A stretch of DNA of 64,000 nt from Hymenobacter yonginensis (lineage in GTDB: Bacteria; Bacteroidota; Bacteroidia; Cytophagales; Hymenobacteraceae): positions 992,001 to 1,056,000 of the forward strand of contig NZ_CP115396.1 in NCBI RefSeq assembly GCF_027625995.1, read 5' to 3'. Shown piece by piece: positions 1-64,000 of the stretch. The notes under the pieces were generated by a model. That model worked only from the letters and a program-made list of their open reading frames with translations, was not told where the DNA came from and made no database searches. The position numbers and the translations under genes were made by a program. How positions within the stretch are numbered: the first letter of the stretch is position 1; each line of letters opens with the position of its first letter.

Positions 1-416
1 ACGCCGACGACCTGTTTGGCATCAAGCCCGAAGCCGGCGCTGAAAACCGCTTTGTTTCGATGAGTGAGCAGCTGATAGCACAGTTTCCGCAGATCAAGCA
101 GGTGATTGCCACGCGCCGCAAAACCCGCAGCGCCTCGCACGAGCGAATCCGGGGCATGGCTTACGTGGACGGCACCTACCACCAAACCAGCTACTTCGAC
201 ATCAACCCCGTTGTGGACCGCATCGGCGGCGGCGACTCGTTCATTTCCGGCTACATCTACGGCCAGCAGCACTACGCCACCACCGACGAAGCCCTGACGT
301 TTGCCACGGCCGCCTCTGCCCTCAAGCACACCATCCACGGCGACGTCAACCTCGTGACGGCAGCCGAGGTCGAGCACATCATGGCCGGCAACCTTACGGG
401 GCGGCTGCTGCGGTAG
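1..416 (+). CDS. kdgK: 2-dehydro-3-deoxygluconate (KDG) kinase, C-terminal part
   Basis: PfkB-family sugar kinase that would phosphorylate 2-keto-3-deoxygluconate to KDPG. Only the C-terminal ~137 residues are in the window; the reading frame is open from base 3 and the beginning lies upstream. The second PfkB signature is visible as RIGGGDSF, whose Asp is the catalytic base, followed by the usual helix-rich end (ATAASALKHTIHGD). KDG specificity is inferred from the next genes, a KDPG aldolase and a hexuronate-type importer, which supply the following step and the substrate. Another sugar kinase specificity cannot be excluded from this fragment. Confidence 0.8.
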   Translation, partial: ADDLFGIKPEAGAENRFVSMSEQLIAQFPQIKQVIATRRKTRSASHERIRGMAYVDGTYHQTSYFDINPVVDRIGGGDSFISGYIYGQQHYATTDEALTFATAASALKHTIHGDVNLVTAAEVEHIMAGNLTGRLLR

Positions 417-432
417 TGGGCCGGAAAAGCAC

Positions 433-537
433 GTCATGCTGAGCTTGTCAAAGCATCTCTACCGCTTTGTTGCAATGCCACTGATTAGTCAGAGGTAGAG
501 ATGCTTCGACTGCGGCTGCGCCTTCGCTCAGCATGAC
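433..537. repeat. Family A palindromic element between kdgK and eda
   Basis: Inverted repeat with outer arms GTCATGCTGAGC (433-444) and GCTCAGCATGAC (526-537) and inner arms AGCATCTCTACC (452-463) and GGTAGAGATGCT (494-505). The sequence words recur at 37087, 51299, 53791 and elsewhere, so this is one copy of a dispersed family. It fills most of the spacer between two genes of one pathway. Confidence 0.85.
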
Positions 538-565
538 AAATAATAACAACTGACAACTCCAACAA

Positions 566-1219
566 ATGCCCCGTTTCTCCGCTGCTCATATCCTCGAAAC
601 CGTGCTGGCTACGCCCATCGTGCCGGTGTTCTACCATGCCGATGCCGCGTACGCCCAGCGTATTGTGCAGGCCTGCTATGACGGTGGACTGCGCGTGTTT
701 GAGTTCACCAACCGCGGGGCGCAGGCCTTCGAGGTGTTCGGGCAGCTGATGGCCTTCGTGCAGCAAAACTGCCCGGCAATGCTGCTTGGCATCGGCACGA
801 TTTACACGGCTGCTGACGCCGAACGGTTCATTGCCGCCGGCGCCGATTTTGTGGTGCAGCCCTGCATCACAGCGGAGGTGGCGGAGGTGTGCCGCCGGCA
901 CGACACGCCCTGGCTGCCCGGCACCATGACCGTGCGCGAGGTGTACGAGGCCACGCAGCTGGGCGCGGCCATCGTGAAGGTGTTCCCCGGCAACGTGGTC
1001 GGGCCGGGCTTCATCAAGAGTCTGCGCGGCCCCATGCCGAGCGTGCCGCTGATGGTAACCGGCGGCGTAGAGCCCACTCGCGAGAGTCTGCGCGAGTGGT
1101 TTGGGGCCGGCGTGAACGTGGTGGGCATGGGCTCCCAGCTGTTCAAAAATGACGACCCCGCCGCCCTGAAAACCCTGCTCCGCGACCTGCTGGACTACCT
1201 GCCGACGCTGAAGAACTAA
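566..1219 (+). CDS. eda: 2-dehydro-3-deoxy-6-phosphogluconate aldolase / 4-hydroxy-2-oxoglutarate aldolase
   Basis: Class I TIM-barrel aldolase of the KDPG/KHG family, cleaving KDPG to pyruvate and glyceraldehyde 3-phosphate in the cytoplasm. The 217-residue length is normal for Eda. The catalytic Glu is in FEFTNR (E46), the phosphate/loop segment is GIGTIY, and the Schiff-base lysine is K138 in AIVKVFPGN; the C-terminal phosphate-binding GGV segment is also present. It follows kdgK after a palindromic spacer and precedes the importer by about 65 bp, so kdgK-eda-importer reads as a sugar-acid (uronate-derived KDG) catabolic set. The start ATG at 566 is the only sensible one. Confidence 0.93.
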   Translation: MPRFSAAHILETVLATPIVPVFYHADAAYAQRIVQACYDGGLRVFEFTNRGAQAFEVFGQLMAFVQQNCPAMLLGIGTIYTAADAERFIAAGADFVVQPCITAEVAEVCRRHDTPWLPGTMTVREVYEATQLGAAIVKVFPGNVVGPGFIKSLRGPMPSVPLMVTGGVEPTRESLREWFGAGVNVVGMGSQLFKNDDPAALKTLLRDLLDYLPTLKN

Positions 1220-1284
1220 GTGCTAGGCCGCCGTTGCTTGCCAACCTTGTACTATCTGCTCATCTCCATTCCCGCCCGCCTCCG

Positions 1285-2640
1285 ATGATACAAACTGTCC
1301 CTGCTACTTCGGCCCCCGTCACCGATGTGATTGGCAAATACCGCTGGACCATCTGTGGTCTGGTGTTCTTTGCCACCACCGTCAACTACCTCGACCGGGC
1401 CGTTATTTCCCTGCTCAAGCCCTACTTGGAAACCGAGTTCCGGTGGAACTCCGGCGACTACGCCAACATCGAAATTGCCTTCAAGCTGGCCTATTCGCTG
1501 GGCATGCTGGGCGTGGGCCGCATCATCGATAAGCTGGGCACCAAGATGGGCTACGCGCTGTCCACGTTTCTGTGGAGTCTGGCCGCCATCGGGCACGCGT
1601 TTGTGAGCAGCACGCTGGGCTTTTCGGTGGCGCGGGCGTTTCTGGGCGTCACGGAGGCCGGCAACTTCCCGGCCGCCATCAAAACCACGGCCGAGTGGTT
1701 TCCGCAAAAGGAGCGGGCCCTGGCCACCGGCATCTTCAACTCGGGCTCCAACGTGGGGGCCATTATTGCGCCGCTCACGGTGCCGCTCATTGCCGAGTCT
1801 ATCGGCTGGAAATGGGCCTTCGTGATTACCGGTGCGCTGGGCTTTGTGTGGCTGATTCTGTGGTTCGTCTACTACGAAGTGCCGGCCCGCCACGCCCGGC
1901 TCACCAAAGCCGAGTTCGACTACATCCACAGCGACGTGGACGATCTGGCCGCCGCGGCCATCACCAGTCAGCCCAAGGTGTCGTGGTTTAAGCTGCTCAC
2001 GTTTCGCCAGACCTGGGCCTTCGTGGTGGGCAAGTTCCTGACCGACCCGATCTGGTGGTTTTACCTGTTTTGGTTGCCCGACTTCCTCAACAAGCAATAC
2101 GGCCTCAAGGGTACCGAGGTAGCCCTGCCGGTTGCGGCCGTGTACGTGCTGTCGAGCATTGGCAGCGTGGGCGGCGGCTGGGTGCCGCTGAACTTCATCC
2201 GCAACGGCATGCCCGCCTTCAAGGCCCGCAAGCTCTCGATGCTGTTGATTGCGCTGTGCGTGTTCCCGATTGTGTTTGCCCAGTATTTGGGGCAGCTGAA
2301 TATGTGGCTGGCGGTGCTTGTGATTGGCATTGCGGCGGCGGCCCACCAGGCGTGGAGCGCCAACATCTTCACCACTGTGTCGGACATGTTCCCGAAGCGG
2401 GCCGTGGCCTCCGTGACCGGCATCGGCGGCATGGCTGGCGGGCTGGGCGGCATCCTGCTGTCGGCGCTGGTGCAGAAGCGCATGTTTGTGTACTACGAAA
2501 GCATCGGGCAGTTGCAGACGGCCTATTTCATCATGTTCTGGATTTGTGGCGGCGCCTACCTGCTGGCCTGGGGGCTGATGCACCTGCTGGCCCCGAAAAT
2601 GAAGCAGATCGACCTCGACGCCGAACCCGCCACCCGCTAA
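1285..2640 (+). CDS. exuT: MFS hexuronate/sugar-acid transporter (ExuT/GudP-like)
   Basis: Twelve-helix major facilitator of the anion:cation symporter (ACS) family, predicted to import hexuronates or aldarates across the inner membrane. The N-terminal stretch KYRWTICGLVFFATTVNYLDR is typical of ExuT/GudP proteins, with YLDRAVIS at the end of helix 1. An in-frame TTG lies upstream at 1234, but ATG 1285 gives a cytoplasmic tail of about 15-20 residues that fits the family. It lies just after eda and just before a small secreted protein (9 bp). Substrate (galacturonate, glucuronate or another sugar acid) is inferred from the kinase and aldolase genes beside it. Confidence 0.85.
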   Translation: MIQTVPATSAPVTDVIGKYRWTICGLVFFATTVNYLDRAVISLLKPYLETEFRWNSGDYANIEIAFKLAYSLGMLGVGRIIDKLGTKMGYALSTFLWSLAAIGHAFVSSTLGFSVARAFLGVTEAGNFPAAIKTTAEWFPQKERALATGIFNSGSNVGAIIAPLTVPLIAESIGWKWAFVITGALGFVWLILWFVYYEVPARHARLTKAEFDYIHSDVDDLAAAAITSQPKVSWFKLLTFRQTWAFVVGKFLTDPIWWFYLFWLPDFLNKQYGLKGTEVALPVAAVYVLSSIGSVGGGWVPLNFIRNGMPAFKARKLSMLLIALCVFPIVFAQYLGQLNMWLAVLVIGIAAAAHQAWSANIFTTVSDMFPKRAVASVTGIGGMAGGLGGILLSALVQKRMFVYYESIGQLQTAYFIMFWICGGAYLLAWGLMHLLAPKMKQIDLDAEPATR

Positions 2641-2649
2641 TCCTGACTC

Positions 2650-3114
2650 ATGAAAAAGCTTCTGTTACTGCTGGCGCTGCTGCTGCCGGTATTCACCTTC
2701 GCCCAAAGCAAAAAAGACCAGGCCGCCGCCAAAGAAGTGGAAGCCCTGGAGCGCCAGCGCTTCGAGGCCCAGGTGAAAAAGGACTACGCCGTGCTGGAAA
2801 AAGTCTTTGCCGACGACTTGGTGTACACGCACTCCAACGGCAAGCAGAACACCAAAGCTGAGTACATCCAGAGCATCCGCGAGGGGAAAAGCCAGTACGA
2901 CAAAATCGAGGTGGAGCTGCTGAACGTGCGCGCCTACAACGATGGCAAAGCCGCCGTAGTGAACGGCACCATCACCATCACGCTGCCCAACAAGCCCGAC
3001 GGCACGCCCAACCTGGCGCACCTCAAGTACGTGGTGGTGCAGGTGAAAGACCCGAAAAAAGGCTGGCAGGTGGTGCTCTGGCAAAGCCAGAAGCAGCCCG
3101 ATAAAGGCATGTAG
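2650..3114 (+). CDS. Secreted DUF4440/NTF2-like protein
   Basis: Protein of 154 residues with a clear Sec signal peptide (MKKLLLLLALLLPVFTFAQ, cleavage likely after AQ) followed by a single SnoaL/NTF2-like domain of the DUF4440 type: a helix rich in Glu/Arg (EVEALERQRFEAQVKKDYAVLEKVFADDLVYTHSNG), then KAEYIQSIREGK and a beta-sheet half ending in WQVVLWQSQK. Such domains form cone-shaped pockets and serve as enzymes or ligand binders; the role here is unknown. It starts 9 bp after the importer gene and may be co-transcribed with the sugar-acid genes. Its stop codon overlaps the first base of a palindromic element. Confidence 0.75.
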   Translation: MKKLLLLLALLLPVFTFAQSKKDQAAAKEVEALERQRFEAQVKKDYAVLEKVFADDLVYTHSNGKQNTKAEYIQSIREGKSQYDKIEVELLNVRAYNDGKAAVVNGTITITLPNKPDGTPNLAHLKYVVVQVKDPKKGWQVVLWQSQKQPDKGM

Positions 3115-3208
3115 CGCGAAGCCTTTGCTTCGCGCATTCCAGAACCAGCTACCCGGCCCGGCCACCCACTTGAACCTGCCGCTGCGCGAAGCAACGGCTT
3201 CGCGCTAC
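3111..3208. repeat. Palindromic element with GCGCGAAGC stem-loops
   Basis: Two small hairpins, GCGCGAAGC-CTTT-GCTTCGCGC (3114-3135) and GCGCGAAGC-AACG-GCTTCGCGC (3184-3205), are themselves arranged so that the outer ends GTAGCGCGAAGC (3111-3122) and GCTTCGCGCTAC (3197-3208) are inverted copies. The word GTAGCGCGAA links it to family B (30054, 40223, 55151). It occupies the spacer before fbp. Confidence 0.8.
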
Positions 3209-3258
3209 ACACCTGTCGCGGCACGTTCGGCGGGCTTTTCCGGACCTATTCTTTGCAT

Positions 3259-4278
3259 ATGAATCTTACGTCTGAAAATGCTATTGCCCAGCCGGTGGGC
3301 ACCACGCTGGAGCGCTACATCATGCGCAAGCAGGCCGAGTTTCCGTTTGCCACCGGCGAGCTGAGCCAGCTGCTGCGCGACATTGCGTTGGCCGGCAAAA
3401 TTGTAAACCGCGAAGTGAACCGGGCCGGCCTGACCAGCATCATCGGGGCCATGGGCCAGCAGAACGTGCAGGGCGAAGCGCAGCAAAAGCTGGACGTGGA
3501 AGCCAACATCCGCTTCATCCGGGCCCTCACCAACGGGGGCGAGGCCTGCGCTGTGCTCAGCGAGGAAGAAGACGACATCATCCATACCGGCAACTGCCAG
3601 GGCAAGTACGTGGTGGCCATCGACCCGCTCGATGGCTCCAGCAACATCGACGTCAACATCAGCATCGGCACCATTTTCAGCATCTACCGGCGCGTGACGC
3701 CGGTGGGGCAGGAGGCTACTGCCGAGGACTTTCTGCAGGGCGGCCGCCGGCAGGTGGCGGCCGGCTACATCCTGTACGGCTCCAGCACCATGCTCGTGTA
3801 CACCACCGGCCACGGCGTGGTGGGCTTCACCTACGAAAACTCGCTGGGCGAATTCTTCCTCTCGCACCCCAGCATCCGGATTCCGGCGGGCGGCACCACC
3901 TTCTCCTGCAACGAAGGCCACTGGTTCGACTACCCACAGTACGTGCGCGACTACCTGCTAGCCTGCAAGCAGCAGCGCCTGAGCGGCCGCTACGTGGGCT
4001 CGTTGGTGGCCGACTACCACCGCAACCTGTTTACGGGCGGCATCTACCTCTACCCGCCCACGGCCAAAAACCGCCACGGCAAGCTGCGGCTGCTCTACGA
4101 GGGCTACCCGCTGGCCTTCGTGATTGAGCAGGCCGGCGGCCGGGCCGAAACCGGCACCGGCCCGGTGCTGGACGTAGTACCCACCGAATTCCACCAGCGC
4201 GCCCCGCTGTTTGTGGGCTCCGCCGACATGGTGCGCAGCCTGGTGGCTCTGGCCGCCGTGGAGACTCCGGCTGTGTAG
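3259..4278 (+). CDS. fbp: Class I fructose-1,6-bisphosphatase
   Basis: Hydrolyses fructose 1,6-bisphosphate to fructose 6-phosphate, the committed gluconeogenic step, in the cytoplasm. The protein is 339 residues from ATG 3259, the usual size for class I FBPase; an in-frame TTG six bases upstream is ignored. The metal/phosphate signature DPLDGSSNID begins at D122, with the acidic metal ligands in SEEED around E102-E104, and the substrate-binding YVGSLVADYHRN and KLRLLYEGYPLAFVIEQAGG segments follow. It is preceded by a palindromic spacer and followed by an aldehyde dehydrogenase gene 147 bp downstream. Confidence 0.95.
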   Translation: MNLTSENAIAQPVGTTLERYIMRKQAEFPFATGELSQLLRDIALAGKIVNREVNRAGLTSIIGAMGQQNVQGEAQQKLDVEANIRFIRALTNGGEACAVLSEEEDDIIHTGNCQGKYVVAIDPLDGSSNIDVNISIGTIFSIYRRVTPVGQEATAEDFLQGGRRQVAAGYILYGSSTMLVYTTGHGVVGFTYENSLGEFFLSHPSIRIPAGGTTFSCNEGHWFDYPQYVRDYLLACKQQRLSGRYVGSLVADYHRNLFTGGIYLYPPTAKNRHGKLRLLYEGYPLAFVIEQAGGRAETGTGPVLDVVPTEFHQRAPLFVGSADMVRSLVALAAVETPAV

Positions 4279-4425
4279 CAAGGCCTTCGGCCTTACGCCG
4301 TTGCGGCCGGTGGCTGTGGCAGCCTGGGGCCCTACTGGCCGGCCTCAAAAAACAAATTACCCCGAACCAACTTCTGAGAGCATCGTTCTGTCAGCACACA
4401 ACCACTTAGCTGCTCTCCCCGACCT

Positions 4426-5964
4426 ATGTCCAAAATCATTTCGCCCCAAGTGGAATTCAGCAGCTTGCTGAGCCAGATGAAAGCCGTGACGCCCGAAGTA
4501 TTCGCGGCCGACGGCGCTTTCCTCAACCTGCTGGAAGGCCGCTGGCAGGAGCCCGGCAAGCCCCGCCCGTTCACGTCGCCGGTAGATGGCACGGAGCTGG
4601 GCAGCCTGCCTATGCTCGACCATGCCACTGCTCTGCGCGCCGTGCAGGCCGCCAAGAAAGAAGCCGCCGACTGGGCCCGCGTTGACCTCGACGAGCGCAA
4701 GCGCAAAGTGCAGGATTGCCTCGACCAGTTGCGCCAGCATGTCGAGCTCACCGGCAAGCTCATCATGTGGGAAATCGGCAAAACCTACAAGCTGGGCTTC
4801 ACCGACATCGACCGCGCCATCGAGGGCGTGCAGTGGTACGTCGATAACATCGAAGGTCTGCTGGGCTCTCGCAAGCCGCTGGGCCTCGTCAGCAATATTG
4901 CCTCCTGGAACTACCCCATGTCGGTGCTGCTGCACGCGGTGCTGGTGCAGGTGCTGTGCGGCAACTCCGTCATCGCCAAAACGCCCACCGATGGCGGCTT
5001 TATCTCGCTGAGCCTGACCTTCGCCATTGCCCGCCGCTGCGGCCTGCCCGTGACGCTGGTGAGCGGCTCGGGTGGCGAGCTGAGCGATGTGCTGGTGAAA
5101 AACGACGCCGTGGACTGCCTTTCCTTCGTGGGTGGCCGCTACAACGGCCGCAACATCGCCGACGCCCTCAGCTCGGAGCACAAGCGCTACATGCTGGAAA
5201 TGGAAGGCGTGAACACCTACGGCATTTGGAATTTCAGTGACTGGGACGGCCTCGCCGATCAGCTCAAAAAGGGCTACGACTACGGCAAGCAGCGCTGCAC
5301 CGCCTACGTACGCTTCGTGGTGGAGCGCCGCCTGTTCCCGCAGTTCGTGGAAACCTACTGGAACACTATCAAGGGCCTGAAAGTGGGCAACCCCACGCTG
5401 GTAGATTCGGCCGACGACAAGCTGCCTGACCTGGCCTTCGGCCCCGTCATCAACCGTGCCCAGGCCGAAGACCTGGACCGCCTCTACGCCGACGCCCTCA
5501 AAACCGGCGCCACGCCTATCTACGAAGGCAAGCTCGACGAAAGCCTGTTCCTGCCCGGCCAGGACATGAGCGCCTACCGCGCCCCCCGCGCCCTCGTGAA
5601 CCTGCCCCGCCAGAGCGAACTGTACTTCAAAGAGCCCTTCGGCCCCATAGACAGCATTGTGCTGGTTGACCGGGTAGAAGAGCTGGTGGGCGAGATGAAC
5701 ATCAGCAACGGCGCCCTGGTAGGCGCCCTGGCCTCCGACGACGAGAAGTGGGCCCAGCGCACCGCCAAAGAGGTGCGCGCCTTCAAGATGGGCATCAACA
5801 AGCTCCGCTCGCGCGGCGACCGGGAGGAAGTATTCGGCGGCCTCGGCGAGAGTTGGAAAGGCGCCTTCGTGGGCGGCGCGCTGCTGGTAGAAGCCGTAAC
5901 GGAAGGCGACAAGCCGATTCTGGGCAACTTCGAGGAAGCTACGCTGCTGCCGGAGAAAATTTAG
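4426..5964 (+). CDS. Aldehyde dehydrogenase family protein, atypical cofactor loop
   Basis: NAD(P)-dependent aldehyde dehydrogenase of 512 residues. Visible catalytic residues are N162 in SWNYP, K185 in SVIAKTP, E258 in LEMEG and the nucleophile C291 in GKQRCTA. Two conserved stretches deviate from the family: KPSE is KTPTDGG, and the FTGS coenzyme motif reads SFVGGRYNG, while LELGG is LEMEG. The residues needed for chemistry are intact, so it should be active, but nucleotide binding may differ. The acceptor aldehyde cannot be read from the sequence. It ends at a strong bidirectional terminator and stands alone transcriptionally apart from fbp upstream. Confidence 0.85.
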   Translation: MSKIISPQVEFSSLLSQMKAVTPEVFAADGAFLNLLEGRWQEPGKPRPFTSPVDGTELGSLPMLDHATALRAVQAAKKEAADWARVDLDERKRKVQDCLDQLRQHVELTGKLIMWEIGKTYKLGFTDIDRAIEGVQWYVDNIEGLLGSRKPLGLVSNIASWNYPMSVLLHAVLVQVLCGNSVIAKTPTDGGFISLSLTFAIARRCGLPVTLVSGSGGELSDVLVKNDAVDCLSFVGGRYNGRNIADALSSEHKRYMLEMEGVNTYGIWNFSDWDGLADQLKKGYDYGKQRCTAYVRFVVERRLFPQFVETYWNTIKGLKVGNPTLVDSADDKLPDLAFGPVINRAQAEDLDRLYADALKTGATPIYEGKLDESLFLPGQDMSAYRAPRALVNLPRQSELYFKEPFGPIDSIVLVDRVEELVGEMNISNGALVGALASDDEKWAQRTAKEVRAFKMGINKLRSRGDREEVFGGLGESWKGAFVGGALLVEAVTEGDKPILGNFEEATLLPEKI

Positions 5965-5972
5965 GCTGCCGT

Positions 5973-6039
5973 AACACCGCACGACGCAAAAAGGGCGCGT
6001 AGCTTTAAGCTGCGCGCCCTTTTTGTGTCGTGCGGTGTT
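5973..6039. terminator. Bidirectional intrinsic terminator
   Basis: Near-perfect inverted repeat of about 33 bp per arm (AACACCGCACGACGC... and its complement) with A-run and T-run (AAAAAGGGCGCG / CGCGCCCTTTTT) on the inner stem. It lies between the convergent aldehyde dehydrogenase and RNA ligase-like genes and can serve both. Confidence 0.85.
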
Positions 6040-6045
6040 GTGATT

Positions 6046-6567
6046 CTAGGCGGTGGCTTTGAAGGCAAACGTCTGCAGCGCTTCCCAGGGGCCGCCGCGG
6101 TAGGCCCAGAGCTGCAGCCCGGTGCCGGTGGCCTCAAAAGGCTGGAAATCGGCGGCTAGCTGCTGGTGTAGGCTGCGCGCTACGGCCGGGTCCACCTTGT
6201 TCTGCACCGTTACGTGGGGCTTGAGCTTTTGCTGATCCTGCGGCGTAAGGCTGGGCTGCCAGGTGGCCTGGAGCTGCTGATGCAGCGCCTGCAGGCGGTT
6301 GTTTTCCAAGGAGTACGCCACGCCCCGGCCCAGAAACCGGAGCCCCGTAACGGCCAGTGTCAGCGGGGCTTCGGCGGCGGCCAGGTCGGCCAGCGTCTGG
6401 CAGATAAGGTCGTAGTCGGAGCCGGGCAGGTGGTGGAACAGCGTTAGGTGGGCCTGCAGGAAGTTGCGTTCCGGCGGGAAGTGCTGCTGCCGCAGCGTGT
6501 CGAAGAAACGTTGGCTGTCGGCGTCAAGCGCCAGCGTGAGAATGAGCGGGGCAATAAGGTCGGGCAT
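6046..6567 (-). CDS. 2'-5' RNA ligase / LigT-like 2H phosphoesterase
   Basis: Two-histidine phosphoesterase fold of 173 residues. The two diagnostic HxT motifs are AHLTLFH (H40, T42) and KPHVTVQNK (H118, T120). Members hydrolyse or form 2'-5' or 2',3'-cyclic phosphodiester bonds in RNA and small nucleotides. The start is taken at 6567 because GGAGATACATG gives a rare good Shine-Dalgarno sequence and the fold begins right after it; the longer frame to 6633 adds a basic stretch with no homology feel. It is convergent with the aldehyde dehydrogenase gene and shares its terminator. Confidence 0.8.
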   Translation of the reverse strand: MPDLIAPLILTLALDADSQRFFDTLRQQHFPPERNFLQAHLTLFHHLPGSDYDLICQTLADLAAAEAPLTLAVTGLRFLGRGVAYSLENNRLQALHQQLQATWQPSLTPQDQQKLKPHVTVQNKVDPAVARSLHQQLAADFQPFEATGTGLQLWAYRGGPWEALQTFAFKATA

Positions 6568-6717
6568 GTATCTCCTAACCCCCGCCCGCGCTTTTAGGTT
6601 GGGTTTGGCCGCAAACAAGCTGCGCAAAAACACGCGCTACAGCGCCTTCAGCACCCACTATTGTTGGGCTGAAAGCGCCGTAGCGCAGATTGTCGGGTAC
6701 AGGACGTAGGGCGGCTC

Positions 6718-8304
6718 TTACAGTCCTTTGTGCGTGAGGGCCACGGGCACGGTGCTGGTCTGGCTGGCTTGCCGCACGCGCAGGTAGTAGAGGCCGCCGG
6801 GCAGCGTGTGCGCATCCAGCCGGATGGTGGTGAGGCCGGCGGTGGGCTGCAACCGGCGTACCACTTGGCCCGTAGCGCTAAGCAGCTCCAGCGAGGTTTC
6901 GGAGGTGCTGGGCTCGGTGAGCTGCACGTTCAGCACGCCGTCCGGGGCGGGGTTGGGGTAGGTTTGCAGGGTCAGCTTGCCAGCCATCCGCACGGCCTGC
7001 ACCGGCGAGTAGGCCAGCGTGCCGTCGGTGTCGCGCATGGCTAGGCGGTAGTAGAGCTGCCCGCTGAGCGGCGCGGTATCCAGGGCGGAGTAGCGCTGGC
7101 CCGTGGGCTGGTTGCCGGCCCGTACTGTCTGGATGGTTTGCCAGTCGGCGCCTTCGTGGCGGCGCTGCACCAGAAAGGCGTCGGCGTTCTGCTCGCTGGC
7201 GGTGGCCCAGCTCAGGCGCACGGCGCGGCCCGTGGCTTCGGCCCGGAATTCGGTGAGCGTGACGGGCAGCGGCAGGGCCCCAGGCAAGCTCACGGCGTCG
7301 CCGCGGGAGCAGCCAAAGGCCGCCCCAAACGACTGCCCCGAGTAGTTGCCGGTCAGCCGGTCGAGCTTGTAGATGGTGCCGCCGTCGGCGTCCACGGCGT
7401 ACAGGTTGCCGTCGCGGTCTGTAAACATCGAGCCGATATCCTGCTGCGTGGGAATGGGCACAGTAGGCTGCGTGGTGACGCCCACCGGCGCCGAGCCCGG
7501 CGTGCTGATGGTGATAAACTTGTCGTCCTGGCCGAGGTAGCTCACCAGATTGCCGGTGCGCACGTCAAACACCCAGTCCTGGATGCCGCCCTGCGGCACG
7601 GGCGCGGTGCCGTTGCTATTTAGGTAATTCTGCACTTCGGCCTGGTAGCCGGCAATAACGGCTGCCGTGGCCGGGTCGGAGGTATCGAGGCGGCGCCAGA
7701 CCGGCCCCGTAGCCGGGAATGTGGGCAGCGCCACCGTGCCCACATACAGCCGCAGGTCTGACACGCGCACTGGCCGTGTGAAAGGAAACGGTAGAGAGAA
7801 GTCGATGACGTAAAATACCCGGAACGTAGCCCCCGCTACGTAGTAATTGGAACTGGCGTCGCCATCACCAATGAAGTTGAGGGTCAGCTGAGTATCGATA
7901 AAGCCGGATTCGCCGGGTTGCGTCTGTGTGGTGACGTCGGTGGGCCGGGCCGGCGGGGTTACGGCGCCCAGGTTGGTGGCCTGGGCCGTGCTCAGGCTGA
8001 TGCGGTAGAGGTTTGGCGGCGTGCTGAAGTTGGCGACCGTAACCGGCTGCACCACATTCATGCCGTAGATGACCGTTCGGTCGTTATCGTCGGAGCCTAG
8101 GGCATTGACGATGAGGGGTGTACCGTTGCTGGTGACCGTGCCGATGGGCGTGAGCGAGCCGTCGGTGTTCACCTGCTGCAGCACCGACGGATTGCCCGCG
8201 TTGGCCGGGCAGGCCGATGTCACGGCGAAGCTGCTGGTAGGCAGCTGGGCCAGCAACTGGCGGCTCCCCATGAGCAGCAGAAAGGCAAGTAGGGTCTTTT
8301 TCAT
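6718..8304 (-). CDS. Secreted protein with T9SS type A C-terminal sorting domain
   Basis: Protein of 528 residues: signal peptide MKKTLLAFLLLMGSRQLLAQ, a ~320-residue N-terminal beta-rich region of the kind found in DUF6923-like bacterial surface proteins (YGMN, LYRIS, LYAVDADGGTIYKLDRLTGNY, with several Asp/Gly-rich blades), a fibronectin-like segment (LPVTLTEFRAEATGRAVRLSW), and a ~75-residue type A sorting domain beginning TYPNPAPDG and ending in short beta strands. The sorting domain directs export across the outer membrane by the type IX system and usually attachment to the surface. Function of the passenger is unknown. About 270 bp of upstream DNA separates it from divergent hutI. Confidence 0.85.
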   Translation of the reverse strand: MKKTLLAFLLLMGSRQLLAQLPTSSFAVTSACPANAGNPSVLQQVNTDGSLTPIGTVTSNGTPLIVNALGSDDNDRTVIYGMNVVQPVTVANFSTPPNLYRISLSTAQATNLGAVTPPARPTDVTTQTQPGESGFIDTQLTLNFIGDGDASSNYYVAGATFRVFYVIDFSLPFPFTRPVRVSDLRLYVGTVALPTFPATGPVWRRLDTSDPATAAVIAGYQAEVQNYLNSNGTAPVPQGGIQDWVFDVRTGNLVSYLGQDDKFITISTPGSAPVGVTTQPTVPIPTQQDIGSMFTDRDGNLYAVDADGGTIYKLDRLTGNYSGQSFGAAFGCSRGDAVSLPGALPLPVTLTEFRAEATGRAVRLSWATASEQNADAFLVQRRHEGADWQTIQTVRAGNQPTGQRYSALDTAPLSGQLYYRLAMRDTDGTLAYSPVQAVRMAGKLTLQTYPNPAPDGVLNVQLTEPSTSETSLELLSATGQVVRRLQPTAGLTTIRLDAHTLPGGLYYLRVRQASQTSTVPVALTHKGL

Positions 8305-8577
8305 ATTGGGAAATGCTGAAGAAGCAGGTATACGGCAGAACAGGCAAACAATGCACTGAGTACGAATAACTACGCTTTCGGATATCAGGTTGAATTGCGC
8401 TGTCTTTTCCCAAATAGATACAGAGGCTAAGGTGTAAGTCGCTTTTTTATATAGTGATAAGTCAATTTACAAGGAAAATCCGGGACTGTCAAGGCCGATG
8501 CCGGGCCGCTGGCTGGTTGGGCAGAACTGTGCATATTTGAGTTTCAGGCCCGCTTACCAGCTTTTTTCCTCCCGGCA

Positions 8578-9837
8578 ATGCCTTACTCACTCCTGATTCG
8601 TAACTGCGGCCAGCTACTCACGATGGCCGGCAGCGCGGCCCGAGGCCCCCTTACTGGCGCGCAAATGCGTGACTGGCCCATCCTGGAAAACGCCTTTGTT
8701 GCCTGCGAAAACGACTGGGTAGTGGCCCTCGGACCCATGTCGGAGCTGCTGGAAACCCACGTGACGGCGGCCACGCAGGTGCTGGATGCCGGTGGGCGGG
8801 TGGTGATGCCGGGCCTGGTGGAGTGCCACACCCACCTCGTATTCGGCGGCAACCGTGCCCACGAGTTCCAGCGCAAGCTGCAGGGCGAAGCTTATCTCGA
8901 CATCCTGGCCAGCGGCGGCGGCATCCTGAGCACCGTGCGCGCCACCCGCGCCGCCTCCGACGCCGAGCTGCTGGAAAATGCCCTGCACCACCTGGCTGGC
9001 TTCCGGTGCTATGGCGTCACGACAGTGGAAGCCAAGAGCGGCTACGGCCTCGATGCCGAAACCGAGCTGCGGCTGCTGCGGGTGGCGCAGGAGGCCGGTC
9101 GCCGCCAGCCGGTGCGGGTGGTGCCCACGTTTCTGGGTGCCCACGTGCCCGGCCCCGAATACAAGGGCCGCCCAGCAGAGTACTTAGATATGCTGATGCA
9201 GGAGGTGCTGCCGCACTTAAACCCGCAGGAGGTGCCGTTTGTGGATATTTTCTGCGAGGAAGGCGCGTTTTCGTTGGCCGACGCGCGACGGTATCTGGAG
9301 CAGGCCCAGGCTATGGGATTCGGGCTGAAAATTCACGCTGAGCAGCTACACGACCTGGGCGGCTGCGAAATGGCCGCCGCGTTGGGCGCCGTCAGCATCG
9401 ACCACGCCGACTACCTGACGCCGGCTGCCGCCGCCCGCATTGCCACCCAAACCCAGGGCCAAACGGTGGCGGTATTGCTGCCGCTGGTGCCGCTGTTTCT
9501 GCGCCAGGACCGGTACGCTCCCGGCCGGGCCTTCATCGAGGCCGGCCTGCCGGTGGCTGTCAGCACTGATTTCAATCCGGGCTCGTGCCCCAGCAAAAAC
9601 CTGTGGCTGGCCCTGAGTATGGCTTGCCTGAAAATGGGGCTCACGCCGCGCGAAGCCCTGGCAGCCGCCACTATCAATGCCGCCTGGGCCATTGGCCAGC
9701 AGCAGCATTGCGGCAGCTTGGAACCCGGCAAGCGCGCCGACCTGCTGGTGCTGGACGTGCGCCATTACGAGGAAATCCCGTACTGGCTCGGCGAAAACCC
9801 GGTACGCCACGTGGTGATAGGCGGGAAGTTAGAATAG
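8578..9837 (+). CDS. hutI: Imidazolonepropionase
   Basis: Amidohydrolase that opens imidazolone-5-propionate to N-formimino-L-glutamate in histidine degradation. Length 419 matches HutI. The metal-binding VECHTHLVFGG motif places ligands at H84 and H86, and the family-specific AKSGYGLD, TFLGAHVPGPEYKGR and FSTDFNPGS-like (VSTDFNPGSCPSKNLW) motifs are all present, with a third metal His in LKIHAEQLH. None of the other hut genes (hutH, hutU, hutG/F) are in this window, so the pathway must be completed elsewhere. The divergent neighbour is unrelated. The start ATG 8578 is supported by a normal N terminus (YSLLIRNCGQL). Confidence 0.95.
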   Translation: MPYSLLIRNCGQLLTMAGSAARGPLTGAQMRDWPILENAFVACENDWVVALGPMSELLETHVTAATQVLDAGGRVVMPGLVECHTHLVFGGNRAHEFQRKLQGEAYLDILASGGGILSTVRATRAASDAELLENALHHLAGFRCYGVTTVEAKSGYGLDAETELRLLRVAQEAGRRQPVRVVPTFLGAHVPGPEYKGRPAEYLDMLMQEVLPHLNPQEVPFVDIFCEEGAFSLADARRYLEQAQAMGFGLKIHAEQLHDLGGCEMAAALGAVSIDHADYLTPAAAARIATQTQGQTVAVLLPLVPLFLRQDRYAPGRAFIEAGLPVAVSTDFNPGSCPSKNLWLALSMACLKMGLTPREALAAATINAAWAIGQQQHCGSLEPGKRADLLVLDVRHYEEIPYWLGENPVRHVVIGGKLE

Positions 9838-9859
9838 CCTTTCGTATTCGATGTAACGA

Positions 9860-9891
9860 CGAGGGGCACCGCATATATGCGGCGCCCCTCG
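9860..9891. terminator. Hairpin between convergent hutI and lipoprotein gene
   Basis: Inverted repeat of 15 bp arms, CGAGGGGCACCGCAT and ATGCGGCGCCCCTCG, with one mismatch and a two-base loop. No T-run follows on either strand, so it may act as a factor-dependent or weak terminator rather than a classical one. Confidence 0.5.
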
Positions 9892-9963
9892 GGCATTAGC
9901 GAATAGAGGATAATGAGTAGGCTGGATAAGTGGAGTCGGATAAGTGTTGCTGGCAGATAGATG

Positions 9964-10941
9964 CTATAAAGCCCGGATTTCAGCTGCCATTTCGGCTTCC
10001 GTTACGGCGCGCAGGGTGGGGGCGAAGGTTTGGTTGGCCGCTACCGTAGCGCTTTGCTTGCCGAAGTAGAGTTGGTTGCCATCCATGTGCATTACCACGG
10101 CCGTCACGGCGTAGCCCTGCGGCACCTGGCCGGCCAAGAAGGAGTCGGCGGCGGAGGTAGCAGGGTAGAGGCGGAGCGCGGAGTTCAGCGTGCTGAAAGC
10201 CAGATACACGAGGGTATTGGCGCTGGTGGCGCCGGGGCGGGTGGCGCGTACCTGCACCGTAGTGAGCGGGCTGGCCGTCACGAACCGGTCGCAGTTGATC
10301 CAGTTCAGGCGGCTGGCATTCGAGTTATACAGAATAGAGCTCAACGAAACCTGAAACCCGGTAGACGTGCCCGAGGCGGGAAAGGGCGTGATGCCGCCCG
10401 CCTGCAATGGAAGCCAGGAGCCAATCAGGGAAGAGTCGGCAGGGCTGCTCAGACCCGAAAACAGACCCATGCCGGTAGTGCTGCTCAGGGCTGGTGGTAA
10501 CACGGTGGTAACATCGAGGCTGGCGTTGGGGGCCAGCACAACCTGCTGCCCATCCTGCGAAAACCGGATGCTGAACATGCCGGCCGACTCCAGCAGCTGC
10601 CCGCCCGAGATGGTAGGGGCGTGCGAGAAAATCATATCGCTGCGTTTGGTAATCTCACGCACCCGCACCTGCACCAGACTGCTGGACATAGGCTGCCCAT
10701 AGATTCGGCGCAGGCCAGCCGGTATACGGATGCGGTAGGCGCTGGCCGTGCGGATTGTGGTGCCCAGGCCCGGGCGGATATAGAACTGCTGCTCGGGCAG
10801 GGCATATCTGGCCAGCTTGCGCTGCATATCAGGTGCAGGCACCGACAGGTCACAATCCGGTATTTCTACCAGATCCGCGTCTTTTTTACAGCTGCCTAGC
10901 AGCAACCCCATGGCCATGAGGCCTAATAACCGAAGGTTCAT
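9964..10941 (-). CDS. Hypothetical lipoprotein
   Basis: Protein of 325 residues with a lipoprotein signal: MNLRLLGLMAMGLLLGSCKKD, the cysteine of LLGSC being the lipidation site. The rest is beta-rich with many Ser/Thr/Gly and no motif I recognise. The +2/+3 Lys-Lys-Asp after the Cys resembles the charged export signals seen on Bacteroidota surface lipoproteins, so a cell-surface location is possible. It is about 70 bp downstream of the beta-barrel gene of the sigma-factor operon on the same strand and could be its distal member. Function unknown. Confidence 0.65.
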   Translation of the reverse strand: MNLRLLGLMAMGLLLGSCKKDADLVEIPDCDLSVPAPDMQRKLARYALPEQQFYIRPGLGTTIRTASAYRIRIPAGLRRIYGQPMSSSLVQVRVREITKRSDMIFSHAPTISGGQLLESAGMFSIRFSQDGQQVVLAPNASLDVTTVLPPALSSTTGMGLFSGLSSPADSSLIGSWLPLQAGGITPFPASGTSTGFQVSLSSILYNSNASRLNWINCDRFVTASPLTTVQVRATRPGATSANTLVYLAFSTLNSALRLYPATSAADSFLAGQVPQGYAVTAVVMHMDGNQLYFGKQSATVAANQTFAPTLRAVTEAEMAAEIRAL

Positions 10942-11011
10942 AGATCAGAAAAAATGGATAGTGGAAGAATACGACCTGGCGGCAGCCGGCCCGGTGGCCA
11001 GTCGGGCAGTT

Positions 11012-12808
11012 TTAGCGCAGGTCGAAAGAGAAACCCGTGAGCAAGCCGGCCGCAAAGGGGCGGCGGGCCGGGAGGGAAGGAGTGAGCGAAGGGGTGGTGC
11101 TAACCGGGGATACCACGGAAATCAGCGCGTAGCGGCCGGTAGGCTGCACCAGCAGGTGCAGGCGTGGCGTGAGGGCATAGCGCACATCCAGGCCCGCCGT
11201 CAGACTCACGCCCAGCCGCCGGTATGGGCTGTTCGTGGCCGACCAGTTTTGCTGCTGGCTGCAGGTGCAGGCGGTGCTGCCACTGGTGCGGCCGCCGGCA
11301 TACATTTCCAGGGCGGCCCCGGCGGTCAGGCCGTAGCGGAGCCGCGTCTGGCCGCCCAGCTGATACTGCGCCTGCAGCGGCAGCGTGAAGTAGCGGTAGG
11401 TGTCGCGCTGTTGCAGGGGCTGCGCGGGCGGGAGGGTGCCGGCCGTGTCGCGCGGGGGCTGGAGCAGCAGGTTCAGGCGGGTGCCGTAAGTGGCATAGCC
11501 CAGGCCTGCACTCACACTCAGCCGGGGCGCGAGGGTGTAGCGCACCTGCAGCTGGCCGGTAAAAGTGAGGGCTGGCCGCTCCAATGCGCTGAGACTCGCG
11601 GAGTCAGTGGCTCCTAGCTGTCGGTAGCTGATGGTGGGGCCCGCCAGCACTTCCACCGCCCAGCGGCTGGCTGGGCGCGGCACTGGCGGCGCCACCGTCA
11701 CCGGCTGAACGACCGGCAATTCGGCAGCAAACTGCGGCAGCTGCGCCACCCGCGGGAGCAGGCTGCCAACGGGAAACAGCAGTGCCAGCTGCAACTCAGT
11801 AGCCGGCTGCCGACTACTGGTGCCCAACGCTAGTGCGGGTATCGTGGCGTGAAGACTGCCGGAATCAGGCTGCTTCCCTCCGCTGGGTTGCAGGTCGCGG
11901 TTTTCAGCGGAATCAGGCTGAAGTCGGTTTATGGCGGCAGCGCCGGGGTGCGGTTTGTTGGCCGCAACGGTCAGCAGCCGGCCCGCTTCTGCCGCCAAAA
12001 CAGCGGAGTCCGGAAGTATAGCTGCTGCCAGTGAGCGAGCGGGAAGCCTGGGTGAACTGTCAGGCGATGATTGGGCGGTGTGGTGGGTGGTTGGCTGGCC
12101 CGGTGCTGTGCTGGCGCTACCAATGGCGAGCTTTGACGGTGGCGTATCGCGCAGCAGTCGCGCAGCAGACCGGCTTGCGGTGCGCGGCGTTGGGGTATTC
12201 GTAGCCACGGTACCAGCCAGGGCGGGCCGCGGCTGTCGGCGGCCCGCAGCGTCCCGCGGCGAAGCTACTACAGAAGCCGCAGCGGACCGCGGCGAAGCTG
12301 CAGCAGCTTCTGCCGCAGAAGCCACTGCCGTAGCGCGAGGAGCTTGCTGCGTTGCATTCGCTGCTGATTCTGTCTCGGCTGAGCCACCACGACCGTCGGC
12401 AGTAGCTACGGGAGAATCCGGGTTTCTGGCAGAAGAAACATGCTCGTCTGGTTGAGCAGCAGCGAGTGGCGCAGAGGGCTCTGCCGCAGTAGCCAGGCGG
12501 CCAGGCGCATCCTTTTTGGTAGGAGCAGTTGGCAGATTGGGAGCAGTTGGAACAGCGGCAACTTCAGGACGGGAAGCCGGCCGAATGGCCAGTACGCCCA
12601 CCACGACCACGCCTATCAGCAGCAGCAACGCCAGTGCCCAGCGTAGCCGCAACGCCGGACGGGGCAGTGGCCGGGCAGGCTCTACCGGCGCTGCCGGAGG
12701 CAGCTGCCGCTGGATGGCCGCCCACATGTCGGGCGGGGGCGTGCTGCCGTAGCCCTCCAGCTTGCGCCGTAGTTCTTCGTACAACTCTTCTGATTCGCGC
12801 TCCGTCAT
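11012..12808 (-). CDS. Anti-sigma-like, single-TM protein with C-terminal outer-membrane-type beta-barrel domain
   Basis: Protein of 598 residues built in three parts. Residues 1-50 are acidic/charged (MTERESEELYEELRRKLEGYG, then PPPDMWAAIQRQL), as in short cytoplasmic anti-sigma domains. One transmembrane helix follows at about 53-73 (LRWALALLLLIGVVVVGVLAI). A long Ala/Ser/Pro/Thr-rich, low-complexity periplasmic linker runs to about residue 360. The last ~230 residues are amphipathic beta strands (VEVLAGPTISYRQLG, LSVSAGLGYATYGTRL, RYFTLPLQAQYQLG, ending in GFSFDLR with a terminal aromatic/Arg) typical of PorT-like barrels. Its ATG overlaps the stop of the ECF sigma gene (ATGA), indicating translational coupling and a regulatory partnership. 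Barrel insertion together with an inner-membrane anchor is a topological puzzle. Confidence 0.75.
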   Translation of the reverse strand: MTERESEELYEELRRKLEGYGSTPPPDMWAAIQRQLPPAAPVEPARPLPRPALRLRWALALLLLIGVVVVGVLAIRPASRPEVAAVPTAPNLPTAPTKKDAPGRLATAAEPSAPLAAAQPDEHVSSARNPDSPVATADGRGGSAETESAANATQQAPRATAVASAAEAAAASPRSAAASVVASPRDAAGRRQPRPALAGTVATNTPTPRTASRSAARLLRDTPPSKLAIGSASTAPGQPTTHHTAQSSPDSSPRLPARSLAAAILPDSAVLAAEAGRLLTVAANKPHPGAAAINRLQPDSAENRDLQPSGGKQPDSGSLHATIPALALGTSSRQPATELQLALLFPVGSLLPRVAQLPQFAAELPVVQPVTVAPPVPRPASRWAVEVLAGPTISYRQLGATDSASLSALERPALTFTGQLQVRYTLAPRLSVSAGLGYATYGTRLNLLLQPPRDTAGTLPPAQPLQQRDTYRYFTLPLQAQYQLGGQTRLRYGLTAGAALEMYAGGRTSGSTACTCSQQQNWSATNSPYRRLGVSLTAGLDVRYALTPRLHLLVQPTGRYALISVVSPVSTTPSLTPSLPARRPFAAGLLTGFSFDLR

Positions 12809-13353
12809 GACAAAGTGAAGTTGTTGTTAGCCAATAGGCGTTCTTCCAGCAACCGCCGCGCCCGCGACAGTTGCGACTTGCTAGTACCCTCCGAAATACC
12901 CAGCAGCTCGCCAATTTCCTGGTGTGAGTAGCCTTCGATGGCGTAGAGGTTGAGCACCGTGCGGTAGCCGATGGGCAGGGTGTTGATGAGGGCCACCACC
13001 TCATCGGTGGAAAGCTGGTCGAGGGCCGTGCCGTCGGGGTGGGGCACGTTGGCGGCGGCCTCGTAGTCTACCTGCGGGGCCCCCTGGCGGTGCTGCTGAT
13101 AGGCATTGAGCGAAGTATTGACGGCAATCCGGCGGGCCCAGGCTTCAAAGGGTCCCTGCTCCCGGTATTGATCCAGGCGGGTGAAAATTTTGATGAACGT
13201 GAGTTGCAGCGCATCCTCCGCCTCGGCTTGGCTGGGGCAGTAGCGCAAGCACACACCCATCAACTGGTAGGCCAGCCGCTCATAGAGCGCCCGCTGGGCA
13301 GTAGGGCTCCCGCGCCGGCAGTCGGCCAGTAGATCAGTAAGGGGCTGCGGCAT
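12805..13353 (-). CDS. ECF-type RNA polymerase sigma factor
   Basis: Sigma-70 family protein of 182 residues lacking region 1 and 3. Region 2 is visible as LAYQLMGVCLRYCPSQAEAEDALQLTFIKIFTRLDQYREQGPFEAWARRIAVNTSLNAYQ and region 4 as DEVVALINTLPIGYRTVLNLYAIEGYSHQEIGELLGISEGTSKSQLSRARRLLEERL. ATG 13353 is chosen because it begins just before region 2; the open frame continues upstream only through repeat-like DNA. The stop overlaps the start of the anti-sigma-like gene by four bases (ATGA), so the two proteins are made from one message and the downstream product probably controls this factor's release. Confidence 0.92.
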   Translation of the reverse strand: MPQPLTDLLADCRRGSPTAQRALYERLAYQLMGVCLRYCPSQAEAEDALQLTFIKIFTRLDQYREQGPFEAWARRIAVNTSLNAYQQHRQGAPQVDYEAAANVPHPDGTALDQLSTDEVVALINTLPIGYRTVLNLYAIEGYSHQEIGELLGISEGTSKSQLSRARRLLEERLLANNNFTLS

Positions 13354-13596
13354 GCGCGGGGTAGGCGGAGAAATAGCGAATAAACAATCAGCGTAACCGG
13401 TTTCTGCCCCCATGACCGGCCACTGCCAGGAAGGGTTGCGTGGGCTTTGAAAAAAGAACGACAAGCCGTGAGCTGTGAGCCACAAGCAACAGGCTGCAAG
13501 CTTTCGGCACATGCGTTTGCCGCTTACAGTTCATGACTTGCAGCTTAAAGCTGACAGCTTGCCGCTTCCTTCACGGCATGTGCTACATTCGCTCCC

Positions 13597-14388
13597 ATGA
13601 CGCTGCCCATCTATCAGGTTGACGCCTTTTCCAACCGGCCCTTTGCTGGCAACCCCGCCGCCGTGTGCCCGCTTACCGAGTGGCTGCCCGCCGAAACCAT
13701 GCAGGCCATAGCCGCCGAAAACAACCTCGCCGAAACGGCCTTCTTCGTGTCCCGGCCCGATGGCGAGTTTGACCTGCGCTGGTTTACGCCCGCCGTGGAG
13801 GTGGAGCTGTGCGGCCACGCCACCCTGGCCTCGGCCCACGTGCTGTACCGGCATCTGGGGTTTGAGGGCGCTGAAATCGTGTTTCACTCCAAAAGCGGGC
13901 CGCTGCGCGTGAGTCAGGCCGAGGCCGGCATGCTCACTCTCGACTTCCCGGCCCGGCCCCCGCACCTCATCCAGCAGCACCCCGACGGCCTGCTCGATGG
14001 CCTGCGCGCTACGCCGCTACAGCTGCTGGCTGGCCCCGACTTGGTCTGCGTCTTCGCCACTGAGGCCGAAGTGCGGGCCCTGAAGCCCGACATGGCGCAC
14101 CTCATCAAAGTGGAATATCGCGCCGTTATTGCCACCGCCCCCGGCTCCGACGGGGTGGATTTCGTGTCGCGCTTTTTCGGCCCCCGGGTGGGTGTGCCCG
14201 AGGATCCGGTGACGGGCTCAGCCCACACCACGCTGGTGCCCTACTGGGCCGAGCGGCTAGGCAAGCTGCACCTGCACGCCCGTCAGGTATCGGCCCGCAG
14301 CGGCGACCTGTGGTGCGAGCTGCGCGGCGAGCGGGTGCTGATGAGCGGCCACGCCGTCACGTATCTGCGCGGCGAGATTGAGGTATAA
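13597..14388 (+). CDS. PhzF family isomerase/epimerase
   Basis: Protein of 263 residues of the PhzF/YddE family, which has a duplicated diaminopimelate epimerase-like fold and acts on small metabolites. The N-terminal YQVDAFSNRPFAGNPAAV and the catalytic Glu in ENNLAETAF (about E47) are clear, as are LCGHATLA and the second-half GVPEDPVTGSAHTTLVPYW. No phenazine genes are near, so this is one of the many PhzF homologues with unknown substrate, and no pathway should be assumed. It is divergent from the sigma operon across a 240-bp spacer with inverted words (GCTGCAAG near 13492, CTTGCAGC near 13541). Confidence 0.9.
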   Translation: MTLPIYQVDAFSNRPFAGNPAAVCPLTEWLPAETMQAIAAENNLAETAFFVSRPDGEFDLRWFTPAVEVELCGHATLASAHVLYRHLGFEGAEIVFHSKSGPLRVSQAEAGMLTLDFPARPPHLIQQHPDGLLDGLRATPLQLLAGPDLVCVFATEAEVRALKPDMAHLIKVEYRAVIATAPGSDGVDFVSRFFGPRVGVPEDPVTGSAHTTLVPYWAERLGKLHLHARQVSARSGDLWCELRGERVLMSGHAVTYLRGEIEV

Positions 14389-14451
14389 TAAATCTGTCGA
14401 CGGCCAACCCTACTACTTTAAATCATCATCACACCGAATACTTTTTCCACT

Positions 14452-15528
14452 ATGTCTAACCGCTATACATGTTTGCTGCTGACCCTGGGGCTCAGCCTTT
14501 CTATGCAGTTCGCGTCGGCCCAGACGACTACCAGCCAGGAGCTGGTGCAGCAGGGCGTGGCGCTCCACGACCAGGGCAAATACGACGAAGCCGTGTTGCC
14601 CTACAAGGAAGCGCTGAAGCAGGATCCGGCCAATATCACCGCCCGCTACGAGCTGGCCATGACTTACAACACCCAGGACCGTAACGCGGAAGCCGTAGCG
14701 CTGTGCAAGGAAATCCTGAAGCAGGAACCCAAACCTGACGCCTCGTTCTATAGCACCTACGGCAACGCTTTAGACGGCCTCAAAAAGCCCAAAGACGCCG
14801 CCAAAATATATCAGGAAGGCCTGAAGCGCTACCCCAACGACGGCCCGCTGTACTTCAACCTGGGCATCACGCAGGCCAAGGGGCTTGATCAGCCGGCCGA
14901 GGCCATTGCCAGCATGCAGCAGTCGGTGCGGTGCCGGCCGGAGCACGCCAATTCCCATTCTGCTCTGGCGACGCTGACGGCCATGCAAGGCAACCGCATA
15001 GCCGCCCTGCTGGAAACCCTGCGGCTGCTGCAGCTGGAGCCCACAGGCCCGCGCGCCGCTGCCAGCCTCGCCCGCCTCGACCGGCTGGTAGGGCAGGGCG
15101 TCAAGCAAACCGGCGACAACAGCATCAGTATCAATATGTCGGCGGATGTGCTGAAGCAGGTGAACAGCAAGAAAAGCCAGCCCGACAACTTCAGCCAGGC
15201 CGATATGCTGCTCACCATGGCTACGGCGCTGGACTTCGACGAGAAAAACAAGAGCAAGGCGCCAACCGAGCGGCTTGTTGAAAAGCTTAGCTCGCTGTGC
15301 CAGGGGTTAGCAGAGGGCAAGCCCGAGCAGCAGGAAGGCTTCGTGTGGCAATACTACGTGCCGTACTTCGTGGCTATGGAAAAGCAGGGCCATCTGCCGG
15401 CACTGGCCTACACCGTGCAAGCGTCGCGCGCCGAGGCCACGCCGGACGTGAAAGCCTGGCTTAGCGCCCACCCCACGCAGGTGCAGGCGCTGCAGGAATG
15501 GTCGCGCACCTACATCTGGCCGAAGTAG
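14452..15528 (+). CDS. Periplasmic tetratricopeptide-repeat protein
   Basis: Protein of 358 residues with a signal peptide (ending FASAQ near residue 24) and an N-terminal array of three to four TPR units: QGVALHDQGKYDEAVLPYKEALKQDP, YELAMTYNTQDRNAEAVALCKEIL, YGNALDGLKKPKDAAKIYQEGLKRYP, YFNLGITQAKGLDQPAEAIASM. A C-terminal ~150-residue helical domain follows that I do not recognise, ending in LQEWSRTYIWPK. TPR arrays bind partner proteins; no partner is evident nearby. It begins 63 bp after phzF and ends 3 bp before the convergent KTSC gene. Confidence 0.8.
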   Translation: MSNRYTCLLLTLGLSLSMQFASAQTTTSQELVQQGVALHDQGKYDEAVLPYKEALKQDPANITARYELAMTYNTQDRNAEAVALCKEILKQEPKPDASFYSTYGNALDGLKKPKDAAKIYQEGLKRYPNDGPLYFNLGITQAKGLDQPAEAIASMQQSVRCRPEHANSHSALATLTAMQGNRIAALLETLRLLQLEPTGPRAAASLARLDRLVGQGVKQTGDNSISINMSADVLKQVNSKKSQPDNFSQADMLLTMATALDFDEKNKSKAPTERLVEKLSSLCQGLAEGKPEQQEGFVWQYYVPYFVAMEKQGHLPALAYTVQASRAEATPDVKAWLSAHPTQVQALQEWSRTYIWPK

Positions 15529-15531
15529 CCG

Positions 15532-15750
15532 CTACCCGCGCAACTGCTCGCGACCGTAGTCGTTGCGGTCCAGCACCTGCTCTACAAACAGCGCCTTGTT
15601 GGGTAGCTGCAGCAGCGCCGCGTGAATGGCGGCCGGCACGCCCGTGTAGCGCACCAGCCCGCCGTGGCGGTATTCAATTTCCAGCGTCTGCGTGGCGGCC
15701 TCGTAGCCCACGGCTTTCAGGGAAGTAGAACGGACGGGGCGGCGCTGCAT
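15532..15750 (-). CDS. KTSC domain protein
   Basis: Small protein of 72 residues that is essentially one KTSC domain: RSTSLKAVGYEAATQTLEIEYRHGGLVRYTGVPAAIHAALLQLPNKALFVEQVL. These domains, named after lysyl-tRNA synthetase C-terminal copies, occur alone in many bacteria and are thought to bind nucleic acid or tRNA, but the function is not settled. It is convergent with the TPR gene with a spacing of only three bases, and sits about 70 bp upstream of nothing obvious on its own strand, so it is probably monocistronic. Confidence 0.8.
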   Translation of the reverse strand: MQRRPVRSTSLKAVGYEAATQTLEIEYRHGGLVRYTGVPAAIHAALLQLPNKALFVEQVLDRNDYGREQLRG

Positions 15751-15820
15751 AGGATAGATGGTTTTAAGCTGTTAATTTTTAGCTATATAGTTGTCAACTC
15801 TTGGCAACAAACAACCAGCC

Positions 15821-16456
15821 TCACGCCGCTGGTTTTTTCTGTGCTGCCGATGCTTTCTTGCCGGCTACGGGGGCGGCCAGTTTGCCGGGGTTGTCGGCCA
15901 GGAACTTGCCCCAGCTTTTGCCGCCGGCTTTCACGTTGTTGCCCTTCTGGTAGTGGTGGCACATGGCCACGGCCAGCGCGTCGGTGGCGTCCAGGAACTT
16001 GGGCGCTTCTTCGATGGGCGGCAGCTTCAGGGTCTGGCGGAGCATGTGGGCCACCTGCTCTTTGCTGGCGTTGCCGGAGCCCGTTACGGCCTGCTTGACC
16101 TTGGTGGGCGCGTATTCCACGTACGGAATCTGGCGGGCCAGGCAGGCGGCAATGGCCACGCCCTGGGCCCGGCCCAGCTTGAGCATGCTTTGCACGTTCA
16201 CCCCAAAAAACGGCGCTTCGATGGCCAGCTCGTCGGGCAAGTGCTCGTCGATGAGCTCGGTCATGCGCTCGAAGATGCGCTTGAGCTTGAGGGCGTGGTT
16301 GGTGCCCAGCTTGCGCATGTCAATCACGTCGTACTCCAGCATGCGCACCCGCTGGCCCTGCACCTCAATCACGGCGTAGCCCATCAGGTTGGTGCCGGGG
16401 TCGACGCCCATGATAATCTTGGGCAGCAGGTCGGTAGGGGCGAGGGGCAGAATCAT
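15821..16456 (-). CDS. ruvC: Crossover junction endodeoxyribonuclease RuvC
   Basis: Holliday-junction resolvase of 211 residues with an RNase H-like fold. Catalytic acids are visible: D19 in [15 protein letters not shown]80 in [10 protein letters not shown], and D156/D159 in [14 protein letters not shown]; the DNA-binding [18 protein letters not shown] segment is also present. The C-terminal ~35 residues are Lys/Ala-rich ([13 protein letters not shown]), a tail not found in the E. coli enzyme. ATG 16456 is preferred; an in-frame ATG at 16564 would overlap the promoter region of the divergent membrane-protein gene. ruvA and ruvB are not adjacent. Confidence 0.95.
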
Positions 16457-16552
16457 GGGCGAGGCAAACGGGGCAGAGAATCCGGGCGAAGCAAGGCGGG
16501 CGTTGATTTTCGTCGGTAACTTGCCGCCTTCAACCGAAAGCGCCTCCTCCAC

Positions 16553-17617
16553 TTGCCCCGGCATCTACAAAACTACGTCCAAAAGCCGGAAAAAAAGCCG
16601 GCCACTGCCACCCGCCGGGGGCAGGGGCTGGTGGTGGCGGGCAAGCTGCTCATCACGGCCCTCACGCTGGGACTGCTCTATCACTCGGTATTTGCTGATG
16701 GCGCCACGGCGGCGGCCTGGCGCGGCCTGCTGGCGGCCACCTTCACCGGGGCCGGCCGTGGGCCGGTGCTGCTGGCGCTGGCGCTGGTGCCCGTGAACTG
16801 GGGCGTGGAGGCCTGGAAATGGTGGCGCCTGGCCCGGCACCTGGAGCTGGTATCGTTCCGGCGCAGCTTCCGGGCGGTGCTGGTGGGCCTCACGCTGGGC
16901 TTCGTCACGCCCAACCGCGTCGGCGACTACGCCGGCCGCATCATCGAGCTCAAAAGCCGCCGCCTCGATGCGCTGGGGGCCGTGTTTCTGGGCCGCTACG
17001 CCCAGCTGGTGGTCACGGTGCTGGCCGGCACGGCGGGCCTGCTGTACTTTCTGCTGCGGTTTTATTTGCGCGGCTACCCGGCCAGCCAGCTGGGCGCCGT
17101 GGTGGCGGCCGTGCTGCTGAACGCGGCCGTGCTGCTGCCGCTCTACCGCTCGCGGCTGCTGCTGGCCGTGCTGATGGCGGTGCGGCCGTTGCAGCGGTTC
17201 CGGCGGTTTCTGGCCGTAATGCCCACCTACCGGGCGCCGGCCATTCATGCGGTGCTGGCGTTGTCGGGGCTGCGGTACGCGGTGTTCTGTGCCCAGTTTG
17301 GGCTGTTGCTAAAGGCCTACGGCACCCAGGCGGCGCTGGGGCCGGGCGCGGCCGCGGTGGCGGGCACGTTTCTGCTCAAGTCGCTGGTGCCCTCGCTCAA
17401 TGCCCTGGCCGATGTGGGCGTGCGTGAGTTGTCGGCCACGCACCTGTTTGGGCTGCTCGGCGAGCCAGCGCTGCCCGTACTGAGCGCCAGTCTCAGCCTC
17501 TGGATTCTCAATATTGCGTTGCCCAGCGCCACCGGGCTGTTGTTTGTGCTGCGCCTGAAAGTGCTGCGCAAGCGGCGCAAAGCTGATTCTTCCGCCCCAA
17601 CGCCGCCCGCCGCATGA
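16553..17617 (+). CDS. Flippase-like (lysylphosphatidylglycerol synthase TM region, UPF0104) membrane protein
   Basis: Multi-pass membrane protein of about 354 residues with eight or more hydrophobic helices, related to the membrane half of MprF/AglD proteins. Diagnostic pieces are [35 protein letters not shown] and [20 protein letters not shown]. No ATG is available at the front; TTG 16553 gives a ~20-residue basic tail before the first helix, with GTG 16631 as an alternative. It overlaps the next glycosyltransferase gene by four bases (ATGA), so the pair likely makes and moves, or modifies, a membrane lipid. Confidence 0.82.
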
Positions 17618-18804
17618 GCATACTCCTCGGGCTGCTATTGCTGGTTGCGCCGCTACTCTACGCGCTCCGCATGCTGCGTTTCCGCCAGGCCTGGCAGCAG
17701 CTGCCAGTCAGGAACCTGGATAGGGGAGAGGAGCTGGCGGGGCAGGCTAGTGGTGTCGGAAGCAACCAGCCGGCCGCGCCGCCGCGCTTCTCGGTGCTGA
17801 TAGCCGCCCGCAACGAAGCCAACAACCTGCCGCACCTGTTGCAGGATCTAGCCAGCCAGACACTGCCGCTCGCCGAGTTTGAGGTGATTATCGTCGACGA
17901 CCATTCCACCGATGCCACGGCCGCGCTGCTGACGGCGGCGGCCGGCAGCAGCCCGTTGCTGCTGCGTCCCGTCCAGCTGGCCGCCTTGCCCGGAGCCGGA
18001 GTCGGGAAAAAAGCCGCCATTCAGGTAGCGCTGGCGCAGGCCCACGCCCCGTGGGTGGTCTGCACCGATGCCGACTGCCGCGTGGGGCCCGACTGGCTCC
18101 GCAGCTACGCCGCCCTGCTGGCAGAGGCCGGCCCGGAAGTGCGCTTCGTGAGCGGGCCAGTGCTGCTGACCGGGGCCAGTACGTGGCTGCAGCAGCTGTC
18201 GGGGCTGGAGTTTGCTGGGCTGGTGGGCACGGGCGGGGCCGGCATTGCGGCCGACACCCCCACCATGTGCAACGGCGCCAACCTAGCTTACCGCCCCGAA
18301 GCCTTCGCGGCCGTGCAGGGCTTCGCCGGCAATGAGCACCTGCCCAGCGGCGACGACGAATTCCTGCTGCACAAGCTCCACGCGGCCTTTCCGGGCAGCA
18401 TCCGGTTTCTGAAGCACCCGGCCGCCATAGTGCGCACCGCCGGGCCGGCCACGCTGGCGGCGCTGCTGCAGCAGCGGGTGCGCTGGGCTAGCAAGTGGCG
18501 GCACTACCGGCACGCGCCCTCGCAGCAGCTGGCGGTGCTGGTGCTGCTGGCCAACGTGGCGCTGGCCGCCGGCCTGGCGGCGCTGTGCTGGCAGCCGGCG
18601 CTGGCGCCCTGGGTGGCCGCCGCCTGGGCACTCAAGCTGGGCGCCGACTACTGGTTTCTGGCGCCGGTGCTGCAGTTCCTGGGGCAGCGGCGCTGGCTGT
18701 GCTGGGTGCCGGTGCTGCAGCTGCTCTACGCGCCGTATGCGCTGCTGGTGGGGCTGGCCGGCCTGCGCGGCGGCTACGTCTGGAAAGGCCGGCCGGTGAA
18801 ATAA
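17614..18804 (+). CDS. Membrane-bound family 2 glycosyltransferase
   Basis: GT-A fold glycosyltransferase of 396 residues with an N-terminal membrane helix (LLGLLLLVAPLLYALRML), a cytoplasmic catalytic domain and about three C-terminal helices. Catalytic landmarks: FSVLIAARNEANNLPHLL, VDDHSTD, the DxD motif TDADCR, and the acceptor-side SGDDEFLLHKL plus QQRVRWASKWRHY (a Q-x-x-R-W type motif). This layout resembles processive or lipid-linked sugar transferases. It is translationally coupled to the flippase-like gene upstream. Donor and acceptor sugars are unknown. Confidence 0.88.
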   Translation: MSILLGLLLLVAPLLYALRMLRFRQAWQQLPVRNLDRGEELAGQASGVGSNQPAAPPRFSVLIAARNEANNLPHLLQDLASQTLPLAEFEVIIVDDHSTDATAALLTAAAGSSPLLLRPVQLAALPGAGVGKKAAIQVALAQAHAPWVVCTDADCRVGPDWLRSYAALLAEAGPEVRFVSGPVLLTGASTWLQQLSGLEFAGLVGTGGAGIAADTPTMCNGANLAYRPEAFAAVQGFAGNEHLPSGDDEFLLHKLHAAFPGSIRFLKHPAAIVRTAGPATLAALLQQRVRWASKWRHYRHAPSQQLAVLVLLANVALAAGLAALCWQPALAPWVAAAWALKLGADYWFLAPVLQFLGQRRWLCWVPVLQLLYAPYALLVGLAGLRGGYVWKGRPVK

Positions 18805-18915
18805 AGGCCGGAATTAGGTTGGGTTTGTGGCCGCCGGGAGCGTACTTCAACAGGGCGGCCAATAGTGCGCTGCCTGCGTCGCACGTTGTTATTTAGTATG
18901 TAGTAGTTAGATATA

Positions 18916-18986
18916 AGTATTGAGTAGTTGGACTTGTCAACTGATTGTTTTGCAGTGGTTTGATAAAGGTCTGGATACTCAATACT
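18916..18986. repeat. AT-rich inverted repeat
   Basis: Perfect 10-bp arms AGTATTGAGT (18916-18925) and ACTCAATACT (18977-18986) lie in a markedly AT-richer 247-bp spacer between the GT2 and cytochrome c genes. The spacer holds no gene. Confidence 0.55.
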
Positions 18987-19051
18987 CACGACTCAGTACT
19001 ATAAAATAGTAGCGGCAAAGCGACGGTTACCTGTCCTATTTCACTATATCG

Positions 19052-19576
19052 ATGAACCGAAACTGGTTGGAGCTGGTGTTTCCGGCGGCTATGGCGCTGC
19101 TGGTCGTCACGATTGGGGTGTTTATTCTGAGCATGACCGGGCTGCTGCATGAGGCAACGCCAAGCCTGGCAAACGACGTCTTGGAGCCGACGGAAGCGCC
19201 CTTGGCAGTTGACTCCGCTACGGCAAACGCCCCGCTGCCGCCCGGCGCCGACCCGGCCGCCATTGCCGCCGGCGACGCCCTCTTTAAGGGCAACTGCGCC
19301 CAGTGCCACGCCATCAACGACGTGGTAGTGGGCCCGGCGCTGGCGGGGCTCGCCAAACGCCGCCCCGAAAGCTGGCTGATTCCCTGGATCAAAAATTCCA
19401 GCAAAGTGGTAGCCAGCGGCGACGAGTACGCCGTGAAGATTTTCAACCAGTACCAGAAGCAGCAGATGCCCAGCTTCCAGCTCAGCGACGACGAAATCCG
19501 ACAGATTCTGCTCTATGTTCGTTCGCAGGATGCCTTCGCCGGAACTGCCGGCCCAGGTTTGGTAGTAGTCGACTGA
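19052..19576 (+). CDS. Membrane-anchored monohaem cytochrome c
   Basis: Protein of 174 residues with an N-terminal helix that serves as signal anchor (LELVFPAAMALLVVTIGVFILSM) and a class I cytochrome c domain facing the periplasm. The haem attachment motif is CAQCH, followed by the VVGPALAGLAKRRPESWLIPWI core and the sixth-ligand Met in QQMPSFQLSDDEI. It would shuttle electrons at the outer face of the inner membrane. No oxidase or reductase gene is adjacent, so its partner is unknown. The minus-strand open frame over the same DNA is a GC-driven shadow. Confidence 0.9.
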   Translation: MNRNWLELVFPAAMALLVVTIGVFILSMTGLLHEATPSLANDVLEPTEAPLAVDSATANAPLPPGADPAAIAAGDALFKGNCAQCHAINDVVVGPALAGLAKRRPESWLIPWIKNSSKVVASGDEYAVKIFNQYQKQQMPSFQLSDDEIRQILLYVRSQDAFAGTAGPGLVVVD

Positions 19577-19605
19577 CAAAAACCGCCGAATTGCGGGCGG
19601 GCTGC

Positions 19606-19613
19606 TACCTTTG
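19606..19613 (+). promoter_or_regulatory. -7 box TACCTTTG
   Basis: Exact match to the Bacteroidota TAnnTTTG -7 element about 30 bp before the GTG start at 19644. No convincing -33 TTTG is seen at the usual 17-19 bp spacing, so it is only a candidate. Confidence 0.4.
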
Positions 19614-19643
19614 GCTCCTGTTTCCGCCTTTGCCCTCCTCTCC

Positions 19644-19901
19644 GTGACTGACCCCGAATTCGATATTCTCGACGAGCTCTATTTCGTCACTCCTTTTGCC
19701 GCCCTGCGCCAGAAAACCGGCCTGCCGGCCGCCGAGCTGACCCAGCACCTGCGCAGCCTGCTCGAGCGCGGCCTCATCCGCAGCTACTGGCCCGACCCCG
19801 ACACCGAGCTGGCCTACGAGGAAAGCTCGTTCGGGGCGCTCAGCCAGGATTGCCTGTTTCTGGCTTCCAAGGAAGGCCTGTTGCAGCACAACACCCGCTA
19901 G
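19644..19901 (+). CDS. Small winged-helix-like hypothetical protein
   Basis: Protein of 85 residues (MTDPEFDILDELYFVTPFAALRQKTGLPAAELTQHL...). The helix-turn-helix-like pattern DELYFVTPFAALRQKTGLPAAELTQHLRSLLERGLIRSYW resembles a winged-helix DNA-binding core of the MarR/ArsR type, but no family is recognised with certainty. GTG 19644 is favoured over in-frame TTG 19611 because the latter lies inside the candidate -7 box. The stop codon is two bases from the GTG of the ABC permease gene, so the two are co-translated. Confidence 0.6.
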   Translation: MTDPEFDILDELYFVTPFAALRQKTGLPAAELTQHLRSLLERGLIRSYWPDPDTELAYEESSFGALSQDCLFLASKEGLLQHNTR

Positions 19902-19903
19902 CC

Positions 19904-21097
19904 GTGGCCGGCTCCACGCTCACACGCACGCAAGCAACCACGGCCGGCGCCGCGGCCCGGTCGCCGGGCTACTACGTGCGGCAGCGGCTGCTCGGCAACC
20001 GCCCGGCCATGGCCGGGCTGGGCTTCATTATGCTGTGCTCCCTGATTGCGGTGCTGGGCTACTGGGTGCTGCCCGACAACTCGCCCAACGCCAACAACAG
20101 CTTGGTGCAGTTGCAGAAAGAACCACCCGGCTTCCAGGCCACGGTGCTGCGCCTGCCCATCCGGGACTCCCTGCGCTCGGCATCCGACAACATTTTCCGG
20201 AACTGGGCCTCGGGCCGCGCCCCGCGCTACCAGGAAGTGCCCATCGGCGGCTACCGCTTCCAGGGCGACTCCGTGTTCATCGAGCCCTACCAAAACCACT
20301 CAGCCTTGGCCGACAAGGCCCGCCGCTATTCACTGGCCGAGGTGGCGGGGCAACCCGGCACCCGCGCCGAGCTGCAGCAGCTGGTTGCGCAGGAGCGCAT
20401 CGGGCCGCGCACCTACTGGCTGGGCACCGACAAATCGGGCCGCGACGAGCTGAGCCGGCTGCTGCTGGGCACCCGCGTCAGCCTCGGCATTGGGCTGGTG
20501 GCGGTGCTGATTTCGGTGGTGCTGGGCATGGCCGTGGGCGCCGTGGCCGGCTACGTGGGCGGCTGGCTCGACTCGCTGCTGCTGGGCGTGATGACCGTGG
20601 TGTGGAGCATTCCGGGCATCATGCTAGTTATTGCCATTTCGCTGGCCCTCGACAGCAAGGGCGTCTGGACCTCATTTGTGGCCGTGGGCCTCACCATGTG
20701 GGTGGACGTGGCCCGGGTGGTGCGTGGTCAGATGCTGAGCTTGCGCGAAAAAACCTTCGTGGAAGCCGGCCGCGTGCTGGGCCTGCCGCAAAGCCGCCTC
20801 ATCATCCGGCACCTGCTGCCCAACATGACCGGGCCGCTGATTGTCATTGCAACCAGTAATTTTGCGGCGGCCATTCTGCTCGAAGCCGGCCTGAGCTTTC
20901 TGGGTTTGGGCGTGCAGCCGCCGGCCCCGTCGTGGGGGCTGATGGTGAACGAAGGCTTCCAGCTGCTGGGCACCGAAGCCGGCCTCTGGCTGACGCTGCT
21001 GCCCGGCCTAGCCATCAGCCTGCTGGTGCTCAGCTTCAACCTGCTCGGCAACGGCCTCCGCGACGCCTACGATCCTAAAACGCCTCTGAATGGTTGA
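19904..21097 (+). CDS. Peptide/nickel-type ABC transporter permease (DppC/OppC-like)
   Basis: Inner-membrane permease of 397 residues. After the first helix (MAGLGFIMLCSLIAVLGYWVLP) there is a ~115-residue periplasmic insertion before the conserved core, which begins GTDKSGRDELSRLLLGTRVSLGIG. The EAA cytoplasmic loop, contact site for the ATPase, is FVEAGRVLGLPQSRLIIRHLLPN, and the end GNGLRDAYDPK is typical of DppC. DppC proteins are normally about 300 residues, so the insertion is the main oddity. No DppB, DppD/F ATPase or binding protein is adjacent. GTG 19904 is used as start, right after the upstream stop. Confidence 0.88.
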   Translation: MAGSTLTRTQATTAGAAARSPGYYVRQRLLGNRPAMAGLGFIMLCSLIAVLGYWVLPDNSPNANNSLVQLQKEPPGFQATVLRLPIRDSLRSASDNIFRNWASGRAPRYQEVPIGGYRFQGDSVFIEPYQNHSALADKARRYSLAEVAGQPGTRAELQQLVAQERIGPRTYWLGTDKSGRDELSRLLLGTRVSLGIGLVAVLISVVLGMAVGAVAGYVGGWLDSLLLGVMTVVWSIPGIMLVIAISLALDSKGVWTSFVAVGLTMWVDVARVVRGQMLSLREKTFVEAGRVLGLPQSRLIIRHLLPNMTGPLIVIATSNFAAAILLEAGLSFLGLGVQPPAPSWGLMVNEGFQLLGTEAGLWLTLLPGLAISLLVLSFNLLGNGLRDAYDPKTPLNG

Positions 21098-21106
21098 AAG
21101 GACAGA

Positions 21107-21192
21107 GGATAAGGGATAAAGGATTACGGACAACTTCGGTATCGTATCCCTCACCCTTCCATCCCTCATCCTATATCCTTCATCCCTTATCC
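21107..21192. repeat. Inverted repeat, purine/pyrimidine strand-biased
   Basis: Arms GGATAAGGGATAAAGGAT (21107-21124) and ATCCTTCATCCCTTATCC (21175-21192), 18 bp with one mismatch. It fills the spacer between the permease and SpoIIE-type phosphatase genes and carries strong purine bias on one arm and pyrimidine bias on the other. Confidence 0.7.
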
Positions 21193-21202
21193 TTACTCCT
21201 CC

Positions 21203-22438
21203 ATGCCCAACTCTACGCTCACCCCTGAAAAGCGCCTTTTCCTGAAAGACCGGGAACTAGGGGCCTTGCTGGAAATCACGCAGGCCATCAACCAGGACCA
21301 CAGTGAGGGGGCCCTCTACAAAATCTTCCAGTTCACGCTGCTCGGCCAGCTCAACATCCGGCGGCTGGTGCTCTACGTGAAGGAAGAGGGCCAGTGGCAG
21401 TGCGTGGTGTCGTTTGGGGCGATGCTACCCGATTTCCGGCGGGTTTCGCTGCCTGAATCGGTGCTGCGCGGCACGGGCGGGCAGCCGGCTGCCCTGGCCG
21501 GTATGGGCCTGGGTACGGAGTGGAGCATGCTGGAAGCGGTGATTCCGGTGGTGCGCAACGACGAGGTGGTGGCCTACGTGTTTATCGGCAACGTACACGA
21601 GGACTACGCCAGCGGCGAGGCGGCCAAATTCCTGGAAACACTCAGCAACATTCTGCTCGGCGCCATCGATAACCGCCGCCTGGGCCGGCAGCGGGTGGCG
21701 GCGGCTGCCATGCGCAAGGAGATTGAAATTGCGCAGGAAGTGCAGACCATGCTGTTTCCACGCAAGCTGCCCAACGACGCCCACGTGGCCGTGGCCGCGT
21801 CCTACGTGCCCCACACGGCCGTCGGTGGCGACTACTACGATGTGGTGGACATCGACGCCAACCGCTTCCTGTTCTGCGTGGCCGACGTATCGGGCAAAGG
21901 CGTGGCGGCATCGTTGCTGATGTCCAACTTCCAGGCCGGGCTGCGCACGCTGCTCCGCCAGCAGGTTGATCTGGCTACCATCGCGCAGGAGCTCAACAAC
22001 CTGATTTTCCGCAATGCCGGCGGCGACAAGTTCATCACCGTGTTCTTCGGTGTCTACGACCGCGCCAGCCGCGTGCTGCAATACGTGAATGCCGGCCACA
22101 ACGACCCCCTGCTAGTGTTCGACTCGGGCCAGGTGGAGCGCCTGCGCGAGGGCACCATCATGCTGGGCGTGATGGACGAGCTGCCGGGTCTGAAAGTGGG
22201 GGAGGTGCACATTCCCGGCCGCGCCCTGCTGCTCAACTACACCGATGGCCTGACCGAAGTGTTCGACGCCAACCAGGAAGAGTTCGGCGAAGAAGGCATC
22301 CTGGCTCTGCTGGCCCAGAACCGCTACTTGCCCCTCAAGCGCCTGCACGAAGAGCTGCTGGCCTCTATAAAAGCCTACAACGTCAACGGCAGCCAGTTCG
22401 CCGACGACGTGACGATTCTGAGCTGCCGGTTTAAGTAG
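21203..22438 (+). CDS. GAF-like sensor PP2C/SpoIIE serine phosphatase
   Basis: Cytoplasmic signalling protein of 411 residues. Residues ~20-165 form a GAF-like sensory domain; a coiled linker (RLGRQRVAAAAMRKEIEIAQEVQTMLFPRKLP) connects to a SpoIIE-type PP2C phosphatase. Metal-binding and active-site acids appear in AVGGDYYDVVDI, VADVSGKGVAA, NAGHNDPLLV, NYTDGLTEV and FADDVTILSCR. Such RsbU-like enzymes dephosphorylate STAS-domain anti-anti-sigma proteins; no kinase or STAS gene is next to it. It ends six bases before a strong palindrome and is convergent with the methyltransferase gene. Confidence 0.88.
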   Translation: MPNSTLTPEKRLFLKDRELGALLEITQAINQDHSEGALYKIFQFTLLGQLNIRRLVLYVKEEGQWQCVVSFGAMLPDFRRVSLPESVLRGTGGQPAALAGMGLGTEWSMLEAVIPVVRNDEVVAYVFIGNVHEDYASGEAAKFLETLSNILLGAIDNRRLGRQRVAAAAMRKEIEIAQEVQTMLFPRKLPNDAHVAVAASYVPHTAVGGDYYDVVDIDANRFLFCVADVSGKGVAASLLMSNFQAGLRTLLRQQVDLATIAQELNNLIFRNAGGDKFITVFFGVYDRASRVLQYVNAGHNDPLLVFDSGQVERLREGTIMLGVMDELPGLKVGEVHIPGRALLLNYTDGLTEVFDANQEEFGEEGILALLAQNRYLPLKRLHEELLASIKAYNVNGSQFADDVTILSCRFK

Positions 22439-22444
22439 GGCCAT

Positions 22445-22538
22445 AAGGCCGTCATGCAGAGCGGAGCGAAGCAGTTCGCCAGTGTGGTAGAATCAATACA
22501 CTAGCGAACTGCTTCGCTCCGCTCTGCATGACGGCCTT
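22445..22538. repeat. Long perfect palindrome between convergent genes (family A-related)
   Basis: Arms of 35 bp that match exactly: 22445-22479 (AAGGCCGTCATGCAGAGCGG...) and 22504-22538, loop 24 bp. The words GTCATGC and GAGCGAAGC tie it to family A. Transcripts from either side would fold into a very stable stem, so it may double as terminator. Confidence 0.85.
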
Positions 22539-22560
22539 GCGGCCTTAATCTTATGGGGCC

Positions 22561-23376
22561 TTACTTTGCCTTCCCCGCCACGAAGTTGAGGCCGAAAAAC
22601 AGGTTTTCCTTGAGCAACGAGTTGCTGCGCCAGAGGCGGCCTTCGCGGGCCATGAGCTGCTGGGAGTTGCCGTCTTTGAACATGAACGGCGGAAACAGGC
22701 GGATGTACTGCACGTCGGCGGGGTAGATGTGCAGGTGCTGCTTGGCTAGTTCGCGGCGCCAGGTGGCCAGGTCGCGGATGTTCTCGTTGCCAAGCAGGAT
22801 GTTCTTCTGCAGTTGCTCGTCGTAGATTTCGATGATGCGCTTGTTGCCGCGACGCAGGTACAGCTTCAGGTTCTGCACCACGTTGCCGCCGTTTTCCTCC
22901 ACGATAATCAGGTTGCCGGCCGGCTTCAGGGCCGAGTGGAAGATGCGCAGCGCATCCTGCAGCGGCTCTAGGTGGTGCAGCGTGTCCTGGATGATGACGT
23001 GGTCGTAGGAGGCCGGCGCCGGGGGCGAGTCGAACAGGTTTTCGTAGCTGTAGGTGAAGCCCGACACGTCGCCGAACTGCGACCAGTATTTCAAGCGCTC
23101 CGGAATGTGCTTGAAGTAGAACTCCAGAGTGGTGCCGTGCACCTTGTAGCCGTTGAGGGCCAGGAAAATAGCGGTGGTGCCGTAGCCGCAGCCGCAGTCC
23201 CAGATGGCGGCCTCGGTGCTGGGCAGGTGGTCGAGGATGTAGTGCAGGCGCTGCGTGACGTAGGACTTGCGGAACTCGAAGCTGGCCGGATTCTCTAGAA
23301 ACTTATAGTAGCTGGTCAGATGCTGATTGCTGCGTAGTTCGTCCAGAAACAGCTCAAAGAATTCGTTAACGGTCAT
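22561..23376 (-). CDS. Class I SAM-dependent methyltransferase
   Basis: Rossmann-fold methyltransferase of 271 residues. SAM-binding motif I is AIWDCGCGYGTTAIFLA, with acidic post-I residue in VHGTTLEFYF, motif II region VIIQDTLHHLEPLQDAL and motif III LKPAGNLIIVEENGG. ATG 23376 is used; a GTG at 23412 is in frame but would put a hydrophobic stretch before a normal N terminus. The substrate is unknown; the position next to O-antigen ligase, Wzz-like and Wzx-like genes suggests a sugar or lipid in polysaccharide assembly. Confidence 0.85.
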   Translation of the reverse strand: MTVNEFFELFLDELRSNQHLTSYYKFLENPASFEFRKSYVTQRLHYILDHLPSTEAAIWDCGCGYGTTAIFLALNGYKVHGTTLEFYFKHIPERLKYWSQFGDVSGFTYSYENLFDSPPAPASYDHVIIQDTLHHLEPLQDALRIFHSALKPAGNLIIVEENGGNVVQNLKLYLRRGNKRIIEIYDEQLQKNILLGNENIRDLATWRRELAKQHLHIYPADVQYIRLFPPFMFKDGNSQQLMAREGRLWRSNSLLKENLFFGLNFVAGKAK

Positions 23377-23424
23377 TGTCAGTGGCAAAAGAAGGGAAAT
23401 AGGTGCGGGCACTGCTGCCTTTGG

Positions 23425-23432
23425 CGAAGGTA
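23425..23432 (-). promoter_or_regulatory. -7 box TACCTTCG (minus strand)
   Basis: Seven of eight match to TAnnTTTG about 50 bp upstream of the methyltransferase ATG. Candidate only; no clear -33 element. Confidence 0.3.
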
Positions 23433-23469
23433 CAGGCTAGAGATATTAGTTGTTAGTAGCAGGTTGATA

Positions 23470-23532
23470 GTTGTTGGTTGTCAGTTACCCGTTGTCAGGT
23501 CGTGCGAGTTCTTTTCACTGACAGCTAGCAAC
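23470..23532. repeat. Imperfect inverted repeat
   Basis: Arms GTTGTTGGTTGTCAGT (23470-23485) and ACTGACAGCTAGCAAC (23517-23532), 13 of 16 paired. Located in the spacer between the polymerase and methyltransferase genes. Confidence 0.55.
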
Positions 23533-23538
23533 GAAAAA

Positions 23539-24993
23539 CTACACTAACCGGGCCTGCTCGTTGTCTTCCACCCATAGCTGCACCCGAATCAGGATGGCCA
23601 GGGAGATGTAGTAGAAGGAGCCGATTTTATCGACCTCCACCAGCTCATTCAGCAGCAGGTGAAACACGGTGATGACCAGCGACAAGCCGGCGGCCATCAC
23701 GAGGCGGCGGTGCTGGGCGGTCTGGGCGCGGTGGTAAAGGCGCTCCACGAGCAGCAGCGCCGTGAACACCAGCGCCACAAACAGCAGAAAGCCCGGCACG
23801 CCCTGCTCGGCCAACTGCAGCAGGAAGTAGTTGTGGGTGGTCGACTTTTCTGGGTTGTCGCTCACGTAGGTGCGGAAGCTGCGCACGGTGTAGCGCTTGT
23901 ACTCGGGGTAGAACGTGGAGGGGCCGCTGCCGGTCAGAGGCTTGTCGGCAATCATGTGGGCCGCCGCCACCCAGCGGTACACTCGCTCCATGCCCGACAC
24001 GTCCTGCAGTTTGTAGGTGGCCTCCAGGTGCTTCTCGAAGTTGCCGCCGTTGAAGATGGTTTTCTCAAATTCCGGCGCGTACAGCATATAGGTGTTGTCG
24101 CGAACGAAATAGGCCGTGGTGAGCAGCGTGCCCACGCTGGCCACAATCAGCACCACCCGCGTCAGGCGTAGCCGGATGATGCCGTAGTACAGCCCGGCCA
24201 CCACCAACGATAACATGGAGGCGCGGGTATAGGAGAGCAGCACGCCGCCCACCGCCACCAGCACCACCGCGTACCAGAGCCAGCGTGCGCCGCGGGAAGT
24301 GGCGTCGCGGGCGGCGTAGAAGGCCAGCGGTACCAGCAGCGCCGCCGTGGCCGCGTACAGCACGTGGTTGTGGTAGAAGGGCTGAATGGCCCAGTTGATG
24401 GAATCGAAGCCGAAGCCCTTGGCGGCGTGGCGCAGCATGGTGTACACCACGGTAGCGCACACACCCGCGGCAAACAGCGCTACTATCCGCCAGATATCCT
24501 GGGGGCGGCGCACCACGGCTAGCGTCACGAACACGAAGGGCACGATGTACCATGTCTTGGCCAGCAGGTATTTCACCGACTTGAGCGTGTTCACGGAAAA
24601 CGCCGTGCTCACCACCGACCACAGTAGCGCCAGCCCCATCAGCACCACCAGCGGGTGCGTCCAGACGCGGGCCGGCACCTGGCTCCGGCCCAGCAGCACG
24701 CTCACCACAAAGCACACCAGCAGCACCAGCAGCAGCGGCTCTGAGGGCACGTCCATGCTCAGGCCGCCGGGCAGCGCCACTTCCACCGAGAAGGCCAGCG
24801 TGGCCAGCAGAATGTAGTACACCCAGCGCCAGTCCACGAGCAGCACCGCCACGCCCAGCGCCGCCACCGGCAGCGCCAGCCAACCCGACGAGCGCAGCAT
24901 CGCCGCCGCCCCACAGCTCAGCAACAGCCCCACAAACGCCATAAATAGGCGCTGGTCGGTGAAGTGCGGCCGCAGAGAGGACAGGGGTTTCAT
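23539..24993 (-). CDS. O-antigen ligase / Wzy-type polymerase family membrane protein
   Basis: Inner-membrane protein of 484 residues with about twelve hydrophobic helices and one large periplasmic loop near residues 320-410. The loop carries the Wzy_C/WaaL hallmarks: VSGMERVYRWVAAAHMIADKPLTGSGPSTFYPEYKRY and STTHNYFLLQLAEQGVPGFLLF, including the catalytic-type H in THN. It would polymerise undecaprenyl-linked repeat units or ligate them to an acceptor. It lies with the Wzz-like gene 87 bp upstream on the same strand and divergent to the Wzx-like gene, together forming a Wzx/Wzy-type set. Confidence 0.88.
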   Translation of the reverse strand: MKPLSSLRPHFTDQRLFMAFVGLLLSCGAAAMLRSSGWLALPVAALGVAVLLVDWRWVYYILLATLAFSVEVALPGGLSMDVPSEPLLLVLLVCFVVSVLLGRSQVPARVWTHPLVVLMGLALLWSVVSTAFSVNTLKSVKYLLAKTWYIVPFVFVTLAVVRRPQDIWRIVALFAAGVCATVVYTMLRHAAKGFGFDSINWAIQPFYHNHVLYAATAALLVPLAFYAARDATSRGARWLWYAVVLVAVGGVLLSYTRASMLSLVVAGLYYGIIRLRLTRVVLIVASVGTLLTTAYFVRDNTYMLYAPEFEKTIFNGGNFEKHLEATYKLQDVSGMERVYRWVAAAHMIADKPLTGSGPSTFYPEYKRYTVRSFRTYVSDNPEKSTTHNYFLLQLAEQGVPGFLLFVALVFTALLLVERLYHRAQTAQHRRLVMAAGLSLVITVFHLLLNELVEVDKIGSFYYISLAILIRVQLWVEDNEQARLV

Positions 24994-24994
24994 G

Positions 24995-25076
24995 TAGGGC
25001 TTAGGGCTTATTGCCTGGGGCTTAGGGCTTGGTGATAGGAGGTTAAGCTGATGAATAACCTAAGCCTTAAGCCCTA
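24995..25076. repeat. Imperfect inverted repeat TAGGGCTTAGGGCTT
   Basis: Arms TAGGGCTTAGGGCTT (24995-25009) and AAGCCTTAAGCCCTA (25062-25076), 14 of 15 paired, plus another GGGCTTAGGGCTT word in the loop. Fills the polymerase/Wzz-like spacer. Confidence 0.65.
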
Positions 25077-25080
25077 ACAA

Positions 25081-26148
25081 CTAGTTCTTAATCGACAGAT
25101 TGCCGCGGTAGAGCTCCAGCAGGGTGATGAAGATGACGGCGAAGGCGAAGGTCACGAGCACCGACGACAGCACGATAAACCAGCGTACCGGCGCGGCTTT
25201 GCGGGTGGCAGGGTAGGCTTCCTGCACCACGTAGATACTGGAAATCTTGCCGCTGATGCTCAGGCTGGCCGATTCGTAGTCGCCACGGGCCTTGATGAGA
25301 CGGGTCTGGATGTCGTTGAAGCGGGCGTAGAGCGTGTTCATCCGGTCGTTGCCGGCGGTGTAGCTTTCCAGGTTGAAGATGTTGCCGCCATCGGCGCGGG
25401 TGAGGGCACGCAGGGCGCGGCGCAGGCCGGCGGCCTTGCTGCTGTTGCCTTCGCCTTCGGCCCGGCGCAGCGCATTTTCGGTTTCGATGATTTCCTTGGC
25501 CAGATACCGGGATTCCAGGGCCAGGCCATACACGCCGTAGCGGCGGCGTCCGGCCAGCAGGCTGTCATAGGTGCTCTGGTATTCGCGCTCCAGGAAGCTG
25601 CGGCGCTGGTCGTAGAGGCCCAGCACCTTGCGGCGGTTGGCAAACGTGAGCTGCTGGTTGACGGAGTCGATGCTCTGCACCATGGCATTCACGATGCGGG
25701 CAGCCAGCACTTTGTCGGTGTCCAGGAAGGTCAGCTCAATGGCGTCCCGGTCGTTGTGGACGATGTTGAGGTTGCTGCTGAACTCGTTGAGGGCGGCGTT
25801 GTCGGCAATGTCGTCGCCGGCCTGGCCCACGCCGTAGTGCTCGTGCAGCTTGAAGCGGCGGATGATGCCCTCGGCCACGGGCTGCGACTGCCCGATGGTG
25901 ATGACCCGGTCCAGGTCTTCATTACGGCCGCCCAGCTCCAGCTTGCCGCCCTCCGTCACAATCCGGTCGGGGTCGGTAGTATTGGGGTTGGTGGGGTAGA
26001 ACACCGAGGTGGACTTGTAGACGTTGGGCATCAGCAGGGCTACCACCGCACTGACCACAAAGGCCAGCGCCACCGCGCCGAGCACCAGATACTTCCAACG
26101 ATTGATAACCGGCCACAGGCCCAGCAGCGAATAGGAGCGGGATGACAT
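25081..26148 (-). CDS. Wzz/GumC-like polysaccharide chain-length protein without kinase domain
   Basis: Inner-membrane protein of 355 residues with one helix near each end: WKYLVLGAVALAFVVSAVVALLM (about 18-40) and WFIVLSSVLVTFAFAVIFITLLEL (about 323-347). Between them is a periplasmic, helix-rich domain with coiled-coil content (FLEREYQSTYDSLLAGRRRYG, IIETENALRRAEGEG). This is the polysaccharide co-polymerase layout that governs chain length of Wzy products; there is no C-terminal tyrosine kinase. ATG 26148 is preferred over an upstream in-frame start because it gives a short cytoplasmic tail. Confidence 0.85.
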   Translation of the reverse strand: MSSRSYSLLGLWPVINRWKYLVLGAVALAFVVSAVVALLMPNVYKSTSVFYPTNPNTTDPDRIVTEGGKLELGGRNEDLDRVITIGQSQPVAEGIIRRFKLHEHYGVGQAGDDIADNAALNEFSSNLNIVHNDRDAIELTFLDTDKVLAARIVNAMVQSIDSVNQQLTFANRRKVLGLYDQRRSFLEREYQSTYDSLLAGRRRYGVYGLALESRYLAKEIIETENALRRAEGEGNSSKAAGLRRALRALTRADGGNIFNLESYTAGNDRMNTLYARFNDIQTRLIKARGDYESASLSISGKISSIYVVQEAYPATRKAAPVRWFIVLSSVLVTFAFAVIFITLLELYRGNLSIKN

Positions 26149-26209
26149 AGAGGGGCGAAAAGACAAGCTACTGCGGTATTGCCGGCCTGCCGGCCACACC
26201 ACAACGCAG

Positions 26210-26217
26210 CAAAGCTA
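26210..26217 (-). promoter_or_regulatory. -7 box TAGCTTTG (minus strand)
   Basis: Exact TAnnTTTG match on the minus strand about 60 bp upstream of the Wzz-like start, suitable for driving the Wzz-like/polymerase/methyltransferase string. No matching -33 box was found. Confidence 0.4.
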
Positions 26218-26310
26218 GTGTAATCGGGCATTACATGTAGCATAGGCTTTAGCCTGTGCTGGCTTCAGCTCCAACTCGCTTTCCAAAAAGGAAGAACTAT
26301 AGAGTGGACT

Positions 26311-27858
26311 GTGAAAATCTGTAGGCTGGTGGCATTCCGCCTTTTGCACGGGGCGGGCAGGCGGAAGTCTGGCACCGGCGGAAGCCTATGCTACATTCCT
26401 TGTAATTTCGCGGCCCATCCTCTATTCCCGGCCTGTATCAAACGCTTTTTCGGAAATATCAGCTTCGTGGTGCTGCTCAACCTGCTGGTGAAGCCGGGCT
26501 GGGTGATGGTGGAAAGCCTGGTGCAGGACCGACTGGGCCACGCGGCGTTCGGCACGTTCACGGCGTTGTTCACGCTGGCCACCATCCTGGCGCAGGTATC
26601 CGACCTGGGTACCACCCAGCTCACCACCAAGCGCGTCGCCGCCAACCCCGACTTCCTCACCGAGTACTTCCCGACGCTGCTGCCCCTGAAGGGCTGGCTG
26701 TCGGGGCTGTTTCTGTTGGTTACGCTGGGTATCGGGTGGCTGCTGGGCTACCGCGGCCATACGCTCACGCTGCTCGGCCTCACGGCGGGCGGTCTGCTGT
26801 TGGCGCAGTACACGCTGTTTCTGCGGGGCGTGCTGCAGGCCCATCAGCGCTTCAACACCGATGCACTACTGTCGGTGCTGGAAAAGCTGCTGCTGCTGGG
26901 GCTGGTGCTGCTGCTGGTGCCCATCGGCATTTCCCTGGACCGCTACGTGGGCGCCCGCACGCTGGCCGTGGGCTTCACGTTTGTGGTGCTCTACGGCGTC
27001 ATTGCGCGGCTCTACGGGCGGGTGCGGTTCCGGCTGCAGGTGGGCCAGGCCCGCACCGTGCTCAAAGCCAGTCTGCCGCTGGCCTTCATTACGCTGGTAT
27101 ATGGGCTGAATGAGCGGATTGACATGCTGATGCTGGAACGGCTGGTGTCGGCGCAGGAGGCCAGCTACTACGCCGCCTCCTACCGCTGGCTGGACACCAT
27201 GATGATGTACCTCTGGACGGTGCTGCCGCTGTTCTTCGCCAAGTTCGCCCACGCCACCGGCCGGCCCGAGGAGCAGAAGGACCTGCTCTGGTTCGGGCAG
27301 CGCGTGGTCACGGTGCCCATGCTGCTGATCTGCGGCTTTGTGCTATTTCGGGGCGAAATCCTGTTCTGGCAGTTCACGCACAGCACGCCGCCGGAAGTGG
27401 CCCGCATGGCGCTCTGCCTCAAGATTCTGTTCGTGAGTGTGCTGGTGCACGCCTTCTTCGCCATCTACAGCACTCTGCTCACCAGCACCAACCACGAGCG
27501 GCCGGTGAGCTGGCTGGTGGGCCTGAGCATCGTCCTGAACGTGGGCCTGAACCTGGTGCTGCTACCGCGCCTGGGGGCGGTGGCTGGCGCCATCAACACG
27601 CTGGTGTGCGCCGTATTTGTGTCGGTGGGCTACCTGTGGCTGGTGCATCGGCGCACGGGCGTGCCGGTGCCGTGGGCGTGGCTGGCGCGGCTGGCGCTGG
27701 CCTTCGGGCTGCTGTGCGCCGTGTGGGCGGGCCTGCAAATGGGCCTGCAGCTGCACTGGCTGTTAGAGTCGGTGCTGGCCGGCCTGAGCTTCGTGGCCAT
27801 CCTGTTCCTGACCCGCATCGTGCGCGTAGCCGAGCTGCGGCAGTTGCTGGGGAGGTGA
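26311..27858 (+). CDS. Wzx-type polysaccharide flippase
   Basis: MATE-like membrane protein with about fourteen helices, predicted to flip undecaprenyl-linked oligosaccharides. Conserved-looking parts are NISFVVLLNLLVKPGWVMVESLVQDRLG, TLVYGLNERIDMLMLERLVSAQEASYYAASYRWLD and LSIVLNVGLNLVLLPRLGAVAGAI. The start is uncertain. The open frame begins at GTG 26311, but the first 42 residues are Arg/Gly/Cys-rich and unlike a flippase; the natural N terminus (IKRFFGNISF) begins at 26437, where the codon is ATC, not ATG. It is divergent from the Wzz-like gene. Confidence 0.82.
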   Translation: MKICRLVAFRLLHGAGRRKSGTGGSLCYIPCNFAAHPLFPACIKRFFGNISFVVLLNLLVKPGWVMVESLVQDRLGHAAFGTFTALFTLATILAQVSDLGTTQLTTKRVAANPDFLTEYFPTLLPLKGWLSGLFLLVTLGIGWLLGYRGHTLTLLGLTAGGLLLAQYTLFLRGVLQAHQRFNTDALLSVLEKLLLLGLVLLLVPIGISLDRYVGARTLAVGFTFVVLYGVIARLYGRVRFRLQVGQARTVLKASLPLAFITLVYGLNERIDMLMLERLVSAQEASYYAASYRWLDTMMMYLWTVLPLFFAKFAHATGRPEEQKDLLWFGQRVVTVPMLLICGFVLFRGEILFWQFTHSTPPEVARMALCLKILFVSVLVHAFFAIYSTLLTSTNHERPVSWLVGLSIVLNVGLNLVLLPRLGAVAGAINTLVCAVFVSVGYLWLVHRRTGVPVPWAWLARLALAFGLLCAVWAGLQMGLQLHWLLESVLAGLSFVAILFLTRIVRVAELRQLLGR

Positions 27859-27887
27859 GGTGGTGGGCTGGTGGATTTGTATACAGT

Positions 27888-28031
27888 CTGTCATCCTGAG
27901 CCTGCGAAGGACCTTCTCACGCCAGCACATAATTGATAAAAGGAGCTTTTTGCTGAGGTTTGCTTGGGTTGAATCGAAGTCCGCTGAGTCGTTCCAGACT
28001 GATAAGGTCCTTCGCAAGCTCAGGATGACAG
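27888..28031. repeat. Palindromic element, CATCCTGAGC/GAAGGACC type
   Basis: Arms of 31 bp, 27888-27918 (CTGTCATCCTGAGCCTGCGA...) and 28001-28031, 29 of 31 paired. The word TCATCCTGAGC...GAAGGACC is a repeat type I recall from many environmental Bacteroidota genomes (unverified here). It fills the spacer between the flippase and GT4 genes. Confidence 0.85.
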
Positions 28032-28077
28032 CTACCTTTGTCACCCCACCAACCCACCAAATCATCACCCCACCACC

Positions 28078-29208
28078 TTGCACATCGCCGTAAACACCCG
28101 CTTTCTGTTGCCCGGCGGCCAGCTGGAGGGCATTGGGCGCTTCACGTTCGAGACGTTGAAGCAGCTGGTGGCGGCGCACCCGGAGCACACGTTTCACCTG
28201 CTGTTTGACCGCGCCTTTGATGCGCGGTACCTGACGGGCCCCAACGTGGTGCCGCACGTGCTGCTGCCGTCGGCGCGGCACCCGTTTCTGTGGGTGGCGT
28301 GGTTTGAGGGGGCCGTGGCGCTGTGGCTGCGGCGGCACCGGCCGGCCGTGTTCCTCAGCCCCGACGGCTACACCACCCTGGCTACCCGCGTACCCCGCGT
28401 GACGGTGTTCCATGATCTGGCCTTCGAGCATTTTCCCGAGCACATGAGCGGGCTGGAGCATCGGTACTATCAGTTTTTCGCGCCCCGCTTTGCCCGGGCT
28501 TCGGCGCAGCTGGTAGCAGTGTCGGAGGCGACGCGGCAGGATCTGGTGCGCACGTATGGTGTGGCGCCCGGCAAAACCCGGGTGGCCGGCAACGCGGCCG
28601 ATGCGCACTTCCAGCCCCAGCCACCGGCCGTGCAGACCGCTACGCGGGAGCGGTACGCGGCTGGCAAACCCTACTTCCTGTTTGTGGGCGCCCTGCACCC
28701 GCGCAAAAACCTGACGAATCTGCTGCGCGCCTTCGACGCGTTCAAGCAGCGCACCGGCGCCGCCACCAAGCTGCTCATCGTGGGCCGCACGGCCTGGAAA
28801 GCGGGCCCCATGTTCGACGTGTACCAGCAGCTGCAGTTTCGCCACGACGTGCACCTGACCGGCCGCGTGACCGAAGAAGAGCTGGTGCAACTCTACGCCG
28901 CCGCCCACGCCACCGTCTACGTGCCCCTGCTCGAAGGCTTCGGCATTCCCATCATCGAGGCCCAGGCCTGCGCCTCGCCAGTTCTGACCTCCGACTGCAG
29001 CTCCATGCCCGAAGTAGCCGGCGGCGCGGCCCTGCTCGCCGATCCGCACGATGCTGGCGCCATCACCAACGCGCTGGTGCGCCTGCATCAGGAGCCCGCG
29101 CTACGTGCCTCGCTAATAGAAAAAGGCCTGCAGAACGTGCAGCGCTACTCCTGGCAGCACAGCGCCGAAGTGCTGTGGGAGGCGGTACTGGCGGCGGTGA
29201 AAGAATGA
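28078..29208 (+). CDS. Family 4-type (GT-B) glycosyltransferase
   Basis: Cytoplasmic retaining glycosyltransferase of 376 residues. N-terminal acceptor domain MHIAVNTRFLLPGGQLEGIGRFTFE; C-terminal donor domain with YFLFVGALHPRKNLTNLLRAF, HLTGRVTEEELVQLYAAAHATVYVPLLEGFGIPIIEAQAC, the last containing the E-x7-E donor-binding motif. The start is TTG 28078: no ATG is near, and the encoded N terminus matches the family exactly from that codon. It sits between flippase and deacetylase genes and probably adds a sugar to the exported repeat unit. Confidence 0.9.
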   Translation: MHIAVNTRFLLPGGQLEGIGRFTFETLKQLVAAHPEHTFHLLFDRAFDARYLTGPNVVPHVLLPSARHPFLWVAWFEGAVALWLRRHRPAVFLSPDGYTTLATRVPRVTVFHDLAFEHFPEHMSGLEHRYYQFFAPRFARASAQLVAVSEATRQDLVRTYGVAPGKTRVAGNAADAHFQPQPPAVQTATRERYAAGKPYFLFVGALHPRKNLTNLLRAFDAFKQRTGAATKLLIVGRTAWKAGPMFDVYQQLQFRHDVHLTGRVTEEELVQLYAAAHATVYVPLLEGFGIPIIEAQACASPVLTSDCSSMPEVAGGAALLADPHDAGAITNALVRLHQEPALRASLIEKGLQNVQRYSWQHSAEVLWEAVLAAVKE

Positions 29209-29220
29209 GGATGCAGCATG

Positions 29221-29322
29221 GTGTAGAGACTTGTATTCGCGTCTCGTCGTTGAACGACCGTAGCCGCGCCGTCCGTTTAAACAACATCACCAACGATAAG
29301 ACGCGAATACGCGTCTCTACAC
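29221..29322. repeat. Palindromic element GTGTAGAGAC...GTCTCTACAC
   Basis: Arms of 24 bp, 29221-29244 and 29299-29322, 22 of 24 paired, with the word TATTCGCGTCT. Its sequence is unlike family A or B. It sits 12 bp after the GT4 stop codon. Confidence 0.8.
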
Positions 29323-29362
29323 CGCCCCAAGCCTACAACGTCACCGTTCCCGATTGAAAACC

Positions 29363-30001
29363 ATGCGTGTCCACCGCCTCCCCGAAATCATGCAACGCTG
29401 GCTGCCGCACACTGAGTGGCGTGGGCCGGTGCGGGCGGGGGAGAAGCCGCTCTACCTCACTTTCGACGACGGCCCTATTCCGGAGGAAACGCCCTTCGTG
29501 CTGGAGCAGCTGGCTCGGCACAACGCCCGCGCCACGTTCTTCTGCGTCGGCGACAACATAGAAAAGCACCCCGACATTGCCCGGCAGGTGCTGGCCGCCG
29601 GCCACCGCCTCGCCAACCACACCTTCCACCACGTGAGTGGCTGGCGGACGCCGCTGCCGCAGTATCTGCAGGAGGTGGCCCGTTGCCAGCAGGCGCTGGA
29701 TGCGCTGCTGCCGCAGCCCGAGGCCCGGCCGCTGCTGCGCCCGCCCTATGGCCGTCTCACCCGCGCCCAGGCCGCCGCGCTGCACTCCAGCCACCGCCTC
29801 ATCATGTGGGATGTGCTCACCTACGACTACGACGCCGCCTATCCGCCCGAAACCTGCCTGCGTGCCGCCCTGGCCCACACCCGCCCCGGCGCCATCGTCG
29901 TGTTCCACGACAGCCGGAAGGCCCGCCACAACCTGCGCGCCGTGCTGCCGCGCTACCTAGCGGCCTGTGCTGAGGAAGGGTATTCGTTTGAGCTGTTGTA
30001 G
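29363..30001 (+). CDS. NodB-type polysaccharide deacetylase
   Basis: Carbohydrate esterase family 4 protein of 212 residues, single NodB domain. Motif 1 TFDDGP gives the catalytic Asp and metal Asp (D35, D36); motif 2 HTFHH gives metal ligands H86 and H90; motif 3 is RPPYGRLT; later motifs include WDVLTYDYD and GAIVVFHDS. It removes N-acetyl groups from GlcNAc polymers or peptidoglycan. There is no signal peptide, so it may be cytoplasmic or exported by another route. ATG 29363 is preferred over TTG 29354. Next to a processive GT2 it recalls a NodB/NodC or PgaB/PgaC pairing. Confidence 0.9.
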   Translation: MRVHRLPEIMQRWLPHTEWRGPVRAGEKPLYLTFDDGPIPEETPFVLEQLARHNARATFFCVGDNIEKHPDIARQVLAAGHRLANHTFHHVSGWRTPLPQYLQEVARCQQALDALLPQPEARPLLRPPYGRLTRAQAAALHSSHRLIMWDVLTYDYDAAYPPETCLRAALAHTRPGAIVVFHDSRKARHNLRAVLPRYLAACAEEGYSFELL

Positions 30002-30018
30002 TAGCAGTGGGTTGAAAA

Positions 30019-30159
30019 AGAACGTCCTGCTGCATATTCGGCGCAGCACGAGCAGTAGCGCGAACTTTGTAGTTCGCGCTACTGTCCGCACAACGCTCTA
30101 GCGACCCTCGCTGCAACATCAGCCCGCGAGATGCTTCGCTGCGCTCTGCATGACGTTCT
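30019..30159. repeat. Degenerate family A element with a family B hairpin in its middle
   Basis: The right arm 30113-30159 (GCAACATCAG...GCATGACGTTCTT) is a clear family A arm; the left end AGAACGTC at 30019 is its remnant partner. Between them is a perfect 13-bp stem, AGTAGCGCGAACT (30054-30066) and AGTTCGCGCTACT (30071-30083) with a TTGT loop, which is family B. The nesting suggests insertion of one element into another. Confidence 0.75.
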
Positions 30160-30199
30160 TATTTTGTCACCCCATCACCCCATCACCCCATCACCAACT

Positions 30200-31300
30200 T
30201 TGCTGTTCCTCACGCTTTTTCTTTCCGGGTGGTTTCTGATTCTGGCGGCTTCCACGCTGCTGCTGGCCACGCGGCGCGGGAGCCTGCCGGGGCCGCTGCC
30301 GCAGCTGTTGCCGCGCGTGAGTTTGCTGATTGCGGCCCGCAACGAGGCGGCGGCCATCGGGCGCTGCCTGCAGTCCGTCCGGCAACTGGAGTACCCGGCG
30401 CATTTGCTGGAAGTACTGCTCGGTGATGATGGCTCCACCGACGGTACCGCCGCCGTAGCCACCCAGGCAATGGAGGGCTTCGGCGGCACGTTTCGGGTGG
30501 TGCCCATTCAGGAGACGCTGGGACTGGCCCGCGGCAAGGCCAACGTGCTGGCCCACCTCACCCGCGCCGCCACTACCGACTTTTTCCTCATCACCGATGC
30601 CGACATTGCCGTGCCTCGCACTTGGGTTTCGGCGCTGCTGGCCCACGCGCAGCCGGGTATCGGCACCGTGACGGGCCTCACGCTGGTGCAGGGCCCGCGT
30701 TTGTTTGATAAGCTACAGGGCCTCGACTGGCTGATTTCGCTGGGGCTGGTGCAGGTGGTGTCGGATCTGGGTCGGCCCGTGACGGCCATGGGCAACAACA
30801 TGCTGGTGACGCGCGCCGCCTACGAAGCCACCGGCGGCTACGAGGCGCTGCCGTTTTCCGTCACCGAGGACTTTGAGCTGTTTCGGGCCACGCTGCGCCA
30901 CGGCTTTGGTTACCGGATTCTGTTCCGCCCCGAGGTGCTGGCTGAGAGTTTGCCCATGCCCACGTTTGGCGCGCTGCTGCACCAGCGTCGCCGCTGGAGC
31001 CGGGGCGTGGAAAGCCTGCCGTGGTGGCTGAAAGGCGGTTTGCTGTACTATGCGGGCTTCTATCCGGCGCTGCTGGCGCTCTGGTGGCTGGCCGGGCCGC
31101 TGGTGGCCGGGCTGGTGCTGCTGGCCAAAATGCTGCTGCAGGGGCTGCTGGCCGCGCTCTGTTTCCGCCGCGCCGGCCGCCGCGCCCCACTGCACCTGCT
31201 GCCGCTGTTCGAACTCTACACGCCCGCCCTCACCGCCGCCCTGGCCATCTTCCGCCTGCTGCCGCTGTCGTTTGACTGGAAGGGGAGAAGGTATCGCTAG
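30200..31300 (+). CDS. Processive family 2 glycosyltransferase (membrane)
   Basis: Membrane GT-A glycosyltransferase of 366 residues with one N-terminal helix (LLFLTLFLSGWFLILAASTLLLA), a catalytic domain and about three C-terminal helices. Motifs: RVSLLIAARNEAAAIGRCL, DDGSTDGT, DxD in TDADIAV, TEDFELF and the processivity motif HQRRRWSRG. This is the hyaluronan/chitin/PNAG-synthase style. TTG 30200 is taken as start because it precedes the first helix directly; the upstream ATG at 30131 lies inside a repeat arm and adds low-complexity residues. With the deacetylase it suggests an amino-sugar polymer. Confidence 0.85.
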   Translation: MLFLTLFLSGWFLILAASTLLLATRRGSLPGPLPQLLPRVSLLIAARNEAAAIGRCLQSVRQLEYPAHLLEVLLGDDGSTDGTAAVATQAMEGFGGTFRVVPIQETLGLARGKANVLAHLTRAATTDFFLITDADIAVPRTWVSALLAHAQPGIGTVTGLTLVQGPRLFDKLQGLDWLISLGLVQVVSDLGRPVTAMGNNMLVTRAAYEATGGYEALPFSVTEDFELFRATLRHGFGYRILFRPEVLAESLPMPTFGALLHQRRRWSRGVESLPWWLKGGLLYYAGFYPALLALWWLAGPLVAGLVLLAKMLLQGLLAALCFRRAGRRAPLHLLPLFELYTPALTAALAIFRLLPLSFDWKGRRYR

Positions 31301-31345
31301 GTTTTAAGGCATAGCGCTTGGTGCATAGTGAGCTGGGGTGGGGTT

Positions 31346-31466
31346 CCGGTCCGGCGGCTTTTTCAGCCGTCGAGCCGGTCGTCGTTAAAGCGGTCTAGGA
31401 GCGGCATCAGGCTGGTGCGTCAGCACGCCACGACCGGTCCGACGGCTGAAAGAGCCGCCGGACCGG
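31346..31466. repeat. GC-rich palindromic element CCGGTCCGGCGGCT
   Basis: Arms of 27 bp, 31346-31372 and 31440-31466, 26 of 27 paired, with further partial pairing inward (GCCGGTCGTCG / CACGACCGGTC). A separate sequence family. The 299-bp spacer also holds low-complexity AAGCAC/CAAGCACC words just before tatD (31563-31598). Confidence 0.8.
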
Positions 31467-31599
31467 GGCCGTTCGGCCGGCCGGGCTGCCCGCCGTAACT
31501 TGCGCCCGCTAAGCCGGCACCGTTCCAACCCAGGTCCTAATCCACAATCCCCAGGCCCTATGCCCCAAGCACTAAGCACAAGGCACCAAGCACCAAACA

Positions 31600-32367
31600 A
31601 TGCATTTCACCGATTCCCACGCCCACGTTTATTCCGAGCAGTTCAAGCCCGACCAAGATGACATGCTCAACCGCGCCTTTGAGGCCGGCGTGCAGACCAT
31701 CCTCATGCCCAACATCGACCACGAAAGCATCGACGCCATGCTGGAAACTGAGGCGCGCTTTCCGCAGCAGTGCCACGCCATGATGGGTTTGCATCCGTGC
31801 CACGTCACCAAAAACTTCGAGCGGGAGCTGTACGAGGTGGAAGACTGGCTGGGGAAGCGGCCGTTTGCGGCGGTAGGGGAGTGCGGCATCGACCTGCACT
31901 GGGACAAAACCACCCTCGGCATTCAGCAGGAGGCGCTGCGGGTGCAGATCGAGCTGGCCAAAAAGCACCAGCTGCCGCTGGTGCTGCACACCCGCGAGGC
32001 CTTCCGCGAAACCACCGACCTTATCGAGGCTGGGCAGGACGGCACGCTGCGCGGCGTGTACCACTGCTTTTCGGGTACCGTAGCCGAGGCCGAAGAGGCT
32101 ATCCGGTTGGGCTTCCTGCTGGGCATTGGGGGCGTGGTCACGTTCAAGAACGGCGGCCTCGACAAGGTGCTGCCCGGCATAGCGCTGGAGCACCTGCTGC
32201 TCGAAACCGACTGCCCCTACCTGGCCCCGATGCCGCACCGCGGCAAGCGCAACGAGCCGGCCTACCTGCCCCTCATTGCCCGGCGCATCGCCACGCTGCT
32301 CGGCAAAACCGAAGCCGAAGTAGTGGAAGCCACCACCCACAACGCCCGGCAGCTGTTCAAGCTGTAA
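31600..32367 (+). CDS. TatD family metal-dependent hydrolase
   Basis: TIM-barrel hydrolase of 255 residues of the TatD DNase family. Metal ligands are visible in TDSHAHVY (two His), VGECGIDLHWD (Glu), VLHTREAF (His), YHCFSGT (His) and LETDCPYLAP (Asp). TatD proteins act as 3'-5' exonucleases or deoxyribonucleases in DNA repair and quality control; the precise job here is unknown. It is flanked on both sides by long palindromes, so it is unlikely to share an uninterrupted message with the genes beside it. Confidence 0.93.
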   Translation: MHFTDSHAHVYSEQFKPDQDDMLNRAFEAGVQTILMPNIDHESIDAMLETEARFPQQCHAMMGLHPCHVTKNFERELYEVEDWLGKRPFAAVGECGIDLHWDKTTLGIQQEALRVQIELAKKHQLPLVLHTREAFRETTDLIEAGQDGTLRGVYHCFSGTVAEAEEAIRLGFLLGIGGVVTFKNGGLDKVLPGIALEHLLLETDCPYLAPMPHRGKRNEPAYLPLIARRIATLLGKTEAEVVEATTHNARQLFKL

Positions 32368-32381
32368 TGGCGGCTGACAGG

Positions 32382-32533
32382 GCTAGAAAACTAGTTCCCC
32401 TCCTTGGAAAGGAGGGGTTAGGGGTGGTTGATAATCGTTGAACAACAACTAGAATCTAGTTCTAAAAACCGTTCGGCCATCCATCAACCACCCCTAGCCC
32501 CTCCTTTCCAAGGAGGGGAACTAGTTTTCTAGC
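32382..32533. repeat. Long palindrome with 51-bp arms and nested hairpins
   Basis: Arms 32382-32432 (GCTAGAAAACTAGTTCCCCT...) and 32483-32533, 50 of 51 paired, loop 50 bp. Each arm itself contains a hairpin CCCCTCC-TTGGAAA-GGAGGGG, and CTAG sites recur at both ends and in the loop. This is the longest inverted repeat of the window. Confidence 0.9.
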
Positions 32534-32596
32534 TTTGTAGCCGGCAGCCGCCCTGCCTACCTTGCTCCTCCAACCCAACCCAATCCTGCCCCGCCC

Positions 32597-33646
32597 TTGC
32601 TTTCTTCTGATTCGCGCCCTGAAACGGCTGTTCTCGTTATTTATACCGGCGGCACGGCCGGCATGGCTTACAACAAGCGCGGCGAGCTGGTGCCGATGAA
32701 CTTCGAGCAGATCCGCAAGAAGATGCCCGAGCTGCGCCAGCTCAACATGCAGGTGGAGGTGCAGAGCCTCGGCGAGCCGATTGACTCCAGCAACGTCAGC
32801 ATTCAGGACTGGCTGCGCATTGCGGCCCTCATCGAGGAAAACTACGCCCGCTACGACGGCTTCGTGGTGCTGCACGGCACCGATACCATGGCCTACTCGG
32901 CGGCGGCTCTAAGCTTTCTGCTGGAAAACCTGGGCAAGGCGGTGGTATTCACCGGGGCGCAGGTGCCCGTGGGCCGTATCCGCACCGATGCGCGCCGCAA
33001 CCTCATTACGGCCTTGGAGTTTGCCGCCGCCCGCCACCCGCTGGCCGGCACGGTGCGGGTGCCCGAAGTATGTCTGTTTTTCAACGACGTGCTGATCCGG
33101 GGCAACCGGGCCAAGAAGGTGGAAAGCCAGCAGTACAACGCCTTTCGCTCCGAGAACTACCCGCCGCTGGCCCGCGCCGGTATCGAGCTGGATTTTGACG
33201 ACAAGCAGATCCGGCCGCTGCCCGCGGCTCCGCTGCGCGTGCACCAGCGCTTCTCCGACCACGTCACGATTCTGCCGCTGTTTCCGGGCCTTACCGAGCG
33301 CATGGTGCGCACTCAGCTGGAAGCCGACGGCCTGCGCGGGGCCATCCTCGAAACCTACGGCTCCGGCAACGCGCCCACCGCGCCCTGGTTCCTGAAGTGC
33401 CTGCGCGACGCCACCGACCGGGGCGTGCACCTGCTCAACGTGAGCCAGTGCGAGGAAGGCCGCGTGCTGCAGGGCCGCTACGAAACCAGCGCCTACCTCA
33501 CCGACCTGGGCGTGCTCGGCGGCGACGACATCACGCTGGAAGCGGCCATCACCAAGCTCATGTTTGTGCTGGGCCTGGAGCAGCCGGCTGCCGACACGCG
33601 CCGCCTGCTCACCCACGACCTGCGCGGCGAAATCACGCCGGCCTGA
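32597..33646 (+). CDS. ansA: Type I (cytoplasmic) L-asparaginase
   Basis: Converts asparagine to aspartate and ammonia. Length 349 with no signal peptide fits the type I enzyme. The first nucleophile Thr is in IYTGGTAGM (T17), the second active-site triplet is in VVLHGTDTMAYSAAALSF, and FTGAQVPVGRIRTDARRN follows as in the family. TTG 32597 is the start: no ATG precedes the first motif. Next downstream is tRNA-Ser with its own promoter candidate. Confidence 0.93.
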   Translation: MLSSDSRPETAVLVIYTGGTAGMAYNKRGELVPMNFEQIRKKMPELRQLNMQVEVQSLGEPIDSSNVSIQDWLRIAALIEENYARYDGFVVLHGTDTMAYSAAALSFLLENLGKAVVFTGAQVPVGRIRTDARRNLITALEFAAARHPLAGTVRVPEVCLFFNDVLIRGNRAKKVESQQYNAFRSENYPPLARAGIELDFDDKQIRPLPAAPLRVHQRFSDHVTILPLFPGLTERMVRTQLEADGLRGAILETYGSGNAPTAPWFLKCLRDATDRGVHLLNVSQCEEGRVLQGRYETSAYLTDLGVLGGDDITLEAAITKLMFVLGLEQPAADTRRLLTHDLRGEITPA

Positions 33647-33678
33647 GGCAGATTCTGCGCCCGAATTGCGGCCGGGGC

Positions 33679-33709
33679 TTGTGTATCCGGAAAAACGGGT
33701 GTTATTTTG
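33679..33709 (+). promoter_or_regulatory. Candidate promoter for tRNA-Ser
   Basis: TTG at 33679-33681 and TATTTTG at 33703-33709 resemble Bacteroidota -33 and -7 elements with a 21-bp spacing; the -7 box lies 18 bp before the mature tRNA 5' end, a suitable distance. Confidence 0.4.
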
Positions 33710-33727
33710 CGCCACCTTACCGCACCT

Positions 33728-33815
33728 AGAGAGGTGTCCGAGTGGTTGAAGGAGCACGCCTGGAAAGTGTGTATGGGTCTAAAGCTCATCGTGGGTTCGA
33801 ATCCCATCCTCTCTA
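33728..33815 (+). tRNA. tRNA-Ser (anticodon GGA)
   Basis: Class II tRNA of 88 nt. Acceptor AGAGAGG pairs with CCTCTCT (33808-33814). The D arm is TCC/GGA, the anticodon stem CACGC/GTGTG encloses the loop CTGGAAA with anticodon GGA at 33762-33764, the long variable arm is ATGGGT/GCTCAT, and the T arm is GTGGG-TTCGAAT-CCCAT. The CCA end is not encoded. The residue after the acceptor stem is A (33815), where serine tRNAs of model bacteria have G. Confidence 0.95.
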
Positions 33816-33827
33816 CATTTTTACGAT

Positions 33828-33868
33828 AAAACCCCGTTTGCAAGACGCAAACGGGGTTTTGTTTTTTT
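33828..33868 (+). terminator. Intrinsic terminator after tRNA-Ser
   Basis: AAAACCCCGTTTG (33828-33840) pairs perfectly with CAAACGGGGTTTT (33848-33860), followed by GTTTTTTT. Confidence 0.92.
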
Positions 33869-33994
33869 CAGCAGTGCTGAAGGGGGCGGGGAGTGAGGGC
33901 CTATGAAATGCGGCAGCCAAGTCAGTGGGCCGGTATTTCCAGCTTTTGCCGGTCCTAGCCACCCAACGGGCCATTTTTCCGTTGAAGGCCTACT

Positions 33995-34699
33995 ATGAAA
34001 CGACCCTATGTAATCTGCCACATGATGTCCTCGGTGGACGGAAAGATTCTGACCGCCAACTGGCAGGACAAAGCCCTGACCAAAACCTACTCTGGCTACT
34101 TCGAGAAATACCACGATACCTTCACCAGCCAAGCTTGGATGTGCGGCCGCGTAACCATGGAGCGCGACTTCTCGGGCGGCGTGCAGCCCGACCTGCAGCC
34201 GGCCCCGCAGCCCATTGCCCGGGAGCCCTTCATCGGCGACGCGCAGGCCACTTCCTTCGCCGTGGCTGTGGACGCGCACGGTAAGCTGGGCTGGGACAGC
34301 AACGCCACCGGCGGCGACCATATCGTGGAAATCCTCACCGAGCAGGTCAGCGACGAGTACCTGTACTACCTGCAGCGGCAGCACATTTCGTACCTGTTTG
34401 CGGGGAAGAAGGAGTTGGACTTTGCCTCGGCCCTGAAGCAGCTGGCCACGCTGTTTCCCATTGAAACCCTGATGCTGGAAGGCGGCGGCCACCTCAACGG
34501 CTCTTTGCTAAACGCCGGCCTGATCGACGAGCTGAGTTTGCTGCTGCTGCCCATTGCCGACGGCACGCTCCAGTCGCCGACCACATTTGAAGTGAGCGAC
34601 TACCTGAAAAAAGGCCCCGCCACCCGTCTGCACCTCGCCCAAATGCAGCAGCTCGACAACGACGTGGTGTGGCTGAAATACCGCTTCAAAGCGGCGTAA
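33995..34699 (+). CDS. RibD C-terminal / dihydrofolate reductase-like protein
   Basis: Protein of 234 residues with the DHFR-like fold of RibD reductase domains. The N terminus RPYVICHMMSSVDGKI is typical, as are SQAWMCGRVTMERDF, LMLEGGGHLNGSLLNAGLIDELSLLLLPIADG near the C terminus (NADPH and substrate loops). RibD itself reduces the ribosyl side chain in riboflavin synthesis, but stand-alone members such as this one act on unknown substrates; no riboflavin gene is near. It follows the tRNA terminator by about 125 bp. Confidence 0.85.
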   Translation: MKRPYVICHMMSSVDGKILTANWQDKALTKTYSGYFEKYHDTFTSQAWMCGRVTMERDFSGGVQPDLQPAPQPIAREPFIGDAQATSFAVAVDAHGKLGWDSNATGGDHIVEILTEQVSDEYLYYLQRQHISYLFAGKKELDFASALKQLATLFPIETLMLEGGGHLNGSLLNAGLIDELSLLLLPIADGTLQSPTTFEVSDYLKKGPATRLHLAQMQQLDNDVVWLKYRFKAA

Positions 34700-34725
34700 A
34701 GCAGGTTTTGCCGCCGATGTGATCC

Positions 34726-34767
34726 TACAAGCCAGTTCTCCCGCCGTGTTGGGGAGGCTGGCTTGTA
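34726..34767 (+). terminator. Terminator-like hairpin
   Basis: TACAAGCCAG (34726-34735) and CTGGCTTGTA (34758-34767) pair perfectly, with inner CTCCC/GGGGAG pairing. There is no T-run, so termination is uncertain. Confidence 0.45.
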
Positions 34768-34872
34768 ATCGTATTATGCCAGTGCAGGTAGTACCAGCTC
34801 AGCCTCTTGGCAGACGCTGGAGCGACTTGCTTTCGCTATTTTTAGCCGCCTTACCCGTGCCATATAGTCTAC

Positions 34873-35553
34873 ATGAAAATCCTGCTGATTGAAGATCATG
34901 CTGAGCTGGCTGCCAGCATTGCGGGCTACCTCACGCAGGAGCACTACATCTGCGAAGTGGCGGCCACCTTCGACGAGGCCCGCGAAAAGCTTGTCCTGTT
35001 CACCTACGACGTGGTGCTGCTCGACATCATGTTGCCCGACGGCAACGGCATCAACCTGCTCAAGCTGCTGCGTAAGGAAGGCGTGGATAGCAGCGTCATC
35101 ATCATCTCGGCCCAGAACGCGCTGGACTTCAAGCTCACCGGCCTCAGCGAAGGCGCCGACGATTACATCACCAAGCCCTTCCCGCTGCCCGAGCTGCACG
35201 CCCGCATCAAGGCCATCATGCGCCGCCGCAGCCCCCAGAAAAACAACGTCCTCACGTTCCAGGACCTCACCGCTGACCTCGACTCATTGGAATGCCGCGT
35301 GAATGGCAAGCTGCTCAGCCTCACCCGCAAGGAAACCAACCTGCTGCTCTACTTCATCCACAACAAAGGCCGCATGCTGAGCCGCCAGGCCATTGCCGCC
35401 CACCTTTGGGGCGACTACACCGACAACCTCGACAGCGTGGACTTTGTATACCAGCACGTGAAAAACCTGCGCAAGAAAATCACCGACGCCGGCGGTCAGG
35501 ACTACATCAGCACCGTCTACGGCTTCGGCTACAAATTCAACGCCCCGGAATGA
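34873..35553 (+). CDS. OmpR-family response regulator
   Basis: Protein of 226 residues: receiver domain (1-~120) with acidic pocket E7/D8, phospho-acceptor D51 in LLDIMLPDG, S79 and K101 in DDYITKPF; then a winged-helix DNA-binding domain (about 130-224) ending ISTVYGFGYKFNAPE. It is followed by the cognate-looking histidine kinase gene after a palindromic spacer, and by two transporters and a porin. By position it likely controls that uptake module. Confidence 0.93.
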   Translation: MKILLIEDHAELAASIAGYLTQEHYICEVAATFDEAREKLVLFTYDVVLLDIMLPDGNGINLLKLLRKEGVDSSVIIISAQNALDFKLTGLSEGADDYITKPFPLPELHARIKAIMRRRSPQKNNVLTFQDLTADLDSLECRVNGKLLSLTRKETNLLLYFIHNKGRMLSRQAIAAHLWGDYTDNLDSVDFVYQHVKNLRKKITDAGGQDYISTVYGFGYKFNAPE

Positions 35554-35642
35554 TGGCGGAGTGGTGGATGAGTGAATTTGTGAGTGGTGAGTTTGACGAC
35601 GACAAGCGGCACAACTAGTAGCCTGTAACATCCGCTCCGTAG

Positions 35643-35730
35643 CCCAGGGTTTAAACCCTGGGTTAGTGAGTCATCAGGCGAAGCAGCGGAAATGCTTCGA
35701 CTTTGTTGCACTCCGCTCAGCATGACGTTC
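35643..35730. repeat. 20-bp perfect palindrome plus partial family A arm
   Basis: CCCAGGGTTTAAACCCTGGG (35643-35662) is self-complementary; it is followed at about 35693-35730 by a family A right arm (ATGCTTCGAC...CGCTCAGCATGACGTTC). A similar GGCTTAAACCC hairpin occurs inside the element at 37087. Confidence 0.7.
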
Positions 35731-35784
35731 TTTTCCCCAGTTCAACCAGTCCTCCAGTCCAGTCATCTACCTATCCACTATCAA

Positions 35785-37062
35785 GTGAAACTGAACTACC
35801 GCTACACGCTGGCCTACGCCATCATCACGTTTTTCGTGCTGAGCATTGGCTTTGCTATTGTGTACGCGGCCCTGTCGCGGAGCGCCACGCAGGCCACTAT
35901 TGGCAAGCTGGAGGGGTTGAACGCTGTGGTGACGGGGCAGCTGCGGCGCGGGGGTAGCTACGCGGGGCATCCGTCGCGGGCCAACGTGTGGGTGGCGCGC
36001 GGCGTGCCCGCCGATACGGCCCGCCACGCGCCGCTGGTGCGGCTGCGCAACGAGTGGGAGCCGGCGTTGCAGTCGGAAGTGCGGATGGTGCGCGTGACCA
36101 CCTACCCGGTGGTGCGCGGGCAGGTGTACCGCGTGACCAGCCGGGCGGCCGTGGTGGAGCCCCGCGACGCCTACCTGACCGGCCTGATGCTGGTGTTTGC
36201 CTGGACGTTTGTGTTTCTGCTGGCGTTGGTGGTGATTCTGAGCGAGGTGATTTCCTGGCGGATTCTGCGCCCCTTCACCCAGACGCTGCGCGGCATTCAG
36301 CAGTTTCAGCTCAGTCAGCAGCAGCGCATTGCTTTGGAGCCCAGCCGCACCACCGAGTTCAACGTGCTCAACGAGTTTCTGCTGCGCATGACCACCCGCG
36401 CCCAGAGCGACTACCAGGGCCTCAAGGAATTCTCTGAAAATGCCTCCCACGAGCTGCAAACGCCCATTGCCACCATCAAGGCCAAGCTGGAGCTGCTGCT
36501 GGACTCTGAGCTGACGGAGCCGCAGCTGCGCCTGCTCACGGCCATGCACGACGAACTGGAGCGCCTCAGCCGCATCAACCACTCGCTCACGCTGCTGGCC
36601 AAGCTGGAGCACTTCGATACCCGCCCCGGCACCTTCACCGACCTGAGCCAGCTGCTGCCCGCCACCGAAGCCGCCTTCGCCGATCTGGCCGAAATGAAGA
36701 ACCTGCGCACCACCCAGCACATTGCGCCCGGCGTGGTGGTGCCCCTTGACGAGGCCCTGGCCCAGCTGCTTCTCAACAACCTGCTCAGCAACGCCATCCG
36801 CCACAACCAGCCCGGCGGCGAAATCAAGCTGCAGCTCACCCCGGAATTTCTGCTGCTGGAAAACACCGGCCACGCGCCCACTGCGCCGGTGGAAGAGCTG
36901 TTCGGCCGCTTCAAGAAAGGCAACGCCGCCCTCGATTCCATCGGCATCGGGCTGGCCATCGTGCGCCGCATCAGTGAGTTGTACGGCCACCGCATCAGCT
37001 ACACCTACGCCGAGGGCTGGCACCGTATCCGGCTGGATTTCGCGCCGGTTCCGGCTGGGTAG
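35785..37062 (+). CDS. Membrane sensor histidine kinase
   Basis: Protein of 425 residues with two helices (about 10-30 and 132-157) enclosing a ~100-residue periplasmic sensor, a HAMP-like linker, a HisKA domain with H222 in SENASHELQTPIAT, and a HATPase_c domain with N box LLLNNLLSNAIRHN and G2 box SIGIGLAIVRRI. The G1 box is poor (LLENTGHAPT), so the ATP lid is compact. GTG 35785 is chosen because it precedes the first helix by a short basic stretch; the ATG at 35692 lies within a repeat arm. It pairs with the regulator upstream. Confidence 0.9.
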   Translation: MKLNYRYTLAYAIITFFVLSIGFAIVYAALSRSATQATIGKLEGLNAVVTGQLRRGGSYAGHPSRANVWVARGVPADTARHAPLVRLRNEWEPALQSEVRMVRVTTYPVVRGQVYRVTSRAAVVEPRDAYLTGLMLVFAWTFVFLLALVVILSEVISWRILRPFTQTLRGIQQFQLSQQQRIALEPSRTTEFNVLNEFLLRMTTRAQSDYQGLKEFSENASHELQTPIATIKAKLELLLDSELTEPQLRLLTAMHDELERLSRINHSLTLLAKLEHFDTRPGTFTDLSQLLPATEAAFADLAEMKNLRTTQHIAPGVVVPLDEALAQLLLNNLLSNAIRHNQPGGEIKLQLTPEFLLLENTGHAPTAPVEELFGRFKKGNAALDSIGIGLAIVRRISELYGHRISYTYAEGWHRIRLDFAPVPAG

Positions 37063-37086
37063 TAGCTAGTGGGGAAAATAGTAAGA

Positions 37087-37232
37087 ACGTCATGCTGAGC
37101 TTGCCGAAGTATCTCGCATGCTGATGTTGCTAAATCGTCGAACGACAACCGCTTTACTAGCCCGGGGCTTAAACCCTAGGCTAGCGAAGCAACATCAGCA
37201 CGCGAGATGCTTCGGCAAGCTCAGCATGACGT
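37087..37232. repeat. Full-length family A palindrome
   Basis: Arms 37087-37130 (ACGTCATGCTGAGCTTGCCG...) and 37189-37232, 42 of 44 paired. The loop holds a second hairpin with GGGGCTTAAACCCTAGG words. It occupies the middle of a 305-bp spacer between histidine kinase and transporter genes; the remaining 130 bp before the transporter is AT-richer and shows no gene. Confidence 0.88.
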
Positions 37233-37367
37233 CCTTTATGAAGTGGTCAGCGGCGCAAAATTTCATAGAAACCATAACATTCCCTCAAAATTCCTTCAAG
37301 ATTGAGTTCGTCATTTGCTTACATCAACCAGTAAGTAACTACTCACTAGCCGAAAACTGCCTCGCTC

Positions 37368-38732
37368 ATGCCTACCGCCGTTTCTCCTGCCGACCTGACT
37401 ACTACCGCGCCGCCGGCCGGGGTGGGGCGTGGGGAGCGGGTATCGCCCCGGCGGCTGCGGGCTATTTTGAGCGGCTCGGTGGGCAACCTAGTGGAGTGGT
37501 ACGACTGGTACGTTTTCTCCTCGTTTTCCCTGTATTTCTCGGCCTCGTTTTTCCCGGCCGGCGACACCACGGCCCAGCTGCTCCAGACGGCTGGCATCTT
37601 CGCGCTAGGCTTTCTGATGCGGCCTATCGGGGGCTGGATGTTCGGGCGCATTGCCGATAAAGTGGGCCGCAAGCAGTCCATGACGCTGTCGGTGCTGCTC
37701 ATGTCGCTGGGCTCGTTGCTGATTGCCCTCACGCCCACTTACCAGACCGTGGGCATTGTGGCGCCGGTGATGCTGCTCACGGCGCGGCTGCTGCAGGGCC
37801 TGAGCGTGGGCGGCGAGTACGGCGTGTCGGCCACTTACCTGGCTGAAATGGCGACTTCGCGCCGCCGCGGCTTCTACTCCAGCTTTCTGTACCTCACCCT
37901 TATTGGGGCCCAACTGCTGGCCCTCGGTATTCAGTTGGTGCTGCAGCGGGTGCTGGAACCAACCCAGCTGCTAGCCTGGGGCTGGCGTATTCCCTTCGTG
38001 ATTGGGGCGTTGCTGTCGGTTGTGGCCCTGTACTTGCGCCACAACCTCGACGAAACCGCCGCCTTCACGGCCCAGCCCGAAACCACCGAAGACCAGCGGG
38101 GCAGCCTGCGCGTGCTGGCCCGCCATCCGCGTGCCGTCTTCACGGTGGTCGGCCTCACGATGGGCGGCACGCTGGCGTTCTACACGTTCACCACCTACAT
38201 GCTCAAGTTTCTGGTAAACACCGCCCACATGACCCCCGAGGCCGCCACCAACGTGTGCTTTCTGTCGCTGCTGGTGTTTGCCGCCTTGCAACCCGTGTTC
38301 GGGGCGCTGTCGGACCGCATCGGGCGGCGGCCCTTGCTGATCTTCTTCGGGGTGGGCGGGGCGCTGGGTACGGTGCCGCTGCTCACGGCCCTCAGCCAGA
38401 CCACCTCGCCGCTGGCCGCTTTCGGGCTGCTGCTGCTGGCTTTGGTGATTGTGAGCGGCTACAGCGGCATCAACGTGATAGTGAAAGCCGAGCTGTTTCC
38501 GACGGATATCCGGGCTTTGGGCATCGGGCTGCCGCACGCCCTGACGGTGGCCGTATTCGGCGGCACGGCCGAGTACCTGGCCCTCTGGAGCAAGGGCGTC
38601 GGGCACGAGGCCTACTTCTACTGGTACATTGCCGGCTGCATCGGCGTTTCGCTGCTGGTGTTCCTGGGCATGGCCGAAACCACCAGAACGTCCCATCTCA
38701 ACACTGATCCGGCAGCTGACCAGCTGGCTTAG
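37368..38732 (+). CDS. Metabolite:H+ symporter (MHS family MFS)
   Basis: Major facilitator of 454 residues in the MHS family, which includes KgtP and ProP and imports organic acids and osmolytes. Diagnostic sequence: SGSVGNLVEWYDWYVFSSFSLYFSASFFP in helix 1, FALGFLMRPIGGWMFGRIADKVGRK after helix 2, and GGEYGVSATYLAEMA. Twelve helices are evident. Located between a two-component system and DctA, it probably carries a dicarboxylate or tricarboxylate such as 2-oxoglutarate, though substrate is inference only. Confidence 0.88.
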   Translation: MPTAVSPADLTTTAPPAGVGRGERVSPRRLRAILSGSVGNLVEWYDWYVFSSFSLYFSASFFPAGDTTAQLLQTAGIFALGFLMRPIGGWMFGRIADKVGRKQSMTLSVLLMSLGSLLIALTPTYQTVGIVAPVMLLTARLLQGLSVGGEYGVSATYLAEMATSRRRGFYSSFLYLTLIGAQLLALGIQLVLQRVLEPTQLLAWGWRIPFVIGALLSVVALYLRHNLDETAAFTAQPETTEDQRGSLRVLARHPRAVFTVVGLTMGGTLAFYTFTTYMLKFLVNTAHMTPEAATNVCFLSLLVFAALQPVFGALSDRIGRRPLLIFFGVGGALGTVPLLTALSQTTSPLAAFGLLLLALVIVSGYSGINVIVKAELFPTDIRALGIGLPHALTVAVFGGTAEYLALWSKGVGHEAYFYWYIAGCIGVSLLVFLGMAETTRTSHLNTDPAADQLA

Positions 38733-38825
38733 CTGTCATTCTGAGCTTGCGAAGGACCTTAGCATGTCCGTCTCACACCTGTGTTTTTCATGGTGAGAAG
38801 CGCCTGAGTAAGCTCTGGACGACAG
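38733..38825. repeat. Degenerate palindrome (CTGTCATTCTGAGC type)
   Basis: CTGTCATTCTGAGCTT at 38733-38748 pairs 13 of 16 with AAGCTCTGGACGACAG ending at 38825; a nested CTCAC/GTGAG hairpin lies between. A decayed relative of the 27888 element, starting right at the end of the stop codon. Confidence 0.6.
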
Positions 38826-38879
38826 GTACAGCTCACCAACTCCCTCTAAACTGACTTCCCATCCCATCCATCCCACCTC

Positions 38880-40208
38880 ATGAAAAAGCTGTTTTCCAAC
38901 CTTACCGTGCAGGTGCTCACGGCCATTGCGCTGGGCGTGGCGGTAGGGGCTCTGTTCCCGGCCTTCGGGGCGGCCCTCAAGCCCATTGCCGACACGTTCA
39001 TCAGCCTCATCAAAATGCTGATTGCGCCCATCATTTTCCTGACGGTGGTGCTGGGCATTGCGGGCATGGGCAGCCTGAAAAAGGTGGGCCGCGTGGGCGG
39101 CAAGGCGCTGCTGTACTTCGAGGTGGTGACCACGCTGGCCCTGGGCATCGGGGTGGTGGTGGCCAACCTGACCCAGCCCGGCGCGGGCGTGCAGGAAACC
39201 GCCCGGGCCGTGATGCAGGATGGCAAAAAGGCCGAGGAAGCTGCCAAATTCACTTCCCAGGCCGGCGACATGAACTGGGTGGAGTTCTTCACCCACATCG
39301 TGCCCGACAACGTGGTGGGCGCTTTCGCCAAGGGCGATATTCTGCAGGTGCTGCTGTTTTCGGTGCTGTTTGGGCTGGCTATCAATCACATGGGCGAGCA
39401 GGGGCAGCCGCTGATGCGCACCTTCGACCGCCTTTCGCACGCCATGTTTCAGGTGCTGGCCATGGTGATGAAACTGGCCCCGCTGGGCGCCTTCGGGGGC
39501 ATGGCCTTCACCATCGGCAAGTACGGCATTGCCACGCTGCTGCCGCTGGGCAAGCTGATGCTGGTGGTGTACGCCACCATGTTCCTGTTCATTTTCGGGG
39601 TCCTAAACCTGATTATGCGTTATTACGGTCTGCGGCTGTGGCCCTACTTGAAGTTCATCAAGGAAGAAATTCTGCTGGTACTGGGTACCTCGTCGTCGGA
39701 GTCGGCCTTGCCGCGCATGATTGACAAGATGGAGCGCTACGGCTGCTCCCGCTCGGTGGCCGGCCTCGTGATTCCCACGGGCTATTCCTTCAACCTCGAC
39801 GGCACGTCCATCTACCTGTCCATTGCCGTGATTTTCCTGGCCCAGGCCTTCAATATCCCGCTTTCCATCACCCAGCAGCTCACGCTCATCGGCATTCTGG
39901 TGGTGACGAGCAAGGGCGCGGCGGGCGTGACGGGTTCGGGCTTTATCGTGCTGGCTTCCACGCTGGCCGCCACCAAAGTTATTCCGGTGGAAAGCGTGGC
40001 CCTGCTGCTAGGCGTCGACCGGTTCATGAGCGAGGCCCGGGCCATCACCAACGTCATCGGCAACGGCATTGCCACGCTGGTGGTCGCCAAAAGTGAGGGC
40101 GAGTTCGACGAAAACCGCCACCAGCTGGCCCTGCAGGGCCGCTCGGTGCCCGAAGAACAACAGCCCGAGCCGGCTGCTATGCTGCCCCGCGTGGAAATCC
40201 ACGCTTAG
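38880..40208 (+). CDS. dctA: C4-dicarboxylate:cation symporter DctA
   Basis: Inner-membrane glutamate/aspartate-transporter-fold protein of 442 residues for succinate, fumarate and malate uptake. Key family motifs are [21 protein letters not shown] (serine-rich hairpin 1), [18 protein letters not shown] (NxDG helix 7), [21 protein letters not shown] (hairpin 2) and [26 protein letters not shown] (helix 8). These are hallmarks of DctA rather than glutamate carriers. It lies between the MHS symporter and a porin gene, each junction carrying a palindrome. Confidence 0.95.
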
Positions 40209-40222
40209 GCCGTGAGGCGGTA

Positions 40223-40347
40223 GTAGCGCGAACTTTGTAGTGCGCGTCCCCGCGCCGCTCAAACCAACTCTACGCCGCCAGAACCGTCTCCGCGCCGCCA
40301 CCATTACCCGAACGACGCGGGGAGGCGAACTGCAAAGTTCGCGCTAC
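40223..40347. repeat. Family B palindrome (GTAGCGCGAACTTTG)
   Basis: Arms of 32 bp, 40223-40254 and 40316-40347, 29 of 32 paired, with the words GTAGCGCGAACTTTG and TCCCCGCG. Same family as 55151 and the short copy at 30054. Confidence 0.85.
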
Positions 40348-40428
40348 ATCTCCCTTTCCTGTTTTTTTCTGCTCTGACAGGGCGGACGGGCCGCGTCTTG
40401 CCTGTTTTGCCCCAGCCTAAATTTCCAC

Positions 40429-41892
40429 ATGACAACTTTTCTACGCCTGAAGCTGGCGGCGACGTTGCTGCTGCTGGCCCCGCTGACCCACGCCCAGATT
40501 ATCGTGCCACCCACCACCGGCAAGGCCCCGAATCCGGCTTCGGCAGCGGCCCCGGCACCCGTGCCGGCCCCCGCCAAATCGGCCCCGTACGCGGGCGGCA
40601 TGAAAATCAGCATCTCGCCCGACGGCTCCAAATACGTGCGCATCATGACGGCCCACCAGCTGTGGGTGCGCTACAACGAAAACAACTCGGGCACGCTCTC
40701 GGCCGAGGAAGAGCCGCAAAGTGACCAGATTGACTTTGGTATCCGCCGCTCGCGGGTGCTGCTGGTGGCGCAGTTGAACCCGCGCTTTCTGGTGGTCACG
40801 CAGTTGGGCATCAACGGGCAGAGCACCATTGCGGGCGGTGCGCCCGGTGAACCGACCGGCCCCGGCAAAAAGCCGCAGTTCTACATCCACGACGCGCTGG
40901 TGGAGTACAAGGTGAGCCAGTATATGAGCGCCGGCGGCGGCCTGCATTACTACAACGGCATCTCGCGCCAGACCAGCTTCGCCGCCTTTTCGCTGATAAC
41001 CCTCGACGTGCCCGGCGTGCAGTCGCCCTCCCTCGACGCCATCGACCAGACCGGCCGGGGCATTGGGGTGTACGTGCGCGGGCGGGTGAAGAAGTTCGAC
41101 TACCGGCTGTCGGTGAATGACGCGTTTCGCACGAATACCGGCAGCACGCCGGCTACGCTGGCTACCAACGTGGCGCAGTTCAACCCGCGCAGCCGGGGCA
41201 AAATCTGGCAGGGCTATTTCGATGTGGAGCTGCTGGATAAGGAGCTGAACCTGGTGCCGTTTGCGGTGGGCAATTACCTTGGGGCCAAGCGCGTGTTCAA
41301 CATCGGGGCGGGCTTCCTCTACCACGCCGGCGGCCTCTACTCGCGCCCCCTGGACAACCCCACGCCGCAGCCCGCCCGCGCCTGGGACATTCCCTACAAC
41401 CGCCACAATATGCGCGTGCTCTCAGCCGACATCTTCTTCGATACGCCCGTAGACACCACCGCCCGCAACCAGACCGCCTTCACCGTGTACGCCGCCGCCT
41501 ACGACTACCGCATGGGCCCCAACTACGTGCGCTACGGTGGCACCCTAAACCCCGGCACCGGCTCGGCGGCATTGCGTGGCAATTCGGTGCCCATGCTCGG
41601 CACCGGCACCGCCCAAACCGTCCAGACCGGCTTTCTGCTGCCCAAAAAACTACTCGGCCCCAAAATACGCCTGCAGCCCTACGCGGGCTACATCCACGGC
41701 CGCTACGAGGGCCTGCGCCGCACCGACGGCCGCCTGCAGGACGTGCACATTCTGGACGGCGGCGTGAACGTGCTGCTCGACGGCCACCAGGCCAAAATCA
41801 CGCTCAACTACCGCGCCCGCCCTGATTTCACCAACATCGACAACCTCAACTACCGCCCCGAGGCCACCATGCAGCTCCAGGTGATATTGTAG
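40429..41892 (+). CDS. Outer-membrane porin
   Basis: Protein of 487 residues with signal peptide (MTTFLRLKLAATLLLLAPLTHAQ), a short Pro/Ala-rich segment, then a beta-barrel-like domain of alternating hydrophobic strands (HQLWVRYNENNSG, IDFGIRRSRVLLVAQLNPRFLVVTQLGING, FYIHDALVEYKVSQYMSAGGGLHYYNG) and a final strand AKITLNYRARPDFT...PEATMQLQVIL. The start resembles phosphate-selective/OprO-type porins. It follows dctA, so it probably lets the same organic acids through the outer membrane. Confidence 0.82.
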   Translation: MTTFLRLKLAATLLLLAPLTHAQIIVPPTTGKAPNPASAAAPAPVPAPAKSAPYAGGMKISISPDGSKYVRIMTAHQLWVRYNENNSGTLSAEEEPQSDQIDFGIRRSRVLLVAQLNPRFLVVTQLGINGQSTIAGGAPGEPTGPGKKPQFYIHDALVEYKVSQYMSAGGGLHYYNGISRQTSFAAFSLITLDVPGVQSPSLDAIDQTGRGIGVYVRGRVKKFDYRLSVNDAFRTNTGSTPATLATNVAQFNPRSRGKIWQGYFDVELLDKELNLVPFAVGNYLGAKRVFNIGAGFLYHAGGLYSRPLDNPTPQPARAWDIPYNRHNMRVLSADIFFDTPVDTTARNQTAFTVYAAAYDYRMGPNYVRYGGTLNPGTGSAALRGNSVPMLGTGTAQTVQTGFLLPKKLLGPKIRLQPYAGYIHGRYEGLRRTDGRLQDVHILDGGVNVLLDGHQAKITLNYRARPDFTNIDNLNYRPEATMQLQVIL

Positions 41893-42064
41893 GGTGCCTA
41901 GCTGCAACATCTCTGTAGGTACATGCGTAGCCCCAATACCCAACGCTTTTTGTGGGAAGCGAGTGAACCCTATTGTTGGACAATTTGTATAAAGAACACC
42001 CATTTCGCCGGGGTGGGCTTTGTCTGACTCCGGTTACACTCTGTTCTCTACCACCGATTCATTC

Positions 42065-42493
42065 ATGCACCACATCATTTATATGAGCAGCGCTACGCAG
42101 TCCATGAGCGACGACGACCTGGCGTTGCTTCTGGAACAGTGCCGCCGCAACAACGAGCAGCTACGCATAACCGGTGCCCTGGTATATGGTGGCGGACAGT
42201 TCATGCAGATCATGGAAGGCGACAAGGCCATTGTGCAGGCGCTCTACGAGAAAGTAGAAACTGACGCCCGCCACACCGGCGTGATGAAACTGGCCGACAA
42301 GGACATTCCGCACCGCAGCTTCGGCAGCTGGTCGATGGCCTTCGATACGGTAGCACCCGAGGCGTTGCCGGCCCTGGCCGGCTATTCCACACCCACCGAA
42401 CTGTTACGCAACCTGCCCGTCAGCCTCAGCGGCGCCGACGACCTGCTGTACTCCATGCTACGCGCCACCGTGGGAGAAACCACCCAAGCATAG
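42065..42493 (+). CDS. Stand-alone BLUF blue-light photoreceptor
   Basis: Flavin-binding BLUF domain protein of 142 residues without an attached effector. With a constant offset of 15 from AppA, all key residues are found: Y6, N30, Q48, W89 and M91, in HHIIYMSS, RRNNEQLRITGALVY, FMQIMEG and FGSWSMAF. Light would switch the Tyr-Gln-flavin hydrogen-bond network, and the C-terminal ~45 residues would relay it to a partner. ATG 42065 gives the normal N terminus; an upstream TTG at 42020 is ignored. No obvious partner gene adjoins it. Confidence 0.92.
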   Translation: MHHIIYMSSATQSMSDDDLALLLEQCRRNNEQLRITGALVYGGGQFMQIMEGDKAIVQALYEKVETDARHTGVMKLADKDIPHRSFGSWSMAFDTVAPEALPALAGYSTPTELLRNLPVSLSGADDLLYSMLRATVGETTQA

Positions 42494-42511
42494 ATACTTC
42501 ATCTGCAAAAC

Positions 42512-42549
42512 AAAAGCCCGCGCCTTCTCCGGAAGGCGCGGGCTTTTTT
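42512..42549. terminator. Bidirectional terminator
   Basis: AAAAGCCCGCGCCTT pairs with AAGGCGCGGGCTTTTTT around a CTCCGG loop; lies between convergent BLUF and TonB-receptor genes. Confidence 0.92.
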
Positions 42550-42563
42550 ATAGGCTGCCGAAA

Positions 42564-45020
42564 CTAAAACTCCACGATGAAGCCAATGGTGGGCAGCACC
42601 GTGCCGCTGTTGTTGTCGAGCAGGAAGGGTATGGCGTTGGAGCCATCCGGGCGCAGGGGCTGGCCGTCGGTGCTCACGAAGTCGGCGTTGTCGGGGGTGC
42701 GCTGGAAGGTGTAGCTGGGGGCCGCCGGCGACTTCAGGGCCAGCACGTTCTGCACGTCCACGTAGAGGTCGAAGGTGAGGCGGCGCAGGTTGATTTTCTT
42801 GTCGAGGCGCAGATCCAGCTGCTGGAAGGTACCCAGGCGCAGCGTGTTCAGGCGGCCGTAGTCGAGCACGCCCTGCCCGATGGTGAGGTAGTTCTGCTGC
42901 GAGGCCGCGTCGTCGAAGGGCGTGTAGGGGGCGCCGCCGGCCAGCCGGTACTTGGCGCCCAGCTCCCAGCCCCGCCCGAACTTGCGGCCCAGCAGCACCG
43001 AGGCCAGATGGCGCGTGTCCCAGGCCGAGGGCTTGTAGCGGCCATCAAGGCCCGTAAACTCGCTGCGGAACAGCGTGTAGGACGTCACGGCAAACAGGTT
43101 GCGGGTCAGCTTCTGCTGAAAGAAAAACTCGCCCCCGAAGGCCCGGCCGCGGCCGGTGCTGGTCACGGCCTCGTTGCCGAGGGCCACGAAGTCGCCGCCC
43201 AGGTTGGCTAGGCTGATACCGTCGCGGGTGTTGACGGGGTAGTGGTCGTACTGCTTCCAGAAGGCTTCCACCGTGAAGCGGCGGCTGGCCGAGGGCAGAA
43301 ACTCCAGCCCCGCCACGTAGTGCGTGCTGCCGATGTAGCGGTTGGGCTTGTTCACGAACTGGCCGGCGTTGTCGCGGAAGCCGAGCAGGGTGGAGGGCGG
43401 AATCTTGTAGTAGCGCCCGATGCTGGCATTGAGGTTCCAGCGCGAGGCCAGCGCATACGACGCCGACATCCGCGGCGAGAGGGTGCGCAGCAGGTTGGCG
43501 CCGCCCTCCGTAAACGAGTTGCCATCGGCCCGCAGCCCCGCCGACACCGTCAGCCGGTCGTCGGTGAGGAACGGCCGCGTCACCTGGGCAAACGCCCCGA
43601 AGCGCGCAAACTGCAGGTCGGATTGAAACCGCACGTTCACGGCCGGCTGCTGCACCGAGCCGTCGGGGTTGAGCACGGCCTGGCGCAGGCGGTTGAAGTA
43701 GCGGTTGTCGTAGCTGATGAGCTGGCCCACGGCCCCGTAGGCGTACTGCCACTTGCCCAGGCTGCGGTTGATGTCGAGGCGCAGCTTGTTTTCCACCTCG
43801 CCGGAGCGGGTCTGGAACACCCGCCGGCTTTCGTCGCCCTGAAACGCGGTGCCGCCCTCGAAGAAATCGGCCTGGTTGCTGAGCTGGGTGCGGCTGAGGG
43901 CTAGGTTGAGGTAGCCGCGCTCCAGCAGCTGCCGCAAGCTCACGCCCACAGTGTAGTTCCATTGGTCGATGGTGGGCGTGTTGCGGATGGTGTAGGTGTT
44001 TTCGGGCGTGGACTTGCGCGGCACGGCCACCTCGAAGTGGTCCAGCGCACCCAGCCCCAGCGCCGTGAGCGTGGTTTTGGGGCCCAGCTTGGTGGTGATT
44101 TTGAACTGCGAGTCCCAATAGTCGGGCCGGATGGGCAGGTCAATCAGCTTGAACAGTACCTGTAGGTAGGAGCGGCGTACCGAAGCCAGAAACGTGGTAT
44201 TCTTAGCCAGCGGCCCCTCTAGCGTGCCGGCCACTTCGGTGCCGCTCAGGCGCACGTTGCCCTGGATTCGGTCGGGGTTGCCGTCGCGCTGCCGGAATTG
44301 CAGCACCGAGCTAAGCGTGTTGTCATAGCGCGCCTCGAAGGCCGAGGTACTCAGCGTCACGTCCTCGATGAAGCTCACGTTGAGCATGCCCGCCGGCCCG
44401 CCGGCGCTGCCCTGGGTTTGGAAGTGGTTGATGACGGGCACCTCGATGCCGTCGAGGTAATACACGTTTTCATTGGGCGCGCCGCCCCGGATGATGATGT
44501 CGTTGCGGAAGCCGGCGGTGCCGCCCGTGCCGCCGCCGCCCACGCCGGGCAGCACCTGCACCACCTTAGAGATGTCGAAGTTGCCGCCTGGGTTGCTCTT
44601 GATTTCCTCCACGTTGAGGCGCTGCACGCTCAGCGGCGTTTCGGCCGTAGCCACCCGGATGGCGCGGCTGGCCGTCACCTGCACCTCGCCCAGCGCCTGC
44701 GCCGCCGGTGCCAGCTGCAAACTCACGATGTTGGCGTTGCCGCTGGTGATGACCACGTTGGCGCGCAGCAGCGGCTCGTAGCCCACAAACGACACCCGCA
44801 CGTTGTAGCTGCCCGTCGGAATATCAGCTAGCCGGAACCGGCCCTGCTCGTCGGAGGCCGTGCCCAGGCTGGTGCCTTCCAGCGCCACCGTCACGCCCGG
44901 CAGCAGTTGCTGCGTGGCCCGGTCGCGGATGGTGCCGCTGAGCACGCCGGTGCTTTGGGCCAGCCCCGGCAGCTGCAGCAGAAGCAGAAAGACTATCGAC
45001 AGAAAGTAGCGGAGCGGCAT
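42564..45020 (-). CDS. TonB-dependent outer-membrane receptor with carboxypeptidase-regulatory-like domain
   Basis: Protein of 818 residues: signal peptide, an N-terminal CarboxypepD_reg-like domain (GVLSGTIRDRATQQLLPGVTVALEGTSLGTASDEQGRFRLADIPTGSYNVRVSFVGYEP), a plug domain (ISKVVQVLPGVGGGGTGGTAGFRNDIIIRGGAPNENVYYLDGIEVP) and a 22-strand barrel ending in GFIVEF with a terminal Phe. It transports a substrate energised by TonB. There is no SusD partner next to it, so it is not a classical SusCD glycan system; substrate unknown. A TAnnTTTG box lies about 60 bp upstream. Confidence 0.92.
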   Translation of the reverse strand: MPLRYFLSIVFLLLLQLPGLAQSTGVLSGTIRDRATQQLLPGVTVALEGTSLGTASDEQGRFRLADIPTGSYNVRVSFVGYEPLLRANVVITSGNANIVSLQLAPAAQALGEVQVTASRAIRVATAETPLSVQRLNVEEIKSNPGGNFDISKVVQVLPGVGGGGTGGTAGFRNDIIIRGGAPNENVYYLDGIEVPVINHFQTQGSAGGPAGMLNVSFIEDVTLSTSAFEARYDNTLSSVLQFRQRDGNPDRIQGNVRLSGTEVAGTLEGPLAKNTTFLASVRRSYLQVLFKLIDLPIRPDYWDSQFKITTKLGPKTTLTALGLGALDHFEVAVPRKSTPENTYTIRNTPTIDQWNYTVGVSLRQLLERGYLNLALSRTQLSNQADFFEGGTAFQGDESRRVFQTRSGEVENKLRLDINRSLGKWQYAYGAVGQLISYDNRYFNRLRQAVLNPDGSVQQPAVNVRFQSDLQFARFGAFAQVTRPFLTDDRLTVSAGLRADGNSFTEGGANLLRTLSPRMSASYALASRWNLNASIGRYYKIPPSTLLGFRDNAGQFVNKPNRYIGSTHYVAGLEFLPSASRRFTVEAFWKQYDHYPVNTRDGISLANLGGDFVALGNEAVTSTGRGRAFGGEFFFQQKLTRNLFAVTSYTLFRSEFTGLDGRYKPSAWDTRHLASVLLGRKFGRGWELGAKYRLAGGAPYTPFDDAASQQNYLTIGQGVLDYGRLNTLRLGTFQQLDLRLDKKINLRRLTFDLYVDVQNVLALKSPAAPSYTFQRTPDNADFVSTDGQPLRPDGSNAIPFLLDNNSGTVLPTIGFIVEF

Positions 45021-45076
45021 AGCAGGAAGGCAGGTTTGGCCCTACGAACCAGGGCCGGATGGATATGTTTACGGCG

Positions 45077-45084
45077 CAAAACTA
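45077..45084 (-). promoter_or_regulatory. -7 box TAGTTTTG (minus strand)
   Basis: Exact TAnnTTTG match about 57 bp before the TonB-receptor start. No clear -33 element upstream. Confidence 0.4.
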
Positions 45085-45184
45085 CTCCCGCAGCCCTAAA
45101 GCAGCGGCCCGCCACTAACCTGCCGGCGGCGCAGCAAGTATACGCAGATGCGGCCGCGCAATCCCGGCACCTTTCTTTCCGTAC

Positions 45185-47728
45185 ATGGCAGTTACCCCAT
45201 CTTCCTCTTCTTCCCCCGACCCCAAAGCCGGCTACGTGCGCGTGCGCGGCGCCCGGGAGCACAACCTCAAAAACGTCAGCGTAGATATTCCGCGCGATGC
45301 GCTGGTGGTGTTTACCGGCGTGTCGGGCTCCGGCAAATCTAGTCTGGCCTTTGGCACGCTCTACGCCGAAGCCCAGCGCCGCTATCTGGAGTCGGTGTCG
45401 CCGTATGCGCGGCGGCTGTTCCACCAGATGGCCGTGCCCGAGGTGGATGCCATTGAAGGTTTGCCGCCGGCCGTGGCCCTGCAGCAGCAGCGCGGCACGC
45501 CCACCACCCGCTCGTCGGTAGGTTCCGTGACGACGCTGTCCAACCTGGTGCGCATGCTCTACTCGCGGGCCGGCGACTATCCGGCCGGACAGGGTATTGT
45601 ATATGCCGAAGGCTTTTCGGCCAACACGCCCGAGGGTGCCTGTCCCACCTGCCACGGCCTGGGCCGCGTGTACGAAGTGACCGAGCAAAGCATGGTGCCC
45701 GACCCCACGCTCACCATCCGGGAGCGGGCCATTGCGGCCTGGCCCCAGGCCTGGGGCGGCCAGAACCAGCGCGACATCCTCGTGACGCTGGGTTACGACG
45801 TGGACATCCCGTGGCAGGAGTTGCCCCAAAAGCAACGCGACTGGATTCTGTTCACCGAGGAGCAGCCCGTCGTGCCCGTGTACCCCGGCTACTCGCCCCA
45901 GGAAACCCAGCGGGCCGTGAAACGCCGCGAGCCGCCGAACTACATGGGCACATTCACGAGTGTCCGGCGCCACGTGCTGCATACGTTTGCCACCACCCAG
46001 AGTCCGCTCATGAAGAAGCGCGCTCTGCAGTACATGCTCAGCCAGGAGTGCCCTACCTGCCACGGCAAGCGGCTGCGGCGCGAAGCCCTGGCCGTCACGT
46101 TTGCCGGCCTCGACATTGCCGACTTCTCCAGCCTGCCGCTCAAGCGCGTGGCGGCGCTGCTGCAGCCTTATGCCCGTGGCACCGCCGCCCGTCAAACCCA
46201 CGATGCCGCCCATCCAGAGCAGGCCGAAGTAGCCCACCGCATCGCGCAGGATCTGTGCGCCCGCCTGGAAGTGCTGCTCGATCTGGGCCTCGGCTATCTG
46301 TCGCTGGAGCGCAGCACGCCCACGTTGTCGCCGGGCGAGCTGCAGCGGCTGCGGCTGGCCACGCAGCTGTATTCCAACCTGTTTGGGGTGGTGTATGTGC
46401 TCGATGAGCCCTCCGCCGGCCTGCATCCTTCCGACACCGAAGCCCTGCTTTCGGCGCTGGCCAGTCTGCGTCAGGCCGGCAACTCGCTGTTCGTGGTGGA
46501 GCACAACCTCGACGTGGTGCGCCAGGCCGACTGGCTGGTAGACGTAGGCCCCGCCGCCGGCGAGTTGGGCGGCGAAATCCTCTACAGCGGCCCGCCAGCA
46601 GGCCTAGCCGATGTGGAAGCTTCCCAGACGCGCCACTTCCTGTACCCCACGCCCACCACGGCCCCGGCCGCCGCGCCCCGCGAGCCGCAAGGCTGGCTGC
46701 AGCTGGCCGGCATCCGGCGCAACAACCTCGACGGCCTCGACGTGCAGTTTCCGCTGGGCGTGCTCACCACCGTTACAGGCGTGTCGGGCTCCGGCAAGTC
46801 CAGCCTCGTGAGCCAGGTGCTGGTGGAACTGGTGGCCGCGCACTTGGGCCACGAATTGGTATCGGAAGAAGACGAAGCGTCCGACCCGCTGGAACGCGCC
46901 GCCACTCCCGCAACTGGCGGCCGCATCGTAGCTGGGCTGGAGAATATCAAGCGGCTGGTGCGCGTGGATCAGAAGCCGATTGGGCGTACGCCGCGCTCCA
47001 ACATGGCTACCTACACCGGCCTATTCGACCACGTGCGCAAGCTGTTCGCCGCCACGCCCGCCGCCCGCAAGCGCCGCTACGACGCCGGCCGCTTTAGCTT
47101 CAACGTGGCCAAAGGCCGCTGCGAGAAGTGCCAGGGCGAAGGGTTCGTGATGGTGGAGCTGCTGTTTCTGCCCAGCGTGTACGCGCCGTGCCCTGTCTGC
47201 CACGGCGCCCGCTACAACGCCCAAACCCTGGAAATCACCTACCGCGACAAGAACATTGCCGAGGTGCTGGGCTTGACAGTAGACGCCGCCTGGGAGTTCT
47301 TTGAGGACGAGCCTACCGTGCAGCGCGCCCTCACGGTGCTGCGCGAAGTGGGCCTCGGCTATCTGCGCCTGGGCCAGCCCGCCACCGAGCTCAGCGGCGG
47401 CGAAGCCCAGCGCATCAAGCTGGCCACCGAGCTGCAGAAGGCCCAGCGCGGCCAGTCGCTCTACGTGCTCGACGAGCCCACCACCGGCCTGCACCCCGCC
47501 GACGTGGTGCGCCTGCTTACCCAACTCAACCGCCTCGTAGAAGCCGGCAACACCGTCATCGTAGTGGAGCACGACATGCGCGTGGTAGCCGCCTCCGACT
47601 GGGTGCTCGACATGGGCCCCGGCGCCGGCGACGAAGGCGGCCAAGTGGTAGTAGCCGGCCAGCCCGCCGAAGTAGCCAAATCCAAAAAAAGCCGTACGGC
47701 ACCCTACTTAGCGCGGTTCCGGCCGTAG
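45185..47728 (+). CDS. UvrA2-type excinuclease ABC subunit A paralogue
   Basis: ABC-type DNA-binding ATPase of 847 residues with two nucleotide-binding units. Walker A sequences are GVSGSGKSS (about 45-53) and again GVSGSGKSS near residue 535; the signatures are [10 protein letters not shown] and [10 protein letters not shown]; Walker B parts read [13 protein letters not shown] and [13 protein letters not shown]. The C-terminal zinc finger CEKCQGEG...CPVCHG is intact. Compared with UvrA (about 940 residues) the region after the first Walker A is shortened: the first zinc-finger/UvrB-binding segment is missing. This is the UvrA2/drug-resistance subclass, which probably binds DNA adducts or intercalating compounds without UvrB. 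It is convergent with a TetR regulator. Confidence 0.88.
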
Positions 47729-47750
47729 GGGAGGAGCTATGAGTCCACAA

Positions 47751-47791
47751 AAAAACGGCCGCTTCCTGACTATCAGGAAGCGGCCGTTTTT
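47751..47791. terminator. Bidirectional terminator
   Basis: AAAAACGGCCGCTTCCTGA (47751-47769) and TCAGGAAGCGGCCGTTTTT (47773-47791) are perfectly complementary with a three-base loop; serves uvrA2 and tetR. Confidence 0.95.
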
Positions 47792-47808
47792 GTGCGTCTG
47801 GGGAGCGG

Positions 47809-48360
47809 CTATTGGTGTAGATCGGCCAGGCCGGGGTGCGTGTAGATGCGCTTGATGTAGGTGTTGAGGCGGTTCAGCATCTCTGCGTCTTCTTCGTGCA
47901 GCAGCTGGCGCCACAGTGCCTGCACCAGCAGCGTGAGGTGGTAGGTGGCTAGGTCCGGCTGCGCGTAGCCCAAGTCGATGAAGGCCTTGTTGAGCAGCGA
48001 ATACACGGGCAGCATGAACTTCTGGAAGTGCTTCTGCACCACTTCCTTGTCGAAGGCCTTGTCCTGCAGCGTCCAGAAAGCCCGCTCTTCGCGCACCAGC
48101 TTGTAGGGCAGGTCGATGACCTTCTGCACCAGCGCCGAGGCGTCGTCCTCGGTCAGCATGCCGCGGTTGGCTTCCACGATGCGCTTGTAGCCATCCTTGA
48201 TGATGCTCTCAAATAGCTTGTCTTTGCTCTGGAAATACTTGAAAATCAACGGCTCCGACACGCCAGCTTCCTTGGCGATGAGGGCAGTGGAAGTATGGTC
48301 GTAGCCCCGGTCGGCAAACAGCTGTAAGGCAGTTTGCTCAATTCGCTGGTAGCTTTTCAT
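47809..48360 (-). CDS. TetR-family transcriptional regulator
   Basis: Protein of 183 residues. The N-terminal helix-turn-helix is canonical: IEQTALQLFADRGYDHTSTALIAKEAGVSEPLIFKYFQSKDKLFESII. The remaining helices form the ligand-binding/dimer domain, with no recognisable ligand motif. ATG 48360 is correct; the longer open frame upstream is Pro/Cys-rich and implausible. It is convergent with uvrA2 and followed upstream by a 640-bp spacer, so a regulatory link to either neighbour is possible but not shown. Confidence 0.92.
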   Translation of the reverse strand: MKSYQRIEQTALQLFADRGYDHTSTALIAKEAGVSEPLIFKYFQSKDKLFESIIKDGYKRIVEANRGMLTEDDASALVQKVIDLPYKLVREERAFWTLQDKAFDKEVVQKHFQKFMLPVYSLLNKAFIDLGYAQPDLATYHLTLLVQALWRQLLHEEDAEMLNRLNTYIKRIYTHPGLADLHQ

Positions 48361-48999
48361 AGTGCAGTGAGGTGAGGTAGGCGAGGGGCGCGGCTGGGGC
48401 CGACTGGAAGAAACCAGCCGGATGCAAACGGCCCGGCAGTGGCCGGTAAAGCCAAAAATAGAGAGTAGGGCGCAATACCCGGCATTCCGGCCGCAACTAT
48501 CAGCCCTTGAAATATAGTTTTCTATCAGTAACGGCCCGGGCGGGTTTTTTGTTGATGCATTCACTCCCGTCCCGTTCGGGAGGCCGCCTGATCATCGGTG
48601 CAAAAACGCGCTGGCCCAGTGGGTGGCTGCCACGCGTGACAATCTATTTCTATTCCAATGTAGCCCGGTTTGACCTTTGTCCAAAGAGGCTGAGGTAGTT
48701 CAAATGAGGCAATGTGGCTGATTAACGGGTTGATGCAAAAATTATGTTTTATGTATATGTACTTTGTTGATATGAAAGCGCACTATAAGAGTTTACAGAG
48801 AAGGTGATATTGTCTTTTAAATTGTGTTAACAATTTGTTAATATTGGACAGCTGCCCAGGCAAAAGTAGCTGTGAGCTACGTGAAACTGCCGGCTTGCTC
48901 TGCTGGTGGATGTGGGTGATAAATTGTATTATGCAGGTAAAGCCCCGGGGTGATAAAAGCAAATGCTGTAAACTGCCGCCTCAACAAACTTCAAAAGTT
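48361..48999. other. Long intergenic region, AT-rich in its second half
   Basis: About 640 bp without a convincing gene. The part from roughly 48720 to 48870 is conspicuously AT-rich for this genome (GTTTTATGTATATGTACTTTG, AATTGTGTTAACAATTTGTT with a GTTAAC centre) and probably holds the promoter of the small secreted protein at 49000. TTAACAATTTGTTAA at 48827-48841 is an imperfect dyad that could be an operator. No RNA gene recognised. Confidence 0.5.
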
Positions 49000-49245
49000 A
49001 TGATGAAGCGCATGATTTCGGCCGCTTTGCTTTCAGTGCTGAGCACGGGTATGCTGATGGCCCAGGGTACGCCTGCTCCCGTGCAGGGCACGCCTGCCAC
49101 CGTTCAGCCCACCGACACCACCAAAGTGAAGGTAACCGACGACCAGACCAAAGTGAAAACCGAGGAAGGCAAAGTAAAGGCCGATAAAAAGGCCCGTAAA
49201 GTGAAAGTAAAAAAGGAAGCTACGGCTCCTGCTTCGCAGAAGTAA
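49000..49245 (+). CDS. Small Lys/Val-rich secreted protein
   Basis: Protein of 81 residues: signal peptide MMKRMISAALLSVLSTGMLMAQ, a spacer with the repeated unit GTPAPVQGTPATVQ, then a highly charged tail alternating KVKVTDDQTKVKTEEGKVKADKKARKVKVKKE. The mature protein is basic and probably disordered. Nothing can be said about function; polycationic tails can bind nucleic acid, polysaccharide or the outer leaflet. A strong terminator follows directly, supporting a real monocistronic gene. Confidence 0.75.
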   Translation: MMKRMISAALLSVLSTGMLMAQGTPAPVQGTPATVQPTDTTKVKVTDDQTKVKTEEGKVKADKKARKVKVKKEATAPASQK

Positions 49246-49265
49246 GCCTTTCCGAAAAGTTGTTG

Positions 49266-49301
49266 AAAAACCGTCTCTGCGACTGCAGGGGCGGTTTTTT
49301 T
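49266..49301 (+). terminator. Intrinsic terminator
   Basis: AAAACCGTCTC and its partner GGGGCGGTTTTTTT form a stem with a terminal T-run, just after the small secreted protein gene. The remaining ~270 bp to the next start (49302-49572) shows no gene; a CACCTTTG -7-like box lies at 49555-49562. Confidence 0.8.
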
Positions 49302-49572
49302 GTGTGCAGTATCCGGGCCTGAAGCCTGTCGGCCGTTGGCTTGGCCCGCAGACAGCACCCAAGCCCACCGCAAAGGCGCTGAATATTCGTGTAGCGACAT
49401 AACACCACCGCTCGGGTGTGCGTAGAGACCCAAGACCAGGGCCGGACCATTGTTGCGCGCAGACCAGAGCATAGCGTTGATCTGAACCAGTTGGCGGGGC
49501 GGTGGTTTGTACTACGCCGCTCCTGCTGACGTCAAACGTCCGGCCACCCTTTTATCACCTTTGCTTTTCCTC

Positions 49573-50214
49573 ATGCCTGATTTTCCTGCTTCCGATTTCC
49601 CGGCCGGCGGTGTGCCACCCCAGCCGCAGCCCAATGATGGCTCGCGCCGGTCGTTTATGAAACAAGCCGGCGGCATTCTGGGCCTGGCGCTGGCCCCGCC
49701 GCTGGTGGCGCAGGCCGAGCGCCTGACGGCCTACTCCAAAACGGTGGAGGGTGTCACGGCGCTGCAGTTGAAAATCAACGGCACAGTGCGCACAATCCAG
49801 GCCGAGCCCCGCGTGACGCTGCTGGATGCTTTGCGCGAGTACATGGACCTGACCGGCACCAAGAAGGGCTGCGACCATGGCCAGTGCGGCGCCTGCACCG
49901 TGCACGTTGATGGCCGTCGCATCAATAGCTGCCTCACCTTGGCCGTGATGCAGCAGGGTAAGGAAATCACCACCATCGAAGGCCTGGCCAAGGGCGACGA
50001 GCTGCACCCGATGCAGGAGGCGTTCCTCAAGCACGATGGTTTCCAGTGCGGCTACTGCACGCCGGGCCAGATTATGTCGGGCGTAGCCTGCGTGAAAGAA
50101 GGCCACGCCGGCTCCGACGATCAGACCCGCGAGTGGATGAGTGGCAACCTCTGCCGCTGCGGCGCCTACCCCAACATCGTGGCCGCCGTGCGGGAAGTGG
50201 CTGGCAAAGCGTGA
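49573..50214 (+). CDS. paoA: Tat-exported [2Fe-2S] subunit of molybdenum aldehyde oxidoreductase
   Basis: Small subunit of a xanthine-dehydrogenase-family enzyme, 213 residues. A twin-arginine signal ([26 protein letters not shown]25-R26) sends the folded complex to the periplasm, as for E. coli PaoABC. The plant-type ferredoxin cluster is bound by C100, C105, C108, C120; the second cluster by C159, C162, C194, C196 ([10 protein letters not shown] and LCRCGAYP). Electrons pass from the Moco subunit to the FAD subunit via these. First gene of the paoA-B-C-xdhC-mocA string. Confidence 0.92.
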
Positions 50215-50299
50215 TGAAGTGATGAGGCAAAAAGTGATGAGGAATTCTCGTCATCTGCTTGCTGCCTGTCACCTCATCTCTTCATCACCTCATCACTAA
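50211..50299. repeat. Imperfect inverted repeat of GTGATGA words
   Basis: GTGATGAAGTGATGAGGCA overlapping the paoA stop is partly complementary to GCCTGTCACCTCATC and TCATCACCTCATCAC before paoB. Low complexity but foldable; fills the paoA-paoB spacer. Confidence 0.55.
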
Positions 50300-50303
50300 T
50301 TCC

Positions 50304-51287
50304 ATGAATAACTTTAGCTATACCCAGGCTGGTTCGGCCAAGGAGGCCACGGGCCTGCTGAAAGACAAACCCCAGGCGGCCTACATTGCCGGCGGCACCA
50401 CGCTGCTGGACCTGATGAAAGCCAATCTGGAGGAGCACCCGCAGCTGGTCGACATCAATACCCTGCCCTTCAAAGGCATCGAGCAGACCAAGGACGGACT
50501 GCGCATCGGGGCCATGGAGCGCATGAGCGACGTGGGCGAGAACAAACTGGTGCTAGAGCAGTTCCCGGCTATTTCCGAGTCGTTGCTGCTGGCGGCCTCG
50601 CCGCAGCTGCGCAACATGGCCAGCATCGGGGGCAACATTCTGCAGCGCACCCGCTGCGGCTACTTCCGCGACGCGGCGTTTCCGTGCAACAAGCGCGTGC
50701 CCGGCTCGGGCTGCCCGGCCTTGGAAGGCGACAACCACAACCTGGCCGTGCTGGGCACCTCCGAAAGCTGCATTGCCACCGCTTACCCCGGCGACCTGAG
50801 CGTGGCCCTGGCTGCCTTTGATGCCGTGCTTACCCTGGAAAACCAGAAAGGCAAGCAGCGCCAGGTGCCGGTGAAGGACTTCTACCTGCTGCCGGGCAAA
50901 ACGCCCCAGAAAGAAACCATGCTGGAACCCGGCGAGCTGATTGTGGCCGTGACCATCCCGATGACCGCACAGGCCCGCCGCTCCACCTACCTGAAAGTGC
51001 GCGAGCGGAGCAGCTACGCCTACGCCTTGGCCTCGGCCGCCGTCGGCCTCGACGTGCAGGGCGGCACCATCCGGGCGGCGCGCGTGGCGCTGGGCGGCGT
51101 GGGTACTAAGCCCTGGCGCAGTCCCGAAGCCGAAAAGGTCTTGGTAGGCCAGCCGGCTACCGAAGCCACGTTCCGGGCCGCGGCGGCAGCCGCAATGCGT
51201 GGCGCCCAGCCCCGCAAGGAAAACGCGTTCAAAGTAGAGTTGGCCCAGAACACGCTGGTGCAGGCTTTGATGAAAGTAGCGGGCTAA
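50304..51287 (+). CDS. paoB: FAD-binding subunit of molybdenum aldehyde oxidoreductase
   Basis: Middle subunit, 327 residues, with the FAD-binding region (AAYIAGGTTLLDLMKANLEEHPQLVDI and AASPQLRNMASIGGNILQRTRC) and a CO-dehydrogenase-flavoprotein-like C-terminal domain. As in PaoB it has a [4Fe-4S] insertion: C118, C128, C137 and C156, in RTRCGYFRDAAFPCNKRVPGSGC and SESCIATA. This cluster distinguishes PaoABC enzymes from ordinary xanthine dehydrogenase. It has no export signal and would travel with the Tat-bearing PaoA. Confidence 0.92.
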   Translation: MNNFSYTQAGSAKEATGLLKDKPQAAYIAGGTTLLDLMKANLEEHPQLVDINTLPFKGIEQTKDGLRIGAMERMSDVGENKLVLEQFPAISESLLLAASPQLRNMASIGGNILQRTRCGYFRDAAFPCNKRVPGSGCPALEGDNHNLAVLGTSESCIATAYPGDLSVALAAFDAVLTLENQKGKQRQVPVKDFYLLPGKTPQKETMLEPGELIVAVTIPMTAQARRSTYLKVRERSSYAYALASAAVGLDVQGGTIRAARVALGGVGTKPWRSPEAEKVLVGQPATEATFRAAAAAAMRGAQPRKENAFKVELAQNTLVQALMKVAG

Positions 51288-51298
51288 GAACCGCCGGA

Positions 51299-51396
51299 AC
51301 GTTATGTAGAGCGCAGCGAAGCATCTCGCGTGCTGACGTCAGGTCACCAGTACAACATCAGCACGCGAGATGCTTCGCTGCGCTCTGCATGACGTT
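51299..51396. repeat. Family A palindrome between paoB and paoC
   Basis: Inner arms of 29 bp match perfectly: 51308-51336 (AGAGCGCAGCGAAGCATCTC...) and 51358-51386; outer ends GTTATGT/GCATGAC pair partly. Confidence 0.9.
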
Positions 51397-51429
51397 CTAT
51401 TCGAACAAGGCCTAGCACCAAACACCAAC

Positions 51430-53772
51430 ATGGATACCGCAGAACCAACTTTCTTTGAAACCAACCCCAAAGCCGGCGCGGTGGGCCAGCCCCTGAACCG
51501 CGTCGATGGGCGGGATAAAGTCACGGGCAAGGCCAAGTACTCGGCCGAGTTCAACCAGCTGCCGGGCCTCGTGCACGCCGTGCTCAAAACCAGCGACGTA
51601 GCCAAAGGTCGCATCACTGGTTTCGATACCTCGGCGGCCATGAAACAGCCGGGCGTACTGGCCATCCTCACGCACCAGAACCTGCCCAAGCTGGCCAAGA
51701 CTCCCAATGATGCGGAGGGCAAGAAGGCCATCGGCGCGCCCATGGGCTTTCTGCCGCTGACCACCGACCAGATTCATTACGCCGGCCAGCCCGTAGCCAT
51801 TGTGGTGGCCGATACGCTGGAGCGCGCCCAGTACGCCGCCGCGCTGCTGCGCGTACAGGTGGCCGCCGAAAAGCCGATTGCCTCCTACGAAGACCCGCAG
51901 GCCAAGCTGTTCGACCCCACGAAAGTACAGGACGGCAAAGCGCCGGCCCACACCGTGCGCGGCAACGCGCAGGCGGCGTTTGCGGCGGCTCCGGTGCAGC
52001 TTACCCACAAGTACACCCACGCCATCAACCACCACAACCCCATGGAGCCCGGCGCCACCACGGCCCACTGGGAAGCCCCCGACCGCCTCACCATCTACGA
52101 CGCCACGCAGGGCGTGACGCGCACCCAGAAGGCCGTCAGCACCATGCTGGGGCTTTCGGCAGAACAGGTGCGCGTCGTGACCAAGTACCTGGGTGGCGGT
52201 TTCGGGTGCAAGGGCTCCAGCTGGCCCCATACCATCCTGACGGTGCAGGCCGCCAAAGCGGTGGGCCGCCCCGTGAAACTCTCGCTCACCCGGCCCCAGA
52301 TGTTTACGGGCATGGGTCACCGCGAAGACCAGGAGCAGACCCTGAAAATGGGCGCTACCCGCGACGGCAAGCTCACGGCCCTCATCCACGAGAAAACCTC
52401 GACTACCTCGCCCTGGGATAACTACGCCGAGTCGAACAGCAAGATCATCAACATGCTGTATGCGTGCGAGAACTTCGAGTCTTCGTACCAATTAGCCCGC
52501 GCCAACGTCATGACCTCCACCTTCACGCGGGCTCCCGGTGAAGCGCCGGGCTCGTTTGCGCTGGAGAGTTCTCTTGATGATCTGGCCTACCAGCTGGGCA
52601 TTGATCCGCTGGAAATCCGGCTGCGCAACTACGCCGAAAAGGACCACAGCACCGGCCAGGCCTGGAGCAGCAAGAGCCTGAAGGAGTGCTACTCCCGCGG
52701 GGCCGAGCTATTCGGCTGGAGCAAGCGCAACCCCAAAGCCGGCGCCACCCGCGACGGCCGCCTGCTGGTGGGCTGGGGCATGGCCACGGCCAGCTACCCC
52801 GTCCACAACTCCCAGGGCACGGCCCGCGCCCGCCTCTACGCCGACGGCCACGCCGTGGTGCAGTCGGGCGCTACCGACCTGGGCACCGGCACCTACACCG
52901 TGATGACGCAGGTAGCGGCCGACGCGCTGTTTCTGCCCGTGGATAAGGTGCGCTTCGAGCTAGGCGACACCAAGCTGCCTACCGCGCCCAACTCGGGCGG
53001 CTCGGTGGCGGCCGGCACGGTGTCGTCGTCGGTGTACATGGCCGCGCAGGACGTGTGGCAGAAGCTGATTAAGGTGGCGGTGATGGATAAGAAGTCGCCG
53101 TTGTACCGCGCCAAAGCGGCCGATGTGGAGGTGAAGCAGGGCCGTTTGCAGCTCAAGAACAACCCACAGAAAGGGGAGGACTTCGCCGCCATCATGAAGC
53201 GCGCCGAAATGGCCGACATCGAGGGCAACGGCCAGGGCCGCTACGGCAGCGGCTACGAAGATGCCCAGGCTGCCGCCAACGCCGACCCCGCCAAAAAGGA
53301 CCAGGCCGCCGACCATTCCATGCACTCCTTCGGGGCGCACTTCTGTGAGGTGAAGGTTGACCCCGACCTGGGCACTGTGCGCGTCACGCGCTGGGTGAGT
53401 GTGCACGGAGCCGGCCGCATCCTCAACGCCAAAACCGCCCGCTCCCAGATCATCGGGGGCAGCATCTTCGGCATCGGGGCGGCGCTGATGGAAGGCACCG
53501 TGCGCGACCAGAACTACTCGCGCTACACCAACGCTTCCCTGGCCGACTACCACATTCCCGTCAACGCTGACATTCCGGAAATGACGGTGGAATTCATCGA
53601 CGAAAAAGACCCCTACATCAACGCCATGGGCGTGAAAGGTATCGGCGAAATTTCGATGGTGGGCGTCTCCGCCGCCGTAGCCAACGCCGTGTTCCACGCT
53701 ACCGGCAAGCGGGTCCGCAGCCTGCCGATTACGCCCGATAAAGTGCTGGCCACGAAACCAGTACAGGCGTAG
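51430..53772 (+). CDS. paoC: Molybdenum cofactor-binding catalytic subunit of aldehyde oxidoreductase
   Basis: Large subunit of 780 residues with the aldehyde oxidase hammerhead domain (PLNRVDGRDKVTGKAKYSAE...) and Moco-binding domain. Visible are NPMEPGATTAHW, YLGGGFGCKG, TFTRAPGEAPGSFALESSLDDLA and the C-terminal GVKGIGEISMVGVSAAVANAV, in which E740 is the catalytic base. E. coli PaoC is about 730 residues, so this is slightly longer. It would oxidise aromatic or other aldehydes to acids in the periplasm. ATG 51430 is the real start; the ATG at 51370 lies in a repeat arm. Confidence 0.93.
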   Translation: MDTAEPTFFETNPKAGAVGQPLNRVDGRDKVTGKAKYSAEFNQLPGLVHAVLKTSDVAKGRITGFDTSAAMKQPGVLAILTHQNLPKLAKTPNDAEGKKAIGAPMGFLPLTTDQIHYAGQPVAIVVADTLERAQYAAALLRVQVAAEKPIASYEDPQAKLFDPTKVQDGKAPAHTVRGNAQAAFAAAPVQLTHKYTHAINHHNPMEPGATTAHWEAPDRLTIYDATQGVTRTQKAVSTMLGLSAEQVRVVTKYLGGGFGCKGSSWPHTILTVQAAKAVGRPVKLSLTRPQMFTGMGHREDQEQTLKMGATRDGKLTALIHEKTSTTSPWDNYAESNSKIINMLYACENFESSYQLARANVMTSTFTRAPGEAPGSFALESSLDDLAYQLGIDPLEIRLRNYAEKDHSTGQAWSSKSLKECYSRGAELFGWSKRNPKAGATRDGRLLVGWGMATASYPVHNSQGTARARLYADGHAVVQSGATDLGTGTYTVMTQVAADALFLPVDKVRFELGDTKLPTAPNSGGSVAAGTVSSSVYMAAQDVWQKLIKVAVMDKKSPLYRAKAADVEVKQGRLQLKNNPQKGEDFAAIMKRAEMADIEGNGQGRYGSGYEDAQAAANADPAKKDQAADHSMHSFGAHFCEVKVDPDLGTVRVTRWVSVHGAGRILNAKTARSQIIGGSIFGIGAALMEGTVRDQNYSRYTNASLADYHIPVNADIPEMTVEFIDEKDPYINAMGVKGIGEISMVGVSAAVANAVFHATGKRVRSLPITPDKVLATKPVQA

Positions 53773-53790
53773 GTAGAGCTGATGATCTAA

Positions 53791-53893
53791 AGCACGTCAT
53801 GCTGAGCTTGTCGAAGCATCTCGCGTGCTGATGTTGAAATAGTAACTCAATGTCAGCACGCGAGATGCTTCGCTCCGCTCAGCATGACGTGCT
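53791..53893. repeat. Family A palindrome between paoC and xdhC
   Basis: Arms of 41 bp, 53791-53831 (AGCACGTCATGCTGAGCTTG...) and 53853-53893, paired except for four bases in the middle (CTTGT against GGAG). Confidence 0.88.
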
Positions 53894-53947
53894 TTTGTCT
53901 GTCTTCAGGCCAACGCCGCCGTTTCTCTATCCGTACTGCTGTGTATC

Positions 53948-55144
53948 ATGACTGAACTCCAACGCCTGCTTATCGCCTACGACGCGCACCGCGCTGAGGG
54001 GCGCGCCTGCGCCCTGGCCTCGGTGGTGGACGTGGCCGGCTCGGCCTACCGTCGTCCCGGGGCCCGCATGCTGGTCACCGACGAAGGCCGCCTGACCGGG
54101 GCCATCAGCGGCGGCTGCCTCGAAGGCGACGCCCGCCAGCGCGCCCGCCGCGTGATTCAGCAGGGCCGCCCCACCGTCGTCACCTACGATTCCACCGACC
54201 CCGACGACGACCTGCAATTCGGGGCCGCACTGGGCTGCCAGGGAATTGTGCAGATTTTGCTCGAACCCCTCGACTTCCAAAATCCCGACAACCCCGTGGA
54301 GCTGCTGCGTCGCTGGGCTGAAGGGGTAGAGGCCAACGCCGTGGTAGCCACAGTATTCAGCACAGCTGGTTCGGGGGCTGAGGTAGCCGTGGGCCAGCGC
54401 CTGCTGTTGACTTCGGATAACACGGCCCAAGGCACGCTGCCGGAAGCCGCTGACCTGTACGCCGCCATTCTGGCCGATGCCCGCACTGCCTTGGCGGCTG
54501 GGCAGCCTGCTACCCGGCACTACCCGGCCGGTGCCGGTACCGTACGCGTCAGCCTGGAAATCCTGCGCCCACCCGTGCGCCTCACCGTTTACGGTGCCGG
54601 CAACGACGTGCAACCGCTGGTGCGCCTGGCTGCCGGCCTCGGCTGGCGCGTGCTGGTGGTAGACGGCCGCCCCGCTCAAGCCCAGCCCGCCCGCTTCCCC
54701 GAAGCTGATGAAGTGCGGGTGCTGCCGCTGGCGCAAGTGAGCGAACAGCCCCACGACGGTAGCTTCGCGCTGCTGATGACGCATAATTACTACTACGACC
54801 TCGCGGTGCTCCAGCACCTGTTGCCGGCTGCCACGGCCCGCTACATCGGGCTGCTGGGGCCGCGCAAGAAATACGAGCGGCTGCTGGAAGACCTCACTAA
54901 GGACACTCCTGATGCCGCCGAGCAGTTGCGAGGCCGCATCCACAGTCCCATCGGCCTGAACCTGGGGGCCGAAACACCCGAGGAAATTGCCCTGTCCATC
55001 GTGGCCGAAATCCAGGCGGTGCTCACGGGCCGCCCCGCCGGCTTCCTGCGCGACTCGCCGCATCCGATTCATCCGCCCCTGCACGCCAACGCCCCCCTGG
55101 TACCCGAGGGCCGGGTAGACGCCATGTGCGCCATCGGCGAGTAA
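53948..55144 (+). CDS. XdhC/CoxI family molybdenum cofactor insertion protein
   Basis: Protein of 398 residues. The N-terminal XdhC/CoxI domain (ACALASVVDVAGSAYRRPGARMLVTDEGRLTGAISGGCLEGD) is followed by a C-terminal Rossmann domain (VRLTVYGAGNDVQPLVRLAAGLGWRVLVVDGR, GLLGPRKKYERLLEDL). Members such as PaoD receive Moco, help its sulfuration or cytidylylation, and insert it in the apo-enzyme. It is placed between the catalytic subunit and the MocA-type gene, in the expected order for a PaoABCD-MocA cluster. Confidence 0.92.
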   Translation: MTELQRLLIAYDAHRAEGRACALASVVDVAGSAYRRPGARMLVTDEGRLTGAISGGCLEGDARQRARRVIQQGRPTVVTYDSTDPDDDLQFGAALGCQGIVQILLEPLDFQNPDNPVELLRRWAEGVEANAVVATVFSTAGSGAEVAVGQRLLLTSDNTAQGTLPEAADLYAAILADARTALAAGQPATRHYPAGAGTVRVSLEILRPPVRLTVYGAGNDVQPLVRLAAGLGWRVLVVDGRPAQAQPARFPEADEVRVLPLAQVSEQPHDGSFALLMTHNYYYDLAVLQHLLPAATARYIGLLGPRKKYERLLEDLTKDTPDAAEQLRGRIHSPIGLNLGAETPEEIALSIVAEIQAVLTGRPAGFLRDSPHPIHPPLHANAPLVPEGRVDAMCAIGE

Positions 55145-55150
55145 ACGCAC

Positions 55151-55236
55151 AGTAGCGCGAACTTTGCAGTTCGCGTCCCCACGCCGTCAGATTCGTTCAA
55201 CGGCCTGGGGACGCGAACTACAAAGTTCGCGCTATT
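55151..55236. repeat. Family B palindrome between xdhC and mocA
   Basis: Arms of 31 bp, 55151-55181 (AGTAGCGCGAACTTTGCAGT...) and 55206-55236, 29 of 31 paired. Confidence 0.88.
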
Positions 55237-55297
55237 GCTTTTTCAGACCTCCGACTTTATAGCCGGATAGCCATTCATCCGGCTACCTACCACCCCC

Positions 55298-55903
55298 ATG
55301 TCCAACGCCATTCTTCTGCTGGCTGCCGGCTCCTCTTCCCGCCTCGGCCAACCCAAACAGCTGCTCCAGTTTCAGGGCCGGACGTTGCTGCGCCGCGCCG
55401 CCGAAACGGCCGTAGCTGCCGCAGCTGGCGCGCCGGTGGTCGTCGTCACCGGCGCCCTGCATCCGGAGCTGCTGCCGGAGCTGGTGGGCCTGCCGGTGCA
55501 GGTGGTGCGCAACCCCGACTGGGCCGCCGGCATGGGCGCTTCCATCCAGGCCGGCCTCACCTTCCTCGAAATCCTGCTGCCAGCCCCGGCTGGCGTCACA
55601 GTTATGCTCTGCGACCAGCCCTTCGTGACGCCCACCTTGCTGGCGGAGCTGCACGCGGCGCACACCCGCACCGGTCGGCCCATCGTGGCCTCGGCCTACG
55701 CCGAAACCCAGGGCGTGCCGGTGTATTTCGCGGCCGAAGCGTTGCCGCTGCTGCGGGCGTTGCCGGCCGGGGCGGGAGCGGGGCAGCTGCTGCGCCAGCA
55801 CGCGGCCCTGGTGGCGGCAGTGCCCTTCGCGCTGGGTGCCGTGGACGTGGACACGCCTGAGCAGTACGCGGCGCTGCTGGCAGGTGAGCAGTGGGCCGTC
55901 TAA
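55298..55903 (+). CDS. mocA: MocA-type nucleotidyltransferase (molybdenum cofactor cytidylyltransferase)
   Basis: Protein of 201 residues of the MobA/IspD-like superfamily. The nucleotide-binding signature LAAGSSSRLGQPKQLLQFQG is near the N terminus, followed by VVTGALHPELLP, VRNPDWAAGMGASIQAGL and VMLCDQPFVTP, whose Asp binds metal. It would transfer CMP to molybdopterin, giving the MCD cofactor used by PaoABC-type enzymes. Last gene of the molybdoenzyme string. Confidence 0.9.
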   Translation: MSNAILLLAAGSSSRLGQPKQLLQFQGRTLLRRAAETAVAAAAGAPVVVVTGALHPELLPELVGLPVQVVRNPDWAAGMGASIQAGLTFLEILLPAPAGVTVMLCDQPFVTPTLLAELHAAHTRTGRPIVASAYAETQGVPVYFAAEALPLLRALPAGAGAGQLLRQHAALVAAVPFALGAVDVDTPEQYAALLAGEQWAV

Positions 55904-55981
55904 CTTAGAACATGGACACTGGCAACGGCCCCGCCGGATTTCCGTTATCTTGCCCGAACCCTACCTCAACCATTTGCCCCT

Positions 55982-57388
55982 ATGCGCGACGCTACCGCCG
56001 CCCCGGCTGCTCCGGCCACCGACCTTTACCATATTCCCAAGGACGATAAGCGCATCACCCGCGGCTGGACGTTCTACGACTGGGCCAACTCGGTGTACCC
56101 GCTGGTGATTACCAGCTCCATCTTCCCCATCTACTGGGGAGCCATGGTGAAGGCCGTCACGAAAACCGACAGCGGCAAAAGCCCGGTGGATTTCCTGGGT
56201 TTTCAGGTGCCCGGCTCCTCGCTGCTGACCTACGCCATTTCGGCCGCCTTCCTGTTCATTGCCATCATCAGCCCGTTTCTGACGTCGCTGGCTGACTTTT
56301 CGGGGCGTAAGAAGCTGTTCATGCAGATTTTCTGCTACCTCGGGGCCTTTTCCTGCGCCGCGCTGTTCTTCTTCACCCCCGATACGCTCACGCTCAGCAC
56401 CTTCGTGTTCGTGCTGGCTACCATTGGGTTTTCGGGGTCCATTGTGTTCTACAACTCCTACCTGCCCCTGATTTCCAGCGAGGAAAAGTACGATTCGCTG
56501 TCGGCCCGCGGGTTTTCGATGGGCTATATCGGCTCGGTGCTGCTGCTGCTGGTTTGCCTGGGGCTGATTATGGGTCACGAGGCCATTGGGCTGGAAGAAG
56601 GGTTTGCTACCCGCTTGGCTTTCCTGCTCACGGGGCTGTGGTGGGCCGGTTTCGCTCAGATTGCCTTCTTCGCCCTGCCCGCCGACCCCGGCCGTCCCGC
56701 CGGGGCCGCCGACGAGTCGGGCTGGCTGCTCAACGGCTTCCGGGAGCTGGGCAAAGTATGGGACCAGCTCAAGCAGCTGCCCAACCTCAAGCGCTTCCTG
56801 CTGGCCTACTTCACCTACAACATGGGTGTGCAGACGGTGATGTACGTGGCCACCATCTTCGGCGACGAAGAGCTGAAACTTGAAAGCACGGCCTTGATTC
56901 TGACTATTCTGCTGCTCCAGATTGTGGGTATTCTGGGTGCGTACCTGTTCTCGAAACTCTCGGAGCGCATCGGCAACACCAGGGCCCTGAGCTGGGCCGT
57001 GTTCATCTGGATGCTGATCTGCATCGGCGGCTACTTCGTGCAGGCGGGCTGGTCGTTCTACGCGCTGGCCGCCGTCATCGGCCTCACGATGGGCGCGGTG
57101 CAGAGCCTTTCGCGCTCCACTTACTCCAAGATTATCCCCGAAAATACGCCCAACACGGCGGCTTTCTTCAGTTTCTTCGACGTGACCGAGAAGCTCAGTA
57201 TTGTGATTGGTACGGCCGTTTTCGGCGTTATCGCCCAGCTCACGGGCTCCATGCGCAACAGCATTCTGTCGCTCATCGTGTTCTTCGTGCTGGGTCTGAT
57301 TTTCCTGCTCCGTTTGCGCGGCAAGAAGCTGCGCGACGATGTGAGCGGTGCTGATCCGAAGCTGGCGGAAGGCCTCAGCGGCAACTAA
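55982..57388 (+). CDS. UMF1-family MFS transporter (Atg22-like)
   Basis: Twelve-helix transporter of 468 residues in the UMF1/Atg22 group. The N-terminal motif RGWTFYDWANSVYPLVITSSIFPIYW is diagnostic; later GGYFVQAGWSFYALAAVIGLTMGAVQSLSRSTYSKIIPENT matches the family. Eukaryotic relatives export amino acids from vacuoles; bacterial members are uncharacterised. It starts 78 bp after mocA; a TATCTTGC -7-like box lies in that gap, suggesting its own promoter. Confidence 0.88.
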   Translation: MRDATAAPAAPATDLYHIPKDDKRITRGWTFYDWANSVYPLVITSSIFPIYWGAMVKAVTKTDSGKSPVDFLGFQVPGSSLLTYAISAAFLFIAIISPFLTSLADFSGRKKLFMQIFCYLGAFSCAALFFFTPDTLTLSTFVFVLATIGFSGSIVFYNSYLPLISSEEKYDSLSARGFSMGYIGSVLLLLVCLGLIMGHEAIGLEEGFATRLAFLLTGLWWAGFAQIAFFALPADPGRPAGAADESGWLLNGFRELGKVWDQLKQLPNLKRFLLAYFTYNMGVQTVMYVATIFGDEELKLESTALILTILLLQIVGILGAYLFSKLSERIGNTRALSWAVFIWMLICIGGYFVQAGWSFYALAAVIGLTMGAVQSLSRSTYSKIIPENTPNTAAFFSFFDVTEKLSIVIGTAVFGVIAQLTGSMRNSILSLIVFFVLGLIFLLRLRGKKLRDDVSGADPKLAEGLSGN

Positions 57389-57502
57389 CGGCCGGGGTTC
57401 CTCTGGCTGCCGCCGAATCCCGGCAAATTTCAGTACTTGCCAACGAGCACCGGCCGCCCCGGTGCTCGTTGCTGTTTTCACGCCACCCAACCGCAGTTCC
57501 TT

Positions 57503-58018
57503 ATGCACACGTCCTCTCTCCAACAGAACATCCTGGCCGAACTCGACCACGAACTGGCCACCACCCGCAAGCTGCTGGAGCGCGTGCCCTACGAGCAGGC
57601 CGACTTCACGCCCCACCCCAAAAGCATGAAGCTGTGGCAGCTGGCCTCCCACATCGTGAACCTGCTGGCGTTCAACCAGCTCTTCGTGCAGCACTCCTCC
57701 CGCGACTTCCTCGACCCGAACGGCCCCAAGCCCGGCCCCACGCCCACCAGCTCCGAGGAGCTGCTACAGCGCTTCGACCATTACAGCGCCAGCCTGCGCC
57801 AGGCCCTGCAGGAATCCGACGATGAGCAACTGACTGGTAGCTTCCGCCTGCACCGCGGCGAGCAGACCCTAATGGAGCGGCCCAAAGGCGCGGCCATCCG
57901 CATCATGGGCCTCAACCACAGCATCCACCACCGCGGCCAGCTCAGCGTCTACCTGCGCCTGCTCGACATCCCGCTGCCCGCCATGTACGGCCCCTCCGCC
58001 GACGAGCAGGGCTGGTAA
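57503..58018 (+). CDS. DinB-family four-helix-bundle protein
   Basis: Protein of 171 residues of the DinB/YfiT superfamily. Metal-binding histidines are seen in QLASHIVNLLAF and in NHSIHHRGQLSVYLR; the HHRGQL end motif is typical. Members are often thiol-dependent transferases or unknown. ATG 57503 gives the family N terminus; the longer frame to 57437 is unlikely. It lies 114 bp after the UMF1 gene. Confidence 0.88.
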   Translation: MHTSSLQQNILAELDHELATTRKLLERVPYEQADFTPHPKSMKLWQLASHIVNLLAFNQLFVQHSSRDFLDPNGPKPGPTPTSSEELLQRFDHYSASLRQALQESDDEQLTGSFRLHRGEQTLMERPKGAAIRIMGLNHSIHHRGQLSVYLRLLDIPLPAMYGPSADEQGW

Positions 58019-58038
58019 TAGAGGAAGTAGAAGAAACC

Positions 58039-58161
58039 AGAACGTCATTCAGAGCGAAGCGAAGAATCTCGCGTGCTGACGTTGTGATAGTAGCCCTGTC
58101 GTAGGATTACCATTGCAACATCAGCACGCGAGATTCTTCGCTTCGCTCTGAATGACGTTCT
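58039..58161. repeat. Family A palindrome with 41-bp perfect arms
   Basis: Arms 58039-58079 (AGAACGTCATTCAGAGCGAA...) and 58121-58161 are exact complements, and pairing continues inward with one mismatch (GACGTTG against CAACATC). It separates convergent DinB and amidohydrolase genes. Confidence 0.92.
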
Positions 58162-58181
58162 GCTTTATAACGGTCTGGTTT

Positions 58182-59837
58182 CTATTTCACCGAAAACACC
58201 CGCTCCCCGGCAATCCAGGTTTGCTGGACCTGGGCGGTGCGGAGCTGCTCTTTGGGGGCTTCCAGCAGGTCGGTTTTCAGGATCACGAAGTCGGCGGCCA
58301 TGCCGGGGCGGATGCTGCCTTTCTGCTTGTCCTCGAAGGCGGCGTGGGCGGCCCAGGTGGTCATGCCGCGCAAAGCGTCGGGGCGGCTGAGGGCGTTTTC
58401 CATCTGGAAGCCGCCGGCCGGGTAGTTCTTGGCATCCTGCCGGGCCACGGCCGAGTGGAAGCCGTAGAGCGGGTTGATGTCTTCCACCGGGAAGTCGGAG
58501 CCCAGGGCCACCTGGCCGTATTGCTTTCGCAGGTCGTTGAAGGCGTAGGCGGTTTTGAGGCGGTTGGCGCCCAACCGCTCGCCGGCCCAGTACATATCGG
58601 AGGTGGCGTGGGTGGGCTGCACCGAGGGCACGATGCCATACTGCCCGAACTTGGCTATATCGGCCCCACTCACCACCTGGGCGTGCTCAATGCGCCAGCG
58701 CCGGTCCTTCTGGCCCTTCAGCGCCTCGCCGTAGATGTCGAGCAGCAGGCGGTTGCTAGAGTCGCCGATGGCGTGGGTATTCATCTGGAATTTGCTGGCG
58801 GCCAGCTCCTTCGCCAGGCTGCGGAAATCCGCCACCGACGACAGCAAGAAGCCGGTTTCCTTCGGGCGGTCGGCGTAAGGGTGGATCAGGCAGGCACCGC
58901 GGGAGCCCAGGGCGCCGTCGGCGTATACCTTGAACGAGCAGACCGTGAGGCGGTCCTTGAATACCGGGCCGTTTTTGAGGTAGAACTCTTTGTTTTCTTT
59001 GGTGGGGGCCAGCATGGCGTAGAGGCGCACCTTCAGCTTGCCCTGCTGCTGCAAGGCGTCGAGCCGGTCTACGTTGGCTTTTTCCAGGCCAGCATCGGCC
59101 ATGCTGGTGAGGCCCACGGCTACGCACCGCTTTTGGGCTTCCAGCAGCGCCGTTTCGGCCTCGGCGGCGGTGGGCTCCGGGATTTTGGCGGCCACCAGCT
59201 TCACGGCGTTATCCACCAGCAGCCCGGTGAGCTGTCCGGCGGCGTTTTTGGTAATGGTGCCGCCGCTGATGGGCGTGCGGGCCGTGACGCCCGCTAAGTC
59301 CAGCGCCTTTTGGTTTACGAGGGCTGCGTGCCCATCCACCCGAATGATGAACACGGGCGTATTCGGGAACAGCGCGTCGAGGGTGTCTTTGGTAGGAAAC
59401 TGCTTGTTGGCCCAGTCGTTCTGGTCCCAGCCGCGGCCCGTGAGCCAGGCCGCCTGCGGGTACTGCTGGCGCTGCTGCTGGAGCTTCTGTATCACTTCCT
59501 TCCAGGAGCCGGTGCCCACCAGATCCGCGTCGCGCAAGCCCAGGGCGTAGCGGTAGAAGTGGCAGTGCGCGTCGTAGAAGCCAGGGTAAATGAACTGGCC
59601 CTGGGCGTCCACTTCCTGCTTGCCCTGGTACTTGGCCCGGATTTCCTCAGCCGTGCCCACGCCCACAAACTTGCCATCCTGCACGGCAAAGGCCTGCGCT
59701 TTGCTGAACGCGGAGTCGACGGTATACACCGTGGCATTGTAGACGATGAGGTCGGCGGGCTGGCGGGTGCTGGAGTTGCAGCCGAAAAAGCCCAGCAGCG
59801 GCAGTAGCAGCCAGGACGAACGTAGAGTTGAGGTCAT
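58182..59837 (-). CDS. YtcJ-like amidohydrolase, probable lipoprotein
   Basis: Amidohydrolase 3 family protein of 551 residues. The N terminus MTSTLRSSWLLLPLLGFFGCNSS is a signal peptide with a plausible but imperfect lipobox (FFGC). Metal ligands appear in YPGFYDAHCHFYRY, KVYADGALGSRGACL (metal-linking region), MNTHAIGDSSN and WRIEHAQVVS, and ALGSDFPVEDINPLYGF near the C terminus. Substrate is unknown; relatives include N-substituted formamide deformylase and exported amidohydrolases. A -7-like box lies only four bases before the ATG. Confidence 0.9.
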   Translation of the reverse strand: MTSTLRSSWLLLPLLGFFGCNSSTRQPADLIVYNATVYTVDSAFSKAQAFAVQDGKFVGVGTAEEIRAKYQGKQEVDAQGQFIYPGFYDAHCHFYRYALGLRDADLVGTGSWKEVIQKLQQQRQQYPQAAWLTGRGWDQNDWANKQFPTKDTLDALFPNTPVFIIRVDGHAALVNQKALDLAGVTARTPISGGTITKNAAGQLTGLLVDNAVKLVAAKIPEPTAAEAETALLEAQKRCVAVGLTSMADAGLEKANVDRLDALQQQGKLKVRLYAMLAPTKENKEFYLKNGPVFKDRLTVCSFKVYADGALGSRGACLIHPYADRPKETGFLLSSVADFRSLAKELAASKFQMNTHAIGDSSNRLLLDIYGEALKGQKDRRWRIEHAQVVSGADIAKFGQYGIVPSVQPTHATSDMYWAGERLGANRLKTAYAFNDLRKQYGQVALGSDFPVEDINPLYGFHSAVARQDAKNYPAGGFQMENALSRPDALRGMTTWAAHAAFEDKQKGSIRPGMAADFVILKTDLLEAPKEQLRTAQVQQTWIAGERVFSVK

Positions 59838-59841
59838 GCAG

Positions 59842-59849
59842 CGAAGGTA
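59842..59849 (-). promoter_or_regulatory. -7 box TACCTTCG very close to start (minus strand)
   Basis: TACCTTCG, seven of eight to TAnnTTTG, ends four bases before the ATG at 59837; transcription would begin at or inside the start region, pointing to a very short leader or another start. Confidence 0.35.
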
Positions 59850-59908
59850 CGGGCGGCCACGGAATTGGACTTGTTCTGTGAAAAGCTTGCTAACCCAAAT
59901 TGCGGAGT

Positions 59909-60060
59909 AGCCGCGTAGCGGCGAGAGGTCTGTATTCTTGACCTAATGAAGACATACAAGCCGCGTAGCGGCGGCAGATTTGCCGGCAAACCTGTCGCCG
60001 CTACGCGGCTTTTGTCAGGGGGCAACTGCTGTGCTACACACCTGTCGCCGCTACGCGGCT
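59909..60060. repeat. Four-copy CCGCGTAGCGGCG element (two direct, two inverted)
   Basis: AGCCGCGTAGCGGCG occurs at 59909 and 59959, and its complement TCGCCGCTACGCGGCT at 59995 and 60045. The two forward copies and the two reverse copies are each 50 bp apart. Each unit is itself a small hairpin (GCCGC-gta-GCGGC). Located between the amidohydrolase and the next minus-strand gene. Confidence 0.88.
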
Positions 60061-60085
60061 ATTCCGCAACTTGCGTTTGCTGGAA

Positions 60086-60541
60086 TTATTGAGGCGCGGT
60101 TTTGCGGCGGCGCGCCCGGGCATCCTGCTGCCGGCAGTGCTGCAGCCATTCCAGCGCGGCCATTTCCGTTGTGAATCGCTCCAAGCGGTAAGGGCGGCCG
60201 TCGAAGTAGGTGAGGGCCGGAATGCCCGGGTCTGCTAGCACCCCGGCCAGCTGGTGCGGTGCCATCAGGTAGGCCAGGTAAGTGGGGCGTTTCAGGCGGA
60301 TGGGCAGCTGCGGAAAAAAGTCACTCAGCATCCACTGCACGTCGGCGGCGTCCACGCCGCCGGCGCGGTTGCTCAGGTCTACCAGCCAGAAGCGGCAGCG
60401 GCGCGACACGGCCGCATCCAGCAGGGCCGCGTAGCCCCGGTGCAGCTCGAAGGGCATCACCCCGCGCCACCAGCGGCCCGTCAGCACACGGGGCTCCGCC
60501 AAGTAGTCGATGGTGAGGTAAGAAGAGGAGAAGTGTTGCAT
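60086..60541 (-). CDS. Hypothetical SpoIIAA/STAS-like protein
   Basis: Cytoplasmic protein of 151 residues with no signal peptide. The middle (FELHRGYAALLDAAVSRRCRFWLVDLSNRAGGVDAADVQWML) has the strand-helix pattern of STAS-like domains, and the C-terminal region is RLERFTTEMAALEWLQH. Similar unnamed proteins are common in Hymenobacteraceae; function is unknown. ATG 60541 is used; a TTG two codons upstream is also possible. It is co-directional with amn but a terminator lies between them. Confidence 0.6.
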   Translation of the reverse strand: MQHFSSSYLTIDYLAEPRVLTGRWWRGVMPFELHRGYAALLDAAVSRRCRFWLVDLSNRAGGVDAADVQWMLSDFFPQLPIRLKRPTYLAYLMAPHQLAGVLADPGIPALTYFDGRPYRLERFTTEMAALEWLQHCRQQDARARRRKTAPQ

Positions 60542-60593
60542 AGACAAGTGGTTGTGGTGGGAAGGAGGGCGGGAGAAACGGCAAGCGCCGCAA

Positions 60594-60630
60594 CAAAAAA
60601 TCCCCAGAACTGCAGCAGCCCTGGGGATTA
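60594..60630 (-). terminator. Intrinsic terminator after amn (minus strand)
   Basis: On the minus strand, ATCCCCAG pairs with CTGGGGAT and is followed by TTTTTTG. It ends the amn transcript before the next gene. Confidence 0.85.
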
Positions 60631-60681
60631 CTCGCTACACGCAGCGGCGCAAGCTAAAAAAAATAAGCAGAGCCGCCGATT

Positions 60682-61455
60682 CTACTCGAAGCGCATGTGC
60701 TTTACCGACTCGCCGGAATTTTTCAGCTCCAGCAGCGAGTCAATCCCGATTTGCAGGTGGGAGGTCACGAAATCGGCCGTAACTTTTTTGTCGCTCTCCG
60801 ACGTCTTCACGCCCTCCGGCGTCATCGGGTTGTCGCTCACGAGCAGCAGCGCGCCGTGCGGAATCTCGTTCACGAAGCCCACCGTGAAAATGGTGGCCGT
60901 TTCCATATCCACGGCCATGGCCCGGATCTGGCGCAGGTACTCCTTGAAGTTTTCGTCGTGCTCCCACACGCGGCGGTTGGTGGTATACACCGTGCCGGTC
61001 CAGTAGTCCTTCTCGTGCTTCTTGATCATGCTGCTCACGGCGCGCTGCAACCGGAACGAGGGCAGGGCCGGAATCTCGGCGGGCAGGTAGTCGTCGGAAG
61101 TACCCTCGCCTCGGATAGCAGCGATGGGCAGAATCAGGTCGCCGAGCTTGGTTTTGTTTTTCAGGCCGCCGCACTTGCCCAGAAACAGAGCTGCTTTGGG
61201 CTGAACGGCCGAAATCAGGTCCATCACGGTAGCGGCCATCGGAGAGCCCATGCCAAAGTTAATGATGGTGATGCCGTTGGCCGTGGCCGTCTGCATGGGC
61301 TTGTCGAGGCCGCGGACTTCCACGCCAAACTGCTCGGCAAACATGTGCACATAGTTGATAAAATTGGTCAGCAGAATGTACTGGCCAAAGTCGCCGAGCG
61401 GCACGCCGGTATAGCGGGGCAGCCAGTTCTCTACGATGTCGGATTTGGTTTTCAT
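60682..61455 (-). CDS. amn: AMP nucleosidase
   Basis: Purine nucleoside phosphorylase-fold enzyme of 257 residues that hydrolyses AMP to adenine and ribose 5-phosphate. It is the short single-domain form found in Bacteroidota rather than the ~480-residue E. coli enzyme. Visible family parts: ITIINFGMGSPMAATVMDLISAV, LFLGKCGGL, RGEGTSDDYLPAE, AVDMETATIFTVGF (substrate Met-Glu) and LLVSDNPMTPEG (catalytic Asp). It controls AMP level. Start ATG 61455 fits the family N terminus. Confidence 0.93.
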   Translation of the reverse strand: MKTKSDIVENWLPRYTGVPLGDFGQYILLTNFINYVHMFAEQFGVEVRGLDKPMQTATANGITIINFGMGSPMAATVMDLISAVQPKAALFLGKCGGLKNKTKLGDLILPIAAIRGEGTSDDYLPAEIPALPSFRLQRAVSSMIKKHEKDYWTGTVYTTNRRVWEHDENFKEYLRQIRAMAVDMETATIFTVGFVNEIPHGALLLVSDNPMTPEGVKTSESDKKVTADFVTSHLQIGIDSLLELKNSGESVKHMRFE

Positions 61456-61660
61456 ATGGACTTGGTTGGTTGGGAAATACGTGTTTTGGAGGAGAGAAAC
61501 GGAACAACGTCTGCTGGCCGACTGGGCGCTGGCGCGCCCAGTCGGCCGCTCAGAGCCGGGGCCGCACTCCGGGCCGCCACCCTACGAAAAAACCGTCAGA
61601 CCCTTGGCAAGAGGATGTGACGGTACGGAGGCGAGAAAGCGGAACCAGAGCTCAGGGCCG

Positions 61661-61668
61661 TACCTTTG
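61661..61668 (+). promoter_or_regulatory. -7 box TACCTTTG immediately before a start codon
   Basis: Exact TAnnTTTG match ending six bases before ATG 61675, so the message would be leaderless or nearly so. Confidence 0.4.
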
Positions 61669-61674
61669 GAGGTG

Positions 61675-62118
61675 ATGCAAGAGTTAGACCTGCCGCCTTT
61701 CGACTACAAACTTACACAATCCGGCTCAACTATGTTGATCTGGGACATGCTGCGCCGCAAGCAAGTGGTGCTGACGCCCGAAGAGTGGGTGCGCCAGCAC
61801 GTGGTGCACTACCTGATCAGCCACCGCGGCTACCCCAAGGGCCTGCTGAGCCTGGAGCGGGGCCTGCGCTACAACCAGCGCCAGAAGCGCACCGACCTGG
61901 TGGCCCTGGATGCCACCGGCCAGCCGCTGCTGCTGGTGGAGTGCAAAGCGCCTTCGGTACCTATTACGGCTGCCGTGGCCCAGCAGGCGGCCACCTACAA
62001 CCAAACGGTGGGTGCGCCGCTGCTGCTGCTCACCAACGGCCTGCAGCATTTCTGCTGGCGCGTAGATTTTGCGGCCCGCACCAACGAGCGGCTGGCCGAG
62101 GTGCCCCGCTACGAGTAA
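61675..62118 (+). CDS. HsdR N-terminal domain-like nuclease-fold protein
   Basis: Protein of 147 residues resembling the N-terminal domain of type I restriction R subunits. The PD-(D/E)xK core is visible: a Glu in the first helix region (VRQHVVHYLISHRGYPKGLLSLE), Asp in RTDLVAL and VECKAP, where E and K are the usual metal/catalytic residues. It has no helicase, modification or specificity partner, so it is not a restriction system on its own. Such solitary proteins are widespread in Bacteroidota and of unknown role. Start ATG 61675 is supported by the -7 box directly upstream. Confidence 0.82.
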   Translation: MQELDLPPFDYKLTQSGSTMLIWDMLRRKQVVLTPEEWVRQHVVHYLISHRGYPKGLLSLERGLRYNQRQKRTDLVALDATGQPLLLVECKAPSVPITAAVAQQAATYNQTVGAPLLLLTNGLQHFCWRVDFAARTNERLAEVPRYE

Positions 62119-62223
62119 GGAGCCGCGCAACTTAGTGCGCTGTTTTCGCGCGTACTGCCGTATAACTCCCTGTAATGCCGGTTGATGGCATATAGTGTGT
62201 GGTATCCTGTAGCAGCTGGGCCG

Positions 62224-64000
62224 ATGATAGACACGTACACGGAGGAAGTGGCCGAGGCCGGTTCCGGGACGGTAGAAGAAGCCTGCGTCACGTTTGCCGC
62301 ACAGGGGATTTTTCAGTCGGCCAATGCCAGGCTTCTGCAGCTGTTGGGCTGCTCCGCCGAGGTGTTGCAGGGGCGCCCGGTTTCCGACCTGCTCGATCGG
62401 GCGGCGGCGGCGCAGGTGCTGGCGCTGCTGCAGGAGCCTTCGGAGCCGGCCCGCATCCTGTCTTTAGTGGCCACGCTGCAGCGCCCGGATGGAGACGCGC
62501 AGCCGGTGCAGCTTACGCTCCTGCCGCTTAACCCCGCCGGCCTGCTCACCTGCATTGTGCGGCCTCTGCTTCCGAAGCTGGCCGCCGAAAAAGCCCTGCG
62601 CGAGCAGGAAAAGCAGCTGTCAGTGATATTTGCCAGCATTGCCGACGTGATTTTCGTGCTCGACGTGCTGCCGGACTTTCACTACCGCTTCCTGTTTGTG
62701 AACCAGGCTTTCGAGGACGTCACGGGTATCTCGCGGCAAGCTATACTGGGCCGGCTGGTGCAGGACGTGATTCCGGAGCCTTCCCTGAGTCTGGTGCTGG
62801 AAAAGTATCGGGAAGCGGTGGAAACGGGGCAGAGTGTGCAGTGGCAGGAAACCACCGAGTACCCGCGGGGCCAGTTGATCGGGCAGGTCCGCGTGACGCC
62901 CGTGCTCAACGAGGCCGGCGTCTGCTACCAACTGGTGGGCATCGTGCACGACCTGACCACCCAATACCACGCCGAGGAACGGCTGCGGGCCAGCAACGAG
63001 CGGTTCATCTACGCCCTCAAAGCTACCACCGACGCCATCTACGACTGGGACATCCGGGCCGATACGCTGTATTGGGGCGAAGGATTTGAGGAGCTGTTTG
63101 GCTATCAGCTGGCCCGCAACCCCACCGGCTTCGGACAGTGGGCAGACTATGTGCATCTGGAAGATGCCGCCCGCACCGTCGACGACCTGCGGCATACGGC
63201 GTACGAAACCAGCGGCAGCCACTGGCAGCAGGAGTACCGGTTTCAGCGGGCCGATGGCTCGTGGGCCATCGTCTTCGACCGGGGCTACATCATCCGCGAC
63301 GCCCGCGGGCAGGCCATCCGCATGATCGGGGCCATGCAGGACATCACCGAGCGGAAGCAGGCCGAGGAGCAGCAGCAGCGCATGGCCCAGGACGTGTACA
63401 AGCAGAATGCCGACCTGCAGCAGTTCACCTACATTCTGTCGCACAACCTGCGGGCGCCGCTGGCCAACGCCGAAGGCTTCGCCAGCCTGTTGGCCCGCAC
63501 CCCGCGCCGGTCGGCGGCGTTTGATACGGCCCTGCGCCACCTGAGCACCAGCCTGCAGCAGGTCGGCGACGTGCTGGAAGACGTCAATACCATCCTGTCG
63601 GCCCGCGACAAGCCGGTGGTGGCCGAGCCCGAGCCCGTACCGGTGGGGGCCGTGTGCCGGCAGGTGATGCAAACGCTGGCCGCTGACCTGGCCCGCTGCC
63701 ACGGGCAGGTTACGTGTTCCATTCCCGACACGCTGCTGCTGCCGGGCAAGCGGGCCTATTTCTACAGCATTTTCCTTAACCTGCTCAGCAATGCCATCAA
63801 GTACCGGGCGGCGCACCGGCCGCTGCGCGTCACCATCGAGGCCTGCCTGCACCCGCCCGGCCACACCGTCATCAGCATCGCCGACAATGGCTCCGGCTTT
63901 GAGGTGCCGGCCAGCAGCCAGGACGTGTTTCAGCTCTACAAACGCTTCCACCGCAGCGTCAGCGGCCGCGGTATTGGCTTATTTCTGGTGAAAGCGCACG
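62224..64000 (+). CDS. Multi-PAS sensor histidine kinase, 3' end outside window
   Basis: The frame from ATG 62224 stays open to the end of the window, about 592 codons. Three PAS-type segments are seen: residues ~20-115; ~130-250 (IADVIFVLDVLPDFHYRFLFVNQAFEDVTGIS...); and ~260-385 (ATTDAIYDWDIRADTLYWGEGFEELFGY..., ending RMIGAMQDITERKQAE). The HisKA site is H407 in YILSHNLRAPLAN, the N box has N523 in LLSNAIKYR, then DNGSGFEV and RGIGLFLV. There is no membrane helix, so it is cytosolic. ATG 62185 is an alternative start. The regulator partner is not visible. Confidence 0.9.
   Translation, partial: MIDTYTEEVAEAGSGTVEEACVTFAAQGIFQSANARLLQLLGCSAEVLQGRPVSDLLDRAAAAQVLALLQEPSEPARILSLVATLQRPDGDAQPVQLTLLPLNPAGLLTCIVRPLLPKLAAEKALREQEKQLSVIFASIADVIFVLDVLPDFHYRFLFVNQAFEDVTGISRQAILGRLVQDVIPEPSLSLVLEKYREAVETGQSVQWQETTEYPRGQLIGQVRVTPVLNEAGVCYQLVGIVHDLTTQYHAEERLRASNERFIYALKATTDAIYDWDIRADTLYWGEGFEELFGYQLARNPTGFGQWADYVHLEDAARTVDDLRHTAYETSGSHWQQEYRFQRADGSWAIVFDRGYIIRDARGQAIRMIGAMQDITERKQAEEQQQRMAQDVYKQNADLQQFTYILSHNLRAPLANAEGFASLLARTPRRSAAFDTALRHLSTSLQQVGDVLEDVNTILSARDKPVVAEPEPVPVGAVCRQVMQTLAADLARCHGQVTCSIPDTLLLPGKRAYFYSIFLNLLSNAIKYRAAHRPLRVTIEACLHPPGHTVISIADNGSGFEVPASSQDVFQLYKRFHRSVSGRGIGLFLVKAH

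Follow-up and report, generated by a model that had tools for sequence, protein, structure and literature searches.

Many spacers between genes of Hymenobacter yonginensis contain a long inverted repeat. The corresponding gap of a close relative often has another palindrome in it, which suggests that position is retained and sequence exchanged. The stretch of DNA analysed, here called the window, comprises 64,000 nucleotides of contig NZ_CP115396.1 (positions 992,001 to 1,056,000). Most of its palindromes fall into repeat families, as CGTC-type or GTAG-type REP doublets; a second sort consists of degenerate words of 7-8 nucleotides. The reading we tentatively prefer is that the gene retains a downstream hairpin, of whatever sequence, with interchangeable sources. 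The observations behind it are the location of the elements, their families, the association of some of these with transposases, the swap statistics and a co-occurrence with short-loop hairpins that is below expectation.

A preliminary description of the window had placed inverted repeats at 22 positions. Fifteen of these hold one at a score of at least 45 (433, 3111, 21107, 22445, 27888, 29221, 31346, 32382, 37087, 40223, 51299, 53791, 55151, 58039 and 59909). Four more carry weaker stems. In mononucleotide shuffles of the element's own spacer, a stem as good is found in 1/200 for 18916 and in 0/200 for 24995, for 50211 and for 30019, where the best stem lies at 30053-30084. The remaining three are weak by the same measure (23470, 7/200; 35643, 23/200; 38733, 4/200), although the last two carry recognisable family motifs (35639, 35726 and 38735). 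That list lacked three short-loop hairpins at convergent junctions (5973-6039, 42512-42547 and 47748-47794) as well as the palindrome of a divergent spacer (26235-26396). An Rfam search of the window at gathering scores returned nothing beyond tRNA-Ser. Genes were called with our own codon model, so their starts are approximate; element classes and thresholds were chosen after inspection of the data.

The palindromes do sit in spacers and not in genes, as had been described. At a score of at least 50 there are 17 in spacers and none in genes, so that palindromes are not as frequent inside genes, and block-wise dinucleotide shuffles of the window yield none; at 45 the counts are 19 in spacers and four in genes, with one in the shuffle. 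The description that almost every co-directional spacer carries one was too strong: among spacers of at least 60 bp, 13/36 are occupied at score 45, or 17/36 when the four weaker palindromes are counted in. By the same length and score limits, 5/6 convergent and 1/5 divergent spacers are occupied. Occupancy by one palindrome per junction holds within the window at score 45, and the estimate of at least six families is exceeded, the recurrent motifs numbering at least nine.

The first large group has GTAG at one end of the palindromic unit, and its units form inverted pairs. These doublets lie at 3105..3214 (GTAGCGCGAAGC), at 26235..26396 in a divergent spacer (GTAGCATAGGC; homologous in the relative G001, with a different element in the relative G003), at 29220..29323 (GTAGAGACG; homologous in G003, missing from G001), and at 40223..40347 and 55150..55237 (both GTAGCGCGAACTTTG, the latter homologous in both relatives). 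Single GTAG-type REPs occur at 30053..30084 (GTAGCGCGAACTTTG) and at 35635..35670 (GTAGCCCAGGG); the latter is not significant as a palindrome, and its spacer also holds a CGTC motif at 35726. The families are multicopy: GTAGAGACG has 46 motif matches within 795 kb in G001 and 17 within 400 kb in G003. In relatives, repeats similar to five of the window families adjoin RAYT-like or Y1 transposase genes. Doublets of GTAGAGACG lie on both sides of RAYT-like (PF01797-related) genes in G001 (locus L111) and G008 (L171), whose proteins score 22.6 bits, just under, and 25.3 bits, over, the Pfam cut-off of 23 bits. The CCGGTCCGACGGC family adjoins a RAYT-like gene in G014 (L174); its window counterpart is the CCGGTCCGGCGGC doublet at 31346..31466, where G001 has an unrelated palindrome and G003 none at score 45. 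By our reading of loci L166-L185, palindromes of the same family lie on both sides of the gene in 11/20, downstream only in seven and on neither side in two; the window families GTAGCATAGGC and GTAGCGCGAAGC were not found flanking a RAYT-like gene in the loci read. The earlier suggestion that many REP- or MITE-like elements use the same niche is thus well supported by multicopy families, several of them like transposase-flanking repeats. The GTAG families are probably copied by RAYT or Y1 transposases.

The GTAG end, inverted doublets, many copies and extragenic location near gene 3' ends are features in common with the GTAG-tagged REPs, their doublets (BIME or REPIN) and the RAYT transposases described in PMC2817692, PMC3733652 and PMC6006769, as is the flanking of a Y1 transposase gene by some Hymenobacter families. 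Unlike the systems covered there, many families coexist here, and different ones occupy orthologous gaps. GTAG repeats are listed in PMC3733652 for Proteobacteria, Cyanobacteria, Chloroflexi and the PVC group, with Bacteroidetes not among them, and PMC6006769 reports a Bacteroidetes subclass (2.6) whose flanking structures are atypical and recur at other places. In the open-licence literature no earlier description of Hymenobacter REPs or intergenic palindromic repeats was found. These sources treat such repeats only briefly for the phylum, in which Hymenobacter has several RAYT-like genes, every one accompanied by a repeat family of its own.

CGTC-type elements, with a CGTC or TGTC tag and inverted doublets, form the second large group. 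One such palindrome occupies a co-directional spacer at 447..510, with motifs at 433 and 537. Doublets lie at 22436..22547 (convergent junction) and 53789..53895, both homologous in G001 and G003, at 27888..28031 (with a homologue in G003 and an element scored different in G001) and at 37083..37236. A weak palindrome at 38733..38825 carries a CGTC-type motif at 38735, and a convergent palindrome at 58034..58166 is homologous in G003, with a different one in G001. CGTC-tagged REPs are known, Bacteroidetes included (PMC3733652), and are similar in the tagged end, inverted doublets, 3' location and lack of a flanked transposase; they are described as four consensus families with stems of 8-9 bp, whereas the paired arms in Hymenobacter are imperfect and much longer (e.g. 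43-64 nt). In 38 Y1 loci, nine of them outside the genus and each spanning about 1-1.5 kb from the gene, a CGTC motif was found on both sides in none and on one side in three. When genes with CGTC repeats on their flanks were sought, to see whether one gene recurs, 23 were found; similar pairs among them occur only between different genomes, at 96-99% identity, and therefore represent the same gene. The CGTC families too appear to have been copied around the genome. Two further elements are a CTAGTTCCCCTCC palindrome at 32377..32538, where G001 has a GTAGAGACG doublet and G003 an element scored different, and a compound palindrome of CCGCGTAGCGG units at 59889..60080, in a gene-to-gene spacer of 248 bp that measures 58 or 57 bp and is palindrome-free in G001 and G003.

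Word palindromes are inverted by construction, and their internal periodicity is distinct: 23 strongly skewed non-REP arms match themselves with z values of 7.0 at lag-7 and 9.1 at lag-8. A shared word vocabulary was not found among 71 skewed palindromes, the top 7-mer occurring in 7/71, equal to the maximum of 50 shuffles (mean of the shuffle maxima 4.7). The G-rich arm comes first in 57/58 skewed palindromes with loops longer than 8 nt and in 64/71 when shorter loops are allowed. At codirectional gaps this order could be explained by G-poor leaders before start codons; such leaders cannot explain the convergent gaps, where the G-rich arm is first in 12/12. In the window the sort is represented at 21106..21193 (other palindromes in the same gap of G001 and G003), by weak examples at 18901..19001 (closely similar in G001) and 24995..25076 (GGGCTTA words; the G001 array is longer), and by an imperfect palindrome below score 45 in the divergent spacer at 13457..13580, whose flanking aligned blocks lie 10 bp apart in G001. 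Tandem 7-8-nt intergenic words that pair across the two strands, separated by varying distances, are likewise described for Geobacter metallireducens in PMC2700814, which reads the arrays as regulator binding sites only as a hypothesis; the Geobacter classes can be aligned, unlike the Hymenobacter words, which are degenerate and change with the gap and with the species. The TAACTGA heptamer arrays of PMC4679880 are also tandem 7-8-nt words in intergenic DNA, and are reported as direct repeats mostly before start codons.

Exchange between species was measured at orthologous junctions of G001 and G003, taking 195/207 conserved junctions with spacers over 700 bp omitted; Fisher tests used the 187 junctions at which one spacer or both reach 30 bp. 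With homologous elements excluded, both genomes have a palindrome, but not the same one, at 20 codirectional junctions where 7.2 are expected (odds ratio 47.5). The rule by which elements count as 'different' has its faults: on inspection by eye two of the 20 are doubtful (junctions 139 and 290, a shared family and an element added beside a conserved hairpin), and four more oppose two CGTC-type elements (137, 197, 278 and 282). The excess persists without the two doubtful cases (18 versus 6.2 expected), without all six (14 versus 4.4) and when both spacers are at least 80 bp (17 versus 6.7). In the window the rule scored the hairpin at 5973..6039 as 'same' in G003 and misjudged the similar one in G001 as 'different'. 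Codirectional and convergent junctions together comprise 45 'same', 28 'different' and 11 one-only cases. Syntenic spacers that share a sequence under neutral decay would speak against a role, and these make up part of the junctions only. Across 185 junctions, 22 pairs of short-loop hairpins are homologous and one is not; for REPs the numbers are 30 and 12.

Occupancy depends on the type of junction. Several of these tests have the discovery set (G001, G003 and the window) in common. In spacers of 30-500 bp, a palindrome or short-loop hairpin is present at 117/126 convergent, 270/540 codirectional and 19/128 divergent junctions. Both kinds occur together at 11/126 convergent junctions, fewer than expected, with an odds ratio of 0.089 when a family-blind detector is used; in a replicate of 41 other loci one junction has both against 10.4 expected. 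The deficit is weaker in spacers of at least 200 bp, so lack of room accounts for part of it. REPs lie a median of 14 bp from the upstream stop codon and 52 bp from the next start. A stem-loop soon 3' of a stop codon recalls the E. coli inverted repeats treated as intrinsic terminators in PMC6060812, from which most Hymenobacter REP and word elements differ in having no U-tract: TTTT adjoins the 3' edge of 21/130 CGTC or GTAG elements, 1/29 word palindromes and 19/43 terminator-like hairpins. Because U-tracts are rare, canonical intrinsic termination is rejected as the general role. The promoter motif TAnnTTTG is no commoner after REP (13/129) or word elements (2/23) than at hairpin-free junctions (33/275), by a measure that is insensitive (24/111 hairpin-free divergent gene pairs) and uses rough start calls.

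In the reading we prefer, a long stem-loop 3' of many genes, supplied interchangeably by REP doublets, word palindromes or a short-loop hairpin, would be useful to the transcript end. It may protect the end from 3'-5' decay; relative levels within gene clusters, or an aid to termination without a U-tract, are other conceivable benefits. A gap would then lose one hairpin mainly once another had replaced it, and close species would keep the gap occupied but with differing sequences. That the gap needs a stem-loop, no matter which, with hairpin replacing hairpin under selection for position and not sequence, is possible, though less than probable; successive mobile REP families and self-generating word palindromes would on that account serve as disposable 3'-end modules. 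The earlier proposal that a stem-loop is selected at junctions draws support from palindrome status being kept while sequence swaps and from the low co-occurrence with short-loop hairpins. Against it stand the rare U-tracts, the near-neutral decay, the lack of promoter-motif excess and the presence of elements inside trp and xdh gene clusters. These last points favour a neutral account, which fits nearly as well and which we consider quite conceivable, if short of probable: many REP and repeat families insert heavily and are tolerated only after stop codons and off promoters, permissive gaps are near saturation, and elements come and go without function. Base pairing in the conserved copies decays in a nearly neutral way, 1652 pairs having undergone 100 pair-breaking single changes, 35 changes to G-U, 65 restoring changes, four from mismatch to mismatch, 21 compensatory changes and 13 other double changes. 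Compensatory change is a weak signal at best (21/34 double changes), some of it perhaps sub-family exchange. Some other species lack elements at the same trp and xdh gaps, and the co-occurrence deficit eases where there is room. The swap test cannot tell selection from a situation in which some gaps are permissive and others are not. From the 28 different and 11 one-only junctions we estimate that permissive gaps have an occupancy of about 0.84 at equilibrium, a level that by itself produces many double-different junctions. A functionless niche is less easily reconciled with the scarcity of empty counterparts (11 against 28), with the recurrence of the co-occurrence deficit in the replicate set, and with the lower divergence of stems (8.2%) than of loops (13.0%) in conserved elements, whose flanks diverge by 11.3%.

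Repeated hits on the same gaps could also arise if REPs target existing hairpins or terminators and displace them. At one junction, A 301397-301463 and B 209119-209271, the same TTTTTACAA stretch is preceded by a short-loop hairpin and by a CGTC-type palindrome; at three codirectional junctions one genome has a short-loop hairpin where the other has a REP, and REP elements enclosing another hairpin exist. Such a hot spot is nevertheless unlikely, since many swapped gaps show by eye no obvious remnant of the other palindrome and short-loop hairpins are mostly conserved. Exchange of whole intergenic alleles by recombination with relatives is less likely still. In G007 a trpD-trpC stretch has 95% identity to G001, compared with 83% between the uvrA-like genes of G007 and the window, so segments may move between species; this leaves unexplained why the alternative alleles carry palindromes too, and in the window the aligned blocks that border swapped gaps are about as similar to G001 on one side as on the other.

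It has long been asked whether REPs are parasitic or serve as useful parts of gene 3' ends. Paired natural experiments are available in close Hymenobacter species, with a different palindrome in each at one junction, or a junction with and without one, in clusters whose function is known, trp and xdh among them; function can thereby be measured directly against a neutral niche. The short-loop hairpin at the convergent junction 47748..47794 is conserved in G001 and G003; another convergent junction has its hairpin at 42512..42547. Between xdh-type subunit genes, the CGTC-type doublet at 51297..51397 has as its counterpart GTAGAGACG in G001 and a CGTC element in G003 that has the outer arm in common, yet is scored different. 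The word palindrome at 50218..50297, between two xdh-type subunit genes, is near-identical in G001, and the orthologous gap in L004, L014 and L050 carries palindromes of other words.

The palindromes of the window lie in spacers rather than in genes, as the preliminary description had it. A stem scan found 23 inverted repeats scoring at least 45, of which 19 are in spacers; at a score of at least 50 there are 17 in spacers and none in genes, and block-wise dinucleotide shuffles of the window gave none at that score. In 395 kb of G001, the nearest genome for comparison, the same threshold returned 99 spacer, 5 genic and 2 mixed palindromes, and shuffles returned none. All gene calls come from our own codon model, in which stops are firm and starts approximate. 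Fifteen of the 22 positions first noted are strong and four are weaker yet beyond shuffles of their own spacer; three are weak. The claim that almost every codirectional spacer carries a palindrome was too strong. Counting spacers from 60 bp upwards at score 45, occupancy in the window is 13/36 for codirectional, 5/6 for convergent and 1/5 for divergent junctions, and in the G001 sample 52/142, 33/46 and 9/50. Convergent gaps are the most often occupied in both.

Several kinds of element share these gaps. When 266 spacer palindromes were clustered, 79 fell into one big cluster and 34 into a second, 92 stayed single and the remainder formed several small clusters; 12 of the 17 window members belong to clusters of at least three. 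The cluster of 34 mixes GTAGAGACG with CTAGTTCC-type elements; clusters are therefore not pure families. A set of 339, enlarged with more of G001 and of the similarly close relative G003, comprises by our own rules 187 multicopy elements resembling repetitive extragenic palindromes (REPs), 43 terminator-like elements, 30 word palindromes and 79 others. At least nine motifs recur in the window: CGTC-type, GTAGAGACG, GTAGCGCGAACTTTG, GTAGCGCGAAGC, GTAGCATAGGC, GTAGCCCAGGG, CCGGTCCGnCGGC, CCGCGTAGCGG and CTAGTTCCCCTCC. The GTAG and CGTC tags and the inverted unit pairs correspond to those of the two REP superfamilies in PMC3733652.

PF01797 (Y1_Tnp), a Pfam family to which REP-associated tyrosine transposases (RAYTs) are related, is present in 41 of 59 genomes searched, with two matches in G001; all eight proteins checked match Y1_Tnp, three just below the curated cut-off. 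One of the G001 genes (locus L111) is flanked on both sides by GTAGAGACG doublets, and a transposase gene of another relative (G008, L171) is arranged likewise. Read by eye, 20 further loci (L166-L185) carry same-family palindromes on both sides in 11 cases, downstream only in seven and on neither side in two. Repeats that resemble window families, again by eye, are CCGGTCCGACGGC on both sides at L174, GTAGCGCGGACTTTG at L181, a TTGCGCGGACTTTG variant at L179, a GTAGCCCAGGG-like repeat at L168 and, upstream only, a CCGCGTAGCGG-type repeat at L100. CGTC motifs flank the transposase gene on both sides at none of 38 Y1 loci (nine outside the genus) and on one side at three. This agrees with the statement in PMC3733652 that CGTC repeats have no dedicated transposase.

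Degenerate words of 7 or 8 nt make up many of the singletons, such as those at 21106-21193 and 50218-50297. Self-match in 23 strongly skewed non-REP arms reaches 0.44 at lag 7 (z 7.0) and 0.47 at lag 8 (z 9.1), where shuffles give 0.31; a search for a vocabulary common to the skewed word palindromes found none. Of 58 word-type palindromes at Hymenobacter loci whose loops exceed 8 nt, 57 have the G-rich arm first; the figure is 64 of 71 once shorter loops are allowed, and 12 of 12 at convergent gaps (loops above 8 nt), where leader composition cannot explain the order. In the gap separating two xdh-type genes (50215-50303; genes named by Pfam), palindromes are found in the window, in G001 and in three more distant species, among which the words differ. 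Precedents are the tandem octamers that Geobacter metallireducens carries in pairs on opposite strands (PMC2700814) and TAACTGA arrays (PMC4679880); the latter paper also refers to a proposal that units of 7 nt promote polymerase slippage.

The window belongs to Hymenobacter, species of that genus being the first matches of a protein it encodes, and the G genomes are presumably of the same genus. The window is mostly collinear with G001 over 4140-62118, in blocks of 85-97% identity; its uvrA-like gene (named by eye) shares 94% identity with that of G001 and 93% with that of G003. The G001 (495 kb) and G003 (400 kb) sequences have 207 conserved junctions in common, of which 195 were classed. 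The 134 codirectional ones comprise 63 with no palindrome, 31 with the same, 10 homologous but sub-threshold in one genome, 20 different and 10 occupied in one only. The 29 convergent ones comprise 14 same, 8 different, 5 none, 1 in one only and 1 homologous; the 32 divergent ones, 30 none, 1 same and 1 different. With homologous elements left out, different palindromes in both genomes occur at 20 codirectional junctions against 7.2 expected (Fisher p 7e-11), in a swap test that presumes alike gaps, whereas gaps clearly vary in permissiveness. On re-reading of the paired sequences, two pairs are doubtful and four are CGTC-type against CGTC-type. The counts become 18 against 6.2 (p 6e-10) without the doubtful pairs, 14 against 4.4 (p 5e-8) without all six, and 17 against 6.7 (p 5e-9) without the doubtful pairs where both spacers are at least 80 bp. 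Since gaps are unequal, the test shows that the status of having a palindrome is kept, and says nothing on why. Short-loop hairpins are mostly conserved (22 homologous pairs, 1 not); REP pairs divide into 30 homologous and 12 not. Exchanges also occur among the REP, word and other classes, and at three codirectional junctions a short-loop hairpin in one genome faces a REP in the other.

The trp cluster (genes named from Pfam families, trpA by eye) illustrates these exchanges. The trpE/G, G/D, D/C, C/F and trpA/aroF gaps are scored different between G001 and G003, those at C/F and trpA/aroF with a CGTC-type element in both. What fills the trpE/trpG gap varies over ten genomes: a CGTC element in G001, CGTC-type units in G002, a GTAGCCCAGGG-type element in G003, word palindromes in G007 and G009 and an unscored CTCCCCTCC hairpin in G011; in G004, G005, G008 and G010 the gap is 20-74 bp long without a scored palindrome. 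The trp region of G007 may have recombined, as its trpD-trpC stretch (L186, G007:C3:1703500-1714500) is 95% identical in DNA to G001 and its uvrA-like gene only 83% identical to that of the window. The trpB/trpA gaps of G010 and G011 (L190, L193) carry longer-word palindromes, CGCAGAGG- and CGCAGTG-like.

Elements and short-loop hairpins share a gap more rarely than chance would give. In G001, G003 and the window (gaps 30-500 bp, hairpins overlapping an element discarded), 126 convergent gaps have an element only in 49, a hairpin only in 57, both in 11 and neither in 9; the codirectional counts are 168, 92, 10 and 270. A family-blind count with hairpins permitted in loops gives, in the same order, 27, 71, 19 and 9 at convergent gaps (odds ratio 0.089), and 16, 42, 1 and 11 (odds ratio 0.016) at a further 41 loci, 40 of them titled Hymenobacter and one Solirubrum; each of these lies around a relative of the same gene, and they are not independent. 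Within strata of spacer length, the odds ratios come to 0.079 for convergent and 0.133 for codirectional gaps. The two nevertheless occur together commonly in spacers of at least 200 bp, so that part of the effect is a matter of space. Only seven long-loop palindromes were found at 21 other Bacteroidota loci.

That a hairpin of whatever sequence is kept, for its function, in the gap after a gene is a reading we hold tentatively, at a little less than an even chance. A crowded neutral niche that tolerates insertions is only slightly less likely, and would account for most of the following observations: base pairs of conserved copies decay near-neutrally, U-tracts at elements are rare, a promoter motif is not enriched downstream of elements, and elements separate closely linked biosynthetic genes. 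On the other side, stems differ less (8.2%) than loops (13.0%) or flanks (11.3%). Near-neutral decay does not exclude function, because a long stem tolerates single mismatches. Checking the swap list left our estimates for both readings unchanged. REP doublets, RAYT association and 3' bias are ordinary, being known in kind; the degree, and different palindromes in the same gaps of close species, are unusual.

Two stretches of the window lack an equivalent in the collinear part of G001. One, the 5 kb at 33867-38873 after tRNA-Ser (33728-33816), holds genes for a RibD_C-domain protein and a transporter, together with two that by eye only resemble a response regulator and a kinase; within it, the 37063-37478 junction is conserved in G003. 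The other includes a 487-aa open frame (40429-41892) with no Pfam match at 1e-5.
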